This document shows positions 1-64,000 of a DNA stretch of 64,000 bases, piece by piece. This DNA is from Rhodobacterales bacterium HKCCE2091 (GTDB lineage: Bacteria; Pseudomonadota; Alphaproteobacteria; Rhodobacterales; Rhodobacteraceae): assembly GCA_015689685.1 (NCBI GenBank), contig WVSL01000001.1, positions 409,298 to 473,297 of the forward strand, read 5' to 3'. A program made the position numbers and the translations under genes. The notes below the pieces were generated by a model. That model had not been told where the DNA came from, searched no databases, and saw nothing but the letters and a program-made list of their open reading frames with translations. Position 1 is the first letter of the stretch, and every line of letters starts with the position of its first letter.

Positions 1-872
1 AAGACCTGGTCGCGGTAGCTGTCGATGCCCTGCGCGACGCCGATGACGGCGAAGTTGCCGCCATAGGCCCCGGCCTGCGGCGCGCCCGCCGGTCCCTCGG
101 GCCGGGTGAAGCCGTGGGCAAGCTGGAACCGCAGCGAAGAATGCGCCGACGGCCGTGCGGGGTTCGCCGAAACCAGCATCGTGCCGATCCGCGTGAGCGC
201 GCCCATGTCCTCGGTCGCCTCCTGGCCGACATAGGCCTCGTCGCGGTAACCCTCCGCGGTCTCGCGCGACAGCGCCGCGTACTGGCGCGTCGCGGTGGCC
301 TGCTGGGTCAGCACCAGGCCGTCGATCACCTCCGCGAAGTGGAACACCCCACCCTCGGCGTCGAAGCAGAGGTCGGTATAGAGGTATTCCCGCGCCGAGG
401 GTTCGGTCGCGCCCTGCCAGTACTCGGCGACACCGAAACCGGCCTCGTATGGGCAATCCTCGATCCGGTGCCAGGGCGTGCCGCCGATCTCGGACAGGCT
501 CCGCGCCGGTCCTCCGGCCGCTGCCGGTGTCGGTGTCGGTGCCGGTGTCGGTGCCGCGGCCTGTGGCGGTGGCGATGCAGGGGCCGTCGCGGGGGCGGGC
601 GCCGGGGCTGCCCCGGCGATCAGCTGCGCGACCTGCGCGCGCAACAGTTCCAGGTCCGCGTAGACCAGCCCGCCCGTCGCCTCTCGCCCGTTCGTTTGCT
701 GCCAGGCCCGGATCGCGGAATAGAGGCTTTCGTCGACCATTCCATCGACCGGGCCGGGATCGAATCCGAGCTGCGCCAGCGCGGCCTCGGCCTCCCTCAC
801 CAGGTCTTCCTGCGCGGCGGCGCCGAACGGCAGGACTGCGAATAGAAGGGCGAACGCGAAACGGCGCGGCAT
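1..872 (-). CDS. Secreted peptidoglycan-binding-domain protein, 3' end outside window
   Basis: The frame is open from an ATG at 872 to the left edge, so the C-terminus is missing (290 codons visible). It begins with a signal peptide (MPRRFAFALLFAVLPFGAAA, then Q). A PG_binding_1-like segment follows at about residues 21-60, with the family pattern LGFDPGPVDG and IRAWQ. Next is an Ala/Pro linker at about 80-120 containing PTPAPTPTP, encoded by a 6-bp repeat tract at 524-556. The remaining ~170 residues have scattered Cys and no domain I can name. The protein is probably periplasmic and anchored to the cell wall through the N-terminal domain. It is divergent from mtgA across a 136-bp gap, which fits a shared cell-wall theme. 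The product class is likely; the C-terminal function is unknown. Confidence 0.75.
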   Translation of the reverse strand, partial: MPRRFAFALLFAVLPFGAAAQEDLVREAEAALAQLGFDPGPVDGMVDESLYSAIRAWQQTNGREATGGLVYADLELLRAQVAQLIAGAAPAPAPATAPASPPPQAAAPTPAPTPTPAAAGGPARSLSEIGGTPWHRIEDCPYEAGFGVAEYWQGATEPSAREYLYTDLCFDAEGGVFHFAEVIDGLVLTQQATATRQYAALSRETAEGYRDEAYVGQEATEDMGALTRIGTMLVSANPARPSAHSSLRFQLAHGFTRPEGPAGAPQAGAYGGNFAVIGVAQGIDSYRDQV

Positions 873-1008
873 GTCGAAACTCCATCAACCAATCGCGGGC
901 AAGGCTGCGTCGGGGCGGGGGATTCGGTCAATGCCGGGGGCGAAGGCCCTTTGCGGCCCCGCCCCGACTTCGCTATTCCCGGAACCGAGGACAGGGCGGA
1001 GCGGCAGG

Positions 1009-1734
1009 GTGGCGAAGGCCAGGGGCAGGCGGAAGAAGACGGCGCGGACCGGCCTTCGGGACCGGGCGAGGACGGCGGCGCGCTGGCTGAGGCGCGGGGC
1101 GCTCGGCCTCGTCATCGCCGCCGTCGCATGGGTCGCGATCTACGCGGTCGTGCCGGTTCCGGTGACGCCCTACATGATCTCCGAACGCCTGCGGCTCGGC
1201 AGCCCGCTCGACCGAGACTGGATCCCGATCGAGGCCATGAACCCGGACCTCCTGCGCGCCGTCGTCGCCGCCGAGGATGCCAATTTCTGCCTGCACTGGG
1301 GCTTCGACATGAGCGCGATCCGTGCCGCGATCGCCGAGGGTGCGCGGCGCGGCGGGTCGACGATCAGCCAGCAGACGGTGAAGAACGCCTTTCTGTGGCA
1401 CGGGCGGTCCTGGCTGCGAAAGGCGCTGGAAGCCGCGATGACCCCGGTGATGGAACTGATCTGGTCCAAGCGCCGGGTGCTGGAGGTCTACCTGAACATC
1501 GCGGAGTTCGACGAAGGCGTGTTCGGCGCGGAGGCCGCGTCGCTGCACTATTTCGGCGTCTCCGCCGACGCGCTGACCCCGGCACAGGCCGCCCGTCTCG
1601 CCGCCGTCCTGCCCGACCCGCAGGGGCGGTCGGCTTCGCAGCCCTCGGACTTCCTGGCCTCGCGCGCGCGGTCTATCGAAAGCGGCGCGGCGACCATCCG
1701 CACCGATGGCCGCGACGATTGCTTCGCCGATTGA
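1009..1734 (+). CDS. mtgA: Monofunctional biosynthetic peptidoglycan transglycosylase
   Basis: A GT51-family glycosyltransferase that polymerises lipid II into glycan strands at the outer face of the inner membrane. From the GTG at 1009 it is 241 aa, close to the usual ~230. An Arg/Lys-rich N-terminus is followed by one membrane segment (about 30-48). The catalytic block EDANF...HWGFD has Glu89, and GGSTISQQ lies at 115-122. Further family motifs are KNAFLW and the VYLNIAEF block with Gly-rich GVFGAEAAS. The frame is open upstream to an ATG at 871, but that start would overlap the divergent gene and add an atypical 46-residue extension. A purine-rich stretch (GAGGACAGG) lies about 12 nt before the GTG. 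Family assignment is secure; the start is less so. Confidence 0.92.
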   Translation: MAKARGRRKKTARTGLRDRARTAARWLRRGALGLVIAAVAWVAIYAVVPVPVTPYMISERLRLGSPLDRDWIPIEAMNPDLLRAVVAAEDANFCLHWGFDMSAIRAAIAEGARRGGSTISQQTVKNAFLWHGRSWLRKALEAAMTPVMELIWSKRRVLEVYLNIAEFDEGVFGAEAASLHYFGVSADALTPAQAARLAAVLPDPQGRSASQPSDFLASRARSIESGAATIRTDGRDDCFAD

Positions 1735-1788
1735 ATTTCCGCGGCGAGAGGCGCAAAATCGCCGGATAACAAGGGGCCCGAGCAGAAC

Positions 1789-2454
1789 ATGACCCGTCTC
1801 TACCACTTCGTCCTCTCGCCTTTCTGCCGCAAGGTCCGGCTGGTCCTGGCCGAGAAACGGATCGAGGTGGAGCTGGTCGAGGAGCGCTACTGGGAACCGT
1901 CGGCGGAATTCCTGCGCCGCAATCCCGCCGGGCAGGTCCCGGTCCTCCGGATCGACGGGATGACACTGTCCGACAGCCAGGCGATCTGCGAGTACCTCGA
2001 GGAAACGGTGCCGGAACCCTCGCTCATGCCGCGCGAACCCCGCGCCCGTGCCGAGGTGCGGCGGCTGGTCGGCTGGTTCGACGACAAGTTCCACCACGAG
2101 GTCACGGCCAACCTCGTCTACGAACGGGTCAACAAGAAGGTGATGCGCGGCGGCTACCCCGACGGCAAGGCGGTCAAGACCGGCGCGGCGCGGATCAAGT
2201 TCCACCTCGATTACATGGCCTGGCTGCTCGACCACCGCCGCTGGCTCGCCGGCGACCGGATGACGCTGGCCGACTTCGCCGCGGCCGCGCACCTGTCCTG
2301 CCTCGACTACATCTCGGACGTGGACTGGAACCGGTCGGAAGCCGTGAAGGACTGGTACGCCAAGATCAAATCGCGTCCCGCTTTCCGGTCCATCCTCGCC
2401 GACACGGTACCGGGTTTCATCCAGCCGCAGCACTACGCGAACCTGGACTTTTGA
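1789..2454 (+). CDS. Glutathione S-transferase family protein
   Basis: A 221-aa cytosolic GST. The N-terminal thioredoxin-like domain (about 1-80) carries the active-site start SPFC (Ser10 to Cys13), the cis-Pro region GQVPVL, and the glutathione-contacting segment DSQAICEYL. The all-helical C-terminal domain (about 90-215) ends with [12 protein letters not shown], the usual N-capping and hydrophobic-staple region. The substrate cannot be read from sequence. It is the first gene of a tight plus-strand operon: its TGA overlaps the TTG start of queG in a TTGA junction. About 54 bp separate it from mtgA. Confidence 0.88.
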
Positions 2455-3482
2455 CATCCCTCAAGGCGGCATTGCGGGCCGAGGCGCTGGCGGCGGGGTT
2501 CGCCGCGATGGGCGTCTGCCGCCCCGACGCGATCCCCGACGCCGCCCCCCGCCTGCGCGCCTTCCTCGACGCGGGCCGGCACGGGCAGATGGGCTGGATG
2601 GCCGACCGCGCGGCCTGGCGCGGCAATCCCGCCGCACTCTGGCCCGAGGCGCGCTCCGTCATCATGCTGGCCGAGACCTACACGCCGGACGACGACCCGC
2701 TGGGGGCCGTGACGCGACGGGACCGCGCCACGATCAGCGTCTACGCGCGGGGCCGGGACTACCACGATCTCGTCAAGAAGCGGCTGAAGCGTGTCGGCCG
2801 CTGGCTCCTCGACCGGTGCGAGGGCGCCGAGATCAAGGTTTTCGTCGACACCGCCCCGGTGATGGAAAAGCCGCTCGGGCAGGCCGCCGGGATCGGCTGG
2901 CAGGGCAAGCACACGAACCTCCTGTCCCGCGACCTCGGCAACTGGTTCTTCCTCGGCGCGATCTTCACCACCGTCGATCTCGAACCCGACGCGGCGGAGG
3001 GGGAACACTGCGGCTCCTGCACCGCCTGTCTCGACATCTGCCCGACCGACGCCTTCCCCGCGCCGTTCCAGCTCGACGCGACGCGCTGCATTTCCTACCT
3101 GACGATCGAACATCGCGGGCCGGTCGACCCGGCCCTTCGCAAGGGTCTCGGCAACCGTATCTACGGCTGCGACGACTGCCTCGCCGTCTGCCCTTGGAAC
3201 AAGTTCGCCAAGGCCGCGACGGAAACCCGCTACGCCGCGCGCGACGGCCTCGTCTCGCCTCCGCTGGAAGACCTCGCGGGGCTGGACGACGCCGCCTTCC
3301 GCGACAGGTTCTCCGGGTCTCCGATCAAGCGGATCGGCCGCGACCGCTTCGTGCGGAATGTCTGCTACGCGATCGGCAACAGCGGTGAAAAAAGGCTCGA
3401 AACCGCGGTTTCGGGTCTTCTGACGGACCCGGACGCGGCCGTCGCGGACGCCGCCGCCTGGGCACTGGAGCAACTCGCATGA
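2451..3482 (+). CDS. queG: Epoxyqueuosine reductase
   Basis: It reduces epoxyqueuosine to queuosine at the tRNA wobble position, using a cobalamin and two [4Fe-4S] clusters. The 343-aa product shows the family's catalytic Asp in FVDTAP (Asp134). The first ferredoxin-like motif is [12 protein letters not shown] (187-198), and a second cluster motif [12 protein letters not shown] lies at about 239-250, with an extra Cys at 213. Start is a TTG overlapping the GST stop by four bases; no in-frame ATG fits better. A HEAT-like Ala-rich tail (about 310-343) is typical. The next gene starts in an ATGA overlap with this stop, so the three genes are probably co-transcribed. The cobalamin need fits the B12 uptake locus at 51.6-58.8 kb. 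Confidence 0.93.
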
Positions 3483-4324
3483 AACTGCTGATCTTCGGCT
3501 ACGGCTACACCTCCGCCGCGCTGGCCCGGGCGATCGAGGACACGGAGATCGTCGCCACCACCCGCAGCGCCGAGAAGGCGGAGGCGATGGCCCGGGAGGG
3601 TCTCACCCCGCGGCTCTTCCCCGGCGACGATCTCGGCGACGACATCGCGTCGGCCAGCCATATCCTCGTCAGCGCCGGTCCGGAGGACGGGCGCGACCCG
3701 GTCCTCGCCCGCCTGCGTCCGGCCTTCGAAACCGCGCGGCCGGAATGGGTCGGCTACCTTTCCACCACCGGTGTCTACGGCGACCACGGCGGCGACTGGG
3801 TGACCGAGGAAACGCCGGTCGCCCCCGGCACCGAGCGGGGCCGCGCCCGCGCCACGGCGGAGGCGGAGTGGCTCGACCTACACCGACACCACGTCCTTCC
3901 CGTCCACGTCTTCCGCCTCGCCGGGATCTACGGCCCCGGCCGCGGCCCGTTCGAGAAGGTCCGCCGCGGCACCGCCCGAAGGATCGTGAAGCCGGGGCAG
4001 GTGTTCAGCCGCATCCATGTCGACGACATCGCGCAGGTGCTCCTGGCGTCGATGGCCCGGCCCGATCCCGGCGCGATCTACAATGTCTGCGACGACGATC
4101 CCGCCCCGCCCGAGGACGTGATCGCCCATGCCGCGGAACTGCTCGGCCTGCCGGTGCCACCCGCGATTCCCTTCGAGGAAGCAGACCTGAGCCCGATGGC
4201 CGCGTCGTTCTACGCCGAGTCGAAGCGGGTCGATAACACCCGCATGAAACACGACCTCGGCGTGACGCTCCGGTATCCCGACTACCGGACCGGACTCGCC
4301 GCGCTGCTGCGCGACGGCGAATAG
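3479..4324 (+). CDS. NAD-dependent epimerase/dehydratase (extended SDR, YeeZ-like)
   Basis: This 281-aa Rossmann protein has an N-terminal nucleotide motif FGYGYTS (6-12) in place of the usual GxxGxxG, which is seen in the YeeZ-like atypical SDRs. The substrate-side segment [13 protein letters not shown] and the sequence [13 protein letters not shown] are also characteristic of the extended SDR fold. The substrate is not predictable. It is the last gene of the GST-queG operon, starting at an ATGA overlap with the queG stop. A 67-bp gap containing an AT-rich stretch (TTTTCCGTTAACC) then precedes the L,D-transpeptidase. Confidence 0.82.
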
Positions 4325-4391
4325 CCATTTTCCGTTAACCCGTTTTGCGGTATCCCCGGTCCCAGGACCGAGCAGACCCGAGAGCAGCAGA

Positions 4392-4874
4392 ATGCGCCTC
4401 CTTACCCTTGCCCTCCTCGTCGCCCTGGCCACGGCGGGGTGTTCCCGCTTCGCCAGCTACGACGGACCCGAGGTCACCCGCGTCGTCGTCATCAAGTCGA
4501 GCCGCCAGCTGTTGCTGATGCACGGCGAGACGGTTCTCGAGGCCTACGACTTCGAACTCGGCTTCGCGCCCGAGGGCCACAAGGAAATCGAGGGCGACGG
4601 CCGCACCCCGGAAGGCAGCTACGTCATCGACCGGCGCAATCCGAACTCGGAATACTACCTGTCGATCGGCATCAGCTATCCCAACGAGACCGACGTGGCC
4701 GCGGCGCGCGCGCTCGGCTTCTCCCCCGGCGGCGACATCTTCATCCACGGCACCCCGCGCGAATTCCGCGGGCGAGAGGACTGGACGGCGGGATGCATCG
4801 CCGTGTCGAACGGCGACATGCGGGAAATCTACGCGATGGTCCGGGACGGAACGGCGATCGACATCTTCCCCTGA
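4392..4874 (+). CDS. L,D-transpeptidase family lipoprotein (YkuD domain)
   Basis: A 160-aa YkuD-fold protein. The N-terminus is a lipoprotein signal with lipobox ATAGC (Cys17), so it should be anchored in a membrane facing the periplasm. The catalytic signature runs from IFIHG (His119) to WTAGCIAVSN (Cys135); it is the HG...GC pattern with Thr-Ala instead of Ser-(H/N) before GC. Such enzymes form 3-3 crosslinks in peptidoglycan or attach proteins to it. The domain starts directly after the lipobox, so there is no extra binding module. A purine-rich GAGCAGCAGA precedes the ATG. It converges on the CAP-domain gene across a terminator/repeat region. Confidence 0.85.
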   Translation: MRLLTLALLVALATAGCSRFASYDGPEVTRVVVIKSSRQLLLMHGETVLEAYDFELGFAPEGHKEIEGDGRTPEGSYVIDRRNPNSEYYLSIGISYPNETDVAAARALGFSPGGDIFIHGTPREFRGREDWTAGCIAVSNGDMREIYAMVRDGTAIDIFP

Positions 4875-4886
4875 CCCCATCTTTGT

Positions 4887-4925
4887 CCCCGAAATATCTC
4901 GGGGGTCCGGGGGCAGCGCCCCCGG
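4887..4925. terminator. Two consecutive hairpins at a convergent gene junction
   Basis: Just after the L,D-transpeptidase stop there is a 6-bp stem (CCCCGA/TCGGGG, loop AATATC, 4887-4904). A perfect 8-bp stem CCGGGGGC/GCCCCCGG with a 3-nt loop follows at 4907-4925. No long T-run follows, so termination would rest on the strong GC stem. The same layout, an AAATATC loop hairpin followed by a GC hairpin, recurs at 15867-15906. Confidence 0.55.
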
Positions 4926-5027
4926 TGGATCGACGCGCGCCAGCGCGGCGAAACAGCGCCATCGGGCCGGGTAAACTCCGGGTCACGGCCGTGTCTGATC
5001 GTCCGGGACGCGCCGTCGCCGGGGCTA

Positions 5028-5079
5028 TACGCCCGTTCGACGCTGAAATTCGTCCACTGGACGAATTTCCGGGCGCGCC
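5028..5079. repeat. 52-bp repeat copy 1 with central palindrome
   Basis: First of two identical 52-bp units 63 bp apart. The core (5045-5069) is a near-perfect palindrome with 12-bp arms GAAATTCGTCCA and TGGACGAATTTC around a single C. The unit lies between two convergent genes. Confidence 0.85.
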
Positions 5080-5090
5080 ATTGCCGGGGC

Positions 5091-5142
5091 TACGCCCGTT
5101 CGACGCTGAAATTCGTCCACTGGACGAATTTCCGGGCGCGCC
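5091..5142. repeat. 52-bp repeat copy 2 with central palindrome
   Basis: Second copy, identical to 5028-5079 over 52 bases, including the 12-bp-arm palindrome. The flank before each copy is also related (GCCGGGGCT). It ends directly at the stop codon of the CAP-domain gene (5143), so it may act as that gene's 3' hairpin. Confidence 0.85.
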
Positions 5143-5688
5143 TCACCCCCTGGGGGCGTTCGCGGGGCCGGCGGATCCGCCGTCGCCTGTCAGCAGCGTC
5201 CACCAGATCTTCCCGGTCGGTTCCTGGTACCAGGCGAAACCCAGGTCGCGCGCGGCGGGGTCGGTGATGACGTCGCGGGTGTCGGGCTGTTCCATCCAGG
5301 CCGTGAAGGTCTCGATCTCGGTCTCGTAGGTCTCCGAGATGTTCTCGCCCAGGACGGTGCCGGTGTAGCCCGCGCGGCGCGCCCGGTCGATCGGCGAGGA
5401 TCCGTCGGATCCGAAGTGCCAGGGCCGGTTCTGCACCGCCATGTCGCGCGAATGGGTCGCGGCGGCGGCGTTCAGCTCGGCCGAGAACCGCAACGCCGGG
5501 GCGCCTGACGCACCGCGAACCGCGTTCGCGCTGTCGAGGATCCGGAACTGCACCGCGGCGGGATCGCCGATGTCGTAGACCGACGGCAGGGGCCGCCCGT
5601 CCGCGCCGAGCTGGCGCGGCGCGCGCATCGTCGAACAGGCGGACAGCGCCATCGCGCTCACGCCCAGAAGAAGGTGACGTCTGTTCAT
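5143..5688 (-). CDS. CAP/SCP-domain lipoprotein
   Basis: A 181-aa secreted protein of the CAP superfamily (SCP/PR-1-like, YkwD type). The ATG at 5688 gives a lipoprotein signal MNRRHLLLGVSAMALSAC with Cys18. The frame is open further upstream but only into Arg-rich sequence without a signal. CAP features are the helix with LNAAAATHSRDMA (His plus Asp), then GENIS and the C-terminal WWTLLTGDG strand. Bacterial CAP lipoproteins are envelope-associated, but their activity is mostly unknown. It is divergent from the second YkuD protein (5872) across 183 bp, so cell-wall genes cluster here. Confidence 0.85.
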   Translation of the reverse strand: MNRRHLLLGVSAMALSACSTMRAPRQLGADGRPLPSVYDIGDPAAVQFRILDSANAVRGASGAPALRFSAELNAAAATHSRDMAVQNRPWHFGSDGSSPIDRARRAGYTGTVLGENISETYETEIETFTAWMEQPDTRDVITDPAARDLGFAWYQEPTGKIWWTLLTGDGGSAGPANAPRG

Positions 5689-5871
5689 CGGTGTCGTCCT
5701 GGCTTGCCCGGCCTCGTTGGACCGTTCCCATACATCTCGCCGCGGGTCGGGGCAAACACGACCGGCATCTTTCCGCACGGCCCCGCGCGGGCGAAGATTG
5801 CAGAGACCCGCGGCGCGGCGTATTTTGCGCAAAGTTTATGCACCACCCGTTAACGAGAAGGGATGCGACCC

Positions 5872-6471
5872 ATGAGCAGGGGTAACAGGATCTCTCGCCG
5901 CGGTTTCCTTGGGACTGCGGCCGTCGCGATGGCCGCCCCGGCGATCGCCCGTGCGCAGGCCGCAATGGAAGGCTCGACCGAGATCGAGCGCGACATCACC
6001 CAGTCGAGCCGCCACAACATCTCCAGCTTCCGGACGCTGGACTGGCAGCCCTACTTCGAGAACACGCGAAACGGCGCCGTTCTCGTCGACATCACCAGCC
6101 GCGCCCTGCATTTCTGGAGCGAGGACCAGTCGATCTACCGGCTCTACCCGACCTCGGTGCCGCTGACCGAGGATCTGACGCGCCGCGGCCGGACCGAGGT
6201 CACGCGACTCGTCGAGGGCCCGGACTGGCGACCGACGCCCGCGATGCAGGAACGCAACCCCGAATGGCCGGACTACGTGCCGCCGGGGCCGGACAACCCG
6301 CTCGGCACCCACGCGCTGTACCTGAGCTGGCAGTATTACCGCATCCACGGCACCCACGACACGCGCAAGATCGGGCGCCGGTCTTCCAATGGATGCATCG
6401 GGCTCTACAACGAGCATATCGCGGAATTGTACGGACTTACGCGGGTCGGAACGCAAGTGTTGCTAATTTGA
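5872..6471 (+). CDS. L,D-transpeptidase (YkuD) with Tat-like signal peptide
   Basis: A 199-aa YkuD-family transpeptidase (ErfK/YbiS type). The signal contains a twin-arginine-like SRRGFLG (8-14) and ends near AIARAQA. The catalytic motif runs from YRIHG (His159) to SSNGCIGLYN (Cys175), which is the complete HG...S-x-GC consensus. It would crosslink peptidoglycan or attach outer-membrane proteins to it. The ATG at 5872 is preferred because GAGAAGG ends about 10 nt before it; the in-frame ATG at 5863 lies almost on top of that Shine-Dalgarno site. A TTTGCGCAAA palindrome is present at 5824-5833 in the divergent promoter region. Confidence 0.9.
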   Translation: MSRGNRISRRGFLGTAAVAMAAPAIARAQAAMEGSTEIERDITQSSRHNISSFRTLDWQPYFENTRNGAVLVDITSRALHFWSEDQSIYRLYPTSVPLTEDLTRRGRTEVTRLVEGPDWRPTPAMQERNPEWPDYVPPGPDNPLGTHALYLSWQYYRIHGTHDTRKIGRRSSNGCIGLYNEHIAELYGLTRVGTQVLLI

Positions 6472-6617
6472 CGACACCGGCCTTTTCTCGTGCCGCGCCG
6501 CTTTTCGGGGTGATTGCAATGGCCTGCCATTGCTGGTTAAACCGAGACACGAGGTACAGTCTTGGGTGCCCTTGACGGTGCAATAGTGCGCCGAAGGGGC
6601 GTATCTTGGAGGATACT

Positions 6618-6800
6618 ATGAAGAAACTCGCACTCGCTGCCGCCCTTTCGGTCGCTGCCACTTCCGCCTTCGCAGGCGGCTATGCAGAGCCGATGGTGGA
6701 ACCGGTTGTCATCGTTGAGGACACCTCGTCCTCGGCTGGCGGCATCCTGGTGCCGATCCTGGCCCTGATCCTGATCGCTGCCGCTGTGGCCGCCGACTGA
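6618..6800 (+). CDS. Small secreted or membrane protein, 60 aa
   Basis: This short gene has a strong ribosome site (TTGGAGG, 6 nt before the ATG at 6618) and is closed by a textbook terminator, so it is very likely real. The product has a signal peptide ending at AFAGG, a short acidic middle (VVIVEDTSSSAGG) and a C-terminal hydrophobic stretch of about 17 residues rich in Leu/Ile/Ala, ending AAD. It is probably membrane-inserted after processing. Similar short proteins occur in Rhodobacterales and are sometimes mislabelled as ferrochelatase; nothing here suggests enzyme activity. It is monocistronic, with rlmN converging from the other side. Confidence 0.8.
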   Translation: MKKLALAAALSVAATSAFAGGYAEPMVEPVVIVEDTSSSAGGILVPILALILIAAAVAAD

Positions 6801-6822
6801 TCAGACCGGATACTCGGTTAGG

Positions 6823-6860
6823 AAAAGGTGGTCCCGCCTGGGGCCACCTTTTTCTTTTTC
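6823..6860 (+). terminator. Intrinsic terminator after the 60-aa gene
   Basis: A stem of about 9 pairs (GGTGGTCCC with GGGGCCACC, one G-U pair) with a GCCT loop is flanked by AAAA before and by TTTTTCTTTTTC after. This is a clear Rho-independent signal, and the A-tract may let it work for rlmN as well. Confidence 0.9.
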
Positions 6861-6910
6861 TGCACTGACGGACGGGCCGCCCCGGCGGCCGATGTCCCGG
6901 AAACCCGGCG

Positions 6911-8101
6911 TTAGAGCCCGGTTTCCGCCGCGATCTCCGCGCGCGACTTCCGCGCCCGTTCGGTCGCGGACTTCAACTGGCCACAGGCTGCCATGATGTC
7001 CTCACCCCGCGGGGTCCGGATCGGGCTGGCGTAACCGGCCTTGTAGACGATGTCCGCGAAGCGTTCGATCCGCTCCCAGTCCGACCGCTCGTAGGGCGCG
7101 CCGGGCCATTCGTTGAAGGGAATCAGGTTGATCTTCGCCGGAATGCCCGCGATCAGCCGGACTAGGCGCCGCGCGTCGTCGTCGCTGTCGTTCACGCCCT
7201 TCAGCATCACGTATTCGAAGGTTATCCGCTCGGAATTCGACAGTTTCGGATAGGCCCTGAGCGATTCCAGCAGTTCCGCGATCGGCCAGCGCTTGTTGAT
7301 CGGCACCAGCCGGTCGCGAATCTCGTCCGTGGTGGCGTGGAAGCTGACGGCGAGAAGGCAACCGATCTCTTCGGCGGTGCGTGCGATTTCCGGAACCACG
7401 CCCGATGTCGACAGGGTGATCCGGCGGCGAGACAGCGAGATCCCCTCGCCGTCCATCGCGATCCGCATCGCGTCGCGCACGTTCTCGAAGTTGTAGAGCG
7501 GCTCTCCCATGCCCATCAGCACGATGTTGGACAGAAGCCGCGGTCGCGCATCGCTTCCTTCGCCCGGTTCCGGCCATTCCCCGAGATCGTCGCGCGCGAC
7601 CATGATCTGGCCGACGATCTCGCCTGCAGTCAGGTTACGCACCAGCTTCTGCGTGCCGGTATGGCAGAACGAGCAGGTCAGCGTGCAACCGACCTGGCTG
7701 GAGATGCACAGCGTCCCGCGATCTTCCTCGGGGATGTAGACGACCTCCACCTCGTGGCCACCGGCGATCCGCACGAGGTACTTCCGCGTCCCGTCAGCAG
7801 AGACCTGGCGGCTCACCACCTCGGGCACGGAGATCACGAATTTTTCCGCCAGTTCAGCGCGGTAGGTCTTGGCGAGGTTCGTCATCGCGTCGAAATCGCG
7901 GACGCCCTTCTGGTAGACCCATTGCCAGATCTGCCCCACCCGCATCTTCGCCTGCTTCTCCGGCGTGCCGGCGGCGATCAGCGCGTCGCGGAGCGCGTCG
8001 CGGGTCAGGCCGACGATATTCACCGGACCGCCCTCCGGCAACTTGCGGGGGACGGTCATCACATCCTGCGTGATCGGGGCTTTCGCCTCGGGGGTCGACA
8101 T
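6911..8101 (-). CDS. rlmN: 23S rRNA (adenine2503-C2)/tRNA methyltransferase
   Basis: A radical-SAM methyltransferase that makes m2A at 23S rRNA A2503 and tRNA A37. The 396-aa protein has the N-terminal helical domain with WQWVYQKG. The radical-SAM motif CTLTCSFC has Cys139, 143 and 146. [12 protein letters not shown] is the SAM-binding GGE-like region. [16 protein letters not shown] and a C-terminal IMAACGQL with the second catalytic Cys complete the set. All key residues are present and length is normal. It reads alone on the minus strand and faces away from the ialB-like pair, which is also on the minus strand upstream. Confidence 0.96.
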
Positions 8102-8162
8102 CGTGGCGCTCCTGGCGGGGACGCGCTTTCATATAGGCAGCGGGGCCTTGCTGCAAACCCCG

Positions 8163-8705
8163 TTATCCGCCGGATGCGCCGCAGCGGGCCTCCGCGTCGT
8201 CGACGGCCGCGGCGAAACCTTGTAGCGAGAACGTGTCGGCGGTCTGCGTGCCGCGGGTCGAACGCGCGGTCAGCACCGCCTCGGACCCGCGCCGAAGCGC
8301 CGAGATGATCGCCTCGTCCTCCTCGGCCGAGTCGGACCAGGACATCTCGCCCTCGGTGAACAGGTCGAACGTCTCGCCGCCCACCTCGAGCGCGACGGTG
8401 GAGCCGGTTTCGAACGGGTAGCCGCCGGTGAAGCTGACTTCGCCGATCCGGTTCCGGTCGGGCCAGTAGCTCACGAAGAACAGGGTTTCGCCCCGGCTGA
8501 CCTCGACCACCTCGCCGTTGCGGGTGTTGACCATCGACACGGGCGACGACACGACCCAGCACTGGGTCGGGTCGGACTGGACGTAGACGCTCCAGGCGGT
8601 GTCGGGTCCGGGGGCCGGGTCGGATTCGGGTTCGGCATCCTGCGCGGTCGCGGGCAGGACGGCGAGCATGGCGATGCAGGCCGCGAGGCCGGCGGCGCGC
8701 AGCAT
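8163..8705 (-). CDS. Invasion-associated locus B (IalB) family protein, copy 2
   Basis: A 180-aa secreted protein. From the ATG at 8705 there is a signal peptide (LAVLPATAQ) and a short acidic linker. Then comes the IalB-type domain opening with WSVYVQSDPTQCWVV and closing with a second Cys in EARCG, likely a disulfide. In Bartonella, IalB affects host-cell entry; in free-living Rhodobacterales the role is unknown. Its start lies 2 nt after the stop of the upstream paralogue (8708-9244), so the pair is co-transcribed and arose by tandem duplication. A TTG at 8723 is in frame but would overlap that stop. Confidence 0.8.
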   Translation of the reverse strand: MLRAAGLAACIAMLAVLPATAQDAEPESDPAPGPDTAWSVYVQSDPTQCWVVSSPVSMVNTRNGEVVEVSRGETLFFVSYWPDRNRIGEVSFTGGYPFETGSTVALEVGGETFDLFTEGEMSWSDSAEEDEAIISALRRGSEAVLTARSTRGTQTADTFSLQGFAAAVDDAEARCGASGG

Positions 8706-8707
8706 GG

Positions 8708-9244
8708 TCAACTCTCGCCGCAACGGGCCTCCGCATCCTCGACGGCGGCGGTGAAGCCGAGCAGCGAGAAGGTATCGACGGTCTCGGTGCCGCGGGACGA
8801 GCGCGCGGTCAGGACCGCCTCGGACCCGCGCTTCATCGCGGTGATGATCTGCTGGTCTTCCTGTTCGGACGCGGCCCAGGCCATTTCGCCCTCGGTGAAG
8901 AACTCGAAGGTCGAATCGCCGATCTCGACGGTGACGGTGGACCCGTCCGCGAACGGGTAGCCGCCGGTGAACGAGACCTCTCCGCTGCGGTTCTGGTCCG
9001 GCCAGAAGCTGACGAACATCAGGATCGCGCCGCGGCGGACGGCGACGACGCGGCCATCGCGGGTGTTGACGGTTTCACGCGGGGTGGAAACGACCCAGCA
9101 TTGCGTCGGGTCTTCCTCGACGAAGACGCTCCAGTCGGTTTCCTGCGCGACGCGGTTCTCGGAAACCTCGCCCTCGTCCTGCGCCATGACCGGGCCCGCC
9201 GCCAGGATTGCGCCGAATGCCACCCCTGCAATCGCGTATTTCAT
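8708..9244 (-). CDS. Invasion-associated locus B (IalB) family protein, copy 1
   Basis: A 178-aa secreted protein closely matching its downstream neighbour, with shared blocks DPTQCWVVS, VNTR(N/D)G, GEVSFTGGYPF and GSEAVLTARS. The signal peptide is MKYAIAGVAFGAILAAGPVMA. The frame continues upstream to 9682, but that part is low-complexity and lacks a signal, so the ATG at 9244 is chosen. GGAGGCAGCGAC before it gives a Shine-Dalgarno site. It is divergent from the asparaginase gene over 166 bp. Confidence 0.82.
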   Translation of the reverse strand: MKYAIAGVAFGAILAAGPVMAQDEGEVSENRVAQETDWSVFVEEDPTQCWVVSTPRETVNTRDGRVVAVRRGAILMFVSFWPDQNRSGEVSFTGGYPFADGSTVTVEIGDSTFEFFTEGEMAWAASEQEDQQIITAMKRGSEAVLTARSSRGTETVDTFSLLGFTAAVEDAEARCGES

Positions 9245-9347
9245 GTCCGTCGCTGCCTCCTGATGGGCTCTGCTTCCGGCCCGCCCTTTTCGTTCGCCGC
9301 GTTCTCGGCCACGCTGCCCCGACGCGGGCTTGGGCCGTGTTCTAACC

Positions 9348-9388
9348 CGATTTTCCCGCGCGCGAAAAGCCCTGCATGCGGAAAATCG
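9348..9388. promoter_or_regulatory. Nested inverted repeats in a divergent promoter region
   Basis: Between the ialB-like pair and the asparaginase gene, 9-bp arms CGATTTTCC (9348-9356) and GGAAAATCG (9380-9388) flank a second dyad TTTTC...GAAAA (9351-9368). The position suits an operator shared by both promoters, but no regulator is identified. Confidence 0.35.
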
Positions 9389-9410
9389 CCGGGTCGTGAA
9401 GGGGGATCTG

Positions 9411-10412
9411 ATGGACGAGACGCTGGTGACGCTCACCCGGGGTGGCTTCGACGAAAGCGTGCATCGCGGGCACGCCGTCGTCTGGCGCGCGGGATCCGGG
9501 CCGGTCGCAGTCTGGGGCGATGCCGACGCGGTGATCCTGCCGCGCTCGTCCTGCAAGATGATGCAGGCCCTGCCGCTGGTCGAAAGCGGCGCCGCCGACC
9601 GGGCGGGCCTGACCACGCGGCACCTCGCGCTGGCCTGCGCATCGCATAACGGCGCGGCGATCCATACCGGGCTCGTGGACACCTGGCTCGCCGATCTCGG
9701 CCTGGCCGAAAGCGATCTGCGCTGCGGGCCGCAGTTTCCCGACGACCGCGAGGCGCGGAAGGACCTGACCTGTTCCGACCGCGCGGCCGATCAGCGGCAC
9801 AACAACTGTTCCGGCAAGCACACCGGGTTCCTGACGCTAACCAGGGATCTCGGCGGCGGGCCGGAATACGTCGATCCCGATCACCCGGTTCAGCGCGCTG
9901 TCCTGTCCGCGTTCGAAGAGGTGACCGAGCAATCATCGCCCGGCTACGGCATCGACGGCTGCTCCGCGCCGAACTTCGCAACCACCATGTCCGGCCTCGC
10001 CCGCGCGATGGCCAGCTACGCCGCGGCCGGGACCGGAGGATCGGCGAGGGAAGACGCGATGGTTCGCCTGCGCGAGGCGATGATGGCGCACCCGGACCTG
10101 GTTGCGGGCGAAGGCCGCGCCTGCACCCGCCTCATGCGCGCCGCGGGCGGTCGCGCGGCTGTCAAGACCGGGGCCGAGGGCGTGTTCATCGGCATCCTGC
10201 CAGACCGGAAGCTGGGCATCGCGGTCAAGATATCCGACGGCGCGACGCGCGGGGCCGAGGCGGTGATCGCGTCGCTGCTGGTGGCGGCCGGCGTGGTCGA
10301 CCCGGTCGATCCGGTGGCGGAGGAGTTGACCCGCGGCCCGATCCTCAGCCGCCGTGGCCTGCATGCCGGGACGATCCGCGTCGCTGAGCACCTGGCCGGC
10401 TGGCGGCCCTGA
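9411..10412 (+). CDS. L-asparaginase, Rhizobium-type (PF06089 family)
   Basis: A 333-aa protein of the asparaginase II family typified by Rhizobium etli, a zinc-binding class unrelated to the E. coli types. Visible family residues are the SxxK-like pair in RSSCKMMQAL, the metal-site segment NNCSGKHTGF (Cys and Lys), and a second Cys in DGCSAPNF. It should hydrolyse L-Asn to Asp and ammonia in the cytoplasm. The ATG at 9411 follows AAGGGGGATC; upstream in-frame residues to 9330 look non-coding. It stands alone, and its stop is 3 bp from the converging histidine kinase stop. Confidence 0.88.
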   Translation: MDETLVTLTRGGFDESVHRGHAVVWRAGSGPVAVWGDADAVILPRSSCKMMQALPLVESGAADRAGLTTRHLALACASHNGAAIHTGLVDTWLADLGLAESDLRCGPQFPDDREARKDLTCSDRAADQRHNNCSGKHTGFLTLTRDLGGGPEYVDPDHPVQRAVLSAFEEVTEQSSPGYGIDGCSAPNFATTMSGLARAMASYAAAGTGGSAREDAMVRLREAMMAHPDLVAGEGRACTRLMRAAGGRAAVKTGAEGVFIGILPDRKLGIAVKISDGATRGAEAVIASLLVAAGVVDPVDPVAEELTRGPILSRRGLHAGTIRVAEHLAGWRP

Positions 10413-10415
10413 CCC

Positions 10416-12572
10416 CTAGCCGAGATCGCAATCGCCGGGCGCGAGCTGCCGGATCGTGGAGACGATCGCGTCCTTCCTGAGCGGTTTCGACAGGTAGTGC
10501 TCGATCCCGGCATCGCGGATGCGTTCCTGCTCCTCGTCCGAGGCATGGGCGGTCATGGCCACCATCGGCACCGGGTCGAGTCCCTTCCGCGCCTCCAGGT
10601 CGCGGATCCGGCGGGCGGCTTCCAGCCCGTCGACGCCGGGCATGGAGATGTCGGTAAACAGCAGGTCGGGGCGTTCCGCGAGGTAGGCAGCGACCAGTTC
10701 TTCGCCGTCGTTGGCCAGCCGCAGGTCCAGGTCGAGCGTCTTCAGCATCATCTTGAAGACGAGCTGGTTGGTCTTGTTGTCCTCAGCGGCCAGCAGTTGC
10801 AGCCGCCGGGGCGCGGTGCCGTCGCGGTCCTTTGCCCCGCCCGACGGCCTTGCCGATGGCGTTCCGGGCGGAATATCGGCCAGTGCGTCACGCAGGTCCG
10901 CCAGCTTCTGCGGCAGCGACAGGGATGTGGCGGCAAGCCCCTCAGGCATCTCGATATCCACCTCCGCCCCGCCCTCCGCGGCGAGGACGACGGTGCCGGA
11001 ATAGCCCTCCGCGACCAGAGCGGCGAGGTCGGGCGCGTGGGGTTCCCCGCCGGGGCCGAGCACCAAGATCGCGAGCCCCGCCTCGCCCGCGTGTTCCAGC
11101 GGCAGGACCTGCGCGGCAAGTTTGCGCAGCGCGCGGTCCAGCCCTTTTCCAGCGCCTTCGCCCCGGTCGACCATCACCACCCGGCGCAGTCCCTTCGGCA
11201 GCGGCGGCACCGGGTCGAGCGCCATCCCCTCCGGCACGCCGAGTTGCAGGGTGATCCCGAAGGCGGACCCGCGGCCAAGCTCGCTGTCGACCCAGATCGA
11301 CCCGCCCATCATCCCGACCAGCCGCTGCGTGATCGCGAGGCCGAGGCCGGTGCCCTCGTATTGCCGGTTCTTCTGTTCCTCGACCTGGGTGAAATCGGCG
11401 AAGATCGCCTCGGCCATGTCCGGCGGGATGCCGATGCCGGTATCCTCTACCACGATCCGCAGCGCGACGCCGTCGTCGGTGACGGAGTCGTGGGTCACCA
11501 TCACCTTGATGTAGCCCGCATCGGTGAACTTCACCGCGTTGCCCATGAGGTTCGTGAGGATCTGCCGGATCCGGCCCGGGTCCCCGATCATCCTGTCGGG
11601 CAGGAAGATGTCGTAGTCGAGTTCGTGCCCGAGCCCTTTTTCCCGCATCGCCGGCGACAGCAGGCGGAACACGTCGAGGATCGCCTGTTCCAGGTCGAAC
11701 GGTTCGGACCGGAGCGCGAGCTTGTCGGCCTCGATCTTGGAATAGTCGAGCACGTCGTTGATGATTTCCAGCAGCGCCTCGCCGGAATTGCGGATCGTGT
11801 CGACGTATTCCCGCTGTTCCTCGTCGAGCGGGGTGTCGGACAGCAGGTCCGCCATGCCGACGACCCCGTTCATCGGCGTCCGGATCTCGTGGCTCATGTT
11901 GGCGAGGAAGGCGGATTTCGCGCGGCTCGCCGCCTCGGCGGCATCGCGGGCCTCGCGCAGTTCCCGTTCCTGCCGGATGGTTTCGGTGATGTTGATGCCC
12001 AGCGACAGGACGTCGCCGTATTCGGTGCGGCGGTCGACGAAGCGGACGAAGCTGCCGTCGTAAAGCTCGATCACGGTTTCGGGGATCTCGTCGCTTTCCC
12101 ACCGCGACAGCATCATGTCGATCCAGTCCGGCCCGGCGAGATCGCCGGTGTTGACGATCCCCTCCTCGACGCAGATTCGCAGCACGGTTTCGTAGGAGGC
12201 CCCGGGCGCGACGTCGGCGATGCCCTCGAAGATGCCGAGATAGGCCTGGTTCGCCAGCACCATGCGGTGATCCTGGTCGAACACCGCGTAGAGGTCGGGG
12301 ATGGAATGAAGCGAATCCCACAACCGCCGTTCCGCGCGCGTCGCCTTTTCGTTCGCGGCGGCGGTTTCGGCCTTGGCGCGGCTGGTCTGGCCCTGCAGCG
12401 CGGCGTTGACCTCCCGCGCCTGGATCACCTGTTCCGACAGAGTGCGGGCATGTTCGGACAGCTTTCGATTGGCGGCGTAGAGTTCCTCGGACCGCTGCGC
12501 GAGCAGGCGTTCCGCGGCAAGGCGGGCACGGCGTTCCATCGCCAGGCGGTCCGTGAAACGCGCAGAGGCCAT
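10416..12572 (-). CDS. Hybrid sensor histidine kinase/response regulator
   Basis: A 718-aa cytosolic sensor with no membrane segment or signal. An N-terminal coiled coil spans about 15-85, then a PAS domain about 86-200 (the FDQDHRMVLANQAYL strand pattern). The HisKA dimer domain has the phospho-His in NMSHEIRTPMNG (His228). The ATPase domain runs about 330-445, with NAVKF, DTGIGIP and GTGLGLAI boxes. A degenerate receiver-like stretch follows, and an intact C-terminal receiver from about 594 has AEDN and the phospho-acceptor Asp in FTDISMPG. A separate output partner is not encoded nearby. No Shine-Dalgarno site is seen before the ATG; a strong hairpin ends one base upstream of it. Confidence 0.93.
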   Translation of the reverse strand: MASARFTDRLAMERRARLAAERLLAQRSEELYAANRKLSEHARTLSEQVIQAREVNAALQGQTSRAKAETAAANEKATRAERRLWDSLHSIPDLYAVFDQDHRMVLANQAYLGIFEGIADVAPGASYETVLRICVEEGIVNTGDLAGPDWIDMMLSRWESDEIPETVIELYDGSFVRFVDRRTEYGDVLSLGINITETIRQERELREARDAAEAASRAKSAFLANMSHEIRTPMNGVVGMADLLSDTPLDEEQREYVDTIRNSGEALLEIINDVLDYSKIEADKLALRSEPFDLEQAILDVFRLLSPAMREKGLGHELDYDIFLPDRMIGDPGRIRQILTNLMGNAVKFTDAGYIKVMVTHDSVTDDGVALRIVVEDTGIGIPPDMAEAIFADFTQVEEQKNRQYEGTGLGLAITQRLVGMMGGSIWVDSELGRGSAFGITLQLGVPEGMALDPVPPLPKGLRRVVMVDRGEGAGKGLDRALRKLAAQVLPLEHAGEAGLAILVLGPGGEPHAPDLAALVAEGYSGTVVLAAEGGAEVDIEMPEGLAATSLSLPQKLADLRDALADIPPGTPSARPSGGAKDRDGTAPRRLQLLAAEDNKTNQLVFKMMLKTLDLDLRLANDGEELVAAYLAERPDLLFTDISMPGVDGLEAARRIRDLEARKGLDPVPMVAMTAHASDEEQERIRDAGIEHYLSKPLRKDAIVSTIRQLAPGDCDLG

Positions 12573-12573
12573 G

Positions 12574-12622
12574 ACGGTCGTGCGAAGCTCCCATGAAATT
12601 CGGGAGTTGATCGCACGACCGT
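12574..12622 (-). promoter_or_regulatory. Nested stem-loop abutting the histidine kinase start codon
   Basis: Perfect 12-bp arms ACGGTCGTGCGA and TCGCACGACCGT enclose a second 5-bp stem CTCCC/GGGAG with loop GAATTTCAT (minus strand). The outer stem ends one base before the kinase ATG. The only GGGAG lies inside the structure. It has no T-tract on its 3' side on either strand, so it is not a normal terminator. Confidence 0.7.
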
Positions 12623-12650
12623 AGTCAAAAACCGGTTAATCGCGGTGGCT

Positions 12651-13826
12651 TCAGACCCGCTCGATGGCGAGCGCGATGCCCTGTCCGCCGCCGATGCACA
12701 TCGTGACGAGCCCCTTGCTGCCCCCGGTCCGCTCCAGCTCGTAGAGCGTCTTGACCACGAGGATCGCGCCGGTCGCGCCGACCGGGTGGCCAAGCGCGAT
12801 GGCGCCGCCGTTCGGGTTCACCTTGGCCGGGTCGAAGCCGAGCCCCTTGGTCACCGCCAGCGCCTGCGCCGCGAAGGCCTCGTTCGACTCGATCACGTCG
12901 AAATCGTCCGCCGACAGCCCGGTCTTCTCCATCAGCTTCGTCACGGCGGGGATCGGGCCGATTCCCATCACCTCGGGCCGCACGCCCGCGATGGCGTAGC
13001 CGAGCACCCGCGCGCGCGGCTTCAGCCCCTTCTTCTCCGCGGCCTCGGCCCGGGCCAGGACGATGGCCGCCGCGCCGTCGTTGATGCCCGAGGCGTTGCC
13101 CGCCGTCACCGTTCCGTCCTTCTGGAACACGGCCTTCAGCCCGCCGAGCTTCTCCATCGACGTCGCCTTGGGATGTTCGTCGGTGACGAAATCCACCATG
13201 TCGCGCTTCACCTTGACCTGCACCGGCACGATCTGGTCGGCAAAGCGTCCTTCCTCGATCGCGCGGGCGGCCCGGGTCTGGCTTTCCAGCGCGAAGGCGT
13301 CCTGTTCCTCGCGGGTGATCTGGTTCTCGGCGGCCACGTTCTCCGCCGTCACGCCCATGTGCCCGGTGCCGAACGGGCAGGTCAGCGCACCGGTCATCAT
13401 GTCGAGCGCCTTGACGTCGCCCATCTTCTGGCCCCACCGGGCCTCGGGCAAGGCGTAAGGCGCACGGCTCATGCTCTCGGCACCACCGGCCAGCCCGAAA
13501 TCCGCGTCGCCCATCGCCAGCGCCTGGGTGACGGAAACCACCGCCTGCGCGCCGGAGCCGCACAACCGGTTCACGTTCATCGCCGGGGCGCTGTCGGGGA
13601 TCCCGGCCTCCATCGCGGCGACCCGGCTCAGGTACATGTCGCGGGGGATCGTGTTGATGACGTGGCCGAAGACGACATGGCCGATGTCGCCGCCTTCCAC
13701 CCCGGCACGCTCCATTGCGGCCTTCGCGGCCGTCGCGCCGAGCGCCGCGGGCGGCGTCCCGGCCAGCGCGCCGCCGAAGGTGCCGATCGCGGTCCGCGCG
13801 CCCGACAGGATGACGATATCTTCCAT
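12651..13826 (-). CDS. Acetyl-CoA C-acetyltransferase (thiolase)
   Basis: A 391-aa thiolase that condenses or cleaves acetoacetyl-CoA-type substrates. The nucleophile Cys89 lies in NRLCGSGAQAV. GGAESMSRAPY, the substrate-loop NEAFAAQ, the catalytic His in GHPVGATGA and the second Cys in CIGGGQGIA are all present. It could supply polyhydroxyalkanoate synthesis or act in beta-oxidation; no phaB or fad partner is in the window, so I give no symbol. The ATG at 13826 shares a base with the stop of the metallophosphoesterase (TGATG), and GGGAGG sits upstream, so the two are co-translated. The longer open frame beyond it is antisense overlap. Confidence 0.93.
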   Translation of the reverse strand: MEDIVILSGARTAIGTFGGALAGTPPAALGATAAKAAMERAGVEGGDIGHVVFGHVINTIPRDMYLSRVAAMEAGIPDSAPAMNVNRLCGSGAQAVVSVTQALAMGDADFGLAGGAESMSRAPYALPEARWGQKMGDVKALDMMTGALTCPFGTGHMGVTAENVAAENQITREEQDAFALESQTRAARAIEEGRFADQIVPVQVKVKRDMVDFVTDEHPKATSMEKLGGLKAVFQKDGTVTAGNASGINDGAAAIVLARAEAAEKKGLKPRARVLGYAIAGVRPEVMGIGPIPAVTKLMEKTGLSADDFDVIESNEAFAAQALAVTKGLGFDPAKVNPNGGAIALGHPVGATGAILVVKTLYELERTGGSKGLVTMCIGGGQGIALAIERV

Positions 13827-14632
13827 CACGTTTCCTCCCTCGAAAGGTCTATCCAGGTCAGTTCCGGCGGAACCCCGATGCGGATGGGCACGGCGGTGTA
13901 TCCGAAGCCCCCCGACACGACGAGATGCCGACCGTCCCGTTGGAACCGGCCATGTGCATAGGCCGAACCATAGCGCGATGGCGTCAGTGGCCGCCAGCGT
14001 CCGAACGCGATCTGCCCGCCGTGGGTATGCCCCGACACCGTCAGCGCCGCCTGCGGCCGCTCCTCGACCCACAAGTCGGGCTCGTGCGCCATGAGAACGA
14101 CATCCGCGTCGCCCGGCACCGGGGCGAGCGCGGCGTCGAGGTCGTGCTTGGGCCGCGTGCGGTTCAGGCTGCCTTCGCCGATGATGCTGTCCACCCCGGC
14201 CAGCCAGAAGTCGCCGCCGTCCCGCTCGATCCGCGCGGCGTCGTTCTCCAGGTGCCGGATCCGGCTTCCGGCCAGCGCCTCGCGGACCGAGTTGCGCCGG
14301 TAGCCGCTTTCCGCCGCTACCCGGCAATCCGCCCAGTCATGGTTTCCCAGGGTCGCGAACACGCCGAGCGGCGCGTCGAGCCGCTCCAGCTGCGTCACGA
14401 TCTCGTCGGGGTCCGCGCGGCGGCCTGGGAGTTTCGGATCGGCGATGAAGTCCCCCGGCACCAGCACGATGTCGGGGCCGAGCGCGTTGATCCGCGCCAC
14501 CGCCCGCGCCACCGCCGACAGCGACGACCATGGCGCGACGACGTGCAGGTCGCTGAACACCACCGCCGACAGCGGCGCGCCGCGCCAGTGCGGGCTTTCG
14601 ACACGGTGGCGAACGACGACCGGACGGCGCAT
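13826..14632 (-). CDS. Metallophosphoesterase
   Basis: A 268-aa calcineurin-like phosphoesterase. The metal-ligand motifs appear in order: FSDLHV (about 26-31), PGDFIAD, LGNHDW and SGHTHGGQ near 200. These are the DxH, GD, GNHD and GHxH signatures of the superfamily. No signal peptide or membrane segment is evident, unlike the YaeI/LpxG-type members, so substrates remain open. It is the first gene of a two-gene unit with the downstream thiolase (TGATG junction); this pairing has no obvious biochemical logic. Confidence 0.88.
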   Translation of the reverse strand: MRRPVVVRHRVESPHWRGAPLSAVVFSDLHVVAPWSSLSAVARAVARINALGPDIVLVPGDFIADPKLPGRRADPDEIVTQLERLDAPLGVFATLGNHDWADCRVAAESGYRRNSVREALAGSRIRHLENDAARIERDGGDFWLAGVDSIIGEGSLNRTRPKHDLDAALAPVPGDADVVLMAHEPDLWVEERPQAALTVSGHTHGGQIAFGRWRPLTPSRYGSAYAHGRFQRDGRHLVVSGGFGYTAVPIRIGVPPELTWIDLSREET

Positions 14633-14665
14633 CAGCGGCCCCCCGGACCGGGGCGGCGCGTGGCA

Positions 14666-14917
14666 TCAGGTCGGGCGCTTTCGGCCAAGGCGATTTCCGT
14701 TCGCAAGGGGGATCCCAAGCGTTCTCGACCATGACACGGATCGGTGCAAGGCCGCGGACCGGAGAAGGCGCCGCAGCCGGCCAAGGCCGAAGCGCAGAAG
14801 CATCCGCCGCCGACGCGTCCGCCGTGCCGAGGCGATCCGTTCCGCGATGATACGCGCTTCGTCCCGAACGGGGGCCGGTGCGTGCCGCGAGGCGGGCGGA
14901 AGTACGGTGGGAAACAT
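14666..14917 (-). CDS. Possible small Arg-rich protein
   Basis: A weak candidate in the 377-bp gap between the metallophosphoesterase and the LysR gene. From the ATG at 14917 (GAAAGG 8 nt upstream) it would be 83 aa, very basic in the middle (RRTRRRRMLLRFGLGRLRRLLR), with no recognisable domain. An amphipathic Arg/Leu helix is conceivable. The rest of the gap shows no other feature. It could equally be chance coding in GC-rich DNA. Confidence 0.3.
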   Translation of the reverse strand: MFPTVLPPASRHAPAPVRDEARIIAERIASARRTRRRRMLLRFGLGRLRRLLRSAALHRSVSWSRTLGIPLANGNRLGRKRPT

Positions 14918-15009
14918 CGGCTGGCCTTTCATTTCTGACGGGTTACCGGCAGTATGGGGGCCGAAGAGCCCATGTATCAGGGCCAAACTTCGCAAAGCGA
15001 CTTTCAGAA

Positions 15010-15831
15010 ATGGAAAGCACTCCGCGCCTCGACGACCTCTCGCTGTTTCTCGCCGTCGCCGATGCCGGCGGTCTCTCCGGCGCGGCGAAGGCCACCGGGG
15101 CGAGCGTTCCGACGCTGTCGCGCCGGATGACCCGGCTCGAAACCGATCTCGGCCGCCGTCTCTTCGCCCGCGGCCCGCAGGGCTACCGCCTGACGGCCGA
15201 GGGCCGCGCGCTCGCGGACGAAGCCGCGCCGCTTCGCGATGCCGCCGCCCGCCTCGCCCGCTTCGCCGACAGCGGCGGGCCGGTCACGGTGCGGATCACG
15301 GCGGGGCAATGGACCTCGCAGTTCCTCGCCCGGTCCCTCGGCCGCGCCTGGTCGCCGCAGGCGCCTTGGCGGCCCGAGTTCCTCGCCGCCAACGCCAACG
15401 TCGATCTCGCCCGGCGCGAGGCCGATATCGGCATCCGCAACCGCCGCCCGGAGCAACCCTGGCTCGCCGGACGGCGCACCCGCCGGATCGCCTACGCGCC
15501 CTTCGCGACCGGCCCCGGGGTCCGGGGATACGTCACGCTGCCGAAGGACGCTGCCACCACGCCCTCCGAACGCTGGCTCCGCGCCGGTCACGAGGCCGAG
15601 ATCGTCGCGACTGCCAGCACCGCCCGCCTCGCCGCCGATCTCGCGCTCGCGGGGATCGGCCGCGTCATCCTGCCGGTCTTCGCCGCGGCCCTGCAGCCGG
15701 GGCTCGAACAGGTCGGGCCCGAGATCGCGGAGCTGTCCCACGACGAATGGCTCGTCAGCCACCACGACGCCCGCCACGACCCGCCGATCCGCAGCGCGCT
15801 CGACGCCGTCACCGCGATCCTGACGGACTAG
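15010..15831 (+). CDS. LysR-family transcriptional regulator
   Basis: A 273-aa single-HTH LysR regulator. The winged HTH covers about 5-63 (FLAVADAGGLSGAAKATGASVPTLSRRMTRLE). The effector domain is short and compact, ending in ALDAVTAILTD, with the ASTARLAADLALAGIGRVILP segment typical of the family. The ATG at 15010 is chosen because it starts just before the HTH; the open frame upstream is Arg-rich. No obvious divergent target lies next to it other than the doubtful small ORF. It converges on serA across a hairpin pair. Confidence 0.88.
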   Translation: MESTPRLDDLSLFLAVADAGGLSGAAKATGASVPTLSRRMTRLETDLGRRLFARGPQGYRLTAEGRALADEAAPLRDAAARLARFADSGGPVTVRITAGQWTSQFLARSLGRAWSPQAPWRPEFLAANANVDLARREADIGIRNRRPEQPWLAGRRTRRIAYAPFATGPGVRGYVTLPKDAATTPSERWLRAGHEAEIVATASTARLAADLALAGIGRVILPVFAAALQPGLEQVGPEIAELSHDEWLVSHHDARHDPPIRSALDAVTAILTD

Positions 15832-15866
15832 GGGCGAAGCCTCGCGGCCCCGCCCCCTTCTTCATT

Positions 15867-15906
15867 CCGGAAATATCCCGGGGAGCGCGAGGGGCTGGCC
15901 CCTCGC
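15867..15906. terminator. Second two-hairpin module at a convergent junction
   Basis: CCGG-AAATATC-CCGG (15867-15881) is followed by an 8-bp stem GCGAGGGG/CCCCTCGC with loop CTGG (15887-15906). It lies between the convergent LysR and serA genes, 18 bp from the serA stop. The layout matches 4887-4925. Confidence 0.6.
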
Positions 15907-15924
15907 ATCCCGGACGGCGGACGT

Positions 15925-17520
15925 TCAGGCCGCGTCGAACCGCAGCGGCCGGACCGACTGGAACAGCCCGGTCGCCATCAGCTTGTCGAGAACCGGCGCC
16001 GGCGGCTGGTCGTCGAGATACAGGAGCGCGATCGCGTCCCCGTCCCGCGCGTTCCGGCCGAGCGTGAAGTTGGCGATGTTCACGCCGTTCTCGCCCATCG
16101 TCTGGCCCAGCGCGCCGATGATTCCCGGTACGTCGTGGTTGGTGGTATAGAGCATGTGCGCCCCGACCTCGGCATCGATGTTGATGCCCTTGATCTGGAT
16201 GAAGCGCGGCTTGCCGTCCGAGAACACCGTCCCCGCGATCGACCGCTCCTTCAGCGCGGTCTTGACGTGCAGGCGGATATAGCCGTCGAAGACGCCGGTC
16301 TTGTCCTGCGTGACGGTGGAGATCTCCACACCCCGCTCCTTCGCGATGATCGGCGCCGACACCATGTTCACGTCCGGGTTCGTCGCCTTCATGATCCCGG
16401 CGATCACCGCGCAGTTCAGCGCCTGCACGTTCATGTCCTTCACGACACCGTTGTAGGTGATGGTGATCTCGTCGATCGGCTCCTCGGTCAGTTGCCCGAC
16501 GAACGCACCGAGATGCTCCGCCAGCTTCACCCAGGGGCCCATCACCGCGGCTTCCTCGGCTGTGACCGACGGCATGTTCAGCGCGTTCGTCACCGCGCCG
16601 GTCAGCAGGTAGTCCGACATCTGCTCGGCCACCTGCAGCGCGACGTTCTCCTGCGCCTCGGTCGTCGCGGCGCCCAGGTGCGGGGTGCAGACCACGTTCG
16701 GCAGGTTGAACAGCGGGTTGTCCGTCGCCGGCTCCTCGCTGAACACGTCGAAGGCCGCGCCCGCGACGTGACCGGATTTCAGCAGCTCCGCCAGCGCGGC
16801 CTCGTCGACGAGACCGCCGCGCGCGCAGTTGATGATCCGCACGCCCTTCTTCGTCTTGGCGAGGTTCTCCGCCGACAGGATGTTCGCCGTCTTCTCGGTG
16901 AAGGGGACGTGCAGGGTGATGAAGTCCGACCGCTTCAGCAACTCCTCCAGTTCCACCTTGGTGACGCCGATCTCCTTCGCGCGCTCCTCGGACAGGAACG
17001 GGTCGTAGGCCAGCACCTTCATCCGCAGGCCGAGCGCGCGGGAAATGACGATGGAGCCGATGTTGCCCGCGCCGATCACGCCGAGCGTCTTGCCGGTCAG
17101 CTCGACGCCCATGAACTTCGACTTCTCCCACTTGCCGGCATGGGTCGATGCGTTGGCCTCGGGGATCTGCCGGGCCACGGCGAACATCAGCGCGATGGCG
17201 TGTTCGGCGGTGGTGATGGAGTTCCCGAAGGGCGTGTTCATCACGATGATGCCCTTGCGGCTGGCGGCCGGGATGTCGACGTTGTCGACGCCGATCCCGG
17301 CGCGGCCGATCACCTTCAGGTTGGTCGCGGCGGCGATCACCTTCTCGGTGACCTTGGTCGCCGACCGGATCGCGAGCCCGTCGTAGTCGCCGATCACGGA
17401 CAGGAGCTTGTCTTTGTCCTTGCCGATCGAGGGGTCGAAGGTCACGTCGATGCCGCGGTCGCGGAAGATCTGCACGGCGGTTTCGCTCAGCTTGTCGCTG
17501 ACGAGCACTTTGGGGGCCAT
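15925..17520 (-). CDS. serA: D-3-phosphoglycerate dehydrogenase
   Basis: It catalyses the first step of serine synthesis (3-phosphoglycerate to 3-phosphohydroxypyruvate, NAD-dependent). The 531-aa long form has a substrate domain, a Rossmann domain with GAGNIGSIV, and the catalytic His in TPHLGAATTEAQ. An intervening ASB domain and a C-terminal ACT domain (DVPGIIGALGQ...GVNIANFTLGR), the usual serine-feedback module, follow. A GTG directly precedes the ATG at 17520; GAGGAG eight bases upstream suits the ATG. It lies 90 bp behind serC on the same strand, with a 7-bp hairpin in the gap. Confidence 0.96.
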   Translation of the reverse strand: MAPKVLVSDKLSETAVQIFRDRGIDVTFDPSIGKDKDKLLSVIGDYDGLAIRSATKVTEKVIAAATNLKVIGRAGIGVDNVDIPAASRKGIIVMNTPFGNSITTAEHAIALMFAVARQIPEANASTHAGKWEKSKFMGVELTGKTLGVIGAGNIGSIVISRALGLRMKVLAYDPFLSEERAKEIGVTKVELEELLKRSDFITLHVPFTEKTANILSAENLAKTKKGVRIINCARGGLVDEAALAELLKSGHVAGAAFDVFSEEPATDNPLFNLPNVVCTPHLGAATTEAQENVALQVAEQMSDYLLTGAVTNALNMPSVTAEEAAVMGPWVKLAEHLGAFVGQLTEEPIDEITITYNGVVKDMNVQALNCAVIAGIMKATNPDVNMVSAPIIAKERGVEISTVTQDKTGVFDGYIRLHVKTALKERSIAGTVFSDGKPRFIQIKGINIDAEVGAHMLYTTNHDVPGIIGALGQTMGENGVNIANFTLGRNARDGDAIALLYLDDQPPAPVLDKLMATGLFQSVRPLRFDAA

Positions 17521-17583
17521 CACGGGCGCTCCTCTTGCGGGTGGCGGGACAGGCCCGCCGGAGTGTTTCGGAAAGGTGGGCAG

Positions 17584-17601
17584 GGCGGGACGTGTCCCGC
17601 C
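17584..17601 (-). promoter_or_regulatory. Hairpin in the serC-serA gap
   Basis: A 7-bp stem GGCGGGA/TCCCGCC with a 4-nt loop lies just after the serC stop and before the serA ribosome site. It could protect or process the message; no T-tract follows, so termination is not implied. Confidence 0.4.
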
Positions 17602-17610
17602 GCTACCGTC

Positions 17611-18765
17611 TCACGCGGCCTTGGCCTGCGCCTCGATCTCGGCCTCGAAGGCCCATTCGAGCCAGGGCAGCATCGCCTCGATATCCGAGGTCTCCACCGT
17701 CGCCCCGCACCAGATCCTGAGACCCGGAGGCGCGTCGCGGTAGGCGCCAACGTCCAGCGCGATGCCTTCCTTCTCCAGCCGCTTGGCGACGGCCTTGGCA
17801 AAGGCGGCACCGTCCGCGATGCGGGCATCGGTGAACTTCAGGCAGACCGAGGTGTTCGACCGCGTGGCCTCGTCCTCGGCCAGGTTCGCGATCCAGTCGC
17901 GGTCGGCGCAGAAATCCCAGATCGCCTGCGCGTTCGCATCGGCCCGCGCCATCAGGCCCTTGAGCCCGCCGACGGACCGGCCCCAGTCCAGCGCGACGAG
18001 GTAATCCTCGACCGCCAGCATCGAGGGCGTGTTGATCGTCTCGCCGACGAAGATGCCCTCGATCAGCTTGCCGCCCTTGGTCATCCGGAAGATCTTCGGC
18101 AGCGGCCAAGCCGGGGTGTAGCTTTCCAGCCGCTCCACCGCGCGCGGGCTCAGCACGAGCATCCCGTGCGCCGCCTCGCCACCCATGACCTTCTGCCAGG
18201 AGAAGGTGGTCACATCGAGCTTGTCCCACGGCAGGTCCTGCGCGAAGGCGGCGCTGGTCGCGTCGCAGATCGTCAGGCCGGCACGGTCCGCCGGGATCGC
18301 GTCACCGTTCGGCACCCGCACGCCCGAGGTGGTGCCGTTCCAGGTGAACACGACGTCGGTGTCGAAATCGACCTCGGCCAGGTCCACGATCCGGCCGTAG
18401 TCGGCGGTCTTCACCTCGGCGTCGATCTTCAGCTGCTTGACCACGTCCGTGACCCAGCCCGACCCGAAGCTTTCCCAGGCCAGCATCGTCGCCTTGCGCG
18501 CGCCGAGAAGCGACCACATCGCCATTTCCACGGCGCCGGTGTCCGAGGCCGGAACGATCCCGATCCGGTAGTCGTCGGGCACGCCGAGCAGTTCGCGCGT
18601 GCCGTCGATCGCGGCCTTCAGCTTCGCCTTGCCCACGGCGGCACGATGCGACCGGCCGAGCGCGGCGTCGGAAAGCTTGTCGAGCGTCCATGTGGGGGGC
18701 TTGGCACAGGGGCCGGAGGAAAAACGCGGATTGACCGGCCGCGTTGCCGGAGTGGTCGTCGCCAT
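17611..18765 (-). CDS. serC: Phosphoserine aminotransferase
   Basis: A PLP enzyme converting 3-phosphohydroxypyruvate and Glu to phosphoserine. The 384-aa product belongs to the alphaproteobacterial SerC branch, with the PLP lysine in [16 protein letters not shown] (Lys192), phosphate-binding [12 protein letters not shown], and [15 protein letters not shown] 18765 (AAGGG upstream) starts [13 protein letters not shown]; the frame continues upstream to 18876 but only through the leader structure. It is the promoter-proximal gene of serC-serA. Confidence 0.95.
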
Positions 18766-18778
18766 TGATAGTACCCTT

Positions 18779-18833
18779 GCAGATATACGCCCCTCGTTGG
18801 GGAGGGGTGTCCCACCGCCGCGGATACTCCTGC
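18779..18833 (-). ncRNA. Structured serC leader, candidate serC-motif RNA
   Basis: The 5' region of serC folds on paper into a closed domain. GCAG (18833-18830) pairs with CTGC (18782-18779). Inside are GGTG-GGA-CACC (18816-18806) and CCCCTC/GAGGGG (18807-18790), which share two bases and so compete. A conserved 'serC motif' upstream of serC operons in Alphaproteobacteria has been described, and the position fits. I cannot check the consensus here. Confidence 0.5.
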
Positions 18834-18943
18834 GCCGGGCAAACGGCAAGTGGCAAATACTCGCACTTCGTCGCATCCAGGTGCGGCGAGCGAGGCCCTC
18901 GGTCGCGTCCCGGTGCCGGGTGACACTGGTCAGCGCCGGCCCC

Positions 18944-20176
18944 TCAGGCCCGCTCCATCGCCCTGAAGCCCGGAAACAGGCGGAACCACGTGGCGCCGAT
19001 CAGGATGGTAGCGAGCCCGCCGATCGCGGTCGCGGCCGGCGCGCCGGTCAGCGCCGCCATGGTTCCCGCGCGGAAATCGCCCAACTGGTTCGACGCGTTG
19101 ATGGAAACGCTGTTCACGGCGCTCACTCTCCCGCGGAGATGGTCAGGTGTCCGAAGCTGAACGAGAGTCTGACGTATATTGACCCCCACCATGTCCGAGG
19201 CCCCGTAGATCGCGAGCATGGCGAGGGAAAGCCAAAACAGGTGCGATACGCTTAGAACGAGGATCGAACCACCGAACAAGGCGAGTGACACGAACAGCGC
19301 CCTGCCGGCGTGCCACGGCAGACCGATCCGTGCCAGCATCGCCCCCATAGCCAAGGCCCCCACCGCAGGCATGGCGCGCATCACACCGAGACCCTCCGGA
19401 CCGACCCCGAGGATATCGCTGGCGAAAACCGGAAGGAGTCCCATCACCCCGCCGAACAACACCGCGAACAGGTCGAGGGATATCGCCGCAAGGACAAGCG
19501 GCGTTTCCACGATGTGCCGGAACCCTCCGAGCAGCGTGGACAGACTGAAAGGCTCCTTCGCCTCGATTCTCAGCTTCGCGCGGATCGAGAGAGCTGCAAC
19601 GCATGCGCACAGGTACAGCCCGGTGGCGACCGTGTAGACGCGGGTATCGACCAGCGCCACCAGCAGTCCTCCGAATGCGGGCCCTCCGAGTTGTGCGCCC
19701 TTTCCGACCATGGAACTCGCTGCAACCGCGCGGGGAAAGATCTCTCGGGATACCAGCGTCGGAAGCGTGGACATCAGCGCGGGGTGCAGGAACGCCTGTG
19801 CCGACCCGCTGAGCGCGAGCAACCAGAAGACCGGCCCTACACCGTCGCCGGGCACCGACAGGAAGATCCCGATCAGGATGACCGACGTCGCATGCACCAG
19901 GCTGCACCCGCCCACGATCCAACGCCGGTCTACCCGATCAGCCAAGAGCCCGGCGGGCAGAAAGAACACGATGAAAGGAAGGAACAACGCGAGTCCGATC
20001 AGGCCAAGGTCGAACACCTCGCCCGTCCGTTGGTAGACGTGCCAACCCGCAGCGACCGACAGCACCTGCGCACCGCCCACGATGCCGCCGCGGGCCAGCA
20101 GGAAGCACGGGAAATCCCGCCGCCGGAACAACGCCCGCAGGCCCTCTTCGGCACCGGGACCGGGCGGGCCGGTCAT
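18944..20176 (-). CDS. MFS transporter (EntS/DHA3-like exporter)
   Basis: A 410-aa polytopic membrane protein with about 12 hydrophobic segments and the MFS loop motif [11 protein letters not shown] between helices 2 and 3. Overall pattern resembles EntS-type drug:H+ antiporters (DHA3), including [20 protein letters not shown] in the C-terminal half. A second proline/glycine-rich [16 protein letters not shown] is typical of this group. The substrate is unknown. It reads towards serC with a 178-bp gap. The 226-bp gap upstream of its ATG holds only a weak inverted repeat (GACCG/CGGTC, 20292-20310). Confidence 0.85.
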
Positions 20177-20402
20177 GCGGTGCGAATCCTTGTCTCAGGC
20201 TTTTCGGGTCTATTGGACTGCATCGCTTCTCCGATCGCGTGCGCTGACCGGCGGAGGATGTTGTCCGGCGGGGTGCAGGACAAGCAATCTAGACCGAAAT
20301 TCAATCGGTCGAAGGGCAGGTTCGATAGGTCGTGTGGCTGAGACCGGTGCGGCAGTCGACCCCGTCAACTCCGCTCAGCCGGCCGTTTCGTACTGTGTGC
20401 GA

Positions 20403-21179
20403 TCATCTCCCGGAAAAATCTGGAGGCCGCTTCTCGCGGAACGCCGCCTGGCCCTCACGGTAGTCCTCGCTGCCAAAGCACCGGTCAACGGCCTCTTGCG
20501 CCGTGCCGACTGGGACTTCCCTTTCCGTCGCAAGGCTTGCCAGTTTCGCAGCCTGTTGGGTCAACGGTGCGAGTCCGGAGATGTCCGTCGCGAGTTCAGC
20601 GACCCTGTCATGGAGGATTTCGGGGTCCAGAACTTCGTTCAACAGGCCCCAGCCCTGCGCTTCCTCCGCACCGACCTTTCGCGCGGTGTAGATCAGCTCG
20701 CGCAACCGGGCAGGACCGATCAGCCGTTGCAACCGGGTCACCTGCCCCGGCGCGTATCCGACACCGATCCGTGCCGCAGGCACGGCGAAGACCGAGTTTC
20801 TGGCCGCCAGGCGCAGATCGCAGGCCGCGGCGATCGAAAGTCCACCCCCGATACACGCGCCTCCGATGACCGCGATTGTCGGTTTCTCAAGCCGCGCAAG
20901 GGCGTCAAGCCCGTCCGAAACCGCCTTCCCGTACGCGTCCGCCGCCGCCTCGGTGTTCCGGTCCGCGCCGAACCCCGAGATGTCGGAGCCGGATACGAAG
21001 GCTCGATCACCCGCGCCGGTCACGACCAGGACTCTCACGTCCGGGTCCGAAGCGACCCGGCCCGCGACCACCGCGAGATCGCGCCACATCCCGAGCGTCA
21101 TCGCGTTCAGCCTGGAAGGGTTGTCGAACGTCAGGCGACCGATCCGACCATCCGCGGCATACTCCACACTTCCTGACAC
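20403..21179 (-). CDS. Enoyl-CoA hydratase/isomerase family protein
   Basis: A 258-aa crotonase-fold enzyme. The oxyanion-hole segments are GDRAFVSGSDISGF (about 60) and VIGGACIGGGLSIAAACDLRLA (about 98-118). The GVGYAPGQVTRLQRLIG region follows, but the two catalytic Glu positions of true hydratases are not clearly present (PAARIGVGYAPG), so isomerase, hydrolase or another CoA reaction is possible. The start is a GTG at 21179 (GAGGGG just upstream); a second GTG at 21164 is also possible and no ATG fits. It is divergent from the CoA-transferase across 133 bp, so both may be controlled together. Confidence 0.85.
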   Translation of the reverse strand: MSGSVEYAADGRIGRLTFDNPSRLNAMTLGMWRDLAVVAGRVASDPDVRVLVVTGAGDRAFVSGSDISGFGADRNTEAAADAYGKAVSDGLDALARLEKPTIAVIGGACIGGGLSIAAACDLRLAARNSVFAVPAARIGVGYAPGQVTRLQRLIGPARLRELIYTARKVGAEEAQGWGLLNEVLDPEILHDRVAELATDISGLAPLTQQAAKLASLATEREVPVGTAQEAVDRCFGSEDYREGQAAFREKRPPDFSGR

Positions 21180-21312
21180 GCTGCCCCTCCATCGGCCGCA
21201 ATTTCGGATGGAGCATAACGGCGATCCGATGGGGCGGGCATAGGAACGCCCGCCTAGACTATCGGGAATGGAGACGCGCCAGCCGCGACGGCACGGGAGG
21301 GAGGCTCCGGAG

Positions 21313-22539
21313 ATGGCAGCACCAACCCGGGGTTCGCGCCGCGGACCCTTGCAGCATCTGCGGGTGATCGACCTCAGCCGGGTCCGGTCCGGCCCGATGG
21401 CGACACGCCAACTCGCCGACTGGGGCGCGGACGTGATCCGCGTGGAATCGATCAACGACAAGACCGACGGCATGGCCGGTCGCCGCAACTCCACCGACTA
21501 CGAGAACACCCACCGCAACAAGCGGTCGCTGGCGCTGAACCTCAAGACGCCCGAGGGGCTGGAAATCCTGAAGTCGCTGGTGCGCGATGCCGACGTGCTG
21601 GTGGAGAACTTCCGGCCCGACGTGAAGGACCGGCTCGGCATCGGTTACGACACGCTCGCCGCGATCAACCCGAGGCTGGTCTATGCCAGCGTGTCGGGTT
21701 TCGGCCAGACCGGCCCCTACGCGAACCGCCCGGGGCTCGACCAGGTGATCCAGGGCATGTCCGGGCTGATGTCCGTCACCGGCGAGCCGGGTGGAACGCC
21801 CTACCGCGTCGGCCTGCCGATCGGCGACCTGACCGCGGGGCTCTTCACCGCCATCGCCATCTTCACAGCGCTCGAGGAGCGGCACGTCACCGGGCGGGGA
21901 CGTTGGGTCGAGGTGAACCTGTTGCAGGCGCTGGTGACGTTGATGGATTTCCAGGCCGCGCGCTGGCTCGTGGACGGGGAGGTCGCGGGGGCAACCGGCA
22001 ACCACCACCCCGTGTTCATTCCGACGGGCACCTTCGCCACGACAGACGGCCACATCAACGTCGCGGCCAGCGGCGGCGAGTTGTGGAAGAAACTCGCCCG
22101 CGTGATCGGACGGCCGGACCTGATCGAGGACGTGCGTTTCGTCACCGATGACCGCCGCAACGCCAACCGCGATGCGCTGAACGCCATCATCGCCGACCGG
22201 CTCGCGACCCGCAGCAGCGCCGACTGGATCGCCGCCTTCAACGAGGCCGGGGTGCCCTGCGGCGAGATTTACCGCATGGACCAGGTCTTCGCCGATCCGC
22301 AGGTGCAGCATCTCGGGATCGCCGAGCCGGTGACCCACGACATCCTCGGCCACGACATCCATCTCGTCGGGCGGCCGTTCCGCATCGACGGTGCCGATCT
22401 GTCGCCGTTCCGGCGCACCGCCATGTCGGGGGAGCACACCGACGCGGTGCTGCGGGGGCTTGGTTACGATGACGCCCGGATCGACGCGCTCAGGCAGGCC
22501 GGTGTGATCGGCGGTGATCCGGACAGGCAAGGGGACTGA
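21313..22539 (+). CDS. CoA transferase family III (CaiB/BaiF)
   Basis: A 408-aa family III CoA-transferase, which moves CoA between carboxylic acids via an enzyme-bound mixed anhydride. Visible blocks are VIDLSRVRSGPMATRQLADWGADVIRVE (N-terminal), NKRSLALNLKTPEG, LVENFRPDV, and YASVSGFGQTGPY. The catalytic Asp lies in GLPIGDLTAGL, as in formyl-CoA transferase. The ATG at 21313 follows a GGGAGGGAGG site by 7-8 nt; an earlier ATG at 21268 has no such site. It is the first gene of an operon with the ThDP enzyme 6 bp downstream. Substrate unknown; a di- or tricarboxylate fits the region. Confidence 0.9.
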   Translation: MAAPTRGSRRGPLQHLRVIDLSRVRSGPMATRQLADWGADVIRVESINDKTDGMAGRRNSTDYENTHRNKRSLALNLKTPEGLEILKSLVRDADVLVENFRPDVKDRLGIGYDTLAAINPRLVYASVSGFGQTGPYANRPGLDQVIQGMSGLMSVTGEPGGTPYRVGLPIGDLTAGLFTAIAIFTALEERHVTGRGRWVEVNLLQALVTLMDFQAARWLVDGEVAGATGNHHPVFIPTGTFATTDGHINVAASGGELWKKLARVIGRPDLIEDVRFVTDDRRNANRDALNAIIADRLATRSSADWIAAFNEAGVPCGEIYRMDQVFADPQVQHLGIAEPVTHDILGHDIHLVGRPFRIDGADLSPFRRTAMSGEHTDAVLRGLGYDDARIDALRQAGVIGGDPDRQGD

Positions 22540-22545
22540 CACGAA

Positions 22546-24201
22546 ATGACGACACGCATCTACGAGGCGCTGGCCGATGCCTTCGCCTCCGAGGGCACGG
22601 ACACGGTCTTCTGCCTGACGGGCGACGGCAACATGCACTGGGAGGCCGCGATCACCGACCGCCACGGCGTCCGCAGCATCCACGTGCGGCACGAACACAC
22701 CGCGCTCGCCATGGCGACGGCCTGGGCGCGGACCACGGGGCGGCCCGGCATCGCATCCGTCACCTGTGGGCCGGGGCTGACCCAGACCATGACCGCGCTC
22801 GCCACCGCTGCGCAGGCGCGCATTCCGCTGGTTGTGTTCGCAGGCGAGGATCCGATGCAGAACTCCTGGTACAACCAGCGGATCGAACAGGCGCCGCTGG
22901 TGACGGCGACGGGTGCCGCCTACATCGCCGCACGCCACCCGAACCGGATCGTCGATTGCACCCAGGAAGCCTTCCTGGTCGCGCGACAGGAACGCCGCCC
23001 GGTGGTGCTGGCGGTGCCGCTCGATCTTCAGAAAAAGAACGCTGAGGGGCCGGACTACGTGCCCTCGACCGCGCTCATGCCGAAGGCCCGCCCTGTCCTG
23101 CCCCACCCCGACGAGATCGCGATGATGCTCGACCGGATCGGAGCTGCACGGCGGATACTCGTCCTCGCCGGTCTCGGTGCCATCGAGAGCGGCGCGCGGG
23201 AGGCATGTATCGAGCTGGCCGAGCGGGTCGATGGCGGGCTGATGACCACCCTACCCGCACGCGGGTTCTTCACCGGCCATCCGCGCGACCTCGGCCTTTC
23301 CGGCGGCTACCTCCATGCCTCGGCGCGGGACACGATGCAGGCGACCGATCTCGTGATCGCCGTGGGGGCGAGCCTGTCGCGGTTCACGTCCGACCAGGGC
23401 AAGGTCTTCAAGCCTGTGCAGGTGATCCAGGTCGACCCCGCGCCGAGCCTGCCGAAGCACGGGCAGGTACCGGCGGCATGTCATGTCCTCGCCGATGGCC
23501 GCCTGACGCTCGAGGCGGTGAACGCGGAACTCGCGAAGGGCCAGACCAGGACCGCCCAGCCAGGATGGGGCATCGAAGACACCTCCCGCCGGGTCCACAG
23601 CGAGGATCCCGACCCGTTCGGTGACCGGGCCACCGACGCGCTCGACCCGCGCGACGTGGTTCGCGCCCTGTCCGACCGCTCCGACCCCACCTGGGCCCAT
23701 GTCAGCGGCAGCGGCCACTGCGCCTATTACGGTGCCCATCTCTATGGACGAAGCGCGCGCGACTTCCTGACGATCCGGGAATTCGGCGCCATCGGCAACG
23801 GGTTGTCCTACGCCATAGGGCGGTGCGTCGCGACACCGGACCAGCCGGTGATGCTGACCGAGGGCGACGGCGGGCTGATGATGCATATCCAGGAGTTGGA
23901 AACGGTGAAGCGCTGCGGGCTGAAACTCCTGATCTGCGCGCTGAACGACGGGGCCTACGGGTCCGAGGTTCACAAGCTGCGCGTCGACGGGGTCAGCGAC
24001 AAGGGCGCGATCTACGGGCGCGGCGATCTCGCGAGGGTGGCGCGCGGTTTCGGGCTGGAGGGGCACACCGTGACGGAGATCGACCAGATCCCGACGCTCG
24101 CGGAAGCCTTCGCAGCCAACCCGGTGCCGACGCTCTGGGACATCCGCATCTCCGACCAGGTGATGTCGCCGGCCATGCGCAAGATCGTCGGAAAGACCTG
24201 A
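22546..24201 (+). CDS. Thiamine diphosphate-dependent enzyme (acetolactate synthase/benzoylformate decarboxylase superfamily)
   Basis: A 551-aa three-domain ThDP enzyme. The cofactor-activating Glu is in RHEHTAL (Glu50). The middle domain has the LVIAVGASLSRFT segment, and the metal-ThDP motif runs from EGDGGLMM to LNDGAYGSE. FAD-site features of true acetohydroxyacid synthases are not obvious, so 2-oxoacid decarboxylation or carboligation is likely, with the actual substrate open. Its context, behind a CoA-transferase, recalls the formyl-CoA transferase/oxalyl-CoA decarboxylase pairing, but the two are not proven to match. Its stop lies 7 bp from the converging SDR gene. Confidence 0.85.
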   Translation: MTTRIYEALADAFASEGTDTVFCLTGDGNMHWEAAITDRHGVRSIHVRHEHTALAMATAWARTTGRPGIASVTCGPGLTQTMTALATAAQARIPLVVFAGEDPMQNSWYNQRIEQAPLVTATGAAYIAARHPNRIVDCTQEAFLVARQERRPVVLAVPLDLQKKNAEGPDYVPSTALMPKARPVLPHPDEIAMMLDRIGAARRILVLAGLGAIESGAREACIELAERVDGGLMTTLPARGFFTGHPRDLGLSGGYLHASARDTMQATDLVIAVGASLSRFTSDQGKVFKPVQVIQVDPAPSLPKHGQVPAACHVLADGRLTLEAVNAELAKGQTRTAQPGWGIEDTSRRVHSEDPDPFGDRATDALDPRDVVRALSDRSDPTWAHVSGSGHCAYYGAHLYGRSARDFLTIREFGAIGNGLSYAIGRCVATPDQPVMLTEGDGGLMMHIQELETVKRCGLKLLICALNDGAYGSEVHKLRVDGVSDKGAIYGRGDLARVARGFGLEGHTVTEIDQIPTLAEAFAANPVPTLWDIRISDQVMSPAMRKIVGKT

Positions 24202-24208
24202 GCGGCGG

Positions 24209-24937
24209 TCAGGTGGTGCCGCCGCCGTTGATCGCGATCATCTGGCCGGTGACGTAGCCGCCTTCGTCCGACACCAGCATTCCAGCGACGGCGGCGACCT
24301 CCTCGGGCGTGCCGCGTCGGTCCATTGGGATCAGCTTCGGGAACTTCGGCTTGTCCGGCGCAGGGTTCGGATCGGCGGGGCCGATGGGGCCGGGCGACAA
24401 CACGTTCGCCGTGATCCCCCGCGCGGCGAATTCGTGGCTGAGCGCCTTCGCCAGCCCCCATTGCGCGTGCTTGCCCGCGACCGTCGGCGCCATGTGCGCC
24501 CCCCGGATCGCGTGCATCCCCGTGAAGCCGATGATCCGGCCCCACCCGCGTTCCAGCATCCCCGGCACGAAGGCCTTGGCCAGCCAGAAGAGCTGGCTGG
24601 CGTTCAGGTCCATCACCCGCGCCCAGTCCTCGTCGCTGGTGTCGAGAAACCCCGCGTGGGGACGCGCGGCGGCGGAGGTCACCAGCACGTCGATGGTGCC
24701 GAAGCGATCGAGCGCCTGCGCGGCCAGGTCGCGGCAGACCGCGCGATCCCCCACGTCGCCCATCGCGATCAGCGTCTCGACCCCGAGCGCCGCGCACTCC
24801 GCCGCCACCGCCTGGCAGGCGGCGCGGTCGGATCGTCCGTTCAGGACCACGTCGATGCCGCGCCGCGCGAATTCGAGCGCGATGCCTCGGCCTATGTTCT
24901 TGCCCGCGCCGGTGATGAAGGCGGCATGGCGGATCAC
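24209..24937 (-). CDS. Short-chain dehydrogenase/reductase lacking the catalytic tyrosine
   Basis: A 242-aa classical SDR fold. The cofactor motif is TGAGKNIGRG (about 8-17), LNGRSDRAACQ follows, and the VTSAAA strand stands where NNAG usually lies. The active site is unusual: the position of Tyr in YxxxK is Thr (TVAGK), and the preceding Ser block reads GFTGMHAIRGAHM. Substrates or activity may be altered. The GTG at 24937 overlaps the stop of the upstream amidohydrolase (GTGA), so it is the last gene of a five-gene operon. The open frame continues upstream only antisense or out of context. Confidence 0.85.
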   Translation of the reverse strand: MIRHAAFITGAGKNIGRGIALEFARRGIDVVLNGRSDRAACQAVAAECAALGVETLIAMGDVGDRAVCRDLAAQALDRFGTIDVLVTSAAARPHAGFLDTSDEDWARVMDLNASQLFWLAKAFVPGMLERGWGRIIGFTGMHAIRGAHMAPTVAGKHAQWGLAKALSHEFAARGITANVLSPGPIGPADPNPAPDKPKFPKLIPMDRRGTPEEVAAVAGMLVSDEGGYVTGQMIAINGGGTT

Positions 24938-25812
24938 GACTGCACCGCCGATTTCGCCGCAAGCGCGGGATAGAGGATTTCCGAGGTGCCGGACAGGATC
25001 ATCGCCCGGTCCGCCGAGGTCAGCGACGACAGGCACTCCCGCGCACGGGCCACGATGTCCGACAGGGGCCCCTTGATGGACGGGTAGTTCGACCCGAATG
25101 CCACTCGGTCGGCCCCGAAGACCGAGACGAGCTTCGGAAAGAACGTCTCTGGCGTCGCGGCGCCCGAACTTGCGAGGTCGAAGGTGCGGGGCGTGGCCTT
25201 GAGGTAGATGTTCCCGTGATCGGCCAGGTCGAAAAGCGTCTTCGCGGCGGCATAGGGCGGGCCGTCGGTGATGTCTGCCCGCGCGAGGTGGTCCAGCGCG
25301 ATCCGCGTCTTCGGGAACTGCGCGGCGAGCCGCGCGACGATGGGAAAGGCGGGGGATCGGACCTGGAGACAGATCGGCAGCCCGGCGGCGCCGCAGAACT
25401 CCCAGACCGGGGCGGCGGCGGGGTCCTTCAGCACGTCGTAGCTGAAGGCGAGCTTGCTTCCGCCGGTGTAGATCCTGAGACCGCTGACGCCCCGCGCCAC
25501 CAGCCGCTCCACCGTCGCCACTGCATCCGGCGCCGTCACGTCGATGGTGGCGATGGCGGTGAAGCGGTCGGGCCGCGCGGCCACCGCGTCGAGGATGTAG
25601 GAGTAGTCATAGCCGTAGCAGGTCGACGACTGTACCAGCGCCGCGCAGGCGATCCCTGCGGCGTCCATCGCTTCGATCATGTCCTGCCAGGTGACGACGT
25701 GTTCCTTTGCCCAGTCCGACTGCTTGCCTCCGAGCGGTGAGCGCGGATAGCAGTCGTTGTCGCCCGAGATGATGTGCGGGTGGATGTCGTGGACGCGCTC
25801 CATCTCCGTCAC
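24934..25812 (-). CDS. Amidohydrolase-2 family protein (paralogue A)
   Basis: A 292-aa TIM-barrel hydrolase of the amidohydrolase-2 type (PF04909; ACMSD/LigJ relatives). The N-terminal metal motif is HDIHPHIIS. Other family signs are the tract SSTCYGYDYSY, the DHLARADITDGPPY strand with the conserved His, and GSNYPS. It shares the start HPH(I/V)IS...PLGG(K/R)QS with the proteins at 27728-28582 and 43940-44812. Start is a GTG overlapping the stop of the LigJ-like gene (GTGA). Likely C-C or C-O cleavage or hydration of a carboxylated substrate; the exact reaction is unknown. Confidence 0.85.
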   Translation of the reverse strand: MTEMERVHDIHPHIISGDNDCYPRSPLGGKQSDWAKEHVVTWQDMIEAMDAAGIACAALVQSSTCYGYDYSYILDAVAARPDRFTAIATIDVTAPDAVATVERLVARGVSGLRIYTGGSKLAFSYDVLKDPAAAPVWEFCGAAGLPICLQVRSPAFPIVARLAAQFPKTRIALDHLARADITDGPPYAAAKTLFDLADHGNIYLKATPRTFDLASSGAATPETFFPKLVSVFGADRVAFGSNYPSIKGPLSDIVARARECLSSLTSADRAMILSGTSEILYPALAAKSAVQS

Positions 25813-26828
25813 GCCGCCAGCCGGGCCGCGATACGCGGGTAGACCCGGCGCGCGTTGCCTTCGTAGATCAGCGCGCGGTCCTCGGCGCTGAGACCTTCCA
25901 GCCCCTCAATGTAGCGGCGAGTATCGTCGAAGTAATGCCCGGTCTCGGGGTCGATGCTGCGCACCGCGCCGATCATCTCCGACCCGAACAGGATGTTCTT
26001 CGCCGGGATCACGTTGGCCAGCAGGTCCACCCCCGGTTGGTGATAGACGCAGGTGTCGAAGAACACGTTGTCGAGCAGCAATTCGTTCAGCGGCGGGCGT
26101 TTCAGGTCCTGCGCGATGCCCCGGTAACGGCCCCAGTGATAGGGCACGGCCCCGCCGCCGTGCGGGATCACGAAGCGGAGCGTCGGGAAGTCGTTGAACA
26201 GGTCCGACAGGATAAGCTGCATGAAGGCCGAGGTGTCGCCGTTCAGGTAATGCGCCCCGGTGCCGTGGAAGTTCGGATTGCACGACGCGCTGACGTGGAT
26301 CATCGCCGGCACGTCCAGCTCCACCAATTTCTCGTAGAGCGGATACCACCAGCGGTCGGTCAGCGGCGGATCGGTCCAGTAGCCGCCAGACGGGTCGGGG
26401 TTCAGGTTGCAGCCGACGAAGCCAAGCTCCTCGATGCAGCGGGTCAGTTCGGGGATGCAGTTCGCGGGCTCGACACCGGGCGACTGCGGAAGCTGACAGA
26501 CCGGCACGAAGCGGTCGGGATACAGCGCCGCCACCCGCGCGATCAGGTCGTTGCAGATGCGCGACCAGTGGATCGACAGAGCCTCGTTGCCCAGGTGATG
26601 ACCCATGAGTCCCGCGATGGGCGAGAACAGCGTCGCGTCGATGCCGCGTTCGTCCATCAGCTTCAACTGGCCACCCTCGATGGAGGCCCTGATCTCGTCG
26701 TCGGTGATCTCGGGCGCGGGATCGAAGCCCGAGGTCTTGCCGGCGTCGAACGCCGCGACCTGTTCCTTGCGATAGCTTCGGAGTTGCGTCGGTACTGTGG
26801 TGAAGTGGCCGTGGCAGTCGATGATCAT
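25809..26828 (-). CDS. Amidohydrolase related to 4-oxalomesaconate hydratase (LigJ-like)
   Basis: A 339-aa PF04909 protein whose start MIIDCHGHFTT, length and IPHGGGAVPYHWGRYRG block match the LigJ branch. LigJ hydrates 4-oxalomesaconate in the protocatechuate 4,5-cleavage pathway. Metal ligands are His6 and His8, plus the GSEMIGA segment near 280. There is no ring-cleaving dioxygenase in the window, so the LigJ reaction itself is uncertain; a related unsaturated tricarboxylate is plausible. It sits third in the operon, 12 bp behind the decarboxylase-like gene, and its stop overlaps the next start. Confidence 0.82.
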   Translation of the reverse strand: MIIDCHGHFTTVPTQLRSYRKEQVAAFDAGKTSGFDPAPEITDDEIRASIEGGQLKLMDERGIDATLFSPIAGLMGHHLGNEALSIHWSRICNDLIARVAALYPDRFVPVCQLPQSPGVEPANCIPELTRCIEELGFVGCNLNPDPSGGYWTDPPLTDRWWYPLYEKLVELDVPAMIHVSASCNPNFHGTGAHYLNGDTSAFMQLILSDLFNDFPTLRFVIPHGGGAVPYHWGRYRGIAQDLKRPPLNELLLDNVFFDTCVYHQPGVDLLANVIPAKNILFGSEMIGAVRSIDPETGHYFDDTRRYIEGLEGLSAEDRALIYEGNARRVYPRIAARLAA

Positions 26829-26840
26829 CTGTGTCTCCGG

Positions 26841-27725
26841 TCAGGCGAGCGCGATGGTGACGTCGTCGAAAAGCTCCTCGACATCCATCCGGCGCGAAAT
26901 CAGCCCTTGCTGGTGGGAATAGGTGATGGCGAGGTCCAACCCGGCCTTCAGCGCGTCGAAGCCGTAGGGGCGCGGATCGGGGTCGCCGGTCAGCCCGGAC
27001 TTCGCCTTGCTCTCCTTCAGCACGCGGTAGAGTTCCGCCACCACGTCCGGACGCTCCTTCGGCAGGTCCGACCGCACGACGGCCATGTGGTTGACCGAGA
27101 TCGCGCCGGTTTCGGCATACCATTCCGCCGCCGCCGCCTTCGGATCGGGGATCACGGTCCTGAGCCGCGGGTCATCCGGCATGTTGGAGCCGAGCATCGC
27201 CGCGTCGAGCTCCCCGTCCAGAAGCATGTCCTTCAGCTTCTTGCCCTCGGGCGCGATCACGACATTCGGCGGATTCCGGTATTCCGCGACATGGGCATCC
27301 TCGAAGGTCAGCCATTCGATTTCCGACAGGTCGACGCCGAACTGGTTCTCGAGGATGCCGCGCACCCACATGCCCGTCGTCTGGGTATAGGCCCGGACGC
27401 CGATCCGCTTGCCGGCGAGATCCTTCGGCCCGAGCGCACCGCGTTCGATGTTGTAAGCGATGCAATGGTGCTGGAACCGGCCCGAGATGGTCGCCGGCAA
27501 GAGCGTCAGCGGTTTGCCGTGGTCCTTCGCCTGGAGAAACGTCGCGATGGCCAGTTCGCCGGTGTCGAAGGCGGCATCGCGGACCATCGGCTTGAACGCC
27601 TTGTTCGACACCTCGTAGGGTGCGAAATCGAACTCGATCAGGGGCGACGAGACCTCTCCGGTTCGGATCGCGTGGGTGACGGGGTAGTCCGCGAGGAGCG
27701 TGTGGAGCTTCATGGGCTCTGGCAT
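26841..27725 (-). CDS. 4,5-dihydroxyphthalate decarboxylase-like protein (paralogue A)
   Basis: A 294-aa protein of the NMT1/periplasmic-binding fold group to which Pht5-type 4,5-dihydroxyphthalate decarboxylase belongs. It has no signal peptide, so it should be cytosolic and enzymatic rather than a transport receptor. Key shared blocks are SGRFQHHCIAY, GVRAYTQTTGMWVRGIL and AITYSHQQGLISRRM. ATG 27725 lies 2 bp after the amidohydrolase stop; a second ATG at 27713 is possible. It pairs with an amidohydrolase gene here, as it does at 43.1-44.8 kb. Confidence 0.78.
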   Translation of the reverse strand: MPEPMKLHTLLADYPVTHAIRTGEVSSPLIEFDFAPYEVSNKAFKPMVRDAAFDTGELAIATFLQAKDHGKPLTLLPATISGRFQHHCIAYNIERGALGPKDLAGKRIGVRAYTQTTGMWVRGILENQFGVDLSEIEWLTFEDAHVAEYRNPPNVVIAPEGKKLKDMLLDGELDAAMLGSNMPDDPRLRTVIPDPKAAAAEWYAETGAISVNHMAVVRSDLPKERPDVVAELYRVLKESKAKSGLTGDPDPRPYGFDALKAGLDLAITYSHQQGLISRRMDVEELFDDVTIALA

Positions 27726-27727
27726 CG

Positions 27728-28582
27728 TCAGTCCTCCAGCGCCGGGTAAAGCCGCTGCGCGGTTCCGGCCAGCACGTTGTGACGGTCGGCATCGGACAGG
27801 CAGGCGAGGTTCTCCTTCGCCCGCGCGATGATCTCGGGCAGCGTGCCTTCGGATGACGGGTAGTTCGAGCCGAACGCCATGCGGTCGGACCCGAACACCT
27901 CCACCAGCCTCGGGAAGTAGGTTTCGGCCGAGGCCTTGCCTTCGAGCACCTGGTCGAAGCTGCGCGGCGTGACCTTCAGGTAGACGTTCGGCCGTTCGGC
28001 CAGCACGAACAGAACCTCCGCCTCCTTGTACGGCGGGCCATCGGCGACCGGCGCGCGGGCAAGGTGGTCGATCACGATCTTCACCTGCGGGAACTGCTTC
28101 GCGAGCTTGTCCACGATCGGCAGCGCGACGGGGCGGGACTGGACGCAGAGCGGCAGGCCAAGCTCCCCTGCCGCCTCCCACGCGGGGTACGTCGCAGGAT
28201 CGTCGAGCCAGTCGACATTGACCTTCATCGTGGAGCCGCCGGTGAAGAGCCGCAGGCCCGAGATGCCCTTTCCCGCGACATCGCGGATCACGTCGGGCGC
28301 GCCAGGCGCGGTGACGTCCACGCATCCGACGCCGGTGACCCGGTTGGGCAGCGTGGCCACGGAATCGATGAGGTAGGAGTTGTCGTATCCGTAGCAGGTC
28401 GAGGACTGCACGATGGCCGCCTTGTCGACCCCTGCCGCGTCCATCGCGGCGATGAACTCGGGGAAGGTGACGGGCCGTTCCTTCGACCAGGTCGACTGCT
28501 TTCCGCCTAGCGGCGCATGGGGATACGCCCCGGTATCGTCCGAGATGATATGGGGGTGGATATCTATGACCTGGCTTTTCAT
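27728..28582 (-). CDS. Amidohydrolase-2 family protein (paralogue B)
   Basis: A 284-aa PF04909 hydrolase and first gene of the five-gene operon (28582 down to 24209). The start gives MKSQVIDIHPHIIS, with the metal-binding HPH. The SSTCYGYDNSYL, DHLARAPVADGPPY and GSNYPSSEG blocks align with paralogue A and with 43940-44812. An upstream in-frame extension to 28678 is unlikely because it runs into the divergent promoter region. No strong ribosome site is visible before the ATG. Reaction unknown; probable hydrolysis or decarboxylation of a polycarboxylate. Confidence 0.85.
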   Translation of the reverse strand: MKSQVIDIHPHIISDDTGAYPHAPLGGKQSTWSKERPVTFPEFIAAMDAAGVDKAAIVQSSTCYGYDNSYLIDSVATLPNRVTGVGCVDVTAPGAPDVIRDVAGKGISGLRLFTGGSTMKVNVDWLDDPATYPAWEAAGELGLPLCVQSRPVALPIVDKLAKQFPQVKIVIDHLARAPVADGPPYKEAEVLFVLAERPNVYLKVTPRSFDQVLEGKASAETYFPRLVEVFGSDRMAFGSNYPSSEGTLPEIIARAKENLACLSDADRHNVLAGTAQRLYPALED

Positions 28583-28850
28583 TCGTACGTTCGCGGTGGG
28601 CGGCTTTCCGGCCCTCCGCAGTCCTCCCTGTTCTGTCCCGCCGATATTGCGAACGGGCCCGGATCGCGGCCAATCCAATCCCGCGTCCCGGCCATCGAAT
28701 ATCCTTCCCCGGCCCCCCGCACGGACCGCACCGCGCCGCGTTTCCTATGGCCGTCAGCGGAGTTCCTATTCGCGCCCGTCCCGGCCACCGGACAATGATG
28801 AACGCCGAGGAACGCGGCCCGCGCCGCGACGGAAGAAGGACGATTTCGTC
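28583..28850. promoter_or_regulatory. Divergent promoter region between two catabolic operons
   Basis: 268 bp without a supported gene. It contains two direct repeats TTCCTAT (28742-28748 and 28763-28769) spaced 21 bp, about two helix turns, a spacing that would put both on one DNA face. No clear -35/-10 pair can be called by eye. It should control the minus-strand operon and the plus-strand decarboxylase-aldolase pair. Confidence 0.35.
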
Positions 28851-29819
28851 ATGGCCCAGACCCTGAAAACCAGTCTCCGCGACTACCCACACACGACCGC
28901 GATCAAGTCAGGCGCGATGACGCTGCCGGAGGCGGAATTCGACTTCGTGGAGGTGAAGCCGCAGATCGCCGCCTATCGCCGGATGGTGCGCGACCACGAG
29001 TTCGACGTGGCCGAGCTCGCGCCCACCACCTACGTCATCGCCCGCGCCCTCGGCGCACCGTTCGTGGCGCTGCCGGTGTTCTTCTCGCGCCGGTTCCACC
29101 ACGCGGGGCTGGTGGTGCGGCCCGACGCGGGGATCGAGGGTCCGAAGGACTTGGAGGGCAAGCGCGTCGGCGTACGGGCCTATTCGGTGACGACCGGCGT
29201 CTGGACCCGAGGCATCCTGCAGAACGATTACGGCGTCGACATCGACAAGGTGACCTGGGTCGTGGACGACGAGGAACACGTCGAAGCGATGGAACTGCCC
29301 GCGAACGTGGAACACGTCCCCGAGGGCCAGTCGCTTGCCGGGATGATCGCCGATGGCAGCATCGACGCAGGTTTCACCGCGAATGCCGGGATCGGGCGGC
29401 AGGGCAAGCCGACCGAGGGCTGGAACAGCACCGCCCCGGTCCTGCCCGACGACCTGCGCGAGCTGATCCCCGACGCCGCCGCGGTGGAAGCGGAGTGGTA
29501 CGCGAAGACCGGCATCTACCCGATGCACTCGACGCTGGTGGTGAAGGAGGACGCGCTGGCCGCGAACCCCGACCTCGGGCAGCAGCTCTTCGATCTCTTC
29601 TCCGCGGCGAAGGACGACTACGTCGCCACGCTCGCAAACGGCGCCGCGCCTGAAGGCTCGGCCAAGCACCGCAAGATGGCCGAGGTCGTCGGCGGCGACC
29701 CCTTGCCCTACGGGCTGGAAGCCAACCGCCCGACCATCGAGGCGCTCATCACCTATGCCCACCAGCAGAAGCTTGTCGGCGAACGCTACCGCGCCGAGGA
29801 TATGTTCCTTGCGCTCTGA
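28851..29819 (+). CDS. 4,5-dihydroxyphthalate decarboxylase-like protein (paralogue B)
   Basis: A 322-aa cytosolic protein of the same family as 26841-27725. Shared blocks are SRRFHHAGLV, GVRAYSVTTGVWTRGIL, and ITYAHQQKLVGERY. It carries an additional segment around AAPEGSAKHRKM near 270, explaining its greater length. The ATG at 28851 follows GAAGAAGGA by about 11 nt; the far longer frame upstream runs against the divergent operon. It is followed by the HpcH-type aldolase 9 bp downstream, so decarboxylation and retro-aldol cleavage may be consecutive steps. Confidence 0.78.
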   Translation: MAQTLKTSLRDYPHTTAIKSGAMTLPEAEFDFVEVKPQIAAYRRMVRDHEFDVAELAPTTYVIARALGAPFVALPVFFSRRFHHAGLVVRPDAGIEGPKDLEGKRVGVRAYSVTTGVWTRGILQNDYGVDIDKVTWVVDDEEHVEAMELPANVEHVPEGQSLAGMIADGSIDAGFTANAGIGRQGKPTEGWNSTAPVLPDDLRELIPDAAAVEAEWYAKTGIYPMHSTLVVKEDALAANPDLGQQLFDLFSAAKDDYVATLANGAAPEGSAKHRKMAEVVGGDPLPYGLEANRPTIEALITYAHQQKLVGERYRAEDMFLAL

Positions 29820-29828
29820 GGAGATCCG

Positions 29829-30686
29829 ATGACCGACATCCCGCGACTGAACGGCGTGATCGGCGCGCTGGAACGGGGCGGCCATGCCTTCATGGCCTTC
29901 GCCCGGCCCGAGCGCGAGGAGGCGATCCAGTTCGGCGCCTCGAAGCTCGACGGCGTGCTGTTCGAAATGGAGCACACCCCCTGGGACGGCGCCAACCTGC
30001 GCGACGCGCTGCAATACCTGATCGACCGCCGCCGCGTGGTCGCGCAGGGCTCGGTCGCGCCGCCGGTGACGCCATTCTGCCGCGTGCCCTCGAACGGGCG
30101 CGAGATGAACCAGTGGCTCGCCAAGCAGGCGCTCGACAGCGGCGTCTACGGCGTCGTGTTCCCGCATGTCAGCACGGTGGAGCAGGCGATGAACGCCGTC
30201 GCTTCCTGCCGCTACGCCCGACCGCAGGGGTCCCCGGCCTTCCATCCCGCCGGCGAGCGGGGCGACGGCCCGAAAGCCGCCGCGCGCTACTGGGGGCTGA
30301 CAACCTCGGACTACTACGCGCGTGCCGATGTCTGGCCGCTGGTCCCGGAGGGGGAAATACTCGCTGTCCTGATGATCGAGAGCCCCGAGGCGATCGGCAA
30401 CCTGGCCGAGATCCTGCGCGAGGTGCCGGGGATCGGTGCGATCATGATCGGCGAAGGCGACCTGTCCCAGGCACTCGGCCACCCGCGGCAGTACGACGTG
30501 CCGGTGGTACGGGAAGCGATGGTCGAGATCCTGGCGCGCGGGCGCGAAGCGGGGGTGCCGGTGGGCCACCCGCACGTCACCACCGGGAACGCGCAGGCGG
30601 CCATCGACGACGGCTACCGGATCCTGTTCACGACCCCGGGCCGCAGCTACGCCGCGTTCGAGAAGGCGCGCGAGATCCTCGGGTGA
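29829..30686 (+). CDS. HpcH/HpaI aldolase/citrate lyase family protein
   Basis: A 285-aa metal-dependent class II aldolase fold. Family blocks are FEMEHTPWD, VFPHVST (for HpaI-like V(I/V)xPxVxT), LMIESPEAIGN with the metal Glu, and MIGEGDLSQALG with the metal Asp. It would cleave a 2-oxo-4-hydroxy acid or citramalyl-type compound, often giving pyruvate. GGAGATCC stands immediately upstream. It is the second gene after the decarboxylase-like protein and ends 8 bp from the converging LysR gene. Confidence 0.85.
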   Translation: MTDIPRLNGVIGALERGGHAFMAFARPEREEAIQFGASKLDGVLFEMEHTPWDGANLRDALQYLIDRRRVVAQGSVAPPVTPFCRVPSNGREMNQWLAKQALDSGVYGVVFPHVSTVEQAMNAVASCRYARPQGSPAFHPAGERGDGPKAAARYWGLTTSDYYARADVWPLVPEGEILAVLMIESPEAIGNLAEILREVPGIGAIMIGEGDLSQALGHPRQYDVPVVREAMVEILARGREAGVPVGHPHVTTGNAQAAIDDGYRILFTTPGRSYAAFEKAREILG

Positions 30687-30693
30687 GCCCCGG

Positions 30694-31953
30694 TCAGGAC
30701 ACCAGCTTGACCGCCGGCCGCCGGCGGCCGCCATCGTGCCGGGCCTTCGCCGTGGCGCGGCGCAGGCAGTCGAGGAACGCCGCGTGGGCCTCGGTCGGCA
30801 ACCAGCCCGACCGCGTGGTGATCCCCTTGGCCGGAAGCGGCGCGAGGAACCGGCACGGCAGGCTTTCCACCAGGTCGATGTTGGCGTCGAACTGCACCTC
30901 GCTGCGGGTCATGATGGTGATCAGGTCGCTCGACGCCAGGAGCGCCCTGAGCGTGGCGAGCGAGCTTGTCTCGATCCCGAAACGTGGCCTCTTTTCCAGC
31001 CCGTCGAACAGGCTGTCGATCTGCGCCCGACGCGGCGTCCCCTCCGCGGGGACGACCCAGTCGTAATCGGCAAGGTGCCGCGGGGTGATATCACGGACCT
31101 GCGCCAGGGGGTGGCCCTTGCGCGTCACAACGCAGAAGGAATCCTGGAAGAACGCTTCCTCGTCGAGGTCGGTGGCCCATTCCGGCTTCCGCAGGAGACC
31201 GAAGATCATGTCGATGTTGCACATTCCGAGCTCGTTCACGAGGAACGGGTAATCGCCGGTGATGACCCGGACCCGCGCCGTTGGCTTCAACGCAAGGAAG
31301 TCGCGCATCGCCTCGGCCAGAACGTAGGAGCCCGACATCGGCAGGGCACCGACCACGATTTCCATGTCGACCTCGCCATCGGTCGCTTCGCGGACCTCGG
31401 TCCGGGCGAAGTCGATCTCGCGCAGTGCCTTCCGCAACTCCCGCGCCAGCGCCGTCCCGACCTTGTTGCAGACCGGGCCGTTCGGCGTGCGATCGGTCAG
31501 GCTGCGGCCCAGGGCGCGTTCCATCTCCCGGACCGAGCGATAGAACGACGCCGAGGAAACGCCCAGATGCTCTGCCCGGACCTCCAGCCGCGCCGGTTCG
31601 GACACGACGATCAGCGCCCGGATCTGCGTCCCGGTCACGAGCCGTTCCACCAGCGGCATCGACCTGCGGCCGTCGCCGCCGGCCTGTGCCGCCTGTATTC
31701 CCGATTCCAGGATGTCGAAGAAGCGGTCGATCCGGCGCAGGAACAACGCGCCGACCTCGCTCGGGTAGGTTCCGGTCGCGCAGCGGCAGAAGATCTCCGC
31801 CCCCAGGTCGCGTTCCAGGTTCGATACCGCCTGCGTCACCGCGGGCTGCGAGGTGTTCAACTCCCGCGCCGCCGCCGAAACCCCGCCAAGCCGTCCGATC
31901 GTCTGCACCATCCGTAGGTGCCGGACATTCGGTATTTCCGGGCAATCCACCAT
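30694..31953 (-). CDS. LysR-type regulator with two N-terminal HTH domains
   Basis: A 419-aa protein, over 100 residues longer than the usual ~300. It carries two LysR-like winged HTH units: about 9-67 (AARELNTSQPAVTQAVSNLERDLGAE in part) and about 104-163 (AEHLGVSSASFYRSVREMERALGR in part). A LysR substrate domain starts at about 195 (MEIVVGALPMSGSYVLAEAM). The second HTH is somewhat degenerate. A similar double-headed regulator lies at 41836-43080. It is flanked by the aldolase and the TctA/TctB fusion, so those operons are its likely targets; two promoters could be bridged by one protomer. Confidence 0.85.
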   Translation of the reverse strand: MVDCPEIPNVRHLRMVQTIGRLGGVSAAARELNTSQPAVTQAVSNLERDLGAEIFCRCATGTYPSEVGALFLRRIDRFFDILESGIQAAQAGGDGRRSMPLVERLVTGTQIRALIVVSEPARLEVRAEHLGVSSASFYRSVREMERALGRSLTDRTPNGPVCNKVGTALARELRKALREIDFARTEVREATDGEVDMEIVVGALPMSGSYVLAEAMRDFLALKPTARVRVITGDYPFLVNELGMCNIDMIFGLLRKPEWATDLDEEAFFQDSFCVVTRKGHPLAQVRDITPRHLADYDWVVPAEGTPRRAQIDSLFDGLEKRPRFGIETSSLATLRALLASSDLITIMTRSEVQFDANIDLVESLPCRFLAPLPAKGITTRSGWLPTEAHAAFLDCLRRATAKARHDGGRRRPAVKLVS

Positions 31954-32010
31954 GATGTCTCCCCTCCCCGAGAGCCAGTCCTGTTCAGTCTACCCCGTCG
32001 GGCGCGTTTG

Positions 32011-34065
32011 TCACATCGACGGAATGCTCGCATGGAACCACGGCACCAGCTGGCCGAGCAGCGTCCGTGGCCACGGCACAGAGATCACCTGGTCGAATAT
32101 GAGCCAGATCAGCACCACGACCGAGACCGCGTAGCCGAGACAGAGCTTCCACCTCTCCTGCCCCTCGATACGCATGAACGCGATGACGAAGATGCCCGCC
32201 GTCGGGATCAGGCCGATCAGCGCCATCGACGCGAGGAACGCGATGAACCAGCCGAAGAACTGCGCCGCCCGCACGAAGACCGCGCCGTTGCTCAACTCGC
32301 CGTTCTCGGATTTCAGGTCCATGTGCAGGCCGGTCCGGACCCTGGGGCCGTTCGGCGTCGCGGTGGCGCTGCGGCCGAAGGCGACGAAGAACAGGCTGAG
32401 CGAGGCGAAGAAGATCATCGTGCTGCCGACCATCACGGGGCCGATCCGCGCCCCGAAGGGCCAGTCCAGCGCGTAGGCGACCATCACAATCCCGACCACC
32501 AGGAAGAAGCCGTAGAACAGGTCCACCGCGCTGAAGACCGGTCGGCCGCGCGGCACGAAGATGCCCACGCCTTCCTTGCGGACCTCGGTGAAGAACGGCC
32601 GCAGGAGCGCCAGTGCAGCGAGGGTCAGAAGCACGATCACACCCGGTCGAAGCAGCCACTCCGCCTCGTAGCGGATGACCGAGATCTTCATGTAGCGCTC
32701 GATCAGGCCGCCCAGGACGAGGCCCAGGATCAGCGGCGGGCGCGGCCATTCCAGCCGCTTCATGGTCCAGCCGAGCACGCCGAAGGCCAGCAGGGCGAAC
32801 ATGTCGCCCCAGCTCCGCGACCCCTGGTAGGCGCCGACATAGACGATCGCCATGATGAGCGGCAGGACCAGCGTGTAGCGCAGCATCGAGATCTTCGCGA
32901 ATTGCCCACTGAGCGCGAAGCAGAGGCCTGCGCCGAGCACGTTGGCGATCGCGATGCTCCAGACCATCGTGTAGGTGACTTCGAGGTTGCGGGTCAGCAT
33001 GTCCGGCCCGGGCACGAAACCGTGGACCATGATCGCCCCCAGCAGGATCGCCATCGAGGCGCTTCCGGGCACGCCGAAGGCGATGGTCGGGATAAGCCCG
33101 CCGCCTTCGCGCGCGTTGTTGGCGGCCTCGGGCGCGATCACCCCGCGCACATCGCCGGTCGAGAACGTCTCGGCCGCCCCTTTCTCCGTTCGAATTGCGT
33201 GGCCATAGGCGATCCAGTCAGTCACCGACCCGCTGATGCCCGGGATCGCCCCGAGCAGCGCGCCGAGCCCGCCGCATCGAAGCACGAGGAACCAGTTCTT
33301 CACCACGTCCCGCGCGCCCTGGAGGATACCCTTGCGGGTGTCGAACACGACCTTGTCCGAGATCGCGCCGCGACGGATCGCGAGATCGCAGAGCTCCGGC
33401 AGCGCGAAGATCCCGAGAAGGATCGGCAGAAGGGGCACCCCGTCCCACAGGTAGAGCACGTCGCCGGTCCAGCGCAGCGTGCCGGTCTGCTGGTCGGTGC
33501 CGATCATCCCGATCAGGATGCCGAAACAGGCCGCGATAACGCCTCGCATGGGCGTGTTTCCCGACAGCGCCGCGACCATCGCGATCCCGAAGATCGACAA
33601 TGCCAGAAGCTCCGGTGTCCCGATCGACAGCACCAGCGGCCGCACCACGGGCACCGAAACGAAGAGACAGAACGCGCCGAAGAGCCCGCCGAAAAGCGAT
33701 GCGAGGTAGGCCGCGCTGAGCGCCCGCCCGGCCTCGCCCCGGCGCGTCATCGGCAAACCGTCGAGGACCGTCGCCTGTGACGACGCCGTTCCCGGCACCC
33801 CGAACAGCACTGACGGGATCGTGTCCGATGTCGTGATGACGGCCGCCATCCCGAGCAGCATCGCGAAGGCGGTGATCGGGTCCATAGTGTAGGTGAACGG
33901 CACCAGGAGCGCGAAGCCGGTATGGCCGCCGATCCCCGGCAGAAGCCCGATCGCGAGCCCCACGAGGACGCCGATGGCCAGGTAGGCCAACCGCTCGAAC
34001 TGAAGGATCGTCGCCAGCGCCTCGCCCGCGGCCTGGAACATGTGAAGATCGCCGAGGGATTCCAT
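32011..34065 (-). CDS. TctA-TctB fusion, tripartite tricarboxylate transporter permease
   Basis: A 684-aa membrane protein. Residues ~1-500 are a full TctA large permease with the family repeats GLLPGIGGHTGFALL (about 40), GVPGTASS, AIPGISGSVTDWIAYG, and APEAANNAREGGGLIPTIAFGVPGSA. From about 510 a TctB-type four-helix domain follows (VDLFYGFFLVVGIVMV, IAFLASMALIGLIP, CLGYAVSVVVLIWL). In most systems these are separate genes, as at 38744-40758. It probably carries di- or tricarboxylates with an external TctC receptor; the nearest spare one is at 37300-38334. It lies 55 bp behind the MmgE/PrpD gene on the same strand. Confidence 0.87.
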   Translation of the reverse strand: MESLGDLHMFQAAGEALATILQFERLAYLAIGVLVGLAIGLLPGIGGHTGFALLVPFTYTMDPITAFAMLLGMAAVITTSDTIPSVLFGVPGTASSQATVLDGLPMTRRGEAGRALSAAYLASLFGGLFGAFCLFVSVPVVRPLVLSIGTPELLALSIFGIAMVAALSGNTPMRGVIAACFGILIGMIGTDQQTGTLRWTGDVLYLWDGVPLLPILLGIFALPELCDLAIRRGAISDKVVFDTRKGILQGARDVVKNWFLVLRCGGLGALLGAIPGISGSVTDWIAYGHAIRTEKGAAETFSTGDVRGVIAPEAANNAREGGGLIPTIAFGVPGSASMAILLGAIMVHGFVPGPDMLTRNLEVTYTMVWSIAIANVLGAGLCFALSGQFAKISMLRYTLVLPLIMAIVYVGAYQGSRSWGDMFALLAFGVLGWTMKRLEWPRPPLILGLVLGGLIERYMKISVIRYEAEWLLRPGVIVLLTLAALALLRPFFTEVRKEGVGIFVPRGRPVFSAVDLFYGFFLVVGIVMVAYALDWPFGARIGPVMVGSTMIFFASLSLFFVAFGRSATATPNGPRVRTGLHMDLKSENGELSNGAVFVRAAQFFGWFIAFLASMALIGLIPTAGIFVIAFMRIEGQERWKLCLGYAVSVVVLIWLIFDQVISVPWPRTLLGQLVPWFHASIPSM

Positions 34066-34120
34066 TGGCGTCAGCTCCGAATGGCGTCAGTGGACGCCGG
34101 GATGCGGTTGGGATGGCGTG

Positions 34121-35554
34121 TCATGTTGCCGGTCCGATGACGCGGAGCCGGTCCATCACCGGCCCGATGCCACCCTGACCGAGCGCCAGAACGTCGCCGG
34201 CCAGCGCGGTCGCATTCTCCGCCCCCATGCGCGCGTCGGTGATCGCGTGGAACTTCGACAGCACCGCGTCCTCGTCGAGCCCGCGATCCGGGAAACTGTG
34301 GCCCGGGTGATAGAGGCACTCCTGCACCACCTCCGACCCGTCGTCGAACACGACACGGATGCGGCTCGGCATCGACCCCGGCGCCCGGGCGGCGAGATCG
34401 GGGTCGACCATCAATTCGGTCGCCTCGATCAGCCGCGTCATGTCCGGGTGTTCCCACCGCCGGTCGCGGAACTGTTCGTCGGTCATGGCGCCTTCGGCCA
34501 TCGCGACGGCAGGCAGGAAGGTGAAGGAATGGTCGGCAGCCTCGCGCGTCTTGGGGTAGCGCCGCTCGATCTCGCCCTGCTGCTTCCGGATCATCGGCAG
34601 GTCGGCCATGATGATCTCGATCCGCTCGGCGCGGTCCAGCCGGTCGCGGACCACCTCGTGGATCTCCAGCGCCGCCTTGATCGTGCATTGGGCGGTGCCG
34701 ATGCAGGCGTAGGGCTTGATGTTGGAAGTCATGATGTAGGCCGGGTCCGCTGGCGGTGCCCAGAGCGTCGACAGGTCGAGCGCCGGGTCGAACACCTGGT
34801 GCAGCCCGCCGCGGTGGTCGAGCACCTCGAGCGGGCCGGTCACGCCGCGTTCGGCCAGCATCGCGCCCTGCACGCCGGATTGCGCGATCAACGAATTGGC
34901 AAGGTTCTTCGCGCCCGACAGCTTGCCCCACCGCACCACCGAAGGCGTCGCGCAGCGGATTGCCCCGAGCGCGAGCGCATGCGACTGCCGCTCGGGGTCG
35001 AGCCCGGCGAGCTTGCCGTAGATCGCGGCGGACACGAGACCGGAGACGGATGTCCCGTCCCAGGCCGAGGTGAAGGGCATCAGGTTCCGGAGCCGCTTGA
35101 ACAGCTCGTATCCCATCGCGAGCGCACGGATGATCTCGTCGCCGGTGGAGCCAAACCGCTCGGCTGCGGCCAGCGCCACCGGGATGTTGTCGGAGCAGTG
35201 CCCGGCAACGCTGAGCTTTCCTTCCTTCATGAAGAACTGGACGTCGTTGTAGTCGAGCGACCGCACCAGCGCGCCGTTCATGAGGACGGCGGCGAGGATC
35301 GAGGATTTCTCTGCCTGCCCGATCAGGCTGCATTGCGGTTTGCCGCCCATCTCCTCCAGCATTGCGGCCACGTGGACCGGGGTGCGCACGCCGATGGCGT
35401 CGACCGCGCAGGCAAGGCTGTCGAGGATCAGGAGCCGCGCCTGGCGCGCGATCAGCGGATCGGCCCATGCCGGGTCGTCGGAAAGTGTCCAGCGGGCAAG
35501 GTTGCGCAACGGCGCCGACGCATCGGCGACCCCGTTGCCGGAAATCGAGTTCAA
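34121..35554 (-). CDS. MmgE/PrpD family protein (paralogue A)
   Basis: A 477-aa member of the family that includes 2-methylcitrate dehydratase, cis-aconitate decarboxylase and imino-succinate epimerase. Typical features are LDSLACAVDAIG near 45, the NGALVRSLDYND region near 95, the substrate-loop KPYACIG, and a C-terminal swivelling domain. The start is a TTG at 35554 with GGAGG about 8 nt upstream; no ATG fits. It is the first gene of an operon with the TctA/TctB fusion. A tricarboxylate dehydratase or decarboxylase is likely. Confidence 0.85.
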   Translation of the reverse strand: MNSISGNGVADASAPLRNLARWTLSDDPAWADPLIARQARLLILDSLACAVDAIGVRTPVHVAAMLEEMGGKPQCSLIGQAEKSSILAAVLMNGALVRSLDYNDVQFFMKEGKLSVAGHCSDNIPVALAAAERFGSTGDEIIRALAMGYELFKRLRNLMPFTSAWDGTSVSGLVSAAIYGKLAGLDPERQSHALALGAIRCATPSVVRWGKLSGAKNLANSLIAQSGVQGAMLAERGVTGPLEVLDHRGGLHQVFDPALDLSTLWAPPADPAYIMTSNIKPYACIGTAQCTIKAALEIHEVVRDRLDRAERIEIIMADLPMIRKQQGEIERRYPKTREAADHSFTFLPAVAMAEGAMTDEQFRDRRWEHPDMTRLIEATELMVDPDLAARAPGSMPSRIRVVFDDGSEVVQECLYHPGHSFPDRGLDEDAVLSKFHAITDARMGAENATALAGDVLALGQGGIGPVMDRLRVIGPAT

Positions 35555-35870
35555 AGGTTCTTCCTCCCATCGGTCTGCCCGGTCACGACCGGGCCGCCAG
35601 CCTCCCCACCGGCGGCTTCACCATCCGTCGCGACGGCCGGAAGCGGAAATCGAATGTGGCGAATGAGCCATAAGATTCCTGCACCGTCATTCCGCCCCGA
35701 TCGCATCGGAACGCAACGGTCGGTCGGGTTGAAAGGCCGTGAAGTCGCTTGTCTGGCGGCGAATTGAATGACCGCGGAGCCGGTTTCGATACCGGGCCGG
35801 GCCATCACATGACTACGCTCCGGCCCCGGAAGCGCCACCGAGCGCGGGGACGGGCGAAGGACCGGGAGAC
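35555..35870. promoter_or_regulatory. Divergent promoter region between two MmgE/PrpD genes
   Basis: 316 bp with no supported gene. On the minus side, just above the TTG start and its GGAGG, a perfect 8-bp stem GCCCGGTC/GACCGGGC with a 2-nt centre lies at 35577-35594. A small dyad TGGC-GAATGA-GCCA is also present in the middle. No promoter consensus is clear. Confidence 0.35.
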
Positions 35871-37220
35871 GTGACGGAAACAGCAGAGATCACAGCCGAA
35901 CTGGCGCGCTACATCGCAAGTGCCGCCACACGCCCATTGCCGGAAGAGGTCGCGGCGAAGGCCCAGTTTCACCTGGTCGATACCCTCGCCGCGATCGTTT
36001 CCGGACGGACCCTGCCGGCGGGACGCGGAATACTGCCCTACCTGGAGACGCAGGGCGGGACGCCCTCCTGCTCCGTTCCGGGAACTGCGGTTCTGACCAC
36101 GCCCGCGCTCGCCGCACTGGCCAACGGGATGGCGGCCCATGCCGACGAGACCGACGATTCCCACGCGCCGTCCCTGACCCACCCGGGCTGCGTCGCGGTC
36201 CCGGCGGCCCTCGCGTCGGCCGAAGCGAACGGTCGGTCGGGCCGCGACCTGCTGATCGCGGTCGCGCTCGGCTACGACGTCGGCACGCGGGTTTCAATGG
36301 CGCTCGGCGGCAGCCGCTTCGCGGACACCTATCACTTGGGCAGCCACGGTTGGGGCGGCACGTTCGGTGCCACCGCCGCTGCGGCGATGCTGGCGGGACT
36401 GGACGAGACCGCGACCCGCCACGCTCTGTCCTACGCGGTCCAGTCGGCCTCCGGAAACCGCTGCTGGGTCCGCGACCGCGACCATGTGCAGAAGGCGTTC
36501 CAGTTCGCCGGGATTCCCGCGAAACAGGGGGTTGAGGCTGCCGGTCTCGCCGCCGCGGGGCTGACCGGCGTCGGCGACGCTATGGAGGGCGTTCCAGGTC
36601 TCTTTGCCGCCTTCCCGCTGACATCCGACCCGGCATTGGCGGTCGAGGAACTCGGCACCCGGTTCGAGGTGATGCGGACAACGATCAAGAAGTGGACCGT
36701 CGGTTCTCCGATCCAGATGGCGCTCGATTGCATCCACGCGGTCGCCACCGAGGAAGGCATCACCGAGCCCGAGATCGCCGATATCCTTGTGACCCTGCCT
36801 GGCCAGCGCAGTCGTGTCGCGCAAAGCGACATGCCTGACGTGAACCTTCCGCACGCCCTCGCGCTCTACCTCGTCGACGGCGGCGTCGGCTTCGCCAGCC
36901 TGCATGACCACGACCGGATGAAGGACCCGGAAGTGCGACGCGTCGCGGCAAAGGTGCGGGTTGAGGCCCGACCCGGCGCCGCGCGCGGCGAGCAGGCGCA
37001 TTTCACGCTTCAGACGACAGACGGCCGTCGCATCCACATGGAGCGTGAGCATGTTCGCGGCCAGCCCGCGAACCCGATGACCGAGGCCGAGATCGACGAG
37101 AAGGCGCTGGACCTCTTCGGGATCGGCCTCGGCGCGGACAGGGCCCGGCCGCTGCTGGAGGCACTGAAGGCTGTCGAGACCGTCGCGGATGTCCGCGACC
37201 TGCGGCCGCTCTGGCAGTAG
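35871..37220 (+). CDS. MmgE/PrpD family protein (paralogue B)
   Basis: A 449-aa MmgE/PrpD protein, divergent in place and sequence from its neighbour. Family marks are FHLVDTLAAIVSGR, the HADETDDSHAPSLTHPG segment with Asp/His residues of the active-site region, and a HALSYAVQSASG helix. A KKWTVGSPIQMALDC loop corresponds to the substrate-binding K(P/W)xxxG region. The start is a GTG at 35871 with GGGAGAC before it. It probably acts as a dehydratase, decarboxylase or isomerase on an unsaturated or hydroxylated tricarboxylate. Confidence 0.85.
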   Translation: MTETAEITAELARYIASAATRPLPEEVAAKAQFHLVDTLAAIVSGRTLPAGRGILPYLETQGGTPSCSVPGTAVLTTPALAALANGMAAHADETDDSHAPSLTHPGCVAVPAALASAEANGRSGRDLLIAVALGYDVGTRVSMALGGSRFADTYHLGSHGWGGTFGATAAAAMLAGLDETATRHALSYAVQSASGNRCWVRDRDHVQKAFQFAGIPAKQGVEAAGLAAAGLTGVGDAMEGVPGLFAAFPLTSDPALAVEELGTRFEVMRTTIKKWTVGSPIQMALDCIHAVATEEGITEPEIADILVTLPGQRSRVAQSDMPDVNLPHALALYLVDGGVGFASLHDHDRMKDPEVRRVAAKVRVEARPGAARGEQAHFTLQTTDGRRIHMEREHVRGQPANPMTEAEIDEKALDLFGIGLGADRARPLLEALKAVETVADVRDLRPLWQ

Positions 37221-37253
37221 CCGCAACCGTCGCCACGTTCCGACCAACGGAAA

Positions 37254-37279
37254 GGGCGCCGACCCTGCGGCCGGCGCCC
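37254..37279. terminator. Hairpin between convergent MmgE/PrpD and TctC genes
   Basis: A perfect 8-bp stem GGGCGCCG/CGGCGCCC with a 10-nt loop lies between stops at 37220 and 37300. GTCGTTTCGTC follows on the plus strand. It suits a bidirectional terminator, though the T-tract is interrupted. Confidence 0.55.
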
Positions 37280-37299
37280 GTCGTTTCGTCGCCATCCGG

Positions 37300-38334
37300 T
37301 CACTCGGCGGCGAGGATCTCCTGCACGCGCTCGACCACCTCGGGCGGCGTGCCCATCAGTTCCTCGGCAAGCGCCTGGAGTTCTTCACCCGACACGAAGC
37401 CCTCGTCGGCGCCGGTGCTCATGATCTCCTCCACGAAACGCGGATCCGTGCCAGCCTGCCGGAATGCCTCGCGCAGGGCCGCGAGCCGATCTTCCGGAAT
37501 GCCGGCCGGAGCTGCGAAGGGGCGACCGATTTCCTGCGGGATCAGCATGAAGCGGAAGATCGCGCGGGTCGTGTCGTCCTCGACCGCTTCCATCACGTTC
37601 GGGACGTCCGGCATCTGCGGATGCCGCTCCAGCCCGAACTGGAGGATGTATTGCAGCGTGCCTTCCTCGATCCAGGCGGCCTGCTCGCGCTGCGAGGAGG
37701 AATAGCTGCCGGCGCGGCCGTCGACCTCGCCGCGCTCCATTGCGAGCGCCTGTTCCTCGTTGCCTTCGTAGCCGGGGATCAGCCGGTAGTTCGCGCCGAG
37801 CAGCTCGTTGACCATCAACGGATAGGTGTTGTTCGCGCTGCCCGCCCCGGTCACAGCCAGGATCAGGGGCATGTCGATGGCGTCCTGCACGGTCTCGATG
37901 CCCGGATCGTCGGGGCTGTGGGTGAAGATCACGTAGGTCACCCGGCTCACCGCGCCGAGATGGCTGACCTCGCGCGGGTCGAAGTCGATCCGCTCCTCGC
38001 TCAGAAGCGGGTCGGTGAAGTTGTTGCGCTGAAGCGTTCCGATCCAGGTCCCGTCGTTCGGCGCGCTGTTCTGCATCTCCGCCGCGACCACGAGCCCGCC
38101 CGCGCCGGGCCGGTTCTGGACGATGATGTCGGGATTGCCGGGGATGTATTCCGACAGGTAGGGCGCGATCGTGCGGGCGAAGTAGTCCGCCGCGCCGCCG
38201 GCCGCCGCCCCGACCATCAGCGTGATGTCGTTCTCGCTGTAGAATTCCTCGACGCTCTGCGCGTGTCCCGGTCCGCTGCCGACGAGCATCAGCGCCCCGA
38301 TGGCCGCCGTGCCGATCCTCTTGAATAGGTTCAT
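37300..38334 (-). CDS. Tripartite tricarboxylate transporter receptor (TctC/Bug family)
   Basis: A 344-aa periplasmic substrate receptor. The signal peptide ends at GPGHAQS. The mature part has NRPGAGGLVVAAEMQNSAPNDGTW, the Bug ligand-binding strand-loop, and a VTGAGSANNTYPLMVNELLG region. GGGAGGACCAG precedes the ATG at 38334. It is read divergently from the second tctA and is separate from it, while that system has its own TctC at 40799. It may therefore serve the TctA-TctB fusion at 32011-34065, which lacks an adjacent receptor. Confidence 0.88.
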   Translation of the reverse strand: MNLFKRIGTAAIGALMLVGSGPGHAQSVEEFYSENDITLMVGAAAGGAADYFARTIAPYLSEYIPGNPDIIVQNRPGAGGLVVAAEMQNSAPNDGTWIGTLQRNNFTDPLLSEERIDFDPREVSHLGAVSRVTYVIFTHSPDDPGIETVQDAIDMPLILAVTGAGSANNTYPLMVNELLGANYRLIPGYEGNEEQALAMERGEVDGRAGSYSSSQREQAAWIEEGTLQYILQFGLERHPQMPDVPNVMEAVEDDTTRAIFRFMLIPQEIGRPFAAPAGIPEDRLAALREAFRQAGTDPRFVEEIMSTGADEGFVSGEELQALAEELMGTPPEVVERVQEILAAE

Positions 38335-38743
38335 CTGGTCCTCCCTTTGCGCCGGAACCCGGGTGATGACGCATTCGCCAGCCGGGGCGCGGCTTTGGTG
38401 GTTCAAGCTCAGTCCCTCGGGCTCAACATTGGAAATAGATTCTCCGGCGGGCGGCATAGATTCCGCATCCCCCGCGCTTCGCCGGGTGCCCCCGGATCCA
38501 TTCTCGCGCCGTGTGGCTCGGACAGGAAATGAATAGCCTCCGCCCGAAAAGCTATTCGCGCCCATCATCGCACTGACGCTACCCTGAAGCGGAGGAAGGG
38601 CAGGTCCGGCCGAGCCGAAACGCGGTTCCGGCCCCGCCCCGCGGGAGGAAAGATGACACCGAACGAATGGACTCCGCGGCGCGCGGCCGACACCGGCTGC
38701 CACGATCCGAATGACGCCGCGACCCCGGCGGGAGGGCATCGCC
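38335..38743. promoter_or_regulatory. Divergent control region with a GAATAGC dyad
   Basis: About 410 bp between tctC (minus) and tctA (plus). The clearest element is an inverted repeat GAATAGC (38531-38537) / GCTATTC (38551-38557) with a 13-bp centre, the size expected for a LysR operator half-site pair. A related GGAAATAGATTC lies about 100 bp to its left. A small ORF near the tctA start is listed separately. No other gene is supported. Confidence 0.45.
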
Positions 38744-38751
38744 GTGGGTGA
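38653..38751 (+). CDS. Possible leader peptide overlapping the tctA start
   Basis: A 32-codon ORF with a very good ribosome site (GGGAGGAAAG directly before the ATG at 38653) reads MTPNEWTPRRAADTG and on to a TGA at 38749-38751. Its end overlaps the GTG start of tctA (38744) by eight bases, so ribosomes could be handed on. No domain is visible, and chance ORFs are common at this GC content. Confidence 0.3.
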   Translation: MTPNEWTPRRAADTGCHDPNDAATPAGGHRRG

Positions 38752-40252
38752 CGCGCTGCTGACATCCCTCTCTGCGCTCGTGGTGTCTGGCGGCGTCTTC
38801 TACCTGCTGCTCGGCACCATCGTGGGCCTCGTTTTCGGGATCATTCCGGGCCTCGGAGGGCCGACCGCGCTCGCCCTCCTGATCCCGCTGACCTTCGGTC
38901 TCGACACCACCGCGGCGATGTTCCTTGCCGGCGGCATCATGGGGGCGATCCCGTTCGGCGGGTCGGTCACCGCGATCCTTCTGAACACGCCCGGCACCGC
39001 GCCCAACGCGGCGACGGTGTTCGACGGCTACCCGATGACGCTTGAGGGCCGCGCGGGCGAGGCGCTCGGCGCCGCGGCCACTGCGTCCTCCATCGGCGGC
39101 ATCTTCGGCATCCTGATCCTGTTCGCGGTCCTGCCGGTGGCGCGCGAGATCATCCTCGCCTTCGCCCCGCCCGAGTTCTTCATGCTGGCCGTGCTCGGTC
39201 TCTGCGCCATCGCCGTCAGCTCCGACGGAAAGATGCTGAAGGGCCTGATCGCCGCCTGCTTGGGCCTGATGATCGCCTTCGTCGGCTATGACAACGTCTC
39301 CGGCACCGTGCGCTTCGCCTTCGGCATCGACTACCTCTGGGACGGCATCCCGCTGATCCCGGCGCTGATCGGCCTGTTCGCCATCGCGCAGATCGTGTCG
39401 CTCTACCTGGCCGGCGGCTCAATCACCGAGAACCCGACCGCCGTGCGTGTCAACCGCGTTGGCGACGGGATCCGCGCGGTGTTCCGGCACTGGCCCACGC
39501 TCCTGCGTGGGTCCGGCATCGGGGCGCTCGTCGGTGCGGTTCCGGGGGTCGGCGGCACCGTCGCGGCGTTCCTGTCCTATTCCGTCACCGTCCAGACCTC
39601 GAAGGACCCGGAAAGCTTCGGCAAAGGCAACATCCAGGGCGTGATCGCGCCCGAGGCCTCGAACAACGCGCGCGAAGGCGGCGCGCTGATCCCGACGCTC
39701 GCCTTCGGCATCCCCGGATCGGCCGAGATGGCAGTGTTCCTCGGCCTTCTAGTGCTGCACGGCCTGCAACCGGGGCCGAGCCTGCTTCTGAACAACATGA
39801 GCGTCATCACCTCGCTGATGCTGTCGATCGCCATCGCCTCGGTGCTCGCCTCGGTGCTCTGCCTGATGGTGGCACGACGGCTGGCGCTCATCACGCTGAT
39901 CGACGTGAACTTCCTCGTGCCGGTGATCCTCTCGGTATCGCTGGTCGGGGCCTACGCCCTGAACTCCAGCATGTACGACGCCATCGTCGCGGTGATCTTC
40001 GGGGCGGTCGGCTACCTGATGATCCGCTTCGACTACCCCCGCCTGCCGCTGGTGATCGCGATGTTCCTCGGCGAGGTGTTGGAGGTGTCCTACCGCCAGT
40101 CGATGATGATCGCCCGCGGGGACTGGACCGTGTTCTTCACCCGGCCGCTGTCGTTGGTGCTGTTCCTCCTGGTGATCCTCAGCCTCAGCGTCCCGTTCAT
40201 CCGTTACCTTCTGCGCCGCCGCGGCGCGAACCGTGAAAGCACCGCGCCATGA
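38744..40252 (+). CDS. Tripartite tricarboxylate transporter, large permease TctA
   Basis: A 502-aa polytopic permease with about 12 hydrophobic segments. TctA signatures are GIIPGLGGPTALALLIPLTF, ILLNTPGTAPNAATVFDGYPM, GAVPGVGGTVAAFLSY, and APEASNNAREGGALIPTLAFGIPGSAE. A GTG at 38744 with GGGAGG 8 nt upstream is chosen; an ATG at 38711 has no ribosome site. It overlaps tctB by four bases (ATGA), and tctC follows, so the plus-strand operon is a complete TTT uptake system for carboxylates. Confidence 0.92.
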   Translation: MGDALLTSLSALVVSGGVFYLLLGTIVGLVFGIIPGLGGPTALALLIPLTFGLDTTAAMFLAGGIMGAIPFGGSVTAILLNTPGTAPNAATVFDGYPMTLEGRAGEALGAAATASSIGGIFGILILFAVLPVAREIILAFAPPEFFMLAVLGLCAIAVSSDGKMLKGLIAACLGLMIAFVGYDNVSGTVRFAFGIDYLWDGIPLIPALIGLFAIAQIVSLYLAGGSITENPTAVRVNRVGDGIRAVFRHWPTLLRGSGIGALVGAVPGVGGTVAAFLSYSVTVQTSKDPESFGKGNIQGVIAPEASNNAREGGALIPTLAFGIPGSAEMAVFLGLLVLHGLQPGPSLLLNNMSVITSLMLSIAIASVLASVLCLMVARRLALITLIDVNFLVPVILSVSLVGAYALNSSMYDAIVAVIFGAVGYLMIRFDYPRLPLVIAMFLGEVLEVSYRQSMMIARGDWTVFFTRPLSLVLFLLVILSLSVPFIRYLLRRRGANRESTAP

Positions 40253-40758
40253 CCGCAAGCCGCCGCCTGTCCGAGGCACTGCCCTCGCTCGTCCTGCTTG
40301 GCGTCGCCGCGTTCTACGCCTGGGTGTCGTTCGACTACTCCGCACAGACCCGCGCGATTCCGCTCGGCGTGGCGGGGCTTGCGATCCTGCTCGTGCTCGT
40401 CGACTTGGCATCTCAAGGCGAGGGCGCTGTCGCGCGCCGCATCCGGCGAGTCATCAGCGGCAGCGGCGCACCGTCGCCCGTGCCGGGGCTCGACGGTCAG
40501 GCTGGCCAGCGCCACGCCGCGCGGCACGAACTTGCCGCCTTCGGCTGGATCGCGGGGTTCCTCGTCCTCGCTATCGTCACCGGGTTCTACATCGCGATCC
40601 CGCTCTACGTGATCGCCTACCTGCGCATCCACGGCGGCAAGCCGATCCTCGTCGCCGCGGCGACCGGGCTCGGGCTGGTCGCGGTGCTCTACGGCCTTTT
40701 CGAGATCCTGCTCGGCTACGAGGTCTTCGGCGGGCTCATCACCGGCGATTACCTCTGA
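40249..40758 (+). CDS. Tripartite tricarboxylate transporter, small permease TctB
   Basis: A 169-aa protein with four hydrophobic helices (about 12-28, 36-52, 97-125, 133-155), the TctB layout. A polar central linker is rich in Arg, Gly and Pro. Starts in the ATGA overlap with tctA and is followed by tctC 40 bp downstream. The second helix pair contains GFYIAIPLYVIAYLRIHGG, typical of the family. Compare the C-terminal part of the TctA-TctB fusion at 32.0 kb. Confidence 0.88.
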   Translation: MTASRRLSEALPSLVLLGVAAFYAWVSFDYSAQTRAIPLGVAGLAILLVLVDLASQGEGAVARRIRRVISGSGAPSPVPGLDGQAGQRHAARHELAAFGWIAGFLVLAIVTGFYIAIPLYVIAYLRIHGGKPILVAAATGLGLVAVLYGLFEILLGYEVFGGLITGDYL

Positions 40759-40798
40759 CCGCGAACACGACAACCGCTTTCATCACGGAGGAGATATC

Positions 40799-41755
40799 AT
40801 GGCGGGACAACGGAAACTGATGGCGCTCGTGGCTGCGGGGGCATTCATGCTCGCGCCGGTCGCAGCCTCGGCCCAGGACTGGCCGGACGGCGATATCGAC
40901 CTGATCATCCCCTCGGGCCCCGGCGGCGGCTTCGACGTCTACGGCCGGGTGCTGGCGCGGGCGATGGAGGAAACGCTCGACGTCAACGTACTGGCCCAGA
41001 ACGTGTCCGGCGGCGGCGGGATGCGCGGCGCGACCGAGGCTTTCCAGGCCGCGCCGGACGGCCAGACCTTCGCCGTCTTCAACGTCCCCGGCATCATCGA
41101 GCCGGTGATCCAGGGCGAGGACGTGGCCTACGACATCGAACAGATCGACTGGCTCGGCGCGATGGCGTTCAACCAGTACGTCGTCGTCGTCGCGGCGGAT
41201 TCGCCCTACGAGACGATCGAGGATCTGCGCGCGGCGGGCGAGACCATCAGCTTCACCGGCTACGGTTCTTCGGGGATCGCCGCCAACCGGATCATCTGCG
41301 CCGAGACCGGGCTCGATTGCCAGATCATCACCGGCTACCCCTCGAACAACGAGGCGCTGCTCGGCGTGGTGCGCGGAGACGCGGTGGCCTCGGTGCCGCC
41401 GATCTCGACCGCGGCGGCGTTCAACACCGATGGCGACCTGCGCGCGATCCTGCTGGTCACCAACACCGGCATCGACGCCTTCCCGGAGGCCCAGAACGCG
41501 GAGGAGGCCGGATACCCTGCGCTGGCGAGCCTCGGCCTGATCCGCGCCTTCGGCCTGCCGCCCGGCGTGCCGGACGACACCCGCGCCGCGTTCCAGGAAG
41601 TGTTCGACACCGCGCTCCAGGCACAATCCGTCGCCGACTGGGTGGCCGAGACCGGCAATGCCTACGACCCGATGGATGGCGCCGCGCTGTCGGAGCTGAT
41701 CGCCTCGCAAACCGCGCTGCTAACGCAATACGCGGACGTGCTTGCCGCGGAATAG
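40799..41755 (+). CDS. Tripartite tricarboxylate transporter receptor (TctC/Bug family)
   Basis: A 318-aa periplasmic binding protein. Its signal peptide ends at APVAASAQ, followed by the Bug start IDLIIPSGPGGGFDVYGRVLARAMEE (read in two parts). Ligand-pocket loops NVSGGGGMRGATEAF and FTGYGSSGIAANR follow, with a possible disulfide between Cys in RIICAETG and LDCQI. GGAGGAGATATC is a strong ribosome site. It completes the tctA-tctB-tctC operon. The ligand is unknown. Confidence 0.9.
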   Translation: MAGQRKLMALVAAGAFMLAPVAASAQDWPDGDIDLIIPSGPGGGFDVYGRVLARAMEETLDVNVLAQNVSGGGGMRGATEAFQAAPDGQTFAVFNVPGIIEPVIQGEDVAYDIEQIDWLGAMAFNQYVVVVAADSPYETIEDLRAAGETISFTGYGSSGIAANRIICAETGLDCQIITGYPSNNEALLGVVRGDAVASVPPISTAAAFNTDGDLRAILLVTNTGIDAFPEAQNAEEAGYPALASLGLIRAFGLPPGVPDDTRAAFQEVFDTALQAQSVADWVAETGNAYDPMDGAALSELIASQTALLTQYADVLAAE

Positions 41756-41835
41756 GCGGCAATCGCGGGCGGCGCGGCGATCATCGCCCGGCCGTCCGCA
41801 TTCCCAAGCCCCCCGGCCCGACCTAGGGTGACGCC

Positions 41836-43080
41836 ATGCGCGATCTCGTCGAAACCGGACCGTCCCGCCAGAACCTCAGGCATCTGTGGGCCTTCTGCGA
41901 GGTCGTGCGCCAGCGTAGCGTCAACCGCGTGGCCGGCGCGATAAACCTGTCGCAACCCGCGATTTCCCAGGCCATCGCCAGCCTCGAGGTCGACTTCGGC
42001 GCGGTCCTCTTCCACCGCGATCCTACGGGCATGCACCCGACCCGGATGGGCGAGATCCTCGCCGCGCGCCTTCGCCGGGGCTTCGCGGCGCTCGCCGCCG
42101 CGCAGGCCTTCTGCGAGACCGGCGGCACCGGGTCCGGCTCCACCGATCCCTCGCTCGTGTTCCGCACCAGCCAGCTCGACGTGGTCGTGGCGCTGTCGGG
42201 CCACGCGAGCATCCCCGCTTGCGCCCGCGCACTCGGCATCTCGGAGAAGTCCGTCGCCCGTAACGTGCGCAACCTCGAACTCCGGCTCGACCGGGCGCTG
42301 ATGATCAAGGATTTCGGCGCCGCCCGCCTGACCCGCGCGGGCGAGGCGATTGCGCGGGCTGGCAAGATCCTGTCGCGCGAGATCGAACTGGCGCGGGAGG
42401 AGATGGCGGCCGAACACGGCATCGCGCGCGGCCGGCTGGTGATCGGCGGGTTGCCGCTGTCGCGATCCTACATCCTGCCGCGCGCCATGCTCGCCATCGC
42501 CAACCGGTTCCCCGACGTGGAAATCCAGCTCGTCGAGGCTTCCTACGACGTTCTCGTGTCCGGCGTGCGGGACGGCGAGATCGACATCCTCGTCGGCGCG
42601 CTCCGCGACCGCCCGCCTTTCGCGGAGGTGCGCCAGAAACTTCTGTTCGAAGAGCGGCTCTGCGTCGTTGCCCGCAGCGACCACCCCCTTCTCGACCGCC
42701 CCGGCGCGGCGATGGCCGACACGATGGCCTACCCGTGGATCGCGCCCCGCACCGGATCGCCCGCGCGGCGGGTGTTCGACACGCTGATGGCGCGCGCGGG
42801 CGGTGCGCCGCGCGTGCTGCTGGAGGTCGCGTCCCATATCGCGGTCCGGTCGATCCTCCTGGAAAGCGACTGTCTCGCCCTGATCTCGCGCCACCAGATC
42901 CGGTACGAGGAAATGCAGGGCCAGCTTGCCGTCGTGCTCGTCGACCCCGACATGGGGCCGCGGCGGGTCGGTGTGACGGTGCGCGCGGACTGGGATCCGA
43001 CGCCGTTGCAGACGGCCTTCATGGCGGAGTTGGAAACCGCCGCCGCGGCCTCGCTGCCGCCGGAACTCGACACGGTCTAG
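41836..43080 (+). CDS. LysR-type regulator with two N-terminal HTH domains, second copy
   Basis: A 414-aa regulator built like 30694-31953. HTH one lies at about 13-72 (VAGAINLSQPAISQAIASLE), HTH two at about 110-170 (CARALGISEKSVARNVRNLE), and the effector domain starts at about 198 (GRLVIGGLPLSRSYILPRAM). It follows tctABC by 80 bp on the same strand and ends in a CTAG shared with the stop of the converging decarboxylase-like gene. Both double-headed regulators have similar junction sequences (GxLVIGGLPxSxSY and MEIVVGALPMSGSY), so they share an origin. Confidence 0.85.
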   Translation: MRDLVETGPSRQNLRHLWAFCEVVRQRSVNRVAGAINLSQPAISQAIASLEVDFGAVLFHRDPTGMHPTRMGEILAARLRRGFAALAAAQAFCETGGTGSGSTDPSLVFRTSQLDVVVALSGHASIPACARALGISEKSVARNVRNLELRLDRALMIKDFGAARLTRAGEAIARAGKILSREIELAREEMAAEHGIARGRLVIGGLPLSRSYILPRAMLAIANRFPDVEIQLVEASYDVLVSGVRDGEIDILVGALRDRPPFAEVRQKLLFEERLCVVARSDHPLLDRPGAAMADTMAYPWIAPRTGSPARRVFDTLMARAGGAPRVLLEVASHIAVRSILLESDCLALISRHQIRYEEMQGQLAVVLVDPDMGPRRVGVTVRADWDPTPLQTAFMAELETAAAASLPPELDTV

Positions 43081-43943
43081 CCGAGCAACTCCATGCCCCG
43101 CCCGAACACGTTCTCGAACGACAGGCGGCGCGTGGTCAGACCCTGCCGGTGCACCGATCCAAGCAGGGTCTCGACCGAGCGCCGCATCGCGTCGGCCCCG
43201 ATCGGCAGCATGTCCGGACCGTCCTGCCTGAGCGCGGCCTTCGCCTCCGCGAAACCCTCGACCACTCTCCGCACGAGGCCCGGATCGCGCTCCGCGAGGT
43301 CGGGCGAGACGGCAACGACGTGGTTGATCTGGACGACGCCGGTGCGCGCAAGGTTCTCCCGCGCCGCGGCGTCAGGGTCGGGGATCACCGGTGCGATCCA
43401 GGGGTCATCGGGCATGTCGATCCCGAAGATCGCCGCGTCGACGAGGCCATCCCGCAACAGGTCGTAGGGCTTCGTCCCCGCAGGGTCGCGCACCACGTTC
43501 GCGGGTTCCGGCGCGCCCGCGACATGGGACGCCTCCTCCGTCACCCATTCGACGCTGCGCGGGTCGATGCCGTATTCGGTGTCGAGGATCGTGCGGACCC
43601 AGGCCCCCGTGGTCTGGCTGTAGGCCCTGACCGCGATGCGGTGGCCCGGCAGGTCGGCCGTGGTCAGGGCCGTGCGGTCGCGGTTCTGGACGAGGCAGCG
43701 GTGCTGAAACCGCGACGAGATCGTGACCGGCAGCGGGATCACCGGGCGCCCGGCCTCCGCCGCCTGGATCGCGGCTACGATGGCCAGTTCGCTGATATCG
43801 AAGGCGGTGTCCTCGACCATCGGGCGGAAGGCGCGGTGGATCGGCACGACCTCCTTCACGTCGAGGCCGAGCGCCTTCGCGGGACCGGCAAGAAAGGCCG
43901 CAGCGATTGGGGTGTCGCCAAGGACCAGCGTGGGCGCGCTCAC
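43077..43943 (-). CDS. 4,5-dihydroxyphthalate decarboxylase-like protein (paralogue C)
   Basis: A 288-aa cytosolic member of the same family as 26841-27725 and 28851-29819. It has SSRFQHRCLVQN, VRAYSQTTGAWVRTIL and SVHRQGLTTRRL, and no signal peptide. Start is a GTG at 43943 in a GTGA overlap with the amidohydrolase stop. With that gene it repeats the pairing seen at 26.8-28.6 kb. Its stop overlaps that of the plus-strand LysR gene by a CTAG. Confidence 0.76.
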   Translation of the reverse strand: MSAPTLVLGDTPIAAAFLAGPAKALGLDVKEVVPIHRAFRPMVEDTAFDISELAIVAAIQAAEAGRPVIPLPVTISSRFQHRCLVQNRDRTALTTADLPGHRIAVRAYSQTTGAWVRTILDTEYGIDPRSVEWVTEEASHVAGAPEPANVVRDPAGTKPYDLLRDGLVDAAIFGIDMPDDPWIAPVIPDPDAAARENLARTGVVQINHVVAVSPDLAERDPGLVRRVVEGFAEAKAALRQDGPDMLPIGADAMRRSVETLLGSVHRQGLTTRRLSFENVFGRGMELLG

Positions 43944-44812
43944 GCGACGCCCTCTGGCGCTGCACCGGCCAGCGCCGGATAGAGCGTGGCCGCCGTTCCG
44001 GAGAGGATCATCCGCTGGTCCTCCGGCGCGAGGGTCGAGACCGCTTCCCTCGCGCGGGCGACAAGCTTCGGCATCGGACGCTCGGCGGCGGGGAAGTTCG
44101 ACCCCCAGGCCACGCGGGATGCGCCGAATGTCGCGACCAGGTGCGCCATGAAGTCCGCTAGGGTCGAGGCCCCGGTTTCAGCCCGGTCGATGTTGCGGAC
44201 AGTCATCTTCACATGGACGCCGGGATACTCCGCCAGCGCCCAGAGCCCCGCCGCCTCGGCGTAGGGTGGGCCGTCCTCCAGCACCGGGCGGGCGAGGTGG
44301 TCGATCACCACGCGGGCCTCGGGAAAGCGGTCCAGCAGGTCGCGCAGGAGCGGGATACCCGGTGGGCGCATCTGCACGCAGATCGGCAGGCCGATTGCGC
44401 TGGCATGGGCCCAGGCAGCGTGGGAGCGAGGGTCGTTCAGCCAGTCCGCCTGTCCCTCCACGGTGCTGCCGGCCGTGAAGAGGCGAAGTCCCGTCAGCCC
44501 CTTCGCCCGCCAGTGCTCGATCCGCTCCACCGCGTCCGGGGCCAGCACGTCAACCGAGAACACGCCGGTCAGCCGGTCGGGATGCGCGGCGACCGCCTCG
44601 GCGAGATAGGTATTGTCGTGGCCATAGGCGGTCGAAGCCTGCACCACCGCCGCCTTCGCGATCCCCGCCGCATCCATCTCCGCGATCAGTCCCTCGTGGG
44701 AGAGAGGGTGTTTCGCCGACCACGACGACTGCCTGCCGCCCAGCGGCGACAGGGGATAGCGGTCGGTATCAGGGGAGATGACGTGCGGATGAATATCTAC
44801 GATCTGTTCCAT
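43940..44812 (-). CDS. Amidohydrolase-2 family protein (paralogue C)
   Basis: A 290-aa PF04909 hydrolase with metal motif VDIHPHVIS, ASTAYGHDNTYL, DHLARPVLEDGPPY and GSNFPAAE, parallel to paralogues A and B. It is the first gene of a two-gene operon with paralogue C of the decarboxylase-like family. The three amidohydrolases share the opening PLGG(K/R)QS segment, an uncommon feature, so they likely act on one compound class. Its promoter is in the gap to the rhomboid gene. Confidence 0.85.
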   Translation of the reverse strand: MEQIVDIHPHVISPDTDRYPLSPLGGRQSSWSAKHPLSHEGLIAEMDAAGIAKAAVVQASTAYGHDNTYLAEAVAAHPDRLTGVFSVDVLAPDAVERIEHWRAKGLTGLRLFTAGSTVEGQADWLNDPRSHAAWAHASAIGLPICVQMRPPGIPLLRDLLDRFPEARVVIDHLARPVLEDGPPYAEAAGLWALAEYPGVHVKMTVRNIDRAETGASTLADFMAHLVATFGASRVAWGSNFPAAERPMPKLVARAREAVSTLAPEDQRMILSGTAATLYPALAGAAPEGVA

Positions 44813-45037
44813 TCGATCTCGGGTATCTCGTGACCTGTTTCTGAAGATATCCGAAGTCTCTCACCTCGGCTGCCGCATGGACCAATCCGATCCTTGGACG
44901 GGGTTATGCAAAAGCTGGGCGTCTGCCCTGATCACCTGGTCACCAGAAAGATGCTCCTCCAGCGGAGCAAAGGTCGGTGCGATGCTGGAAGTGCGAAAGC
45001 CGTTGAAGGCGCTAACGAGACGTCTACGCTCCCCAAC

Positions 45038-45637
45038 ATGATCAGGCAGGATCACAAGCGAGCGTTCGTTCGGCGTATCACCGTGCTTGCGGCCTTCGTC
45101 GCGGTGCTCTGGATAGTCCAGGTCTTCAACTGGATCACCGGCTACGCCCTCAATCCGGCCTTCGGTCTCATCCCCCGGCACGTCAGCGGATTGGACGGCG
45201 TCGTCTTCATGCCGCTTCTGCACGGAAGCTTCGCGCACTTGGTGGCAAACACGCCGCCGCTTTTCGTCATGGGTGGGTTGCTGGTGGCCACTGCCACGCG
45301 GGCGCTGGTGGCCGTGAATGCCGTCGTGATCGGTCTCGGCGGCGGTCTCGTCTGGCTGTTCGGGGGCTTCGCGATCCACATCGGCGCGTCAGGGCTGGTC
45401 TTCGGCTGGTTCGGCTTCCTGGTGGCGCGCGGCTTAGTGGATCGCTCGCCCGTCACCCTGCTTGCGGCGCTCCTCGTGGGTTTCCTGTACGGGTCCATCC
45501 TTTGGGGCGTTCTGCCGGGTCGAACGGGTGTTTCCTGGGAGGCCCACCTGTTCGGCGCCATCGCGGGCGTCGCCGCCGCATTTCTTGTGCGGACACAAGT
45601 CCACGCTCCACGCCTCGGAGGCGTGGACCAGGAGTGA
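45038..45637 (+). CDS. Rhomboid-family intramembrane serine protease
   Basis: A 199-aa polytopic protein from the ATG at 45038. Rhomboid features are HGSFAHLVANTPP (His and Asn near residues 62-71), the catalytic Ser in GASGLVFGW (Ser118) and the catalytic His in EAHLFGA (His170), with five to six hydrophobic segments. It would cut transmembrane substrates. Upstream in-frame starts exist at 44906 (ATG) and 44894 (TTG), which would add a polar N-terminus lacking similarity; no strong ribosome site discriminates. This gene and the helicase sit between the catabolic genes and tcuAB and are somewhat less GC-rich. Confidence 0.85.
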   Translation: MIRQDHKRAFVRRITVLAAFVAVLWIVQVFNWITGYALNPAFGLIPRHVSGLDGVVFMPLLHGSFAHLVANTPPLFVMGGLLVATATRALVAVNAVVIGLGGGLVWLFGGFAIHIGASGLVFGWFGFLVARGLVDRSPVTLLAALLVGFLYGSILWGVLPGRTGVSWEAHLFGAIAGVAAAFLVRTQVHAPRLGGVDQE

Positions 45638-45831
45638 GGGAGGGGCTTTCACCCAGCGCCGATGTTATTGCGCTCGCTATCGGGCATTACCGGGCGTCCA
45701 TGCCGTGCCGCGAACCTGTACAAGCATCCGCACTTGACTTAACTGCAGCCTGGCTGACCGCGTTGGCTGGCGCGAAACCTACCCGCTTGCCGACCCGGTT
45801 GGCCAAAGCAAATCCCGAGAGTGACGTTCTC

Positions 45832-47754
45832 ATGCACCCTGCACTTCGCGCGGCCCTCGATGACCGTGGATACGCCACGCTGACACCGGTTCAGACATCG
45901 GTGCTGGACCCCGCGCTGATAGGTCGTGACATGCTGGTTTCCGCGCAGACCGGCTCGGGCAAGACGCTTGGTTTCGGCCTTGCCATCGCGCCCACGATCC
46001 TGGGTGACCAGCAGGCTTTCGAGCCGGGCGCCACGCCGCTTGCGATCATCATCGCTCCGACGCGGGAGCTGGCCCTGCAGGTCAAACAAGAACTCGGGTG
46101 GCTCTATGCCAAGGCAGGGGCGATCCTGGCCTCCTGCGTGGGCGGCATGGACATGCGCGACGAACGCCGTGCGCTGGAACGCGGGGCGCACATCGTTGCG
46201 GCCACGCCGGGGCGGCTGCGCGACCACATCACCCGGGGCTCCATCGACCTCTCCGCGGTTCGCGCCGTTGTCCTCGACGAGGCCGACGAAATGCTCGACC
46301 TCGGGTTTCGCGAGGAGCTCGAGTTCATCCTGAGCGAACTCCCCCGCGAACGGCAGACCCTGTTGTTCTCGGCCACCGTTCCGCCAGCCATCGCCGCACT
46401 GGCGAAGGGCTACCAGGACGACGCGGAACGCATCGTCGCGAAGTCCGAAACCCCGCAGCATGACGACATCGAGTACCGCGCGATGATGGTGGCCGAACGG
46501 GATATCGACAACGCGGTCATCAACACTCTGCGCTATCACGAAGCACCCAACGCGCTGGTCTTTGCCAACACGCGCGCGATGGTCAACCGGTTGGCGGCAA
46601 GGCTTTCGAACCGCGGGTTCAACGCGGTGGCACTTTCTGGCGAGCTGTCGCAGTCCGAACGCACCCACGCATTGCAGGCCATGCGGGACGGACGCGCGCA
46701 GGTCTGCGTCGCGACCGACGTGGCGGCGCGCGGCATCGACCTGCCCAGGCTCGATCTCGTCGTGCATGCCGAGCTGCCCTCCAACCAGGAAACCCTGCTG
46801 CACCGCTCCGGACGCACGGGCCGGGCCGGGCGCAAGGGCGTGAGCGCGCTGGTCGTCACGCCGCGCACGCGCAAGAAGGCCGAGCGCCTGCTGGGCTGGG
46901 CCAAGGTCAGGGCCGAGTGGGGCAGCGCTCCGTCGGCCGCAGAGGTCCGCGCGATGGACGAGGAGCGGCTGTTCTCAGACCCGGCGTGGCAGGAGCCGCC
47001 GACCGAGGAGGAGCAGGAAAGCGCGAAGCGGCTTCTCGATGCCTTTTCGCCCGAGCAGATCGCAGCCGGTTACCTGCGCCTTCTGCATACGCTGCGCACC
47101 CCTCCGGAAGAACTGGTCGAGCCGGGCACGAAGCCGGAACCCGTGCGGGATTTCGGCCCCGCGACGTGGTTTGCCGTCTCGGTCGGTCGCGACGCGGGCG
47201 CAGAGCCGCGCCGCCTGTTGCCGATGCTGTGCAAGGCGGGCGGCCTGACGAAAGACGACATCGGTGCGATCCGGGTGCAGAAGGACCGGAGTTTCTTCCA
47301 GATCCGCAACGGGGCCGTCGCGGGTTTCCTGGCGAACTTGGGCGAGAGCATGGAGCTGGAAAAGGGCGCGCAGCTCACTCAACTCGCGTCGCCGCCCGAC
47401 CTCGCGGCCAAGGGGCCGGGGCCCAACAAAGACAACGCCGAGCGCAAGACCGCCGGCGCAAAACCGCATCGCCCCAAGGCGCCCATGCGGGCCGGGCAGG
47501 GGACTGCTCCGGCGACGAAGTCCGATCGAAAGCGCGAGTATCGGAAAAGCAACGGCCACGAGGAAGAGGTCGACCGCGCGCCCGTCGAGTCCGACACCCC
47601 CGCCAGAACGAAAAGCCGCAAACCCAAGGGTCCGCCACCGCCCAAGGGCAAACCGGGCAGCAAGAAGAACCGCGCACGCGCTGCAGCAGCCGCGTCAGGC
47701 AAGGGTGCAGGAAAGTTTCGGAAGAAGTCTGGCAGCTCCAAACGGCAGCCCTGA
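45832..47754 (+). CDS. DEAD-box RNA helicase with DbpA-type RNA-binding domain
   Basis: A 640-aa helicase. The ATP motif is AQTGSGKT (38-45), then PTRELALQV, TPGRL, DEAD at 149-152, SAT at 180-182, and the C-domain ARGIDLP and HRSGRTGRAGR. A DbpA-like RNA-binding module lies at about 445-510 (RRLLPMLCKAGGLTKDDIGAIRV). A basic tail rich in Lys, Pro and Ala follows. It probably acts in ribosome assembly or cold-stress RNA unwinding (DeaD/CsdA group). The ATG at 45832 follows GAGAG; the frame is open upstream to 45502 without domain support. The 194-bp gap before it contains TTGACT at 45734-45739. Confidence 0.9.
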   Translation: MHPALRAALDDRGYATLTPVQTSVLDPALIGRDMLVSAQTGSGKTLGFGLAIAPTILGDQQAFEPGATPLAIIIAPTRELALQVKQELGWLYAKAGAILASCVGGMDMRDERRALERGAHIVAATPGRLRDHITRGSIDLSAVRAVVLDEADEMLDLGFREELEFILSELPRERQTLLFSATVPPAIAALAKGYQDDAERIVAKSETPQHDDIEYRAMMVAERDIDNAVINTLRYHEAPNALVFANTRAMVNRLAARLSNRGFNAVALSGELSQSERTHALQAMRDGRAQVCVATDVAARGIDLPRLDLVVHAELPSNQETLLHRSGRTGRAGRKGVSALVVTPRTRKKAERLLGWAKVRAEWGSAPSAAEVRAMDEERLFSDPAWQEPPTEEEQESAKRLLDAFSPEQIAAGYLRLLHTLRTPPEELVEPGTKPEPVRDFGPATWFAVSVGRDAGAEPRRLLPMLCKAGGLTKDDIGAIRVQKDRSFFQIRNGAVAGFLANLGESMELEKGAQLTQLASPPDLAAKGPGPNKDNAERKTAGAKPHRPKAPMRAGQGTAPATKSDRKREYRKSNGHEEEVDRAPVESDTPARTKSRKPKGPPPPKGKPGSKKNRARAAAAASGKGAGKFRKKSGSSKRQP

Positions 47755-48215
47755 GAGCCGGTACGCGGCGGAACGTGGAACTCGAGTGATCGTTTCCCGG
47801 TCCTGATCGCGGCGCTCTCATCCAGAGACGGAACTCAGCAGTTCCGACGTTCGCAGGATGCGCGGCTGCCGGACCCCTCCGACCACGTGATCCACCCTTT
47901 TGGCACATCGTTGTGACCGCAACGAACGACGGCCCTCTCCCATCCGCGCCGTGTCATTTCGCACACGGGTTGCACCAACCTCCCCTGCCCAAGACAGCGA
48001 CTCTATGCGTGGGCGAGGGAAATCGATGGGTCACGCCGGGGCGTAGCTCTTACACGGGTCGTGAGTGCGGCTGCACACGCTTGTGTTCAGCCGGTTCAGG
48101 AACGGGGACCGTCCATGGTCGAAGAAGGATCGCGGCGGTCCGAGACTGGTCTTGGGAAGCATATGAGCGCCTGCATCAACCAGCTCCGCCGCGCGGCAGA
48201 GGCAGGGGTCGCGCC
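47755..48215. other. 461-bp gap between helicase and tcuA
   Basis: No convincing gene. A 6-bp hairpin GGAACT/AGTTCC (47830-47845) lies after the helicase. A short ORF (48115-48219, 34 codons, starting MVEEGSRRSETG) ends in a GTGA overlap with the tcuA start and has GGGGACC before it; it may be a coupling leader or chance. The base composition is less regular than in coding DNA. Confidence 0.4.
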
Positions 48216-49598
48216 GTGACCGAGGACTGGGACGTGATCGTGATCGGCGGCGGCAATGCCGCGCTCTGTGCCGCGATCGAGGCCGCGGAGTCCGGCGCCC
48301 GCGTGCTGATCCTCGAATCCGCGCCGAAGGTCTACCGTGGCGGAAACTCCCGCCACACGCGCAACTTCCGCTGCATGCACGACGGTCCGTTGTCGGTCCT
48401 GACCGACTCCTATGGCGAGGATGAGTACTTCGACGACCTGTTGCGGGTGACGAAGGGCGAGACCGACGAGACCCTCGCCCGCCTCGTCATCCGCTCGTCG
48501 GAGGACTGCCTGCCGTGGATGGAGGCGCATGGCGTGAGGTTCCAGCCCTCGCTGTCCGGCACCCTGTCGCTCGGGCGGACCAACGCCTTTTTCCTGGGCG
48601 GCGGCAAGGCGCTGGTCAATGCCTACTACGCGACCGCCGAGGATCTCGGCATCGCGGTCCGCTATGACACCGAGGTCACCCACGTGACCATCGAGGGCGA
48701 CCGTTTCACCGGCGTCCGCGTGAGAGGTCCCGACGGAGTGGCGGACATCGCCGGCCGTGCTGCCGTGATTGCCGCGGGCGGGTTCCAGGGCGACATCGAC
48801 TGGCTCGCCGACGCCTGGGGGCCCGCCGCGCGGAACTTCCTGATCCGGGGCACGCCCTACAACCGCGGGGTCGTCCTGCGCGACATGCTCGACCAGGGTG
48901 CAATCTCGGTCGGCGACCCGACCCAATGCCACGCCGTCGCCATCGACGGCCGCGCGTCGAAGTTCGACGGTGGCATCGTCACCCGGCTCGACTGCGTGCC
49001 GTTCTCGGTCGTGGTGAACAAGGACGGCCAGCGTTTCTACGACGAAGGCGAAGACGTCTGGCCGAAACGTTACGCCATCTGGGGTCGGCTCGTCGCAGCG
49101 CAGCCCGGCCAGGTCGCTTACGCGATCATCGACAGCCGCAGTCTCGACCTGTTCATGCCTTCGGTCTTTCCGCCGGAGAATGCCGACACGCTGGAAGGGC
49201 TGGCGACGAAATTCGGCCTGCCGCCCGAGGCGGTTCGAGACACGATCGACCGATTCAACGCCGCCTGCCGGGACGGGCCGTTCCACCCGACCGATCTCGA
49301 CGGGCTAACAACGCAAGGGATCGCACCGGCCAAGACCAACTGGGCGCGGCCGATCACGGAGCCGCCGTTCTACGGCTACTCGCTCCGGACCGGCGTGACC
49401 TTCACCTATCTCGGCCTCAAGGTCGACAAGTCCGCGCGGGTGAGCGGGCCGAAGGGGCGCTACGACAACATCTGGGCCGCGGGCGAGACGATGGCGGGGT
49501 CGATCCTCGGCCAGGGCTATCTCGCCGGGTTCGGCATGACCATCGGCACGGTCTTCGGCCGCATCGCGGGACAGGAGGCCGCCGCCCATGTTCGATGA
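48216..49598 (+). CDS. tcuA: FAD-dependent tricarballylate dehydrogenase
   Basis: A 460-aa flavoprotein of the fumarate-reductase/succinate-dehydrogenase flavin group. It has the dinucleotide motif VIGGGNAALCAAIEAAESGA (near 8-27), RGGNSRHTRNFRC, the ribityl-side NTRV-type AAGETMAGSILGQGYLAG at the C-terminus, and the capping-domain RxxxD region. TcuA oxidises tricarballylate to cis-aconitate with TcuB passing electrons on. The GTG at 48216 has AGGGG upstream; the longer frame to 47913 has no conserved sequence. It overlaps tcuB by eleven bases, and no tcuC or tcuR lies next to it. Confidence 0.88.
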   Translation: MTEDWDVIVIGGGNAALCAAIEAAESGARVLILESAPKVYRGGNSRHTRNFRCMHDGPLSVLTDSYGEDEYFDDLLRVTKGETDETLARLVIRSSEDCLPWMEAHGVRFQPSLSGTLSLGRTNAFFLGGGKALVNAYYATAEDLGIAVRYDTEVTHVTIEGDRFTGVRVRGPDGVADIAGRAAVIAAGGFQGDIDWLADAWGPAARNFLIRGTPYNRGVVLRDMLDQGAISVGDPTQCHAVAIDGRASKFDGGIVTRLDCVPFSVVVNKDGQRFYDEGEDVWPKRYAIWGRLVAAQPGQVAYAIIDSRSLDLFMPSVFPPENADTLEGLATKFGLPPEAVRDTIDRFNAACRDGPFHPTDLDGLTTQGIAPAKTNWARPITEPPFYGYSLRTGVTFTYLGLKVDKSARVSGPKGRYDNIWAAGETMAGSILGQGYLAGFGMTIGTVFGRIAGQEAAAHVR

Positions 49599-50649
49599 GA
49601 CCATTGCCGAAGCCCGCCGCCAGGTGGAGATCTGCAACGCCTGCCGCTACTGCGAGGGCTATTGCGACGTGTTTCCCGCCCTCATGCGGCTCCGGGACCA
49701 CGACGACGGCGATATCGTTCAGCTCGCCAACCTCTGTCACAACTGCCGCGGCTGCTACTACGCCTGCCAGTACGTCCCGCCCCACGAGTTCGCCATCAAC
49801 CTGCCCGCCGTGCTGGCCGAGGTCCGCGTCGAAAGCTGGGAACGCCATGCCTGGCCCCGCCGTTTCGCGCGCCTGTTCCAGCGGAACGGCGTGGCGGTGG
49901 CGGGGCTGCTGATCGTCGCGATCGCGCTCCTGCTCTTGATGGCACAGGCGGTCCCGTCCGCGTCGGGCGAAGACTTCTACGCGGTCCTGTCCCACGGGAC
50001 GATGGTCGCGCTCTTCCTGCCCGCGTTCGTGCTGCCGCTTGTGTCGGTCGCAGTGAGCCTGCGGCGCTACTGGGCGGAAATCGGCGGCGGGCCGCTTCGG
50101 CCGACCGACGTCCTGCGGGCAGCATCTGACTCCATGCGGCTCCGCAACCTGTCAGGCGGCCAGGGCCAGGGGTGCAATTTCGAGGCAGAAGACCGGTTCT
50201 CGAACCGCCGCAGACGGTTCCACCAGGCGATGCTCTGGGGTTTCCTGCTCTGCTTCGCCTCCACCGCGTCGGGAACCGTGCTGCACTACGGTTTCGGACT
50301 GGAGGCGCCCTACGGCTTCTGGAGCCTCCCGAAACTCTTGGGCGTGCCCGGGGGTGTTCTCCTCGTGATCGGCTGCTCCGGCCTTGCCTGGTTGAAGACG
50401 CAGGCGGATGCGTCGCTCGGGGCAGTTTTCGCCTGGGGCGGAGAAATGGCCTTCGTCCTGCTGCTCGGGCTCACCGGCCTGACCGGCCTCGCCCTCTACG
50501 CGAGCGCCTCCACCACCGCACTGCCCGTTTTGCTCGCGATCCACCTCGGCACCGTGCTCGCCTTCTTCCTCCTCCTGCCGTTCAGCAAGATGACGCACGC
50601 ATTCTACCGCCTCGCCGCGTTGACGGCCGACGCATCGGCGCGGCGCTAG
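49588..50649 (+). CDS. tcuB: Tricarballylate utilization Fe-S/membrane protein (TcuB/CitB)
   Basis: A 353-aa protein with an N-terminal double-cluster ferredoxin part (CNACRYCEGYC near 16-26 and CHNCRGCYYAC near 50-60), followed by six hydrophobic helices with His residues placed as for heme b (HGTM, HQAMLWG, LHYG, IHLGT, KMTHAFYR). It should reoxidise TcuA-FADH2 and pass electrons to the quinone pool. The start lies inside tcuA, so the two are coupled. Downstream is the integrase relic. Confidence 0.88.
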   Translation: MFDETIAEARRQVEICNACRYCEGYCDVFPALMRLRDHDDGDIVQLANLCHNCRGCYYACQYVPPHEFAINLPAVLAEVRVESWERHAWPRRFARLFQRNGVAVAGLLIVAIALLLLMAQAVPSASGEDFYAVLSHGTMVALFLPAFVLPLVSVAVSLRRYWAEIGGGPLRPTDVLRAASDSMRLRNLSGGQGQGCNFEAEDRFSNRRRRFHQAMLWGFLLCFASTASGTVLHYGFGLEAPYGFWSLPKLLGVPGGVLLVIGCSGLAWLKTQADASLGAVFAWGGEMAFVLLLGLTGLTGLALYASASTTALPVLLAIHLGTVLAFFLLLPFSKMTHAFYRLAALTADASARR

Positions 50650-51154
50650 GCTCGACAGGACCGGGCATCAGGCAACGGAGTCTGTGTAGAGACGCGCCTT
50701 GGCCTTAGGTGTTCTCGCCCTGTCGGTTGCGTCGCGAACCCGGAAACCGGGTCGGTGGCGCCGCGTCTGCGACCGCGCGATGACCGATCCGCCTATATCG
50801 CCGTCACGGCTTCGCGACCGAGATGCTCCGGGCCGGATCTGACGTGAAGATGGCTGCGTAACTCGGGTGGCTCGAACGACACCCGCGTCGTGCTCAAGCA
50901 CGACGCGCACGCGCTCGACGACGACACCGTGACCGACGTGCTGTCCGACGACGATCCGCCCGACGCGGGCGGATCCTGCCGTGGCGGCACGGGGCGCGGC
51001 GGCGCCGGATCCTGTCGCCCCATCACCGCGGCGCGACCGACCGGCCTGCCGGGAACGGCACCCGCGCTTGCCCGAAACCCCTGACGGGGCTATGTTTCCG
51101 GGTCCGGGCTGCCCCGTCCGTTCCTGCCCCGCCCCCGCCGCGTTGGACCCGTCC
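50650..51154. other. 505-bp gap with recombinase relic
   Basis: Between tcuB and the MarR gene no intact gene is supported. The middle part (50784-50960) is a decayed tyrosine recombinase C-terminus listed separately. The remainder has no clear features. Confidence 0.5.
50784..50960 (+). pseudogene. Degenerate tyrosine recombinase (integrase) C-terminus
   Basis: Frame one from 50784 reads PIRLYRRHGFATEMLRAGSD, then VKMAA and a TAA at 50859. It continues as LGW, and after a one-base shift at about 50871 reads SNDTRVVLKHDAHALDDDTV and TDVLSDDD. These match the end of phage-type integrases (LYDLRHGFATxML...LGGW...TRVVLxTYAHALDD). The nucleophile Tyr position is Asp, and a stop and a frameshift are present, so it is inactive. 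The upstream part of the gene is gone. Confidence 0.7.
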
Positions 51155-51574
51155 ATGCCCGCCCCCGTCGATCTCTCCGACTTCCTGCCGTTCCAGATGG
51201 CGGTCGTGTCGCAGCGGCTCGCGCAGGCGCTGTCGGCGGAGTCCGGGCTGCCCGCGCCGGAATGGCGGATCCTGATGAGCCTGCCCGCCCACGCGCCCTG
51301 TTCATCGGGCGAGTTGTGCGCGCTGACCTCGATGGACCCGGCGCGGGTCAGCCGCGCGCAGGCGAGGCTGCTCGAATCGGGCCTGATCGCCGCGGTGCAG
51401 GACGACCGCGACCGCCGCCGTTTGGTGGTCACCCTGACCGCGAAGGGCCGGGACGAGGCGGAGCGCCTGTCGGTCCTTGCCCGCAAGGCCGAAAACGCCT
51501 TTCTCGCCGCGCTCGAACCGCCCGAACGGGACCGGTTCCGCGCCGCCATCGCCCTGCTCTATTCGCGCATCTGA
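51155..51574 (+). CDS. MarR-family transcriptional regulator
   Basis: A 139-aa winged-helix protein. The core is SSGELCALTSMDPARVSRAQARLLESGLI (recognition helix near 60-75) and the wing QDDRDRRRLVVTLTAKGRDE (read as two parts), both classical MarR. Start ATG 51155 gives MPAPVDLSDFLPF; the frame is open 58 codons upstream without support. It lies immediately before the B12 riboswitch, but the riboswitch is the likely controller of those genes. No obvious divergent target. Confidence 0.87.
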   Translation: MPAPVDLSDFLPFQMAVVSQRLAQALSAESGLPAPEWRILMSLPAHAPCSSGELCALTSMDPARVSRAQARLLESGLIAAVQDDRDRRRLVVTLTAKGRDEAERLSVLARKAENAFLAALEPPERDRFRAAIALLYSRI

Positions 51575-51580
51575 ATTTCC

Positions 51581-51610
51581 TTGCGTGCCGCCCGCGGGCG
51601 CGTGTAAGGC
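51581..51610 (+). promoter_or_regulatory. Candidate promoter for the cobalamin riboswitch transcript
   Basis: TTGCGT (51581-51586) and TAAGGC (51605-51610) with an 18-bp spacer lie just before the riboswitch. The match to the consensus is partial. Confidence 0.35.
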
Positions 51611-51611
51611 T

Positions 51612-51785
51612 CCACCCGTCCCGGTTCCGGCGGCATGCCGCCGGGCAAGAGGGAACGCGGTGAAAATCCGCGGCTGCCCCCGCAACTGTAAGCGGCGAGC
51701 CTGACCGGACGATGCCACTGGGGCCACGTATGCCCCGGGAAGGCCCGGGAAGGCCGAGACCCGCAAGCCAGGAGACCTGCCGAGA
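51612..51785 (+). promoter_or_regulatory. Cobalamin riboswitch
   Basis: The aptamer core is clear: GGGAACGCGGTGAAAATCCG is followed by CGGCTGCCCCCGCAACTGTA and AGCGG, with CCACTGG, GGGAAGGC and the B12 box GCAAGCCAGGAGACCTGCC (51763-51781). It lies 136 bp upstream of btuB in the same direction. Adenosylcobalamin binding should shut down btuB, and possibly the genes behind it. Confidence 0.95.
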
Positions 51786-51921
51786 CCTTCACCCTGTCCG
51801 GACGCGGGGCGCGTTCCGGGCTGCGGAGGTTCCGCCCGTGGTGAAAGCAGCACCGTCGGCGGGGCGCTTTCGTTCCCCGAAGACCAACTGGGCCACAAGG
51901 CCCGTGACATGGGGGACGACC

Positions 51922-53733
51922 ATGAAAAGACCCGCCACAGCGCTGTCCGCGCTCTGCATCGCCGCTTCCGCCGCCGCGCCCGCCGCGGCGCAGGACGGCT
52001 TCACCCTCGACACGATCATCTTCTCCGCCGGTCTGACCGCGCTGGAGGCCGCGCGCGTCGGCGTGACGGTCGATGTCCTGACCGCCGAGGATCTCGCGCA
52101 ATCCGGCGACGCGCAGATTTCCGACGTGCTCGCCACCGTGCCCGGCCTGTCGGTCAGCCAGAACGGCCCGGTCGGCACCTCGACCTCGCTCCGCGTCCGC
52201 GGGCTCGACGGGCGCTACATCCCGGTGCTCGTGAACGGCATCGACATGACCGACCCGAGCCAGGCCCAGACCGGCTTCGACTTCGGCGCGCTGACCGCGG
52301 GCGGGATCGAGCGGATCGAGATCCTGCGCGGCAGCCAGTCCGCGGTCTACGGGTCCGAGGCCATCGCCGGCGTCATCAACATCACGACGATTGCCGCGCC
52401 AGACACCCCCGGCACCGCGTACCTGTTCGATGTCGAGGCCGGCAGCTACGCGACCGCCCGCGCCACCTTCGGCGTCGGCACCCGGTTCGACCGCGGCACG
52501 CTCGCCTTCTCGGTCACGCACCTGACCACCGACGGCTTCTCCGCCGCCGACGAGAACGACGGCAACACCGAGGCCGATGGCGGCCGGTCCACCACCGCCA
52601 CGCTCGGCGGCTCCTACGAGGTGACCGACGCGCTGACGATGGGCTTCGACCTCGTGGCCATCGACGGCTTCTCCGAGGTCGACGGGTTCCCGCCGCCGAC
52701 CTTCACCATCGCCGACACCGCCGAGACCCAGGACAGCGAACGCCGCGGCGCGCGCATCTGGGCCGCCTTCGATGCGCTCGGGTTCTCCCACGACGTCGCG
52801 CTCAGCTATTCCCGTACCGACCGGAACTACCCGACCGGCTTCACCCAAACCTTCCGCGGCGAACGGACGGAGCTGTCGTGGGAGGCGACGCGCGAATTCG
52901 CCACCAGCACGCTGACCTTCGGCGCCGCCGCCTCGTCCGAGGAATTCGCCGCCGACGCGGTGACCGGCGACTACGACATCGGCTCGGTCTACGGCGAGGT
53001 GGTCGCGGCGATCACGCCGGATCTCGATGTGACCGCCTCGCTCCGCTACGACGATCACTCGGTCTACGGCGGGCAGGCGACCGGCCGGATCGCCGCGGCG
53101 TGGCGGCCCGCGCCCGACTGGGTGGTGCGCGCGAGCATCGGCACCGGCTTCCGCGCGCCGTCGCTCTACGAACTCTACGGCCCGTTCGGCGATCCGACGC
53201 TGGAGCCGGAACAGAGCGTCTCGGCCGATCTCGGCGTGGAGTACTCGACCCCCGGCCTGACCTTCGGCGCGACCGTCTACCGGACCGAGATCGACGACCT
53301 GATCCAGTTCGCGGGCCCGGGCTACGCGCAGGTCGCTGGCACCAGCGTCACCCAGGGCGTCGAGCTCTACGGCGATTATGCCGTCACCGATGCCGTGTCG
53401 CTGTTCGGCAACTACACCTATGCCGATGCCCGCGACCGCAACGGCGACCGCCTGCTGCGGGTGCCGCGCCACGATCTGACGCTCGGCGTGGCGGCGGAGT
53501 TCGCGCCGGGCTGGACCGGCACGCTGACCGCGCAGCACGTCGCCGACCGGCTCGACGTCGGCGGCCCGGTCGGCGACTACACCCTCGCCAATGCCTCGAT
53601 CGCCTACGAGATCCGGGACGGCGTGGAAATCTACGGCCGCGTCGTCAACCTGCTGGACGAGGAATACCAGACCGCCGACGGCTACGGCACCTCCGACCGG
53701 GCCTTCTACATTGGCCTCCGTTCGCGCTTCTGA
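51922..53733 (+). CDS. btuB: TonB-dependent vitamin B12 receptor
   Basis: A 603-aa outer-membrane barrel with plug. The signal peptide ends AAPAAAQD. A TonB-box-like FTLDTIIFSA comes next, then the plug domain (IPVLVNGIDMTDPSQAQTGF, IERIEILRGSQSAVYGSEAI) and a 22-strand-type barrel finishing in YIGLRSRF with terminal Phe. The ATG at 51922 follows GGGGGAC; the open frame upstream lies in the riboswitch. Placement directly under a cobalamin riboswitch and before btuF-btuC-btuD secures the ligand. A 13-bp-arm hairpin follows the stop. Confidence 0.93.
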   Translation: MKRPATALSALCIAASAAAPAAAQDGFTLDTIIFSAGLTALEAARVGVTVDVLTAEDLAQSGDAQISDVLATVPGLSVSQNGPVGTSTSLRVRGLDGRYIPVLVNGIDMTDPSQAQTGFDFGALTAGGIERIEILRGSQSAVYGSEAIAGVINITTIAAPDTPGTAYLFDVEAGSYATARATFGVGTRFDRGTLAFSVTHLTTDGFSAADENDGNTEADGGRSTTATLGGSYEVTDALTMGFDLVAIDGFSEVDGFPPPTFTIADTAETQDSERRGARIWAAFDALGFSHDVALSYSRTDRNYPTGFTQTFRGERTELSWEATREFATSTLTFGAAASSEEFAADAVTGDYDIGSVYGEVVAAITPDLDVTASLRYDDHSVYGGQATGRIAAAWRPAPDWVVRASIGTGFRAPSLYELYGPFGDPTLEPEQSVSADLGVEYSTPGLTFGATVYRTEIDDLIQFAGPGYAQVAGTSVTQGVELYGDYAVTDAVSLFGNYTYADARDRNGDRLLRVPRHDLTLGVAAEFAPGWTGTLTAQHVADRLDVGGPVGDYTLANASIAYEIRDGVEIYGRVVNLLDEEYQTADGYGTSDRAFYIGLRSRF

Positions 53734-53746
53734 CGGGCAGGGCGAT

Positions 53747-53783
53747 CCGGCCGCGGGCCGGGTCGCCTTCGGCCCGCGGCCGG
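53747..53783 (+). promoter_or_regulatory. Strong 13-bp hairpin between btuB and btuF
   Basis: Perfect arms CCGGCCGCGGGCC (53747-53759) and GGCCCGCGGCCGG (53771-53783) enclose an 11-nt loop. No T-run follows, so partial termination or a 3' stabiliser that keeps btuB more abundant than its transporter genes is possible. Confidence 0.6.
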
Positions 53784-53811
53784 GCGGGGAAACCGCGAAA
53801 GGCGATTGCGG

Positions 53812-54651
53812 ATGATCGCGTTTCTCACACGGCCGCTGGCGACCCTCGCCGCGCTGGCCCTTTCGGCCGGCGCCGTCCTTGCCGACGCCGCGCCGTCGCG
53901 GGTGGTGTCGATGAACCTCTGCACCGACCAGATCGCGCTGATGCTGGCCGCGCCGGGGCAACTCGTCTCGGTCTCCGACATCGCCTCCGATCCGCTGACC
54001 TCCCCGATGTGGCGCGAGGCGCGGGCCCTGCCCCCGAACCACGGCAGCGCCGAGGAGATCTTCCTGCTCTCCCCCGATCTGGTGCTCGCGGGCGTCTGGT
54101 CCGATCCGACCACGGTGGACCTGCTGCGGCGGCTCGGGCTGAGGGTGGAACAGGTGCCGGCGCCCGCGGGGCTGGACGACATCCCCGACGGCATCCGCCG
54201 GATCGGCGCGCTGCTCGGCCGCGAGGCCGAGGCGGAAACGCTGGCCGCCAGCTTCGACACGCGCCTCGCCGCGCTCCGCGACCCCGACCCGGACGGGCCG
54301 GAAGCGGTGTTCTACTATCCCAACGGCTACACGCTCACCCCCGGCTCCCTGTCCGACGAGGTGCTGACCGCCGCCGGGTTCCGCAACCTCGCCGCGCGGC
54401 TCGACATTCCCGGCAACGGGCAGATCGCGCTTGAAACGCTGGTCGCCGCGGGGCCCGGGATGATCCTGACCACCGGGCGCTACCCCGGCGCATCGCGGTC
54501 CGAGGCGCTGCTCGACCACCCCGCGCTCCGGTCTGTCGAGGGGCCGGAAGGCCCCTTCGTCACCGGCAACGAGTGGATCTGCGGCACGCCCGCGATCCTC
54601 GACGCGCTGGAGTCGCTTTCGGCGCGCCGCGACCGGATGGGGGCAGGCTGA
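53812..54651 (+). CDS. btuF: Periplasmic cobalamin-binding protein
   Basis: A 279-aa substrate-binding protein of the TroA/FecB fold. A signal sequence (LAALALSAGAVLA) is followed by RVVSMNLCTDQIALMLA, the usual BtuF start. SPDLVLAGVWSDPTTVDLLRRLGL and PNHGSAEEIFLLSPD are the linker-side strands. The ATG at 53812 is preferred over a TTG at 53806. Its TGA lies one base before the ATG of the permease gene. It hands cobalamin to BtuCD. Confidence 0.87.
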   Translation: MIAFLTRPLATLAALALSAGAVLADAAPSRVVSMNLCTDQIALMLAAPGQLVSVSDIASDPLTSPMWREARALPPNHGSAEEIFLLSPDLVLAGVWSDPTTVDLLRRLGLRVEQVPAPAGLDDIPDGIRRIGALLGREAEAETLAASFDTRLAALRDPDPDGPEAVFYYPNGYTLTPGSLSDEVLTAAGFRNLAARLDIPGNGQIALETLVAAGPGMILTTGRYPGASRSEALLDHPALRSVEGPEGPFVTGNEWICGTPAILDALESLSARRDRMGAG

Positions 54652-55632
54652 ATGCGGCTCCTCTCCGTCCTCTCGGTGCTCGTCGCCGCCCTGTTTCTCC
54701 TGTCGCTCCTGACCGGGCCGGCGGGTTTCGGGCCGGGCGAATCGCTCGCCGCGCTGGTTTCGGGCCGGGGCGAGGCGGTGACGCTGGTGATGCGCGAAAT
54801 CCGCCTGCCGCGCGCGATCCTCGGGGTCATGGTCGGCGCATCGCTCGGCCTGTCCGGCGCGGCGTTGCAGGGCTACCTGCGCAACCCGCTGGCTGAACCG
54901 GGGCTGATCGGCATCTCCTCCTCCGCCGCGCTCGGGGCCGTCATCGCGCTCCAGACCGGGTTCGCCGCCAGCTTTGCGCTCGCCCTGCCCGTCGCGGCGC
55001 TCGGCGGCGCGCTGTTCGCGGTCCTGCTCGTCTTCGCGCTCGCCGGTCCGCGTGGCGGGTCGCTGACCGTGATCCTCGCGGGCATCGCCATCTCCGCCCT
55101 CGCGGGCGCGCTCCTGTCGCTTGTTCTGAACCTCTCGCCCAATCCCTTCGCAGTGTCCGAAACCGTGTTCTGGATGATGGGCAGCCTCGCCGACCGGTCG
55201 TTCACCCATGTCTGGATCGCGCTGCCGTTCATGGCGGCGGGCTGGATCGCACTGGGGCTGACCGCCCGCGGGCTCGATGCGCTGACCCTGGGCGAGGACG
55301 CGGCGGGCGCGCTCGGCATCCCGCTGTCGCGCCTGCGCCTGCTCGCGATCCTCGGCACCGCCGCCGCGACCGGGGCGGCGACCGCCGTGGCCGGGGCGAT
55401 CGGCTTCGTCGGCCTCGTCGTGCCGCACATCCTGCGGCCCTTCGTCCAGTCGCGACCCGGCGCGCTGCTGCCGGCCTCCGCGCTCGGCGGGGCCGCGCTT
55501 GTGCTGGCTGCCGACATCGCCGTGCGGCTGGTCCTGCCCGACCGCGACCTGAAACTCGGCGTCGTCATGGCCTTCGTCGGCGCGCCGCTGTTCCTGCACC
55601 TGATCTACCGGACCCGGAGGCAGATGGCATGA
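54652..55632 (+). CDS. btuC: Cobalamin ABC transporter permease
   Basis: A 326-aa FecCD-type permease with about 9-10 helices. Family blocks are REIRLPRAILGVMVGASLGLSGAALQGYLRNPLAEPGLIG (read as several parts) and AGAIGFVGLVVPHILRP near 255, the coupling region. LGEDAAGALGIPLSRLR lies before it. Starts right after btuF and overlaps btuD by four bases (ATGA). The family also includes iron-siderophore permeases, but the riboswitch and btuB context favours B12. Confidence 0.88.
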   Translation: MRLLSVLSVLVAALFLLSLLTGPAGFGPGESLAALVSGRGEAVTLVMREIRLPRAILGVMVGASLGLSGAALQGYLRNPLAEPGLIGISSSAALGAVIALQTGFAASFALALPVAALGGALFAVLLVFALAGPRGGSLTVILAGIAISALAGALLSLVLNLSPNPFAVSETVFWMMGSLADRSFTHVWIALPFMAAGWIALGLTARGLDALTLGEDAAGALGIPLSRLRLLAILGTAAATGAATAVAGAIGFVGLVVPHILRPFVQSRPGALLPASALGGAALVLAADIAVRLVLPDRDLKLGVVMAFVGAPLFLHLIYRTRRQMA

Positions 55633-56387
55633 GCCTCCTCCGCGTCCAGAACCTCTCCGCCCGCCGCGGTCTCCGCGCGGTGCTGGACCGCGTCGGCTTT
55701 ACCGTGGAACCGGGCGAGGTCGTCGGTCTCGTCGGGCGGAACGGCGCGGGCAAGACGACGCTCCTGCGCGCGGCGCTCGGCCTCCTGCCCGCGTCGGGCG
55801 AAAGCTCGCTGGCCGCGATGCCGCCCGCCGCCCGCGCCCGCCACGCGGCGTGGATGCCGCAATCCCGCGAAATCGCCTGGCCGGTGACGGTCGAGACGCT
55901 GGTGATGCTCGGCCGCATCCCGCACCTCGCCGCCGGGGCCCGGCCCGGCGACGCCGACCGCGCCGCCGTCGCCGCCGCGCTCCGGCGGATGGACCTCGAC
56001 GATCTCGCCCACCGGCCCGCGACCGAGCTGTCCGGCGGCGAGCAGGCGCGCGCGCTGATCGCCCGCGTGCTGGCGCAGGACACGCCGCTGATCCTCGCGG
56101 ACGAACCCGTCGCCGGGCTCGACCCCGGCCACCAGATGGCCGCGATGGAGGAATTCCGCCGCCTCGCCGCAGAAGGCCGCGCCGTCGTCGTCTCGCTCCA
56201 CGATCTCGGCCTAGCCGTGCGTCATTGCAGCCGGCTCCTGCTGCTGCACGACGGCCGGATCGCCGCAGACGGCCCGCCCCGCGCGGTGCTGACCGCCGAC
56301 AACCTCGCCCGCGCCTTCGGCATCGCGGCGCACTTCGTCGACACGGCCCGTGGCCCCGTGTTCCAGCCGCTGGAGGCCCTGCCATGA
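55629..56387 (+). CDS. btuD: Cobalamin ABC transporter ATP-binding protein
   Basis: A 252-aa ABC ATPase. Walker A is GRNGAGKTT (near 37-45), the Q-loop AWMPQSREI, the signature LSGGEQARALIAR, Walker B LILADEPVAGLD, and the H-loop VVSLHDL. It pairs with the preceding permease. Its final ATGA could start a 26-codon ORF (56384-56464) which bridges to the exbB start, but that ORF is not convincing as a gene. The 69-bp gap also holds the exbB ribosome site AAGGGGGACC. Confidence 0.9.
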   Translation: MSLLRVQNLSARRGLRAVLDRVGFTVEPGEVVGLVGRNGAGKTTLLRAALGLLPASGESSLAAMPPAARARHAAWMPQSREIAWPVTVETLVMLGRIPHLAAGARPGDADRAAVAAALRRMDLDDLAHRPATELSGGEQARALIARVLAQDTPLILADEPVAGLDPGHQMAAMEEFRRLAAEGRAVVVSLHDLGLAVRHCSRLLLLHDGRIAADGPPRAVLTADNLARAFGIAAHFVDTARGPVFQPLEALP

Positions 56388-56456
56388 CTGGCCGATCGCC
56401 GCACCGACAGCCCGCCGCACCGGGCCGAACGCGCCACGCCGCGCAAGGGGGACCTT

Positions 56457-57080
56457 ATGGCTGACATCACCGCGTTTCTCGCCCGTGGCGGCCCCGCGCT
56501 CTGGGCCATCGCGCTCCTGTCGGTCCTCGCGCTGGCGGTGATCCTGTGGAAGGCGATGCACCTCGCCCGGCTCGGCGCGTGGTCCGGCGGCGCTGTGACG
56601 CGCGGCGCGGTGGACGACTGGTGCGCCGGCCACCAGGACCGCGCCATCGTCGCCCTGCGCGACCGGCGGTCGATGCGTGGCCGCATGGCCCATGCCGCGA
56701 TGACCGCCTCCGCCGACGCCGCGCTCACCGCCGACGACGCGCGCGAGGAAACCACCCGCGTCGCCCGGGTGCAGCTCGCCGGCGCCCGCACCGGGCTGCG
56801 CGCGCTCGACCTGATCGCCACCATCGCCCCGCTTCTCGGCCTGCTCGGCACCGTTCTCGGCATGATCGAAGCGTTCCAGGCATTGCAGGAATCCGGCGCC
56901 CGCGCCGACCCCGCCGCGCTCGCCGGCGGTATCTGGGAAGCGCTGCTGACCACCGCCGCCGGGATGAGCGTCGCGATCCCGGTGCAGGTCGCGCTGACCT
57001 GGTTCGAAAGCGCGATCGAGGGCGTGCAGGGGAACATGGAGGATGCCGCGACGCGCATCTTCCTCGTGCGCCGGACATGA
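56457..57080 (+). CDS. exbB: TonB-system proton channel subunit ExbB (MotA/TolQ/ExbB family)
   Basis: A 207-aa inner-membrane protein with three hydrophobic segments (about 15-32, 117-138, 158-178). The conserved pore region APLLGLLGTVLGMIEAFQAL and a GIWEALLTTAAGMSVAIPVQ second pore helix match the family. The ATG at 56457 has GGGGGACC upstream. It overlaps exbD by four bases (ATGA). It should power BtuB and other TonB-dependent receptors using the proton gradient. Confidence 0.9.
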   Translation: MADITAFLARGGPALWAIALLSVLALAVILWKAMHLARLGAWSGGAVTRGAVDDWCAGHQDRAIVALRDRRSMRGRMAHAAMTASADAALTADDAREETTRVARVQLAGARTGLRALDLIATIAPLLGLLGTVLGMIEAFQALQESGARADPAALAGGIWEALLTTAAGMSVAIPVQVALTWFESAIEGVQGNMEDAATRIFLVRRT

Positions 57081-57457
57081 GCTTCGCCTTCCCCCGCCCC
57101 GCCCCCCGGCGCCGCCCCAGCCTCACGCCGATGATCGACGTGGTGTTCCTGCTGCTGGTGTTCTTCATGCTGGCGGCCCGCTTCGGGCAGGACGGCGCGA
57201 TCCCGCTGTCCGCGGCGGGCGAGGGCGACGGCTATTCCGGCCCGCCCCGGCTGGTGTCGCTTGGCGTGGGCGGGATCACCCTGAACGGCCGCCCGCTTCC
57301 GGCGTCGGAGGTCGCGGCGGCGCTCGGCCGCCTCGTCGATGCGCCGACCGACGCGATCCTCGTGGAAACCGGGCCGGACGTGCCGCTCCAGGATCTCGCC
57401 GACCTGCTCGGCCTGCTGTCCGGGGCCGGGTTCACCAACCTGGTGCTGCTGCCGTGA
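57077..57457 (+). CDS. exbD: ExbD/TolR family protein, first copy
   Basis: A 126-aa protein with a basic N-terminus RPAPRRRPSLTPMIDVVFLL: the TPMIDVVFLLLVFFML membrane helix contains the conserved Asp. A periplasmic domain with VSLGVGGITLNGRPL follows and ends GFTNLVLLP. Starts in an ATGA overlap with exbB and ends in a TGATG overlap with the second exbD. Pairs of ExbD-type proteins occur in some TonB loci. Confidence 0.88.
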   Translation: MSFAFPRPAPRRRPSLTPMIDVVFLLLVFFMLAARFGQDGAIPLSAAGEGDGYSGPPRLVSLGVGGITLNGRPLPASEVAAALGRLVDAPTDAILVETGPDVPLQDLADLLGLLSGAGFTNLVLLP

Positions 57458-57840
57458 TGGATTTCAGCCCGCATACGACCCGAACCCGCCGGTCAGAGCC
57501 TATCGTGGCGATGATCAACGTGGTGTTCCTGCTGCTCGTTTTCTTCCTGATGAGCGCGCAGATCGTGCCGCCCGAACCCTTCGCCGTGGCCCCGCCCGAG
57601 GCCGCCGCCACGGCGGCGGAGCTTCCCGCCGACACGCTCTTCGTCGCCGCCGACGGGCAACTCGCCTACGAGGACGCGCGGAACGACTCCGTGTTCGCCG
57701 CCATCGCCGCGCGCACGGCCGATGCCCCGCTCGCGATCCGCGCGGATGCAGACCTTCCCGGCGCCGATCTCGCCGCGCTCCTGCCGCGACTCGCGGCCGC
57801 CGGTGTCACCGGGTTCGACCTCGTGACGGTGCGGCCATGA
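57457..57840 (+). CDS. ExbD/TolR family protein, second copy
   Basis: A 127-aa ExbD-like protein. The helix reads PIVAMINVVFLLLVFFLMSA: the membrane Asp of ExbD is replaced by Asn at the MIN position, so proton coupling may depend on the first ExbD. The periplasmic part (LFVAADGQLAYEDARND...GVTGFDLVTVRP) is ExbD-like. Starts with TGATG overlap and ends in ATGA with tonB. Confidence 0.82.
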   Translation: MDFSPHTTRTRRSEPIVAMINVVFLLLVFFLMSAQIVPPEPFAVAPPEAAATAAELPADTLFVAADGQLAYEDARNDSVFAAIAARTADAPLAIRADADLPGADLAALLPRLAAAGVTGFDLVTVRP

Positions 57841-58826
57841 TGCGGGTGGCCGAGATCGCCGGGTTCCTCGCCGTCTCGGCGGCGATCCACGCGCTCGCCT
57901 TCGCCCATCTCGGCGGCCCGCAGGGCGCGGGGGAGGGTCGGGGCGGCGCGGACAGGATCACCCTCGCCGCCGCCGACGCGGGCCATGCCGCGCTCGCGGA
58001 CCGCTGGCGCGCCTCCCGCGAGGCTCCGGTCCTGCCCGATCTCGTCGCCCCGGTGACGGAGGCGACGCCGGAAACCGCCCTGCCGCGGCCCGACACGGCA
58101 CCCCGCCGCACGACCCCGAACGCGGCCGCTGCACCCGTGCCGGAAGCCACGCCCGACGACCCCCGAAACCCCGCGCCGCGCGCCCTGCCCACGGGCGACG
58201 GCCCCGGCGTTCCCGCCCTTCCGCAACGGATCACGGCGGAGGATCTGCCGACGCTCGCCACCGAGGCCCGCGCCGCACCGCCGCCTCCCCCGCTTCCGCC
58301 GCTCGCGGCCCCGGCTCCCGACGCCGCGCCCGAGGTCGGCACGACTGGCCCGCGCACGTCGCCCCGCCCGGAGTCGCGGCCCGAATTGCGACCTGAATCG
58401 CACCCCGCCATGCAGGCGCAGGCCGACCCCGCACCCGCGCCGTCCAGTCCCGCCCCATCCAATCCCGCCCCCGCGCAGATCGCGGCGGGCGGATCCGCCG
58501 GCGACACGCGCGGCGACACCGGCCGCGACGCGACGCCCGCCGCGGGCGCGCCCGACCCGGCCCTGATGGCCGAATGGGGCGCCCGGATCGCCGGCCGCAT
58601 CCAGGCCCGCGTGCCCCGCGTCGACGCGACCGGGGCGGTCACGCTGCGGATCACCGTGGGCCGCGACGGACGGCTGCAATCGGTCGGCATCCTGCGGTCG
58701 TCGGGCAACCCGGCGCTCGACCAGGCCGGGATCCGCGTAGTGCAGTCGGCCGGGCGCTTCCCCGCCGCTCCGGGTGGGCTCCCGGGCGACAGTTTCATCT
58801 TCAATGTCCCGATCCGCTTCGTCTGA
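57837..58826 (+). CDS. TonB-family energy transducer
   Basis: A 329-aa protein with an N-terminal membrane segment (AGFLAVSAAIHALAFAHL), a very long Pro/Ala-rich periplasmic linker (about 75-225, with repeats such as PESRPELRPESHP), and a C-terminal TonB domain (about 240-329; RIQARVPRVDATGAVTLRITVGRDG, then SVGILRSSG and LDQAGIRVVQSAGRFPAAP). The C-terminal domain is a standard TonB family end. It starts at the ATGATG at 57837 or 57840. It would connect ExbBD with BtuB. Confidence 0.88.
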   Translation: MMRVAEIAGFLAVSAAIHALAFAHLGGPQGAGEGRGGADRITLAAADAGHAALADRWRASREAPVLPDLVAPVTEATPETALPRPDTAPRRTTPNAAAAPVPEATPDDPRNPAPRALPTGDGPGVPALPQRITAEDLPTLATEARAAPPPPPLPPLAAPAPDAAPEVGTTGPRTSPRPESRPELRPESHPAMQAQADPAPAPSSPAPSNPAPAQIAAGGSAGDTRGDTGRDATPAAGAPDPALMAEWGARIAGRIQARVPRVDATGAVTLRITVGRDGRLQSVGILRSSGNPALDQAGIRVVQSAGRFPAAPGGLPGDSFIFNVPIRFV

Positions 58827-58886
58827 CCGGCGAATGCGCGCAGATGACGCCTTTCCGCCGCCGCCCCACGGGCTAGGCTCCGCGCC

Positions 58887-59540
58887 ATGCTGATCGTCGA
58901 GAATTGCCGCAAGAGCTACGGCGCGGTCGAGGTGCTGGCCGGTGTGTCGCTCTCCGTCGCCGCGGGCGAGGCGGTGGCGCTGACCGGTGAAAGCGGGTCG
59001 GGCAAGAGCACGCTCCTGCACCTCGCCGCGGGACTCGACGCGCCGGACGCGGGGCGGATCGAGGTCGCCGGGCGCGAGATCACCGGCGCGGACGACGCCG
59101 CGCGTGCGGCCCTGCGTCGCGAGGCCGTCGGGCTCGTGTTCCAGCAGTTCAACCTCGTCCCGTCCCTGACCGTGGCCGCGAACCTCGCGATCCAGGCCCG
59201 GCTCGCCGGCCGCGACGACCCTGCATGGCGCGCGGATCTCGCCGGGCGTCTCGGCCTGTTGGACCTGCTCGGCCGCTACCCCGAGGAACTCTCGGGCGGG
59301 CAGCAGCAGCGGGTGGCGATCGGGCGGGCGCTTGCCGGGCGGCCCGGCCTGATTCTCGCCGACGAGCCGACCGGCAATCTCGACGAGGCGACCGGCGACG
59401 CGGTGCTCGACCTCTTGGCGGGTCTCGTGCGGGAAACCGGCGCGGCGCTCCTGATGGTGACGCATTCGGACCGGCTCGCCGCAAGGCTCGACCGCCGGTT
59501 GCACCTCAGCCGCGGCCGCGTCGCGGACCCGGCGCCATGA
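58887..59540 (+). CDS. ABC transporter ATP-binding protein (LolD/AttE-like)
   Basis: A 217-aa ABC ATPase of the MacB/LolD group. Walker A is TGESGSGKSTLL, the Q-loop LVFQQFNLVPSLT, the signature LSGGQQQRVAIGRAL, Walker B LILADEPTGNLDE and the H-loop LLMVTHSDRLA. It overlaps its permease partner by four bases (ATGA). Followed by a large FtsX-type permease and a CrtC/AttH-type secreted protein, a set known as AttEFGH; substrates are unknown. The 60-bp gap to tonB shows no terminator, so it may be read through. Confidence 0.9.
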   Translation: MLIVENCRKSYGAVEVLAGVSLSVAAGEAVALTGESGSGKSTLLHLAAGLDAPDAGRIEVAGREITGADDAARAALRREAVGLVFQQFNLVPSLTVAANLAIQARLAGRDDPAWRADLAGRLGLLDLLGRYPEELSGGQQQRVAIGRALAGRPGLILADEPTGNLDEATGDAVLDLLAGLVRETGAALLMVTHSDRLAARLDRRLHLSRGRVADPAP

Positions 59541-61909
59541 ACCGCGCCGCGCTCGGGGCGCTGCTGTCGCACTGGCGGAGGCGACCATTGCAACTCGTCG
59601 CGCTGGTGCTCGGCCTGATGCTCGCCACCGCGCTCTGGTCCGGCGTTCAGGCGATCAACGCCGAAGCGCGGCGGGCCTACGACCGCGCAGCGAGCCTTCT
59701 CGGCGGGACGGAGCTGGCGCGGCTGGCGCGGCCCGACAACGCCCCGGTTCCGCTGGCCGATTACGTCGCTCTGCGCCGCGCGGGGTATCTCGTCAGCCCG
59801 GTGATCGAGGCGGAACTCGACGGCATGACCCTGCTCGGTCTCGATCCGCTCACCGCCCCGCCGGGCGTCCTGCCGGCGGATCTCGTCGAGGGCGCTGTGG
59901 ACTTCGAGGGGTTCGCGGGTGACGGAACCCTGTTCGTCAGTCCCGAAACAGCGGAACAGGGTCTATCCGCGCCGCTTCCGACCGCCATCAGCCGTGATCT
60001 TCCCCCCGGCACGATCCTCGCCGATATCGGCCGCGTGGCGGCGCTGTCGGGCCAGCAGGATCCCAGCTACCTTCTCGTTGCGCCGGTGCAGCCCCCCGGC
60101 CTGCCGCCTCTGTCCGGTGCCACCGCGCTGGAACTGCGCGCACCCGACGCCGCCACCGATCTCGGCGAGCTGACGGGCGCGTTCCACCTCAACCTCACCG
60201 CCTTCGGGCTCCTGTCCTTCGGGGTCGGGCTGTTCATCGCCCACGGCGCCATCGGCCTCGCGGTGGAACAGCGGAGGCCCGTCATCCGCACCCTGCGCGC
60301 CATCGGCCTGCCGCTCCGGCGGCTGATCCTGCTGCTCGCGGTGGAACTCCTGGCCATCGCGCTGGCGGCGGGACTCGCGGGGGTCGCCATCGGCTACGCC
60401 ATCGCCGCCGCGCTGCTGCCCGGCGTCGCGGGAACGCTGCGCGGGCTCTACGGCGCCCCGGTCGGCGGCGAGCTCGGGTTCGACCCGGCCTGGGCCGCGC
60501 TCGCCGTCCTCATCGCGCTGGCCGGCGCGGCGGTCGCGGGCGCGGGCGCGCTGATCCGGGTCGCGCGGATGCCGGTGCTGGCCCCCGCATTGCCCCGCGC
60601 CTGGGCGATGAACCACTCCACCCTCCTGCGCCGGCAGGGGCTGGCAGCGATCGCGCTGTTCGCGCTGGCGGGGATCCTGACCACCGGCGCGCAAAGCCTC
60701 GTCATCGCCTTCGCCGCGCTCGCCGCGCTTCTCTTCGGCGCCGCGCTGGCGCTGCCGCTGGTGCTGACCGCCGCGCTTCGGGCCGCCGCGCCGCTGGCGC
60801 GCGGGGCCTACGGCGAATGGGTGCTGGCCGACACCCGCCAGCAGGTGCCGGGCCTGTCGCTCGCGCTGATGGCGCTTTTGCTCGCGCTGTCCGCGAACAT
60901 CGGCGTGTCGACGATGGTGGGCTCGTTCCGCGACACCTTCACCGGATGGCTCGACCGCCGGCTGGTGGCGGAGGTCTACGTCCGCGCCGACGGCGACCCT
61001 GCGGCGCTCGCGACCCGGATCGCGCCCCTCGCCGACGCGGTCCTGCCGGTGTCGAGCGTGGACCGGCCCCTGCTCGGCGCGCCGGGGTCGGTGATGGGCC
61101 AGGCCGACGACCCGGCCTACCGCGAAACCTGGCCGCTCCTGTCCGCAGAGCCCGGCGCGTGGGACAGCCTGCACGCGGGCGAGGCCCTGTTCGTCAACGA
61201 ACAGCTCGCGCTCGGCGCGGACCTGTCGCTCGGCGACACGGTGGAAATCGCGCCCGGAACCGCGCTGCCCGTCGCCGCGATCTACGCCGACTACGGCAAC
61301 CCCGAGGGGCAGGCGCTGCTCGGCGCGGACCGCTTCGCGCGCGTGTTCCCCGAGGCCGAACCGTTCGGCTTCGCGCTCCGCACAGGCGACACCCCCGCGC
61401 TTCTCGACGCGCTCCGCGCCATCGGCCTGCCCGACGACGCGGTGACCGACCGGGACAGCCAGAAGCGGCTGTCGCTGCGCATCTTCGACCAGACCTTCCG
61501 CGTGACCGGCGCCCTGTCGGCGCTGACGCTGGCGGTGGCGGGGGTGGCGCTGCTGATCGGCTCCGCGACGCTGGCCGGGATGCGCCTGCCGCAGGTCGCA
61601 CCGCTCTGGGCCCTGGGCCAGACCCGCGCGCGGCTCGCCCGGACCGAGTTCGCCCGCGCCCTCGCGCTCGCCGCGCTGACCTTCGCCGCCGCCCTGCCCA
61701 CCGGGCTCGCGTTCGCGTGGCTCCTTCTCAACCGGATCAACACCGAGGCGTTCGGCTGGCGACTGCCGATGATCCTGTTCCCCCGCGACTGGCTGACCCT
61801 CGGCCTGCTCGCCGCCCTCGCCGCGGGTCTCGCCGGGCTCGGCCCCGCGCTCCGGCTCGCCCGCATCCCGCCCGCCCGGCTTCTGCAGGTCTTCAGCAAT
61901 GAACGCTAG
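59537..61909 (+). CDS. FtsX/MacB-type ABC transporter permease (AttF/AttG-like)
   Basis: A 790-aa permease. An N-terminal helix (LVALVLGLMLATALWSGV) is followed by a large extracytoplasmic part, a first FtsX helix group (about 215-290, GLLSFGVGLFIAHGAIGLAVEQRRPVIRTLRAIG read in parts), a middle helix block (370-470), then a second extracytoplasmic part and a last FtsX group (about 645-780). One polypeptide thus holds two FtsX modules. The partner ATPase precedes it (ATGA), and attH-like follows with an 11-base overlap. It likely extracts or remodels a lipid or lipoprotein. Confidence 0.88.
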   Translation: MNRAALGALLSHWRRRPLQLVALVLGLMLATALWSGVQAINAEARRAYDRAASLLGGTELARLARPDNAPVPLADYVALRRAGYLVSPVIEAELDGMTLLGLDPLTAPPGVLPADLVEGAVDFEGFAGDGTLFVSPETAEQGLSAPLPTAISRDLPPGTILADIGRVAALSGQQDPSYLLVAPVQPPGLPPLSGATALELRAPDAATDLGELTGAFHLNLTAFGLLSFGVGLFIAHGAIGLAVEQRRPVIRTLRAIGLPLRRLILLLAVELLAIALAAGLAGVAIGYAIAAALLPGVAGTLRGLYGAPVGGELGFDPAWAALAVLIALAGAAVAGAGALIRVARMPVLAPALPRAWAMNHSTLLRRQGLAAIALFALAGILTTGAQSLVIAFAALAALLFGAALALPLVLTAALRAAAPLARGAYGEWVLADTRQQVPGLSLALMALLLALSANIGVSTMVGSFRDTFTGWLDRRLVAEVYVRADGDPAALATRIAPLADAVLPVSSVDRPLLGAPGSVMGQADDPAYRETWPLLSAEPGAWDSLHAGEALFVNEQLALGADLSLGDTVEIAPGTALPVAAIYADYGNPEGQALLGADRFARVFPEAEPFGFALRTGDTPALLDALRAIGLPDDAVTDRDSQKRLSLRIFDQTFRVTGALSALTLAVAGVALLIGSATLAGMRLPQVAPLWALGQTRARLARTEFARALALAALTFAAALPTGLAFAWLLLNRINTEAFGWRLPMILFPRDWLTLGLLAALAAGLAGLGPALRLARIPPARLLQVFSNER

Positions 61910-62951
61910 GGTCCTGCTTCTCGCGCTCCTCTTGCCCTCCGCCGCGCTCGCGCAGGGCTTCGCGGGTCTCGGCACCGACGCCGAAGGCTACGCCCTGCCC
62001 GACCCGGATCACCGGTTCGACTTCCCCGAGGACCACGGCCCGCACCCGGACTTCCGCATCGAGTGGTGGTACCTCACCGCCGTGCTCGACGGTGACGACG
62101 GCGCCACCTACGGCGTGCAATGGACGCTGTTCCGCGCCGCCCTGTCGCCGGAGGAGGCGACGGGTTGGGGCGCGGAGCAGATCTGGATGGGCCATGCCGG
62201 CCTGACCACGCCCGACGGCCACTTCACCGCCGAACGCCTCGCCCGCGGCGGCATCGGGCAGGCCGGCGCCACCGCCGACCCGTTCGAGGCCTGGATCGAC
62301 GACTGGGCCATGACTGGCCGGGGCGGCACGCCAGACGCGCTCGACGCGATTCGCCTCACCGCACGCGGGATGGAGTTCGCCTACGACTTCTCGGCCGAGG
62401 CGACCGGTCCCATCGTCGCGCACGGCGCGAACGGCTACTCGGTGAAGTCGCAGGACGGGCAGGCCAGCCACTACTACTCGCAGCCCTTCTACGAGATGGC
62501 GGGCACCCTCACCCTGCCCGCGGGCGAGGTCGCCGTCACCGGCACCGGCTGGCTCGACCGAGAATGGTCGTCGCAGCCGCTCGGCCCGGACCAGACCGGG
62601 TGGGACTGGTTCTCGCTCGGCTTCGACGACGGGTCGCGGATGATGGCGTTCCGGCTGCGCAGCGACACCGGGCGTGACTACACCACCGGCACCTGGATCG
62701 ACGCGGACGGCAGCGCCGAGACGATCCCGGCCGGGGCGCTGACGCTGGCGCCGGGGCGGACGGCCCGCGTGGCGGGTCGTGACATTCCCGTCGAATGGAC
62801 GGTGACCTTGCCCGCGCGCGGTCTCGACCTCGCGGTGACGGCGATGACCGACGATGCCTGGATGGACACGAGCTTTCCCTACTGGGAAGGTCCGGTCACC
62901 GTCACCGGCAGCCACGAAGGCCGCGGCTTTCTCGAGATGACCGGCTACTGA
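61899..62951 (+). CDS. Secreted AttH/CrtC-like lipocalin-domain protein
   Basis: A 350-aa protein with a signal peptide (LLLALLLPSAALAQ). The N-terminal half carries FPEDHGPHPDFRIEWWYLTA, the typical start of AttH/hydroxyneurosporene-synthase-like proteins, with QWTLFRA and GWLDREWSSQPLG. The C-terminal part is lipocalin-like (WDWFSLGFDDGSRMMAF). In AttEFGH sets this protein sits outside the membrane and works with the permease. It overlaps the upstream permease by 11 bases and the converging gene by 7. Confidence 0.85.
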   Translation: MNARVLLLALLLPSAALAQGFAGLGTDAEGYALPDPDHRFDFPEDHGPHPDFRIEWWYLTAVLDGDDGATYGVQWTLFRAALSPEEATGWGAEQIWMGHAGLTTPDGHFTAERLARGGIGQAGATADPFEAWIDDWAMTGRGGTPDALDAIRLTARGMEFAYDFSAEATGPIVAHGANGYSVKSQDGQASHYYSQPFYEMAGTLTLPAGEVAVTGTGWLDREWSSQPLGPDQTGWDWFSLGFDDGSRMMAFRLRSDTGRDYTTGTWIDADGSAETIPAGALTLAPGRTARVAGRDIPVEWTVTLPARGLDLAVTAMTDDAWMDTSFPYWEGPVTVTGSHEGRGFLEMTGY

Positions 62952-64000
62952 GCGTCGGCCAGCGGCAGGGTCGCGGCCAGCGTCCAGGCGAGGCACAGCC
63001 CGAGCCCGAGGCCCATCGCCGCCGACGACCCCGACCGGCGTCCGACGAACCCGGCGATGGCGCCGAAGGTCGCGAAAAAGAACACCAGCACCGGCAGCAC
63101 CACGAACAGGATCGTGCGCCGCGACGGCTCGAACACGGCGGCCAGGGCCAGCGAGCCGATCAGCGCGGTCCGCGCCGCGACCCGCCGCCACGGCCGCGCG
63201 CGGGCCGACTGGATCAGCGTCGCGTCCGCCGTCATCGCCACCAGCGCGCCCGGCAGGATCATCGCGAACACGGTCCAGCGGTCGCCGCTGACCGTGAAGT
63301 GCCAGACGTAGCGGTCGAGGATCGCGCCGAGGACGAGGATGCCGTAGACCGCGACCCCGATCCCCGCGCGCCAGCCCTTCAGCCGCGGCGTGTCGCCTTC
63401 GAGCGCGAGACCGGCGAGCACGAGAATGCCCCAGAACAGCAGGTGCGCGGCGAGGTCCCCGGCCGCGTCCAGCCCGAGGAAATTCGTCGGCACCAGCCAC
63501 AGCATCACCGGCGCCAGGACCGAGGGCGCAAGCGCCAGCGTCCAGAACGCGCCCGGCGGCACCTCGTTCACGCGCCGCCCGGCGGGCCAGGCGCGCGCGA
63601 AGGGTTCGGCCAGCATCACCAGCCCGGCCAGCGTCAGCAGGAGCGGCAGGCCGATCAGCGCCAGCCCGCCGGACCCGGATCGCCCGAACGCGGCGTTGAA
63701 CCAGTCGCGGATCTCGCGGTGGGTGGCGGCGGCGTAGAGGACCGTCAGGTGTTCCGACAGCCGCACCGACACCGCGCGGCGCGCGGCATCGCCCGGCCCG
63801 GTGCGGGTCTCGCCCTCGGGCGTGCCGGCGGTCAGGCCCGCGGCGGCGGCACGGTTGCGGAACTCGAACGCGCCGTTGACGATCAGCAGCCGGTCGGGCT
63901 CGGCCGGGGTCGCCACGCCCGGCGGCAGGGAGATCGCGGCGAGCGCCGCCACCCGCCCGTCGGCCAGCGCGTGCCGCACCGCCAGCGCGGCGCCCTGCCC
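62945..64000 (-). CDS. Alpha/beta-hydrolase-like protein with C-terminal membrane domain, 5' end outside window
   Basis: The frame is open to the right edge (352 codons). The visible start GQGAALAVRHALADGRVAALA looks like the region just after an alpha/beta hydrolase nucleophile elbow, but Gln stands where Ser is usually expected. A later strand LLIVNGAFEF and THREIRDWF would supply the acid and His positions. From about residue 115 on, six to seven hydrophobic segments follow (LALIGLPLLLTLAGLVML onward). Fusion of a hydrolase to a membrane domain is uncommon. The function is not recognised. An ATG at 63979 is internal. Confidence 0.6.
   Translation of the reverse strand, partial: GQGAALAVRHALADGRVAALAAISLPPGVATPAEPDRLLIVNGAFEFRNRAAAAGLTAGTPEGETRTGPGDAARRAVSVRLSEHLTVLYAAATHREIRDWFNAAFGRSGSGGLALIGLPLLLTLAGLVMLAEPFARAWPAGRRVNEVPPGAFWTLALAPSVLAPVMLWLVPTNFLGLDAAGDLAAHLLFWGILVLAGLALEGDTPRLKGWRAGIGVAVYGILVLGAILDRYVWHFTVSGDRWTVFAMILPGALVAMTADATLIQSARARPWRRVAARTALIGSLALAAVFEPSRRTILFVVLPVLVFFFATFGAIAGFVGRRSGSSAAMGLGLGLCLAWTLAATLPLADAQ

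Follow-up and report, generated by a model that had tools for sequence, protein, structure and literature searches.

The window, a stretch of 64,000 nucleotides from Rhodobacterales bacterium HKCCE2091, contains between positions 20403 and 50649 a dense collection of catabolic and transport genes (Table 1). All genes named in an earlier note on this DNA were found by Pfam, NCBIfam and PDB matches, roughly at the positions given there. The five-gene operon at 24209-28582 was borne out as well, since its junctions overlap or lie no more than 12 bases apart. Its fifth gene encodes an SDR that had escaped mention, as had two LysR regulators within the region and an MFS gene adjoining it. Between TcuAB and the remaining region, at 44894-47754, are genes for a rhomboid protease and a DbpA-type helicase. 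The region is a mosaic and not a single pathway. Its core, a transporter-fed form of a conserved LigJ operon, occupies 24.2-30.7 and 43.1-44.8 kb.

Table 1. Genes of the region, in window coordinates, with the matches or alignments on which each assignment is based.
Feature	Position	Strand	Basis
Enoyl-CoA hydratase (crotonase)	20403..21140, start approximate	-	Pfam ECH_1
CoA-transferase family III	21268..22539	+	PF02515 379 bits
ThDP enzyme (acetolactate synthase-like)	22546..24201	+	Pfam TPP domains
SDR oxidoreductase, fifth gene of operon	24209..24937	-	Pfam/NCBIfam; start overlaps preceding stop
LigI-like protein b, Asp248-to-Asn type	24934..25812	-	PF04909; alignments A1, A3
LigJ, KCH (4-oxalomesaconate) hydratase homologue	25809..26828	-	PDB 6dxq 507.7 bits, 63% identity
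Pht5-like protein a, predicted decarboxylase-like enzyme	26841..27725	-	PDB 9jp7, profile, model, N-terminus
LigI-like protein a, first gene of five-gene operon	27728..28582	-	PF04909; AlphaFold2
Pht5-like protein b, divergent from operon	28848..29819	+	Pfam Phosphonate-bd/NMT1 (long frame); alignments A2, A5
HpcH/HpaI class II aldolase	29829..30686	+	PF03328; GarL/HpaI families; PDB
LysR-type regulator	30694..31953	-	Pfam
TTT permease, TctA-TctB fusion	32011..34065	-	PF01970 421 bits, PF07331
MmgE/PrpD protein 1	34121..35554	-	Pfam
MmgE/PrpD protein 2	35871..37220	+	Pfam
TctC periplasmic receptor 1, signal-like N-terminus	37300..38334	-	PF03401; N-terminus
Second TTT system, TctA, TctB, TctC	38711..41755	+	Pfam
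LysR-type regulator 2	41836..43080	+	Pfam
Pht5-like protein c	43077..43943	-	alignments A2, A6
LigI-like protein c	43940..44812	-	PF04909; alignment A1
TcuA, FAD tricarballylate-type dehydrogenase, long frame (domain from about 48213)	47913..49598	+	PRK08274, TIGR02485
TcuB, 4Fe-4S partner	49588..50649	+	TIGR02484

LigJ chemistry appears to be central to the region, a view supported in part by sequence comparison. The protein is a close relative of the characterised KCH hydratase LigJ of SYK-6, and the residues H6, H8, H178 and E284 are present in all 31 aligned rows; the title of PDB entry 6dxs describes LigJ E284Q with KCH. The conserved operon consists of Pht5-like b, LigJ, LigI-like, HpcH/HpaI aldolase and Pht5-like a genes, and its relatives occur in alpha-, beta- and gammaproteobacteria as well as in acidobacteria. 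A gene-neighbourhood comparison, which the earlier note had proposed for the operon, revealed that LigJ (>45%) and Pht5-like b occur together in 61 of 80 public loci seeded with LigI-like proteins, 59 of these 61 also carrying HpcH and 58 Pht5-like a. MmgE/PrpD proteins 1 and 2 were found in five and four of the 80 loci, respectively, and the unrelated rhomboid and DbpA genes in none. Some operons are cut by locus ends (e.g. L049, L055, L057), hence absences in these counts may be too high. To describe the region as one with no complete known pathway is correct as far as the window goes, yet similar gene sets exist elsewhere as a conserved operon. Annotated copies of the operon genes bear generic names, and an open-access literature search returned, among the matches listed, known pathways but no paper on an operon of LigJ, LigI-like and Pht5-like genes.

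The three window proteins previously read as amidohydrolases are predicted to have the LigI fold. The AlphaFold2 model of LigI-like protein a (pLDDT 94.2) finds its best folds in 4i6k, 2ffi and LigI, with TM values of 0.73-0.77 to 4d8l, 2ffi and 4i6k (amidohydrolase fold, LigI group). In LigI, Asp248 is catalytic. This position is Asn in 33/33 aligned LigI-like members, Tyr156 is replaced by Gln in the same 33, Arg124 and His180 are retained throughout and Ser77 in 31, while Arg130 is not retained. PDB titles give D248N and D248A as LigI mutants; the LigI-like branch naturally bears the same exchange as the D248N protein that was crystallised. Because Asn replaces Asp248, an ordinary PDC lactonase activity is disfavoured. 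Pairs of LigI-like and Pht5-like genes were also seen in 11 loci in which LigJ was not seen, three of them with a gene of the dicarboxylate symporter family. To our knowledge, neither the Asn branch nor its paired Pht5-fold protein has a tested reaction.

Pht5-like protein a matches the dihydroxyphthalate decarboxylase structure 9jp7 by sequence (E 6.6e-25) and by profile (E 2.4e-40), and its model fits 9jp7 with a TM of 0.90 (E 7.0e-25, identity about 24%), whereas periplasmic binding proteins reach a TM of no more than about 0.64. The protein is predicted to have a solute-binding-protein fold without a signal peptide. A hydrophobic signal segment is absent from the Pht5-like proteins in 39/39 aligned rows, where the maximum 10-residue hydropathy was at most 1.81 with script-chosen starts, compared to 2.28-2.33 for the two TctC proteins of the window. 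Database records often name these proteins ABC substrate-binding proteins, and an ABC ATPase and permease lie inside the LigJ operon of one genome (G106). However, given this N-terminus, the better fit to 9jp7 and the lack of any ABC transporter gene among those scanned next to the window copies, it is highly improbable that they serve an ABC importer as solute-binding proteins rather than act as enzymes. Four class members match Pht5b strongly, and two of these, G200 and G303, show Pht5b and Pht5a but no LigJ in the fetched stretches.

For the HpcH/HpaI protein, both NCBIfam and the PDB point to aldolases of the GarL/HpaI/YfaU type, the NCBIfam scores for the GarL/HpaI families all being under cut-off. 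Among 21 checked host genomes, 19 encode elsewhere a CHA aldolase over cut-off and 11 an OMA tautomerase. Since the hosts mostly own another CHA aldolase, HpcH may have a substrate other than CHA, and the operon does not have to be sufficient by itself.

The earlier note had remarked on a missing ring-cleaving dioxygenase, and indeed no LigB-family or glyoxalase-family match occurs anywhere in the window; a scan of the ORFs from 18.9 kb rightwards to 64 kb gave no ring-cleaving dioxygenase of another family either. A LigB-type dioxygenase lies inside the 10-kb flanks of 36 of the 61 operons, and the genome of our strain has no orthologue of it, its sole LigB-family match, on contig C10, being short and in our view YgiD-like. 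Likewise, the OMA tautomerase LigU/GalD and the CHA aldolase LigK/GalC are not in the window cluster. Both are located on contig C41, the former as the sole PrpF-family match of the genome, with scores of 498.7 bits (cut-off 440) and 353.7 bits (cut-off 304.5), together with a glyoxalase-type extradiol dioxygenase, a PIG-L protein and a LysR regulator 34-35% identical to those of the window. This, like the LigB-type dioxygenase near 36 of the 61 operons, lends some substance to the idea of an aromatic polycarboxylate route with upstream genes elsewhere, in which the C41 dioxygenase would make 4-oxalomesaconate-type acids that LigJ and HpcH help to degrade, with the TTT systems importing the aromatic polycarboxylate. 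In Paracoccus methylovorus the same five genes adjoin an LLM-class flavin oxidoreductase and a flavin reductase, and no TTT or LigB-type gene was found in the 25.6 kb, an arrangement that would suit an oxygenase-started route. However, PIG-L is the family of the GalB hydratase, and with a PIG-L protein of its own C41 seems to have a full set even without the window genes. Its dioxygenase is moreover catechol 2,3-dioxygenase-like but below cut-off (294.4 of 320.2), and no aromatic hydroxylase was seen among the window ORFs scanned (18.9-64 kb). We regard this route as possible but rather unlikely.

TctAB-type TTT genes were found in 18 of the 61 loci with LigJ and Pht5b, and TTT genes accompany the LigJ operon also in G043 and on a Paracoccus denitrificans plasmid. 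A dioxygenase orthologue (at least 60% identity) was not found in 10 of the 18 TTT-type genomes, which are drafts, and is carried by the other eight (68-70%); in the genome of L042 the dioxygenase lies 0.5 kb past the locus end. Both genes lie inside the 10-kb flanks of one operon out of 61. Given the eight genomes with both, TTT and dioxygenase are not alternatives, and a strict alternation was dropped, the more so as independent switches are few: on the LigJ tree the change between types takes only three steps, and a pair test that excluded loci below 20 kb was not significant. Locus L047 was relabelled TTT in the tree because its LigB gene is part of another cluster, which lies at the edge of the locus.

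TcuA passed both family models (PRK08274 674 bits, cut-off 369; TIGR02485 598.5, cut-off 372.55), and TcuB passed TIGR02484 (351 bits, cut-off 246.6) but not PRK15033 (373.5, cut-off 524). Downstream of TcuAB lie MarR and B12 uptake genes. A cobalamin riboswitch was noted near the window TcuA. A CobZ function in B12 synthesis, prompted by this riboswitch, is not favoured because the neighbours are uptake genes and because an Rfam scan of eight TcuA stretches gave no match at the gathering score.

A link between TcuAB and the other genes, as suggested in the earlier note, gains support from G106, where TcuAB follow Pht5b-LigI-Pht5a-LigJ-HpcH on one strand in the same gene run, and from G103, where a set of OMA tautomerase, CHA aldolase and PIG-L genes lies at a distance of 2-4 kb. 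Moreover, five alphaproteobacterial hosts carry MmgE/PrpD in the locus, and in each of them TcuA is over cut-off, compared to 19 of 101 relatives. The link is nevertheless not general, as TcuA and TcuB are absent from all 80 LigI-seeded loci and in 11 of the 19 genomes with the cluster TcuAB score below cut-off. Among 26 TcuAB neighbourhoods, LigJ occurs in one, TTT-type genes in 14, a PrpF-type isomerase in seven and relatives of the ThDP enzyme (46-53%) in five. With the rhomboid and DbpA genes setting TcuAB apart, this would also fit separate modules that adjoin by chance, namely a LigJ/LigI-like/Pht5-like pathway, a TcuAB tricarboxylate module and a CoA-transferase/hydratase module; in view of G106, G103 and the TcuA distribution we consider this unlikely. 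The CoA-transferase and hydratase are near the conserved cluster in 0/80 loci and are not taken as members of its core. All NCBIfam equivalogs of the CoA-transferase are far under cut-off. The hydratase belongs to the crotonases, its NCBIfam matches being to generic hydratases and under cut-off; the itaconyl-CoA hydratase of Pseudomonas has another fold. The earlier note had considered that TcuAB oxidise tricarballylate to cis-aconitate, from which MmgE/PrpD makes an itaconate-like product for CoA-transferase, hydratase and lyase. TcuA would suit this, and MmgE/PrpD protein 1 matches Irg1/cis-aconitate decarboxylase structures (E 7.2e-12 to 1.5e-9), but it matches PrpD about equally (E 2.1e-11; 2-methylcitrate dehydratase weaker, 1.7e-6). 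No CoA-lyase model was among the NCBIfam and PDB matches of the PF03328 protein HpcH, which would have to be of the citramalyl-CoA lyase type, and LigJ, LigI-like and Pht5-like proteins would have no role. Together with the lack of co-conservation of the CoA genes, this makes the itaconate-like route very improbable.

We favour, with a probability of roughly 40%, that the core serves to import a tri- or polycarboxylic (keto) acid, which it would degrade via 4-oxalomesaconate-type intermediates to pyruvate and oxaloacetate, without itself opening an aromatic ring. This reading builds on the gene set and its packing, the conservation in distant bacteria, the kinship of LigJ, the Asp-to-Asn exchange, the predicted folds of the LigI-like and Pht5-like proteins and the occurrence without a dioxygenase orthologue found. 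The TTT genes of related operons, the LigI-like/Pht5-like pairs seen without LigJ and the TcuAB of G106 also speak for it. Against it speak the CHA aldolases elsewhere in most hosts, the LigB-type dioxygenases near many operons and in eight TTT-type genomes, the gene company in Paracoccus methylovorus, the few switches on the LigJ tree and the rarity of TcuAB near LigJ. The TTT systems would import the acid, the LigI-like and Pht5-like proteins may rearrange or decarboxylate it to KCH (2-keto-4-carboxy-3-hexenedioate), replacing the tautomerase in the cluster, and CHA would be cleaved by the HpcH/HpaI aldolase. TcuAB with the second TTT system, and perhaps the ThDP enzyme, could form a second entrance by desaturating a saturated tricarboxylate. 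The firmest steps are the TTT import and the step between KCH formation and CHA cleavage, the weakest those of the LigI-like and Pht5-like proteins and the TcuAB entrance. With considerable doubt, we extend this to a general entrance to the 4-oxalomesaconate/CHA pathway free of ring cleavage, in which TcuAB would desaturate imported saturated acids to the LigJ substrate and the Asn-type LigI branch and the cytosolic Pht5-fold enzyme would together act as isomerase or decarboxylase in place of LigU. If true, bacteria would feed on ring-cleavage acids produced or left by others. Whether the lower pathway of lignin acids can be entered via imported polycarboxylates without a dioxygenase is a testable question, and one of interest both for how lignin-derived acids are cycled and for how the polymer precursor PDC is made or lost.

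Among known systems, Pht5 (9jp7), a 4,5-dihydroxyphthalate decarboxylase, shares the fold and the absent signal peptide, but the window proteins are distant in sequence and number up to three, of which two are each paired with a LigI-like protein. LigI, the 2-pyrone-4,6-dicarboxylate hydrolase (PDB 4d8l, 4di9, 4dia), has the fold, Arg124, His180 and nearly always Ser77 in common and differs at Asp248, Tyr156 and Arg130. The Pseudomonas itaconate operon likewise has a CoA-transferase, a hydratase and a PF03328 protein, but that of the window is nearest to GarL/HpaI aldolases and its CoA genes are not co-conserved with it. TcuAB resemble the tricarballylate utilisation proteins in reaching both TcuA models and one of two TcuB models, yet lie beside TTT and LigJ-type genes. 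Compared to the protocatechuate 4,5-cleavage and gallate lower pathways (LigI/LigU/LigJ/LigK; GalD/GalB/GalC), the cluster has no dioxygenase, OMA tautomerase or LigK-type aldolase, its LigI-like proteins are without the catalytic Asp, and it has instead an HpcH/HpaI aldolase, Pht5-like proteins and TTT genes. Its LigJ is nevertheless a close homologue, and the logic of hydration followed by aldol cleavage would be common to both.

The gene list of the earlier note, which had described a polycarboxylate catabolic region, is borne out by codon-usage gene calling together with Pfam and NCBIfam scans of the open reading frames from 18.9 kb rightward. The window (G000:C1:409298-473297) lies in a genome of 4.44 Mb, and its features are tabulated below with those of a more classical set on contig C41 of the same genome. 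The first LigI-like protein of the window shares 56 and 49% identity with its two paralogues, and for the Pht5-like proteins the corresponding values are 41 and 43%. The closest named locus is that of a Roseicyclus MAG (L006; LigI-like 88%, LigJ 92-93% identity). Both LysR proteins of the window have two helix-turn-helix (HTH) stretches in Pfam, widely separated from the substrate domain, and are possibly tandem-HTH regulators; a comparable protein on C41 is 34-35% identical to them. The B12 uptake operon encodes a B12-receptor-like TonB-dependent protein, a BtuFCD-like ABC importer and ExbB/ExbD/TonB-like proteins.

Features of the window and of related loci
Feature	Position	Remarks
serC leader (RF00517)	18766-18817 (-)	above gathering score
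Five-gene operon: LigI-like a, Pht5-like a, LigJ, LigI-like b, SDR	24209-28582	single strand; junctions overlapping or tight
Pht5-like b and HpcH/HpaI aldolase		divergent to the five-gene operon
LysR proteins	30694-31953; 41836-43080	414-419 aa
Third LigI-like/Pht5-like pair	43077-44812	
Cobalamin riboswitch	51605-51798 (+)	followed by the B12 uptake operon
B12 uptake operon	51712-58826	adjoins TcuAB
C41 set: 4-oxalomesaconate (OMA) tautomerase, LigK-type aldolase, catechol-2,3-dioxygenase-like protein, PIG-L	L095:7901-11578	G000:C41, ~264.9-268.6 kb
C41 LysR	L095:12550-13689	
ABC ATPase and permease of L164	L164:11423-13194	within a LigJ operon, between Pht5a and LigJ

The neighbourhood of these genes was surveyed in the best 80 of 264 confirmed LigI-like relatives (named loci with up to 10 kb of flank on either side, some loci being short). 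LigJ (above 45% identity) and Pht5b occur together in 61 of these 80 loci, and the 61 operons include the HpcH aldolase in 59 and Pht5a in 58 cases, with Pht5b, LigJ, LigI-like, MFS, LigB-type dioxygenase, HpcH, ThDP enzyme, Pht5a as a frequent order. A LigI-like gene follows LigJ within 400 bp in 55 of the 80. In 17, no more than 200 bp separate a LigI-like gene from a following Pht5a, and 11 of these loci, some of them perhaps short, have no visible LigJ. CoA-transferase, enoyl-CoA hydratase, TcuA and TcuB of the window are found in 0/80 loci, as are the rhomboid and DbpA genes that served as controls. In plasmid records the operon genes are annotated as amidohydrolase, aldolase, acetolactate synthase, ABC transporter substrate-binding protein and protocatechuate 3,4-dioxygenase. 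Among the matches listed in the open-access literature there is no paper on this operon; an earlier description in subscription papers is possible.

The distribution of the cluster is patchy. Among 101 genomes, Pht5b matches above 400 bits only in the own genome and G043; the next best reaches 248 bits, and any match at E 0.001 occurs in 17. At E 1e-90 it is present in 4 of 385 class members, own genome counted. One of the three others, G252, carries a dioxygenase-type operon, and G200 and G303 have Pht5b and Pht5a with no LigJ within the stretches examined. In the acidobacterial loci L037, L058 and L077, LigI-like/Pht5a pairs without LigJ are followed by a gene of the sodium:dicarboxylate symporter family. 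Some genes match as two pieces (Pht5b and TctAB in L044, HpcH in L172), perhaps owing to frameshifts or sequencing errors.

A LigB-type dioxygenase without a TctAB-type tripartite (TTT) transporter is present in 35 of the 61 operons; 17 show the reverse, 8 have neither and 1 has both. On the LigJ tree (64 rows) the types require three changes, and an independent-pair test with 3 pairs was not significant. The dioxygenase weakly resembles solved enzymes (gallate dioxygenase, E 7.3e-6; protocatechuate 4,5-dioxygenase, E 2.2e-5), and one source labels several relatives as 3-O-methylgallate 3,4-dioxygenase. Near the dioxygenase-type operons L070, L082, L088 and L089 lie genes for DUF1302, DUF1329 and YCF48-like proteins, joined in some loci by MMPL genes, which suggests an outer-membrane system for substrate uptake or export. 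Paracoccus methylovorus (plasmid p2, L087) has neither TTT nor LigB-type dioxygenase near the five genes; the neighbours are an LLM-class flavin oxidoreductase, a flavin reductase, alpha/beta hydrolases and a ThDP enzyme, and the substrate range of this operon may differ. In Paracoccus denitrificans HAMBI_2443, by comparison, a cluster of the TTT type is borne on a plasmid.

A rival reading is an aromatic route with its upstream genes elsewhere, and contig C41 could supply such genes: the OMA tautomerase scores 498.7 bits (cut-off 440) and the LigK-type aldolase, for the LigJ product CHA, 353.7 (cut-off 304.5), while the catechol-2,3-dioxygenase-like protein stays at 294.4, below its cut-off of 320.2. 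Of the 18 TTT-type genomes (drafts and MAGs), eight, all with Burkholderiales loci, contain a dioxygenase of 68-70% identity, so that having one of the two, TTT or dioxygenase, does not exclude the other; in the remaining 10 the dioxygenase match is at most 41% or absent, and the operon can therefore, as far as these assemblies reach, occur where no orthologue of the dioxygenase is present. On another contig of the own genome lies its one LigB-family protein, which we take to be YgiD-like. Across 21 cluster genomes, own counted, OMA tautomerase exceeds its cut-off in 11 and CHA aldolase in 19, thus HpcH is not merely a stand-in for a missing LigK.

For the ring-cleavage-free LigJ route, our preferred reading, we infer the substrate, the LigI-like and Pht5-like reactions and the specificities of HpcH and transporter. 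The substrate would be taken up by TTT and turned by LigI-like and Pht5-like proteins into 2-keto-4-carboxy-3-hexenedioate (KCH), which LigJ would hydrate and HpcH would then cleave. TcuAB would probably be a second entrance. The first MmgE/PrpD protein matches structures of Irg1 (E 7.2e-12), PrpD (2.1e-11), IDS-epimerase (5.4e-8) and 2-methylcitrate dehydratase (1.7e-6); because this family acts on citrate-like acids, the protein would fit here by isomerizing or dehydrating the same acids.

TcuA of the window is above its cut-offs. Among the cluster genomes 8 of 19 have a TcuA above cut-off, and among the relatives, with the own genome counted, 19 of 101. The 8 include all five alphaproteobacterial hosts with MmgE/PrpD in the locus (G101, G102, G103, G104, G106) and exclude G043. 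In G106 one strand carries Pht5b, LigI-like, Pht5a, ABC ATPase, ABC permease, LigJ, HpcH, GntR, TcuA and TcuB, and in G103 PIG-L, LigK and OMA tautomerase genes lie 2-4 kb from TcuAB with a LysR gene in between. Among 26 over-cut-off TcuA neighbourhoods (own excluded, several ending at contig ends), LigJ occurs in 1, a PrpF-type isomerase in 7, a TTT permease or receptor in 14 and, in 5, a ThDP enzyme sharing 46-53% identity with that of the window. The link between TcuAB and LigJ is thus real in a few lineages and absent from most. In six relatives (L167, L168, L178, L179, L181, L183) TcuAB has as neighbours TTT genes and an isomerase of PrpF type, 48-49% identical to the C41 OMA tautomerase, and in two also a ThDP enzyme; TcuAB, TTT and PrpF-type isomerase are a recurrent tricarboxylate module.

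The top PDB match of LigJ is 4-oxalomesaconate hydratase 6dxq (507.7 bits, 63% identity). H6, H8, H178, H223 and E284 are invariant when the window LigJ is aligned with SYK-6 LigJ and 29 of the 64 relatives recovered; by their PDB titles, 6dxs is LigJ E284Q with KCH and 6dxq LigJ with CHA. One paper assigns OMA tautomerization to LigU/GalD, KCH hydration to LigJ/GalB and CHA cleavage to LigK/GalC (PMC12314914). Pht5a matches 4,5-dihydroxyphthalate decarboxylase 9jp7 (E 6.6e-25 as single sequence, 2.4e-40 as profile), and its model (pLDDT 94.7) fits 9jp7 at TM 0.90, with lower-scoring fits to TauA, enzymes titled 'biosynthetic pathway', Thi5 and MqnD. A signal-like stretch is absent from 39/39 aligned Pht5-like rows and present in both TctC proteins of the window.

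The LigI-like profile, built from the 3 window proteins and 30 of the 93 members recovered (33 in all), matches hydrolases of 2-pyrone-4,6-dicarboxylate (PDC), and an AlphaFold2 model (pLDDT 94.2) fits 4i6k, 2ffi and LigI 4d8l at TM 0.73-0.77. We compared the LigI residues that touch PDC. Arg124 and His180 are shared by 33/33 members and Ser77 by 31/33, and Arg217 falls one column off a nearly invariant Arg. In contrast, Asp248 is replaced by Asn and Tyr156 by Gln in 33/33, and Arg130 is lost; D248N and D248A are named as LigI mutants in PDB titles. The pocket thus appears to bind carboxylates and to lack the hydrolytic base, and the LigI-like proteins would therefore catalyze a reaction other than that of LigI.
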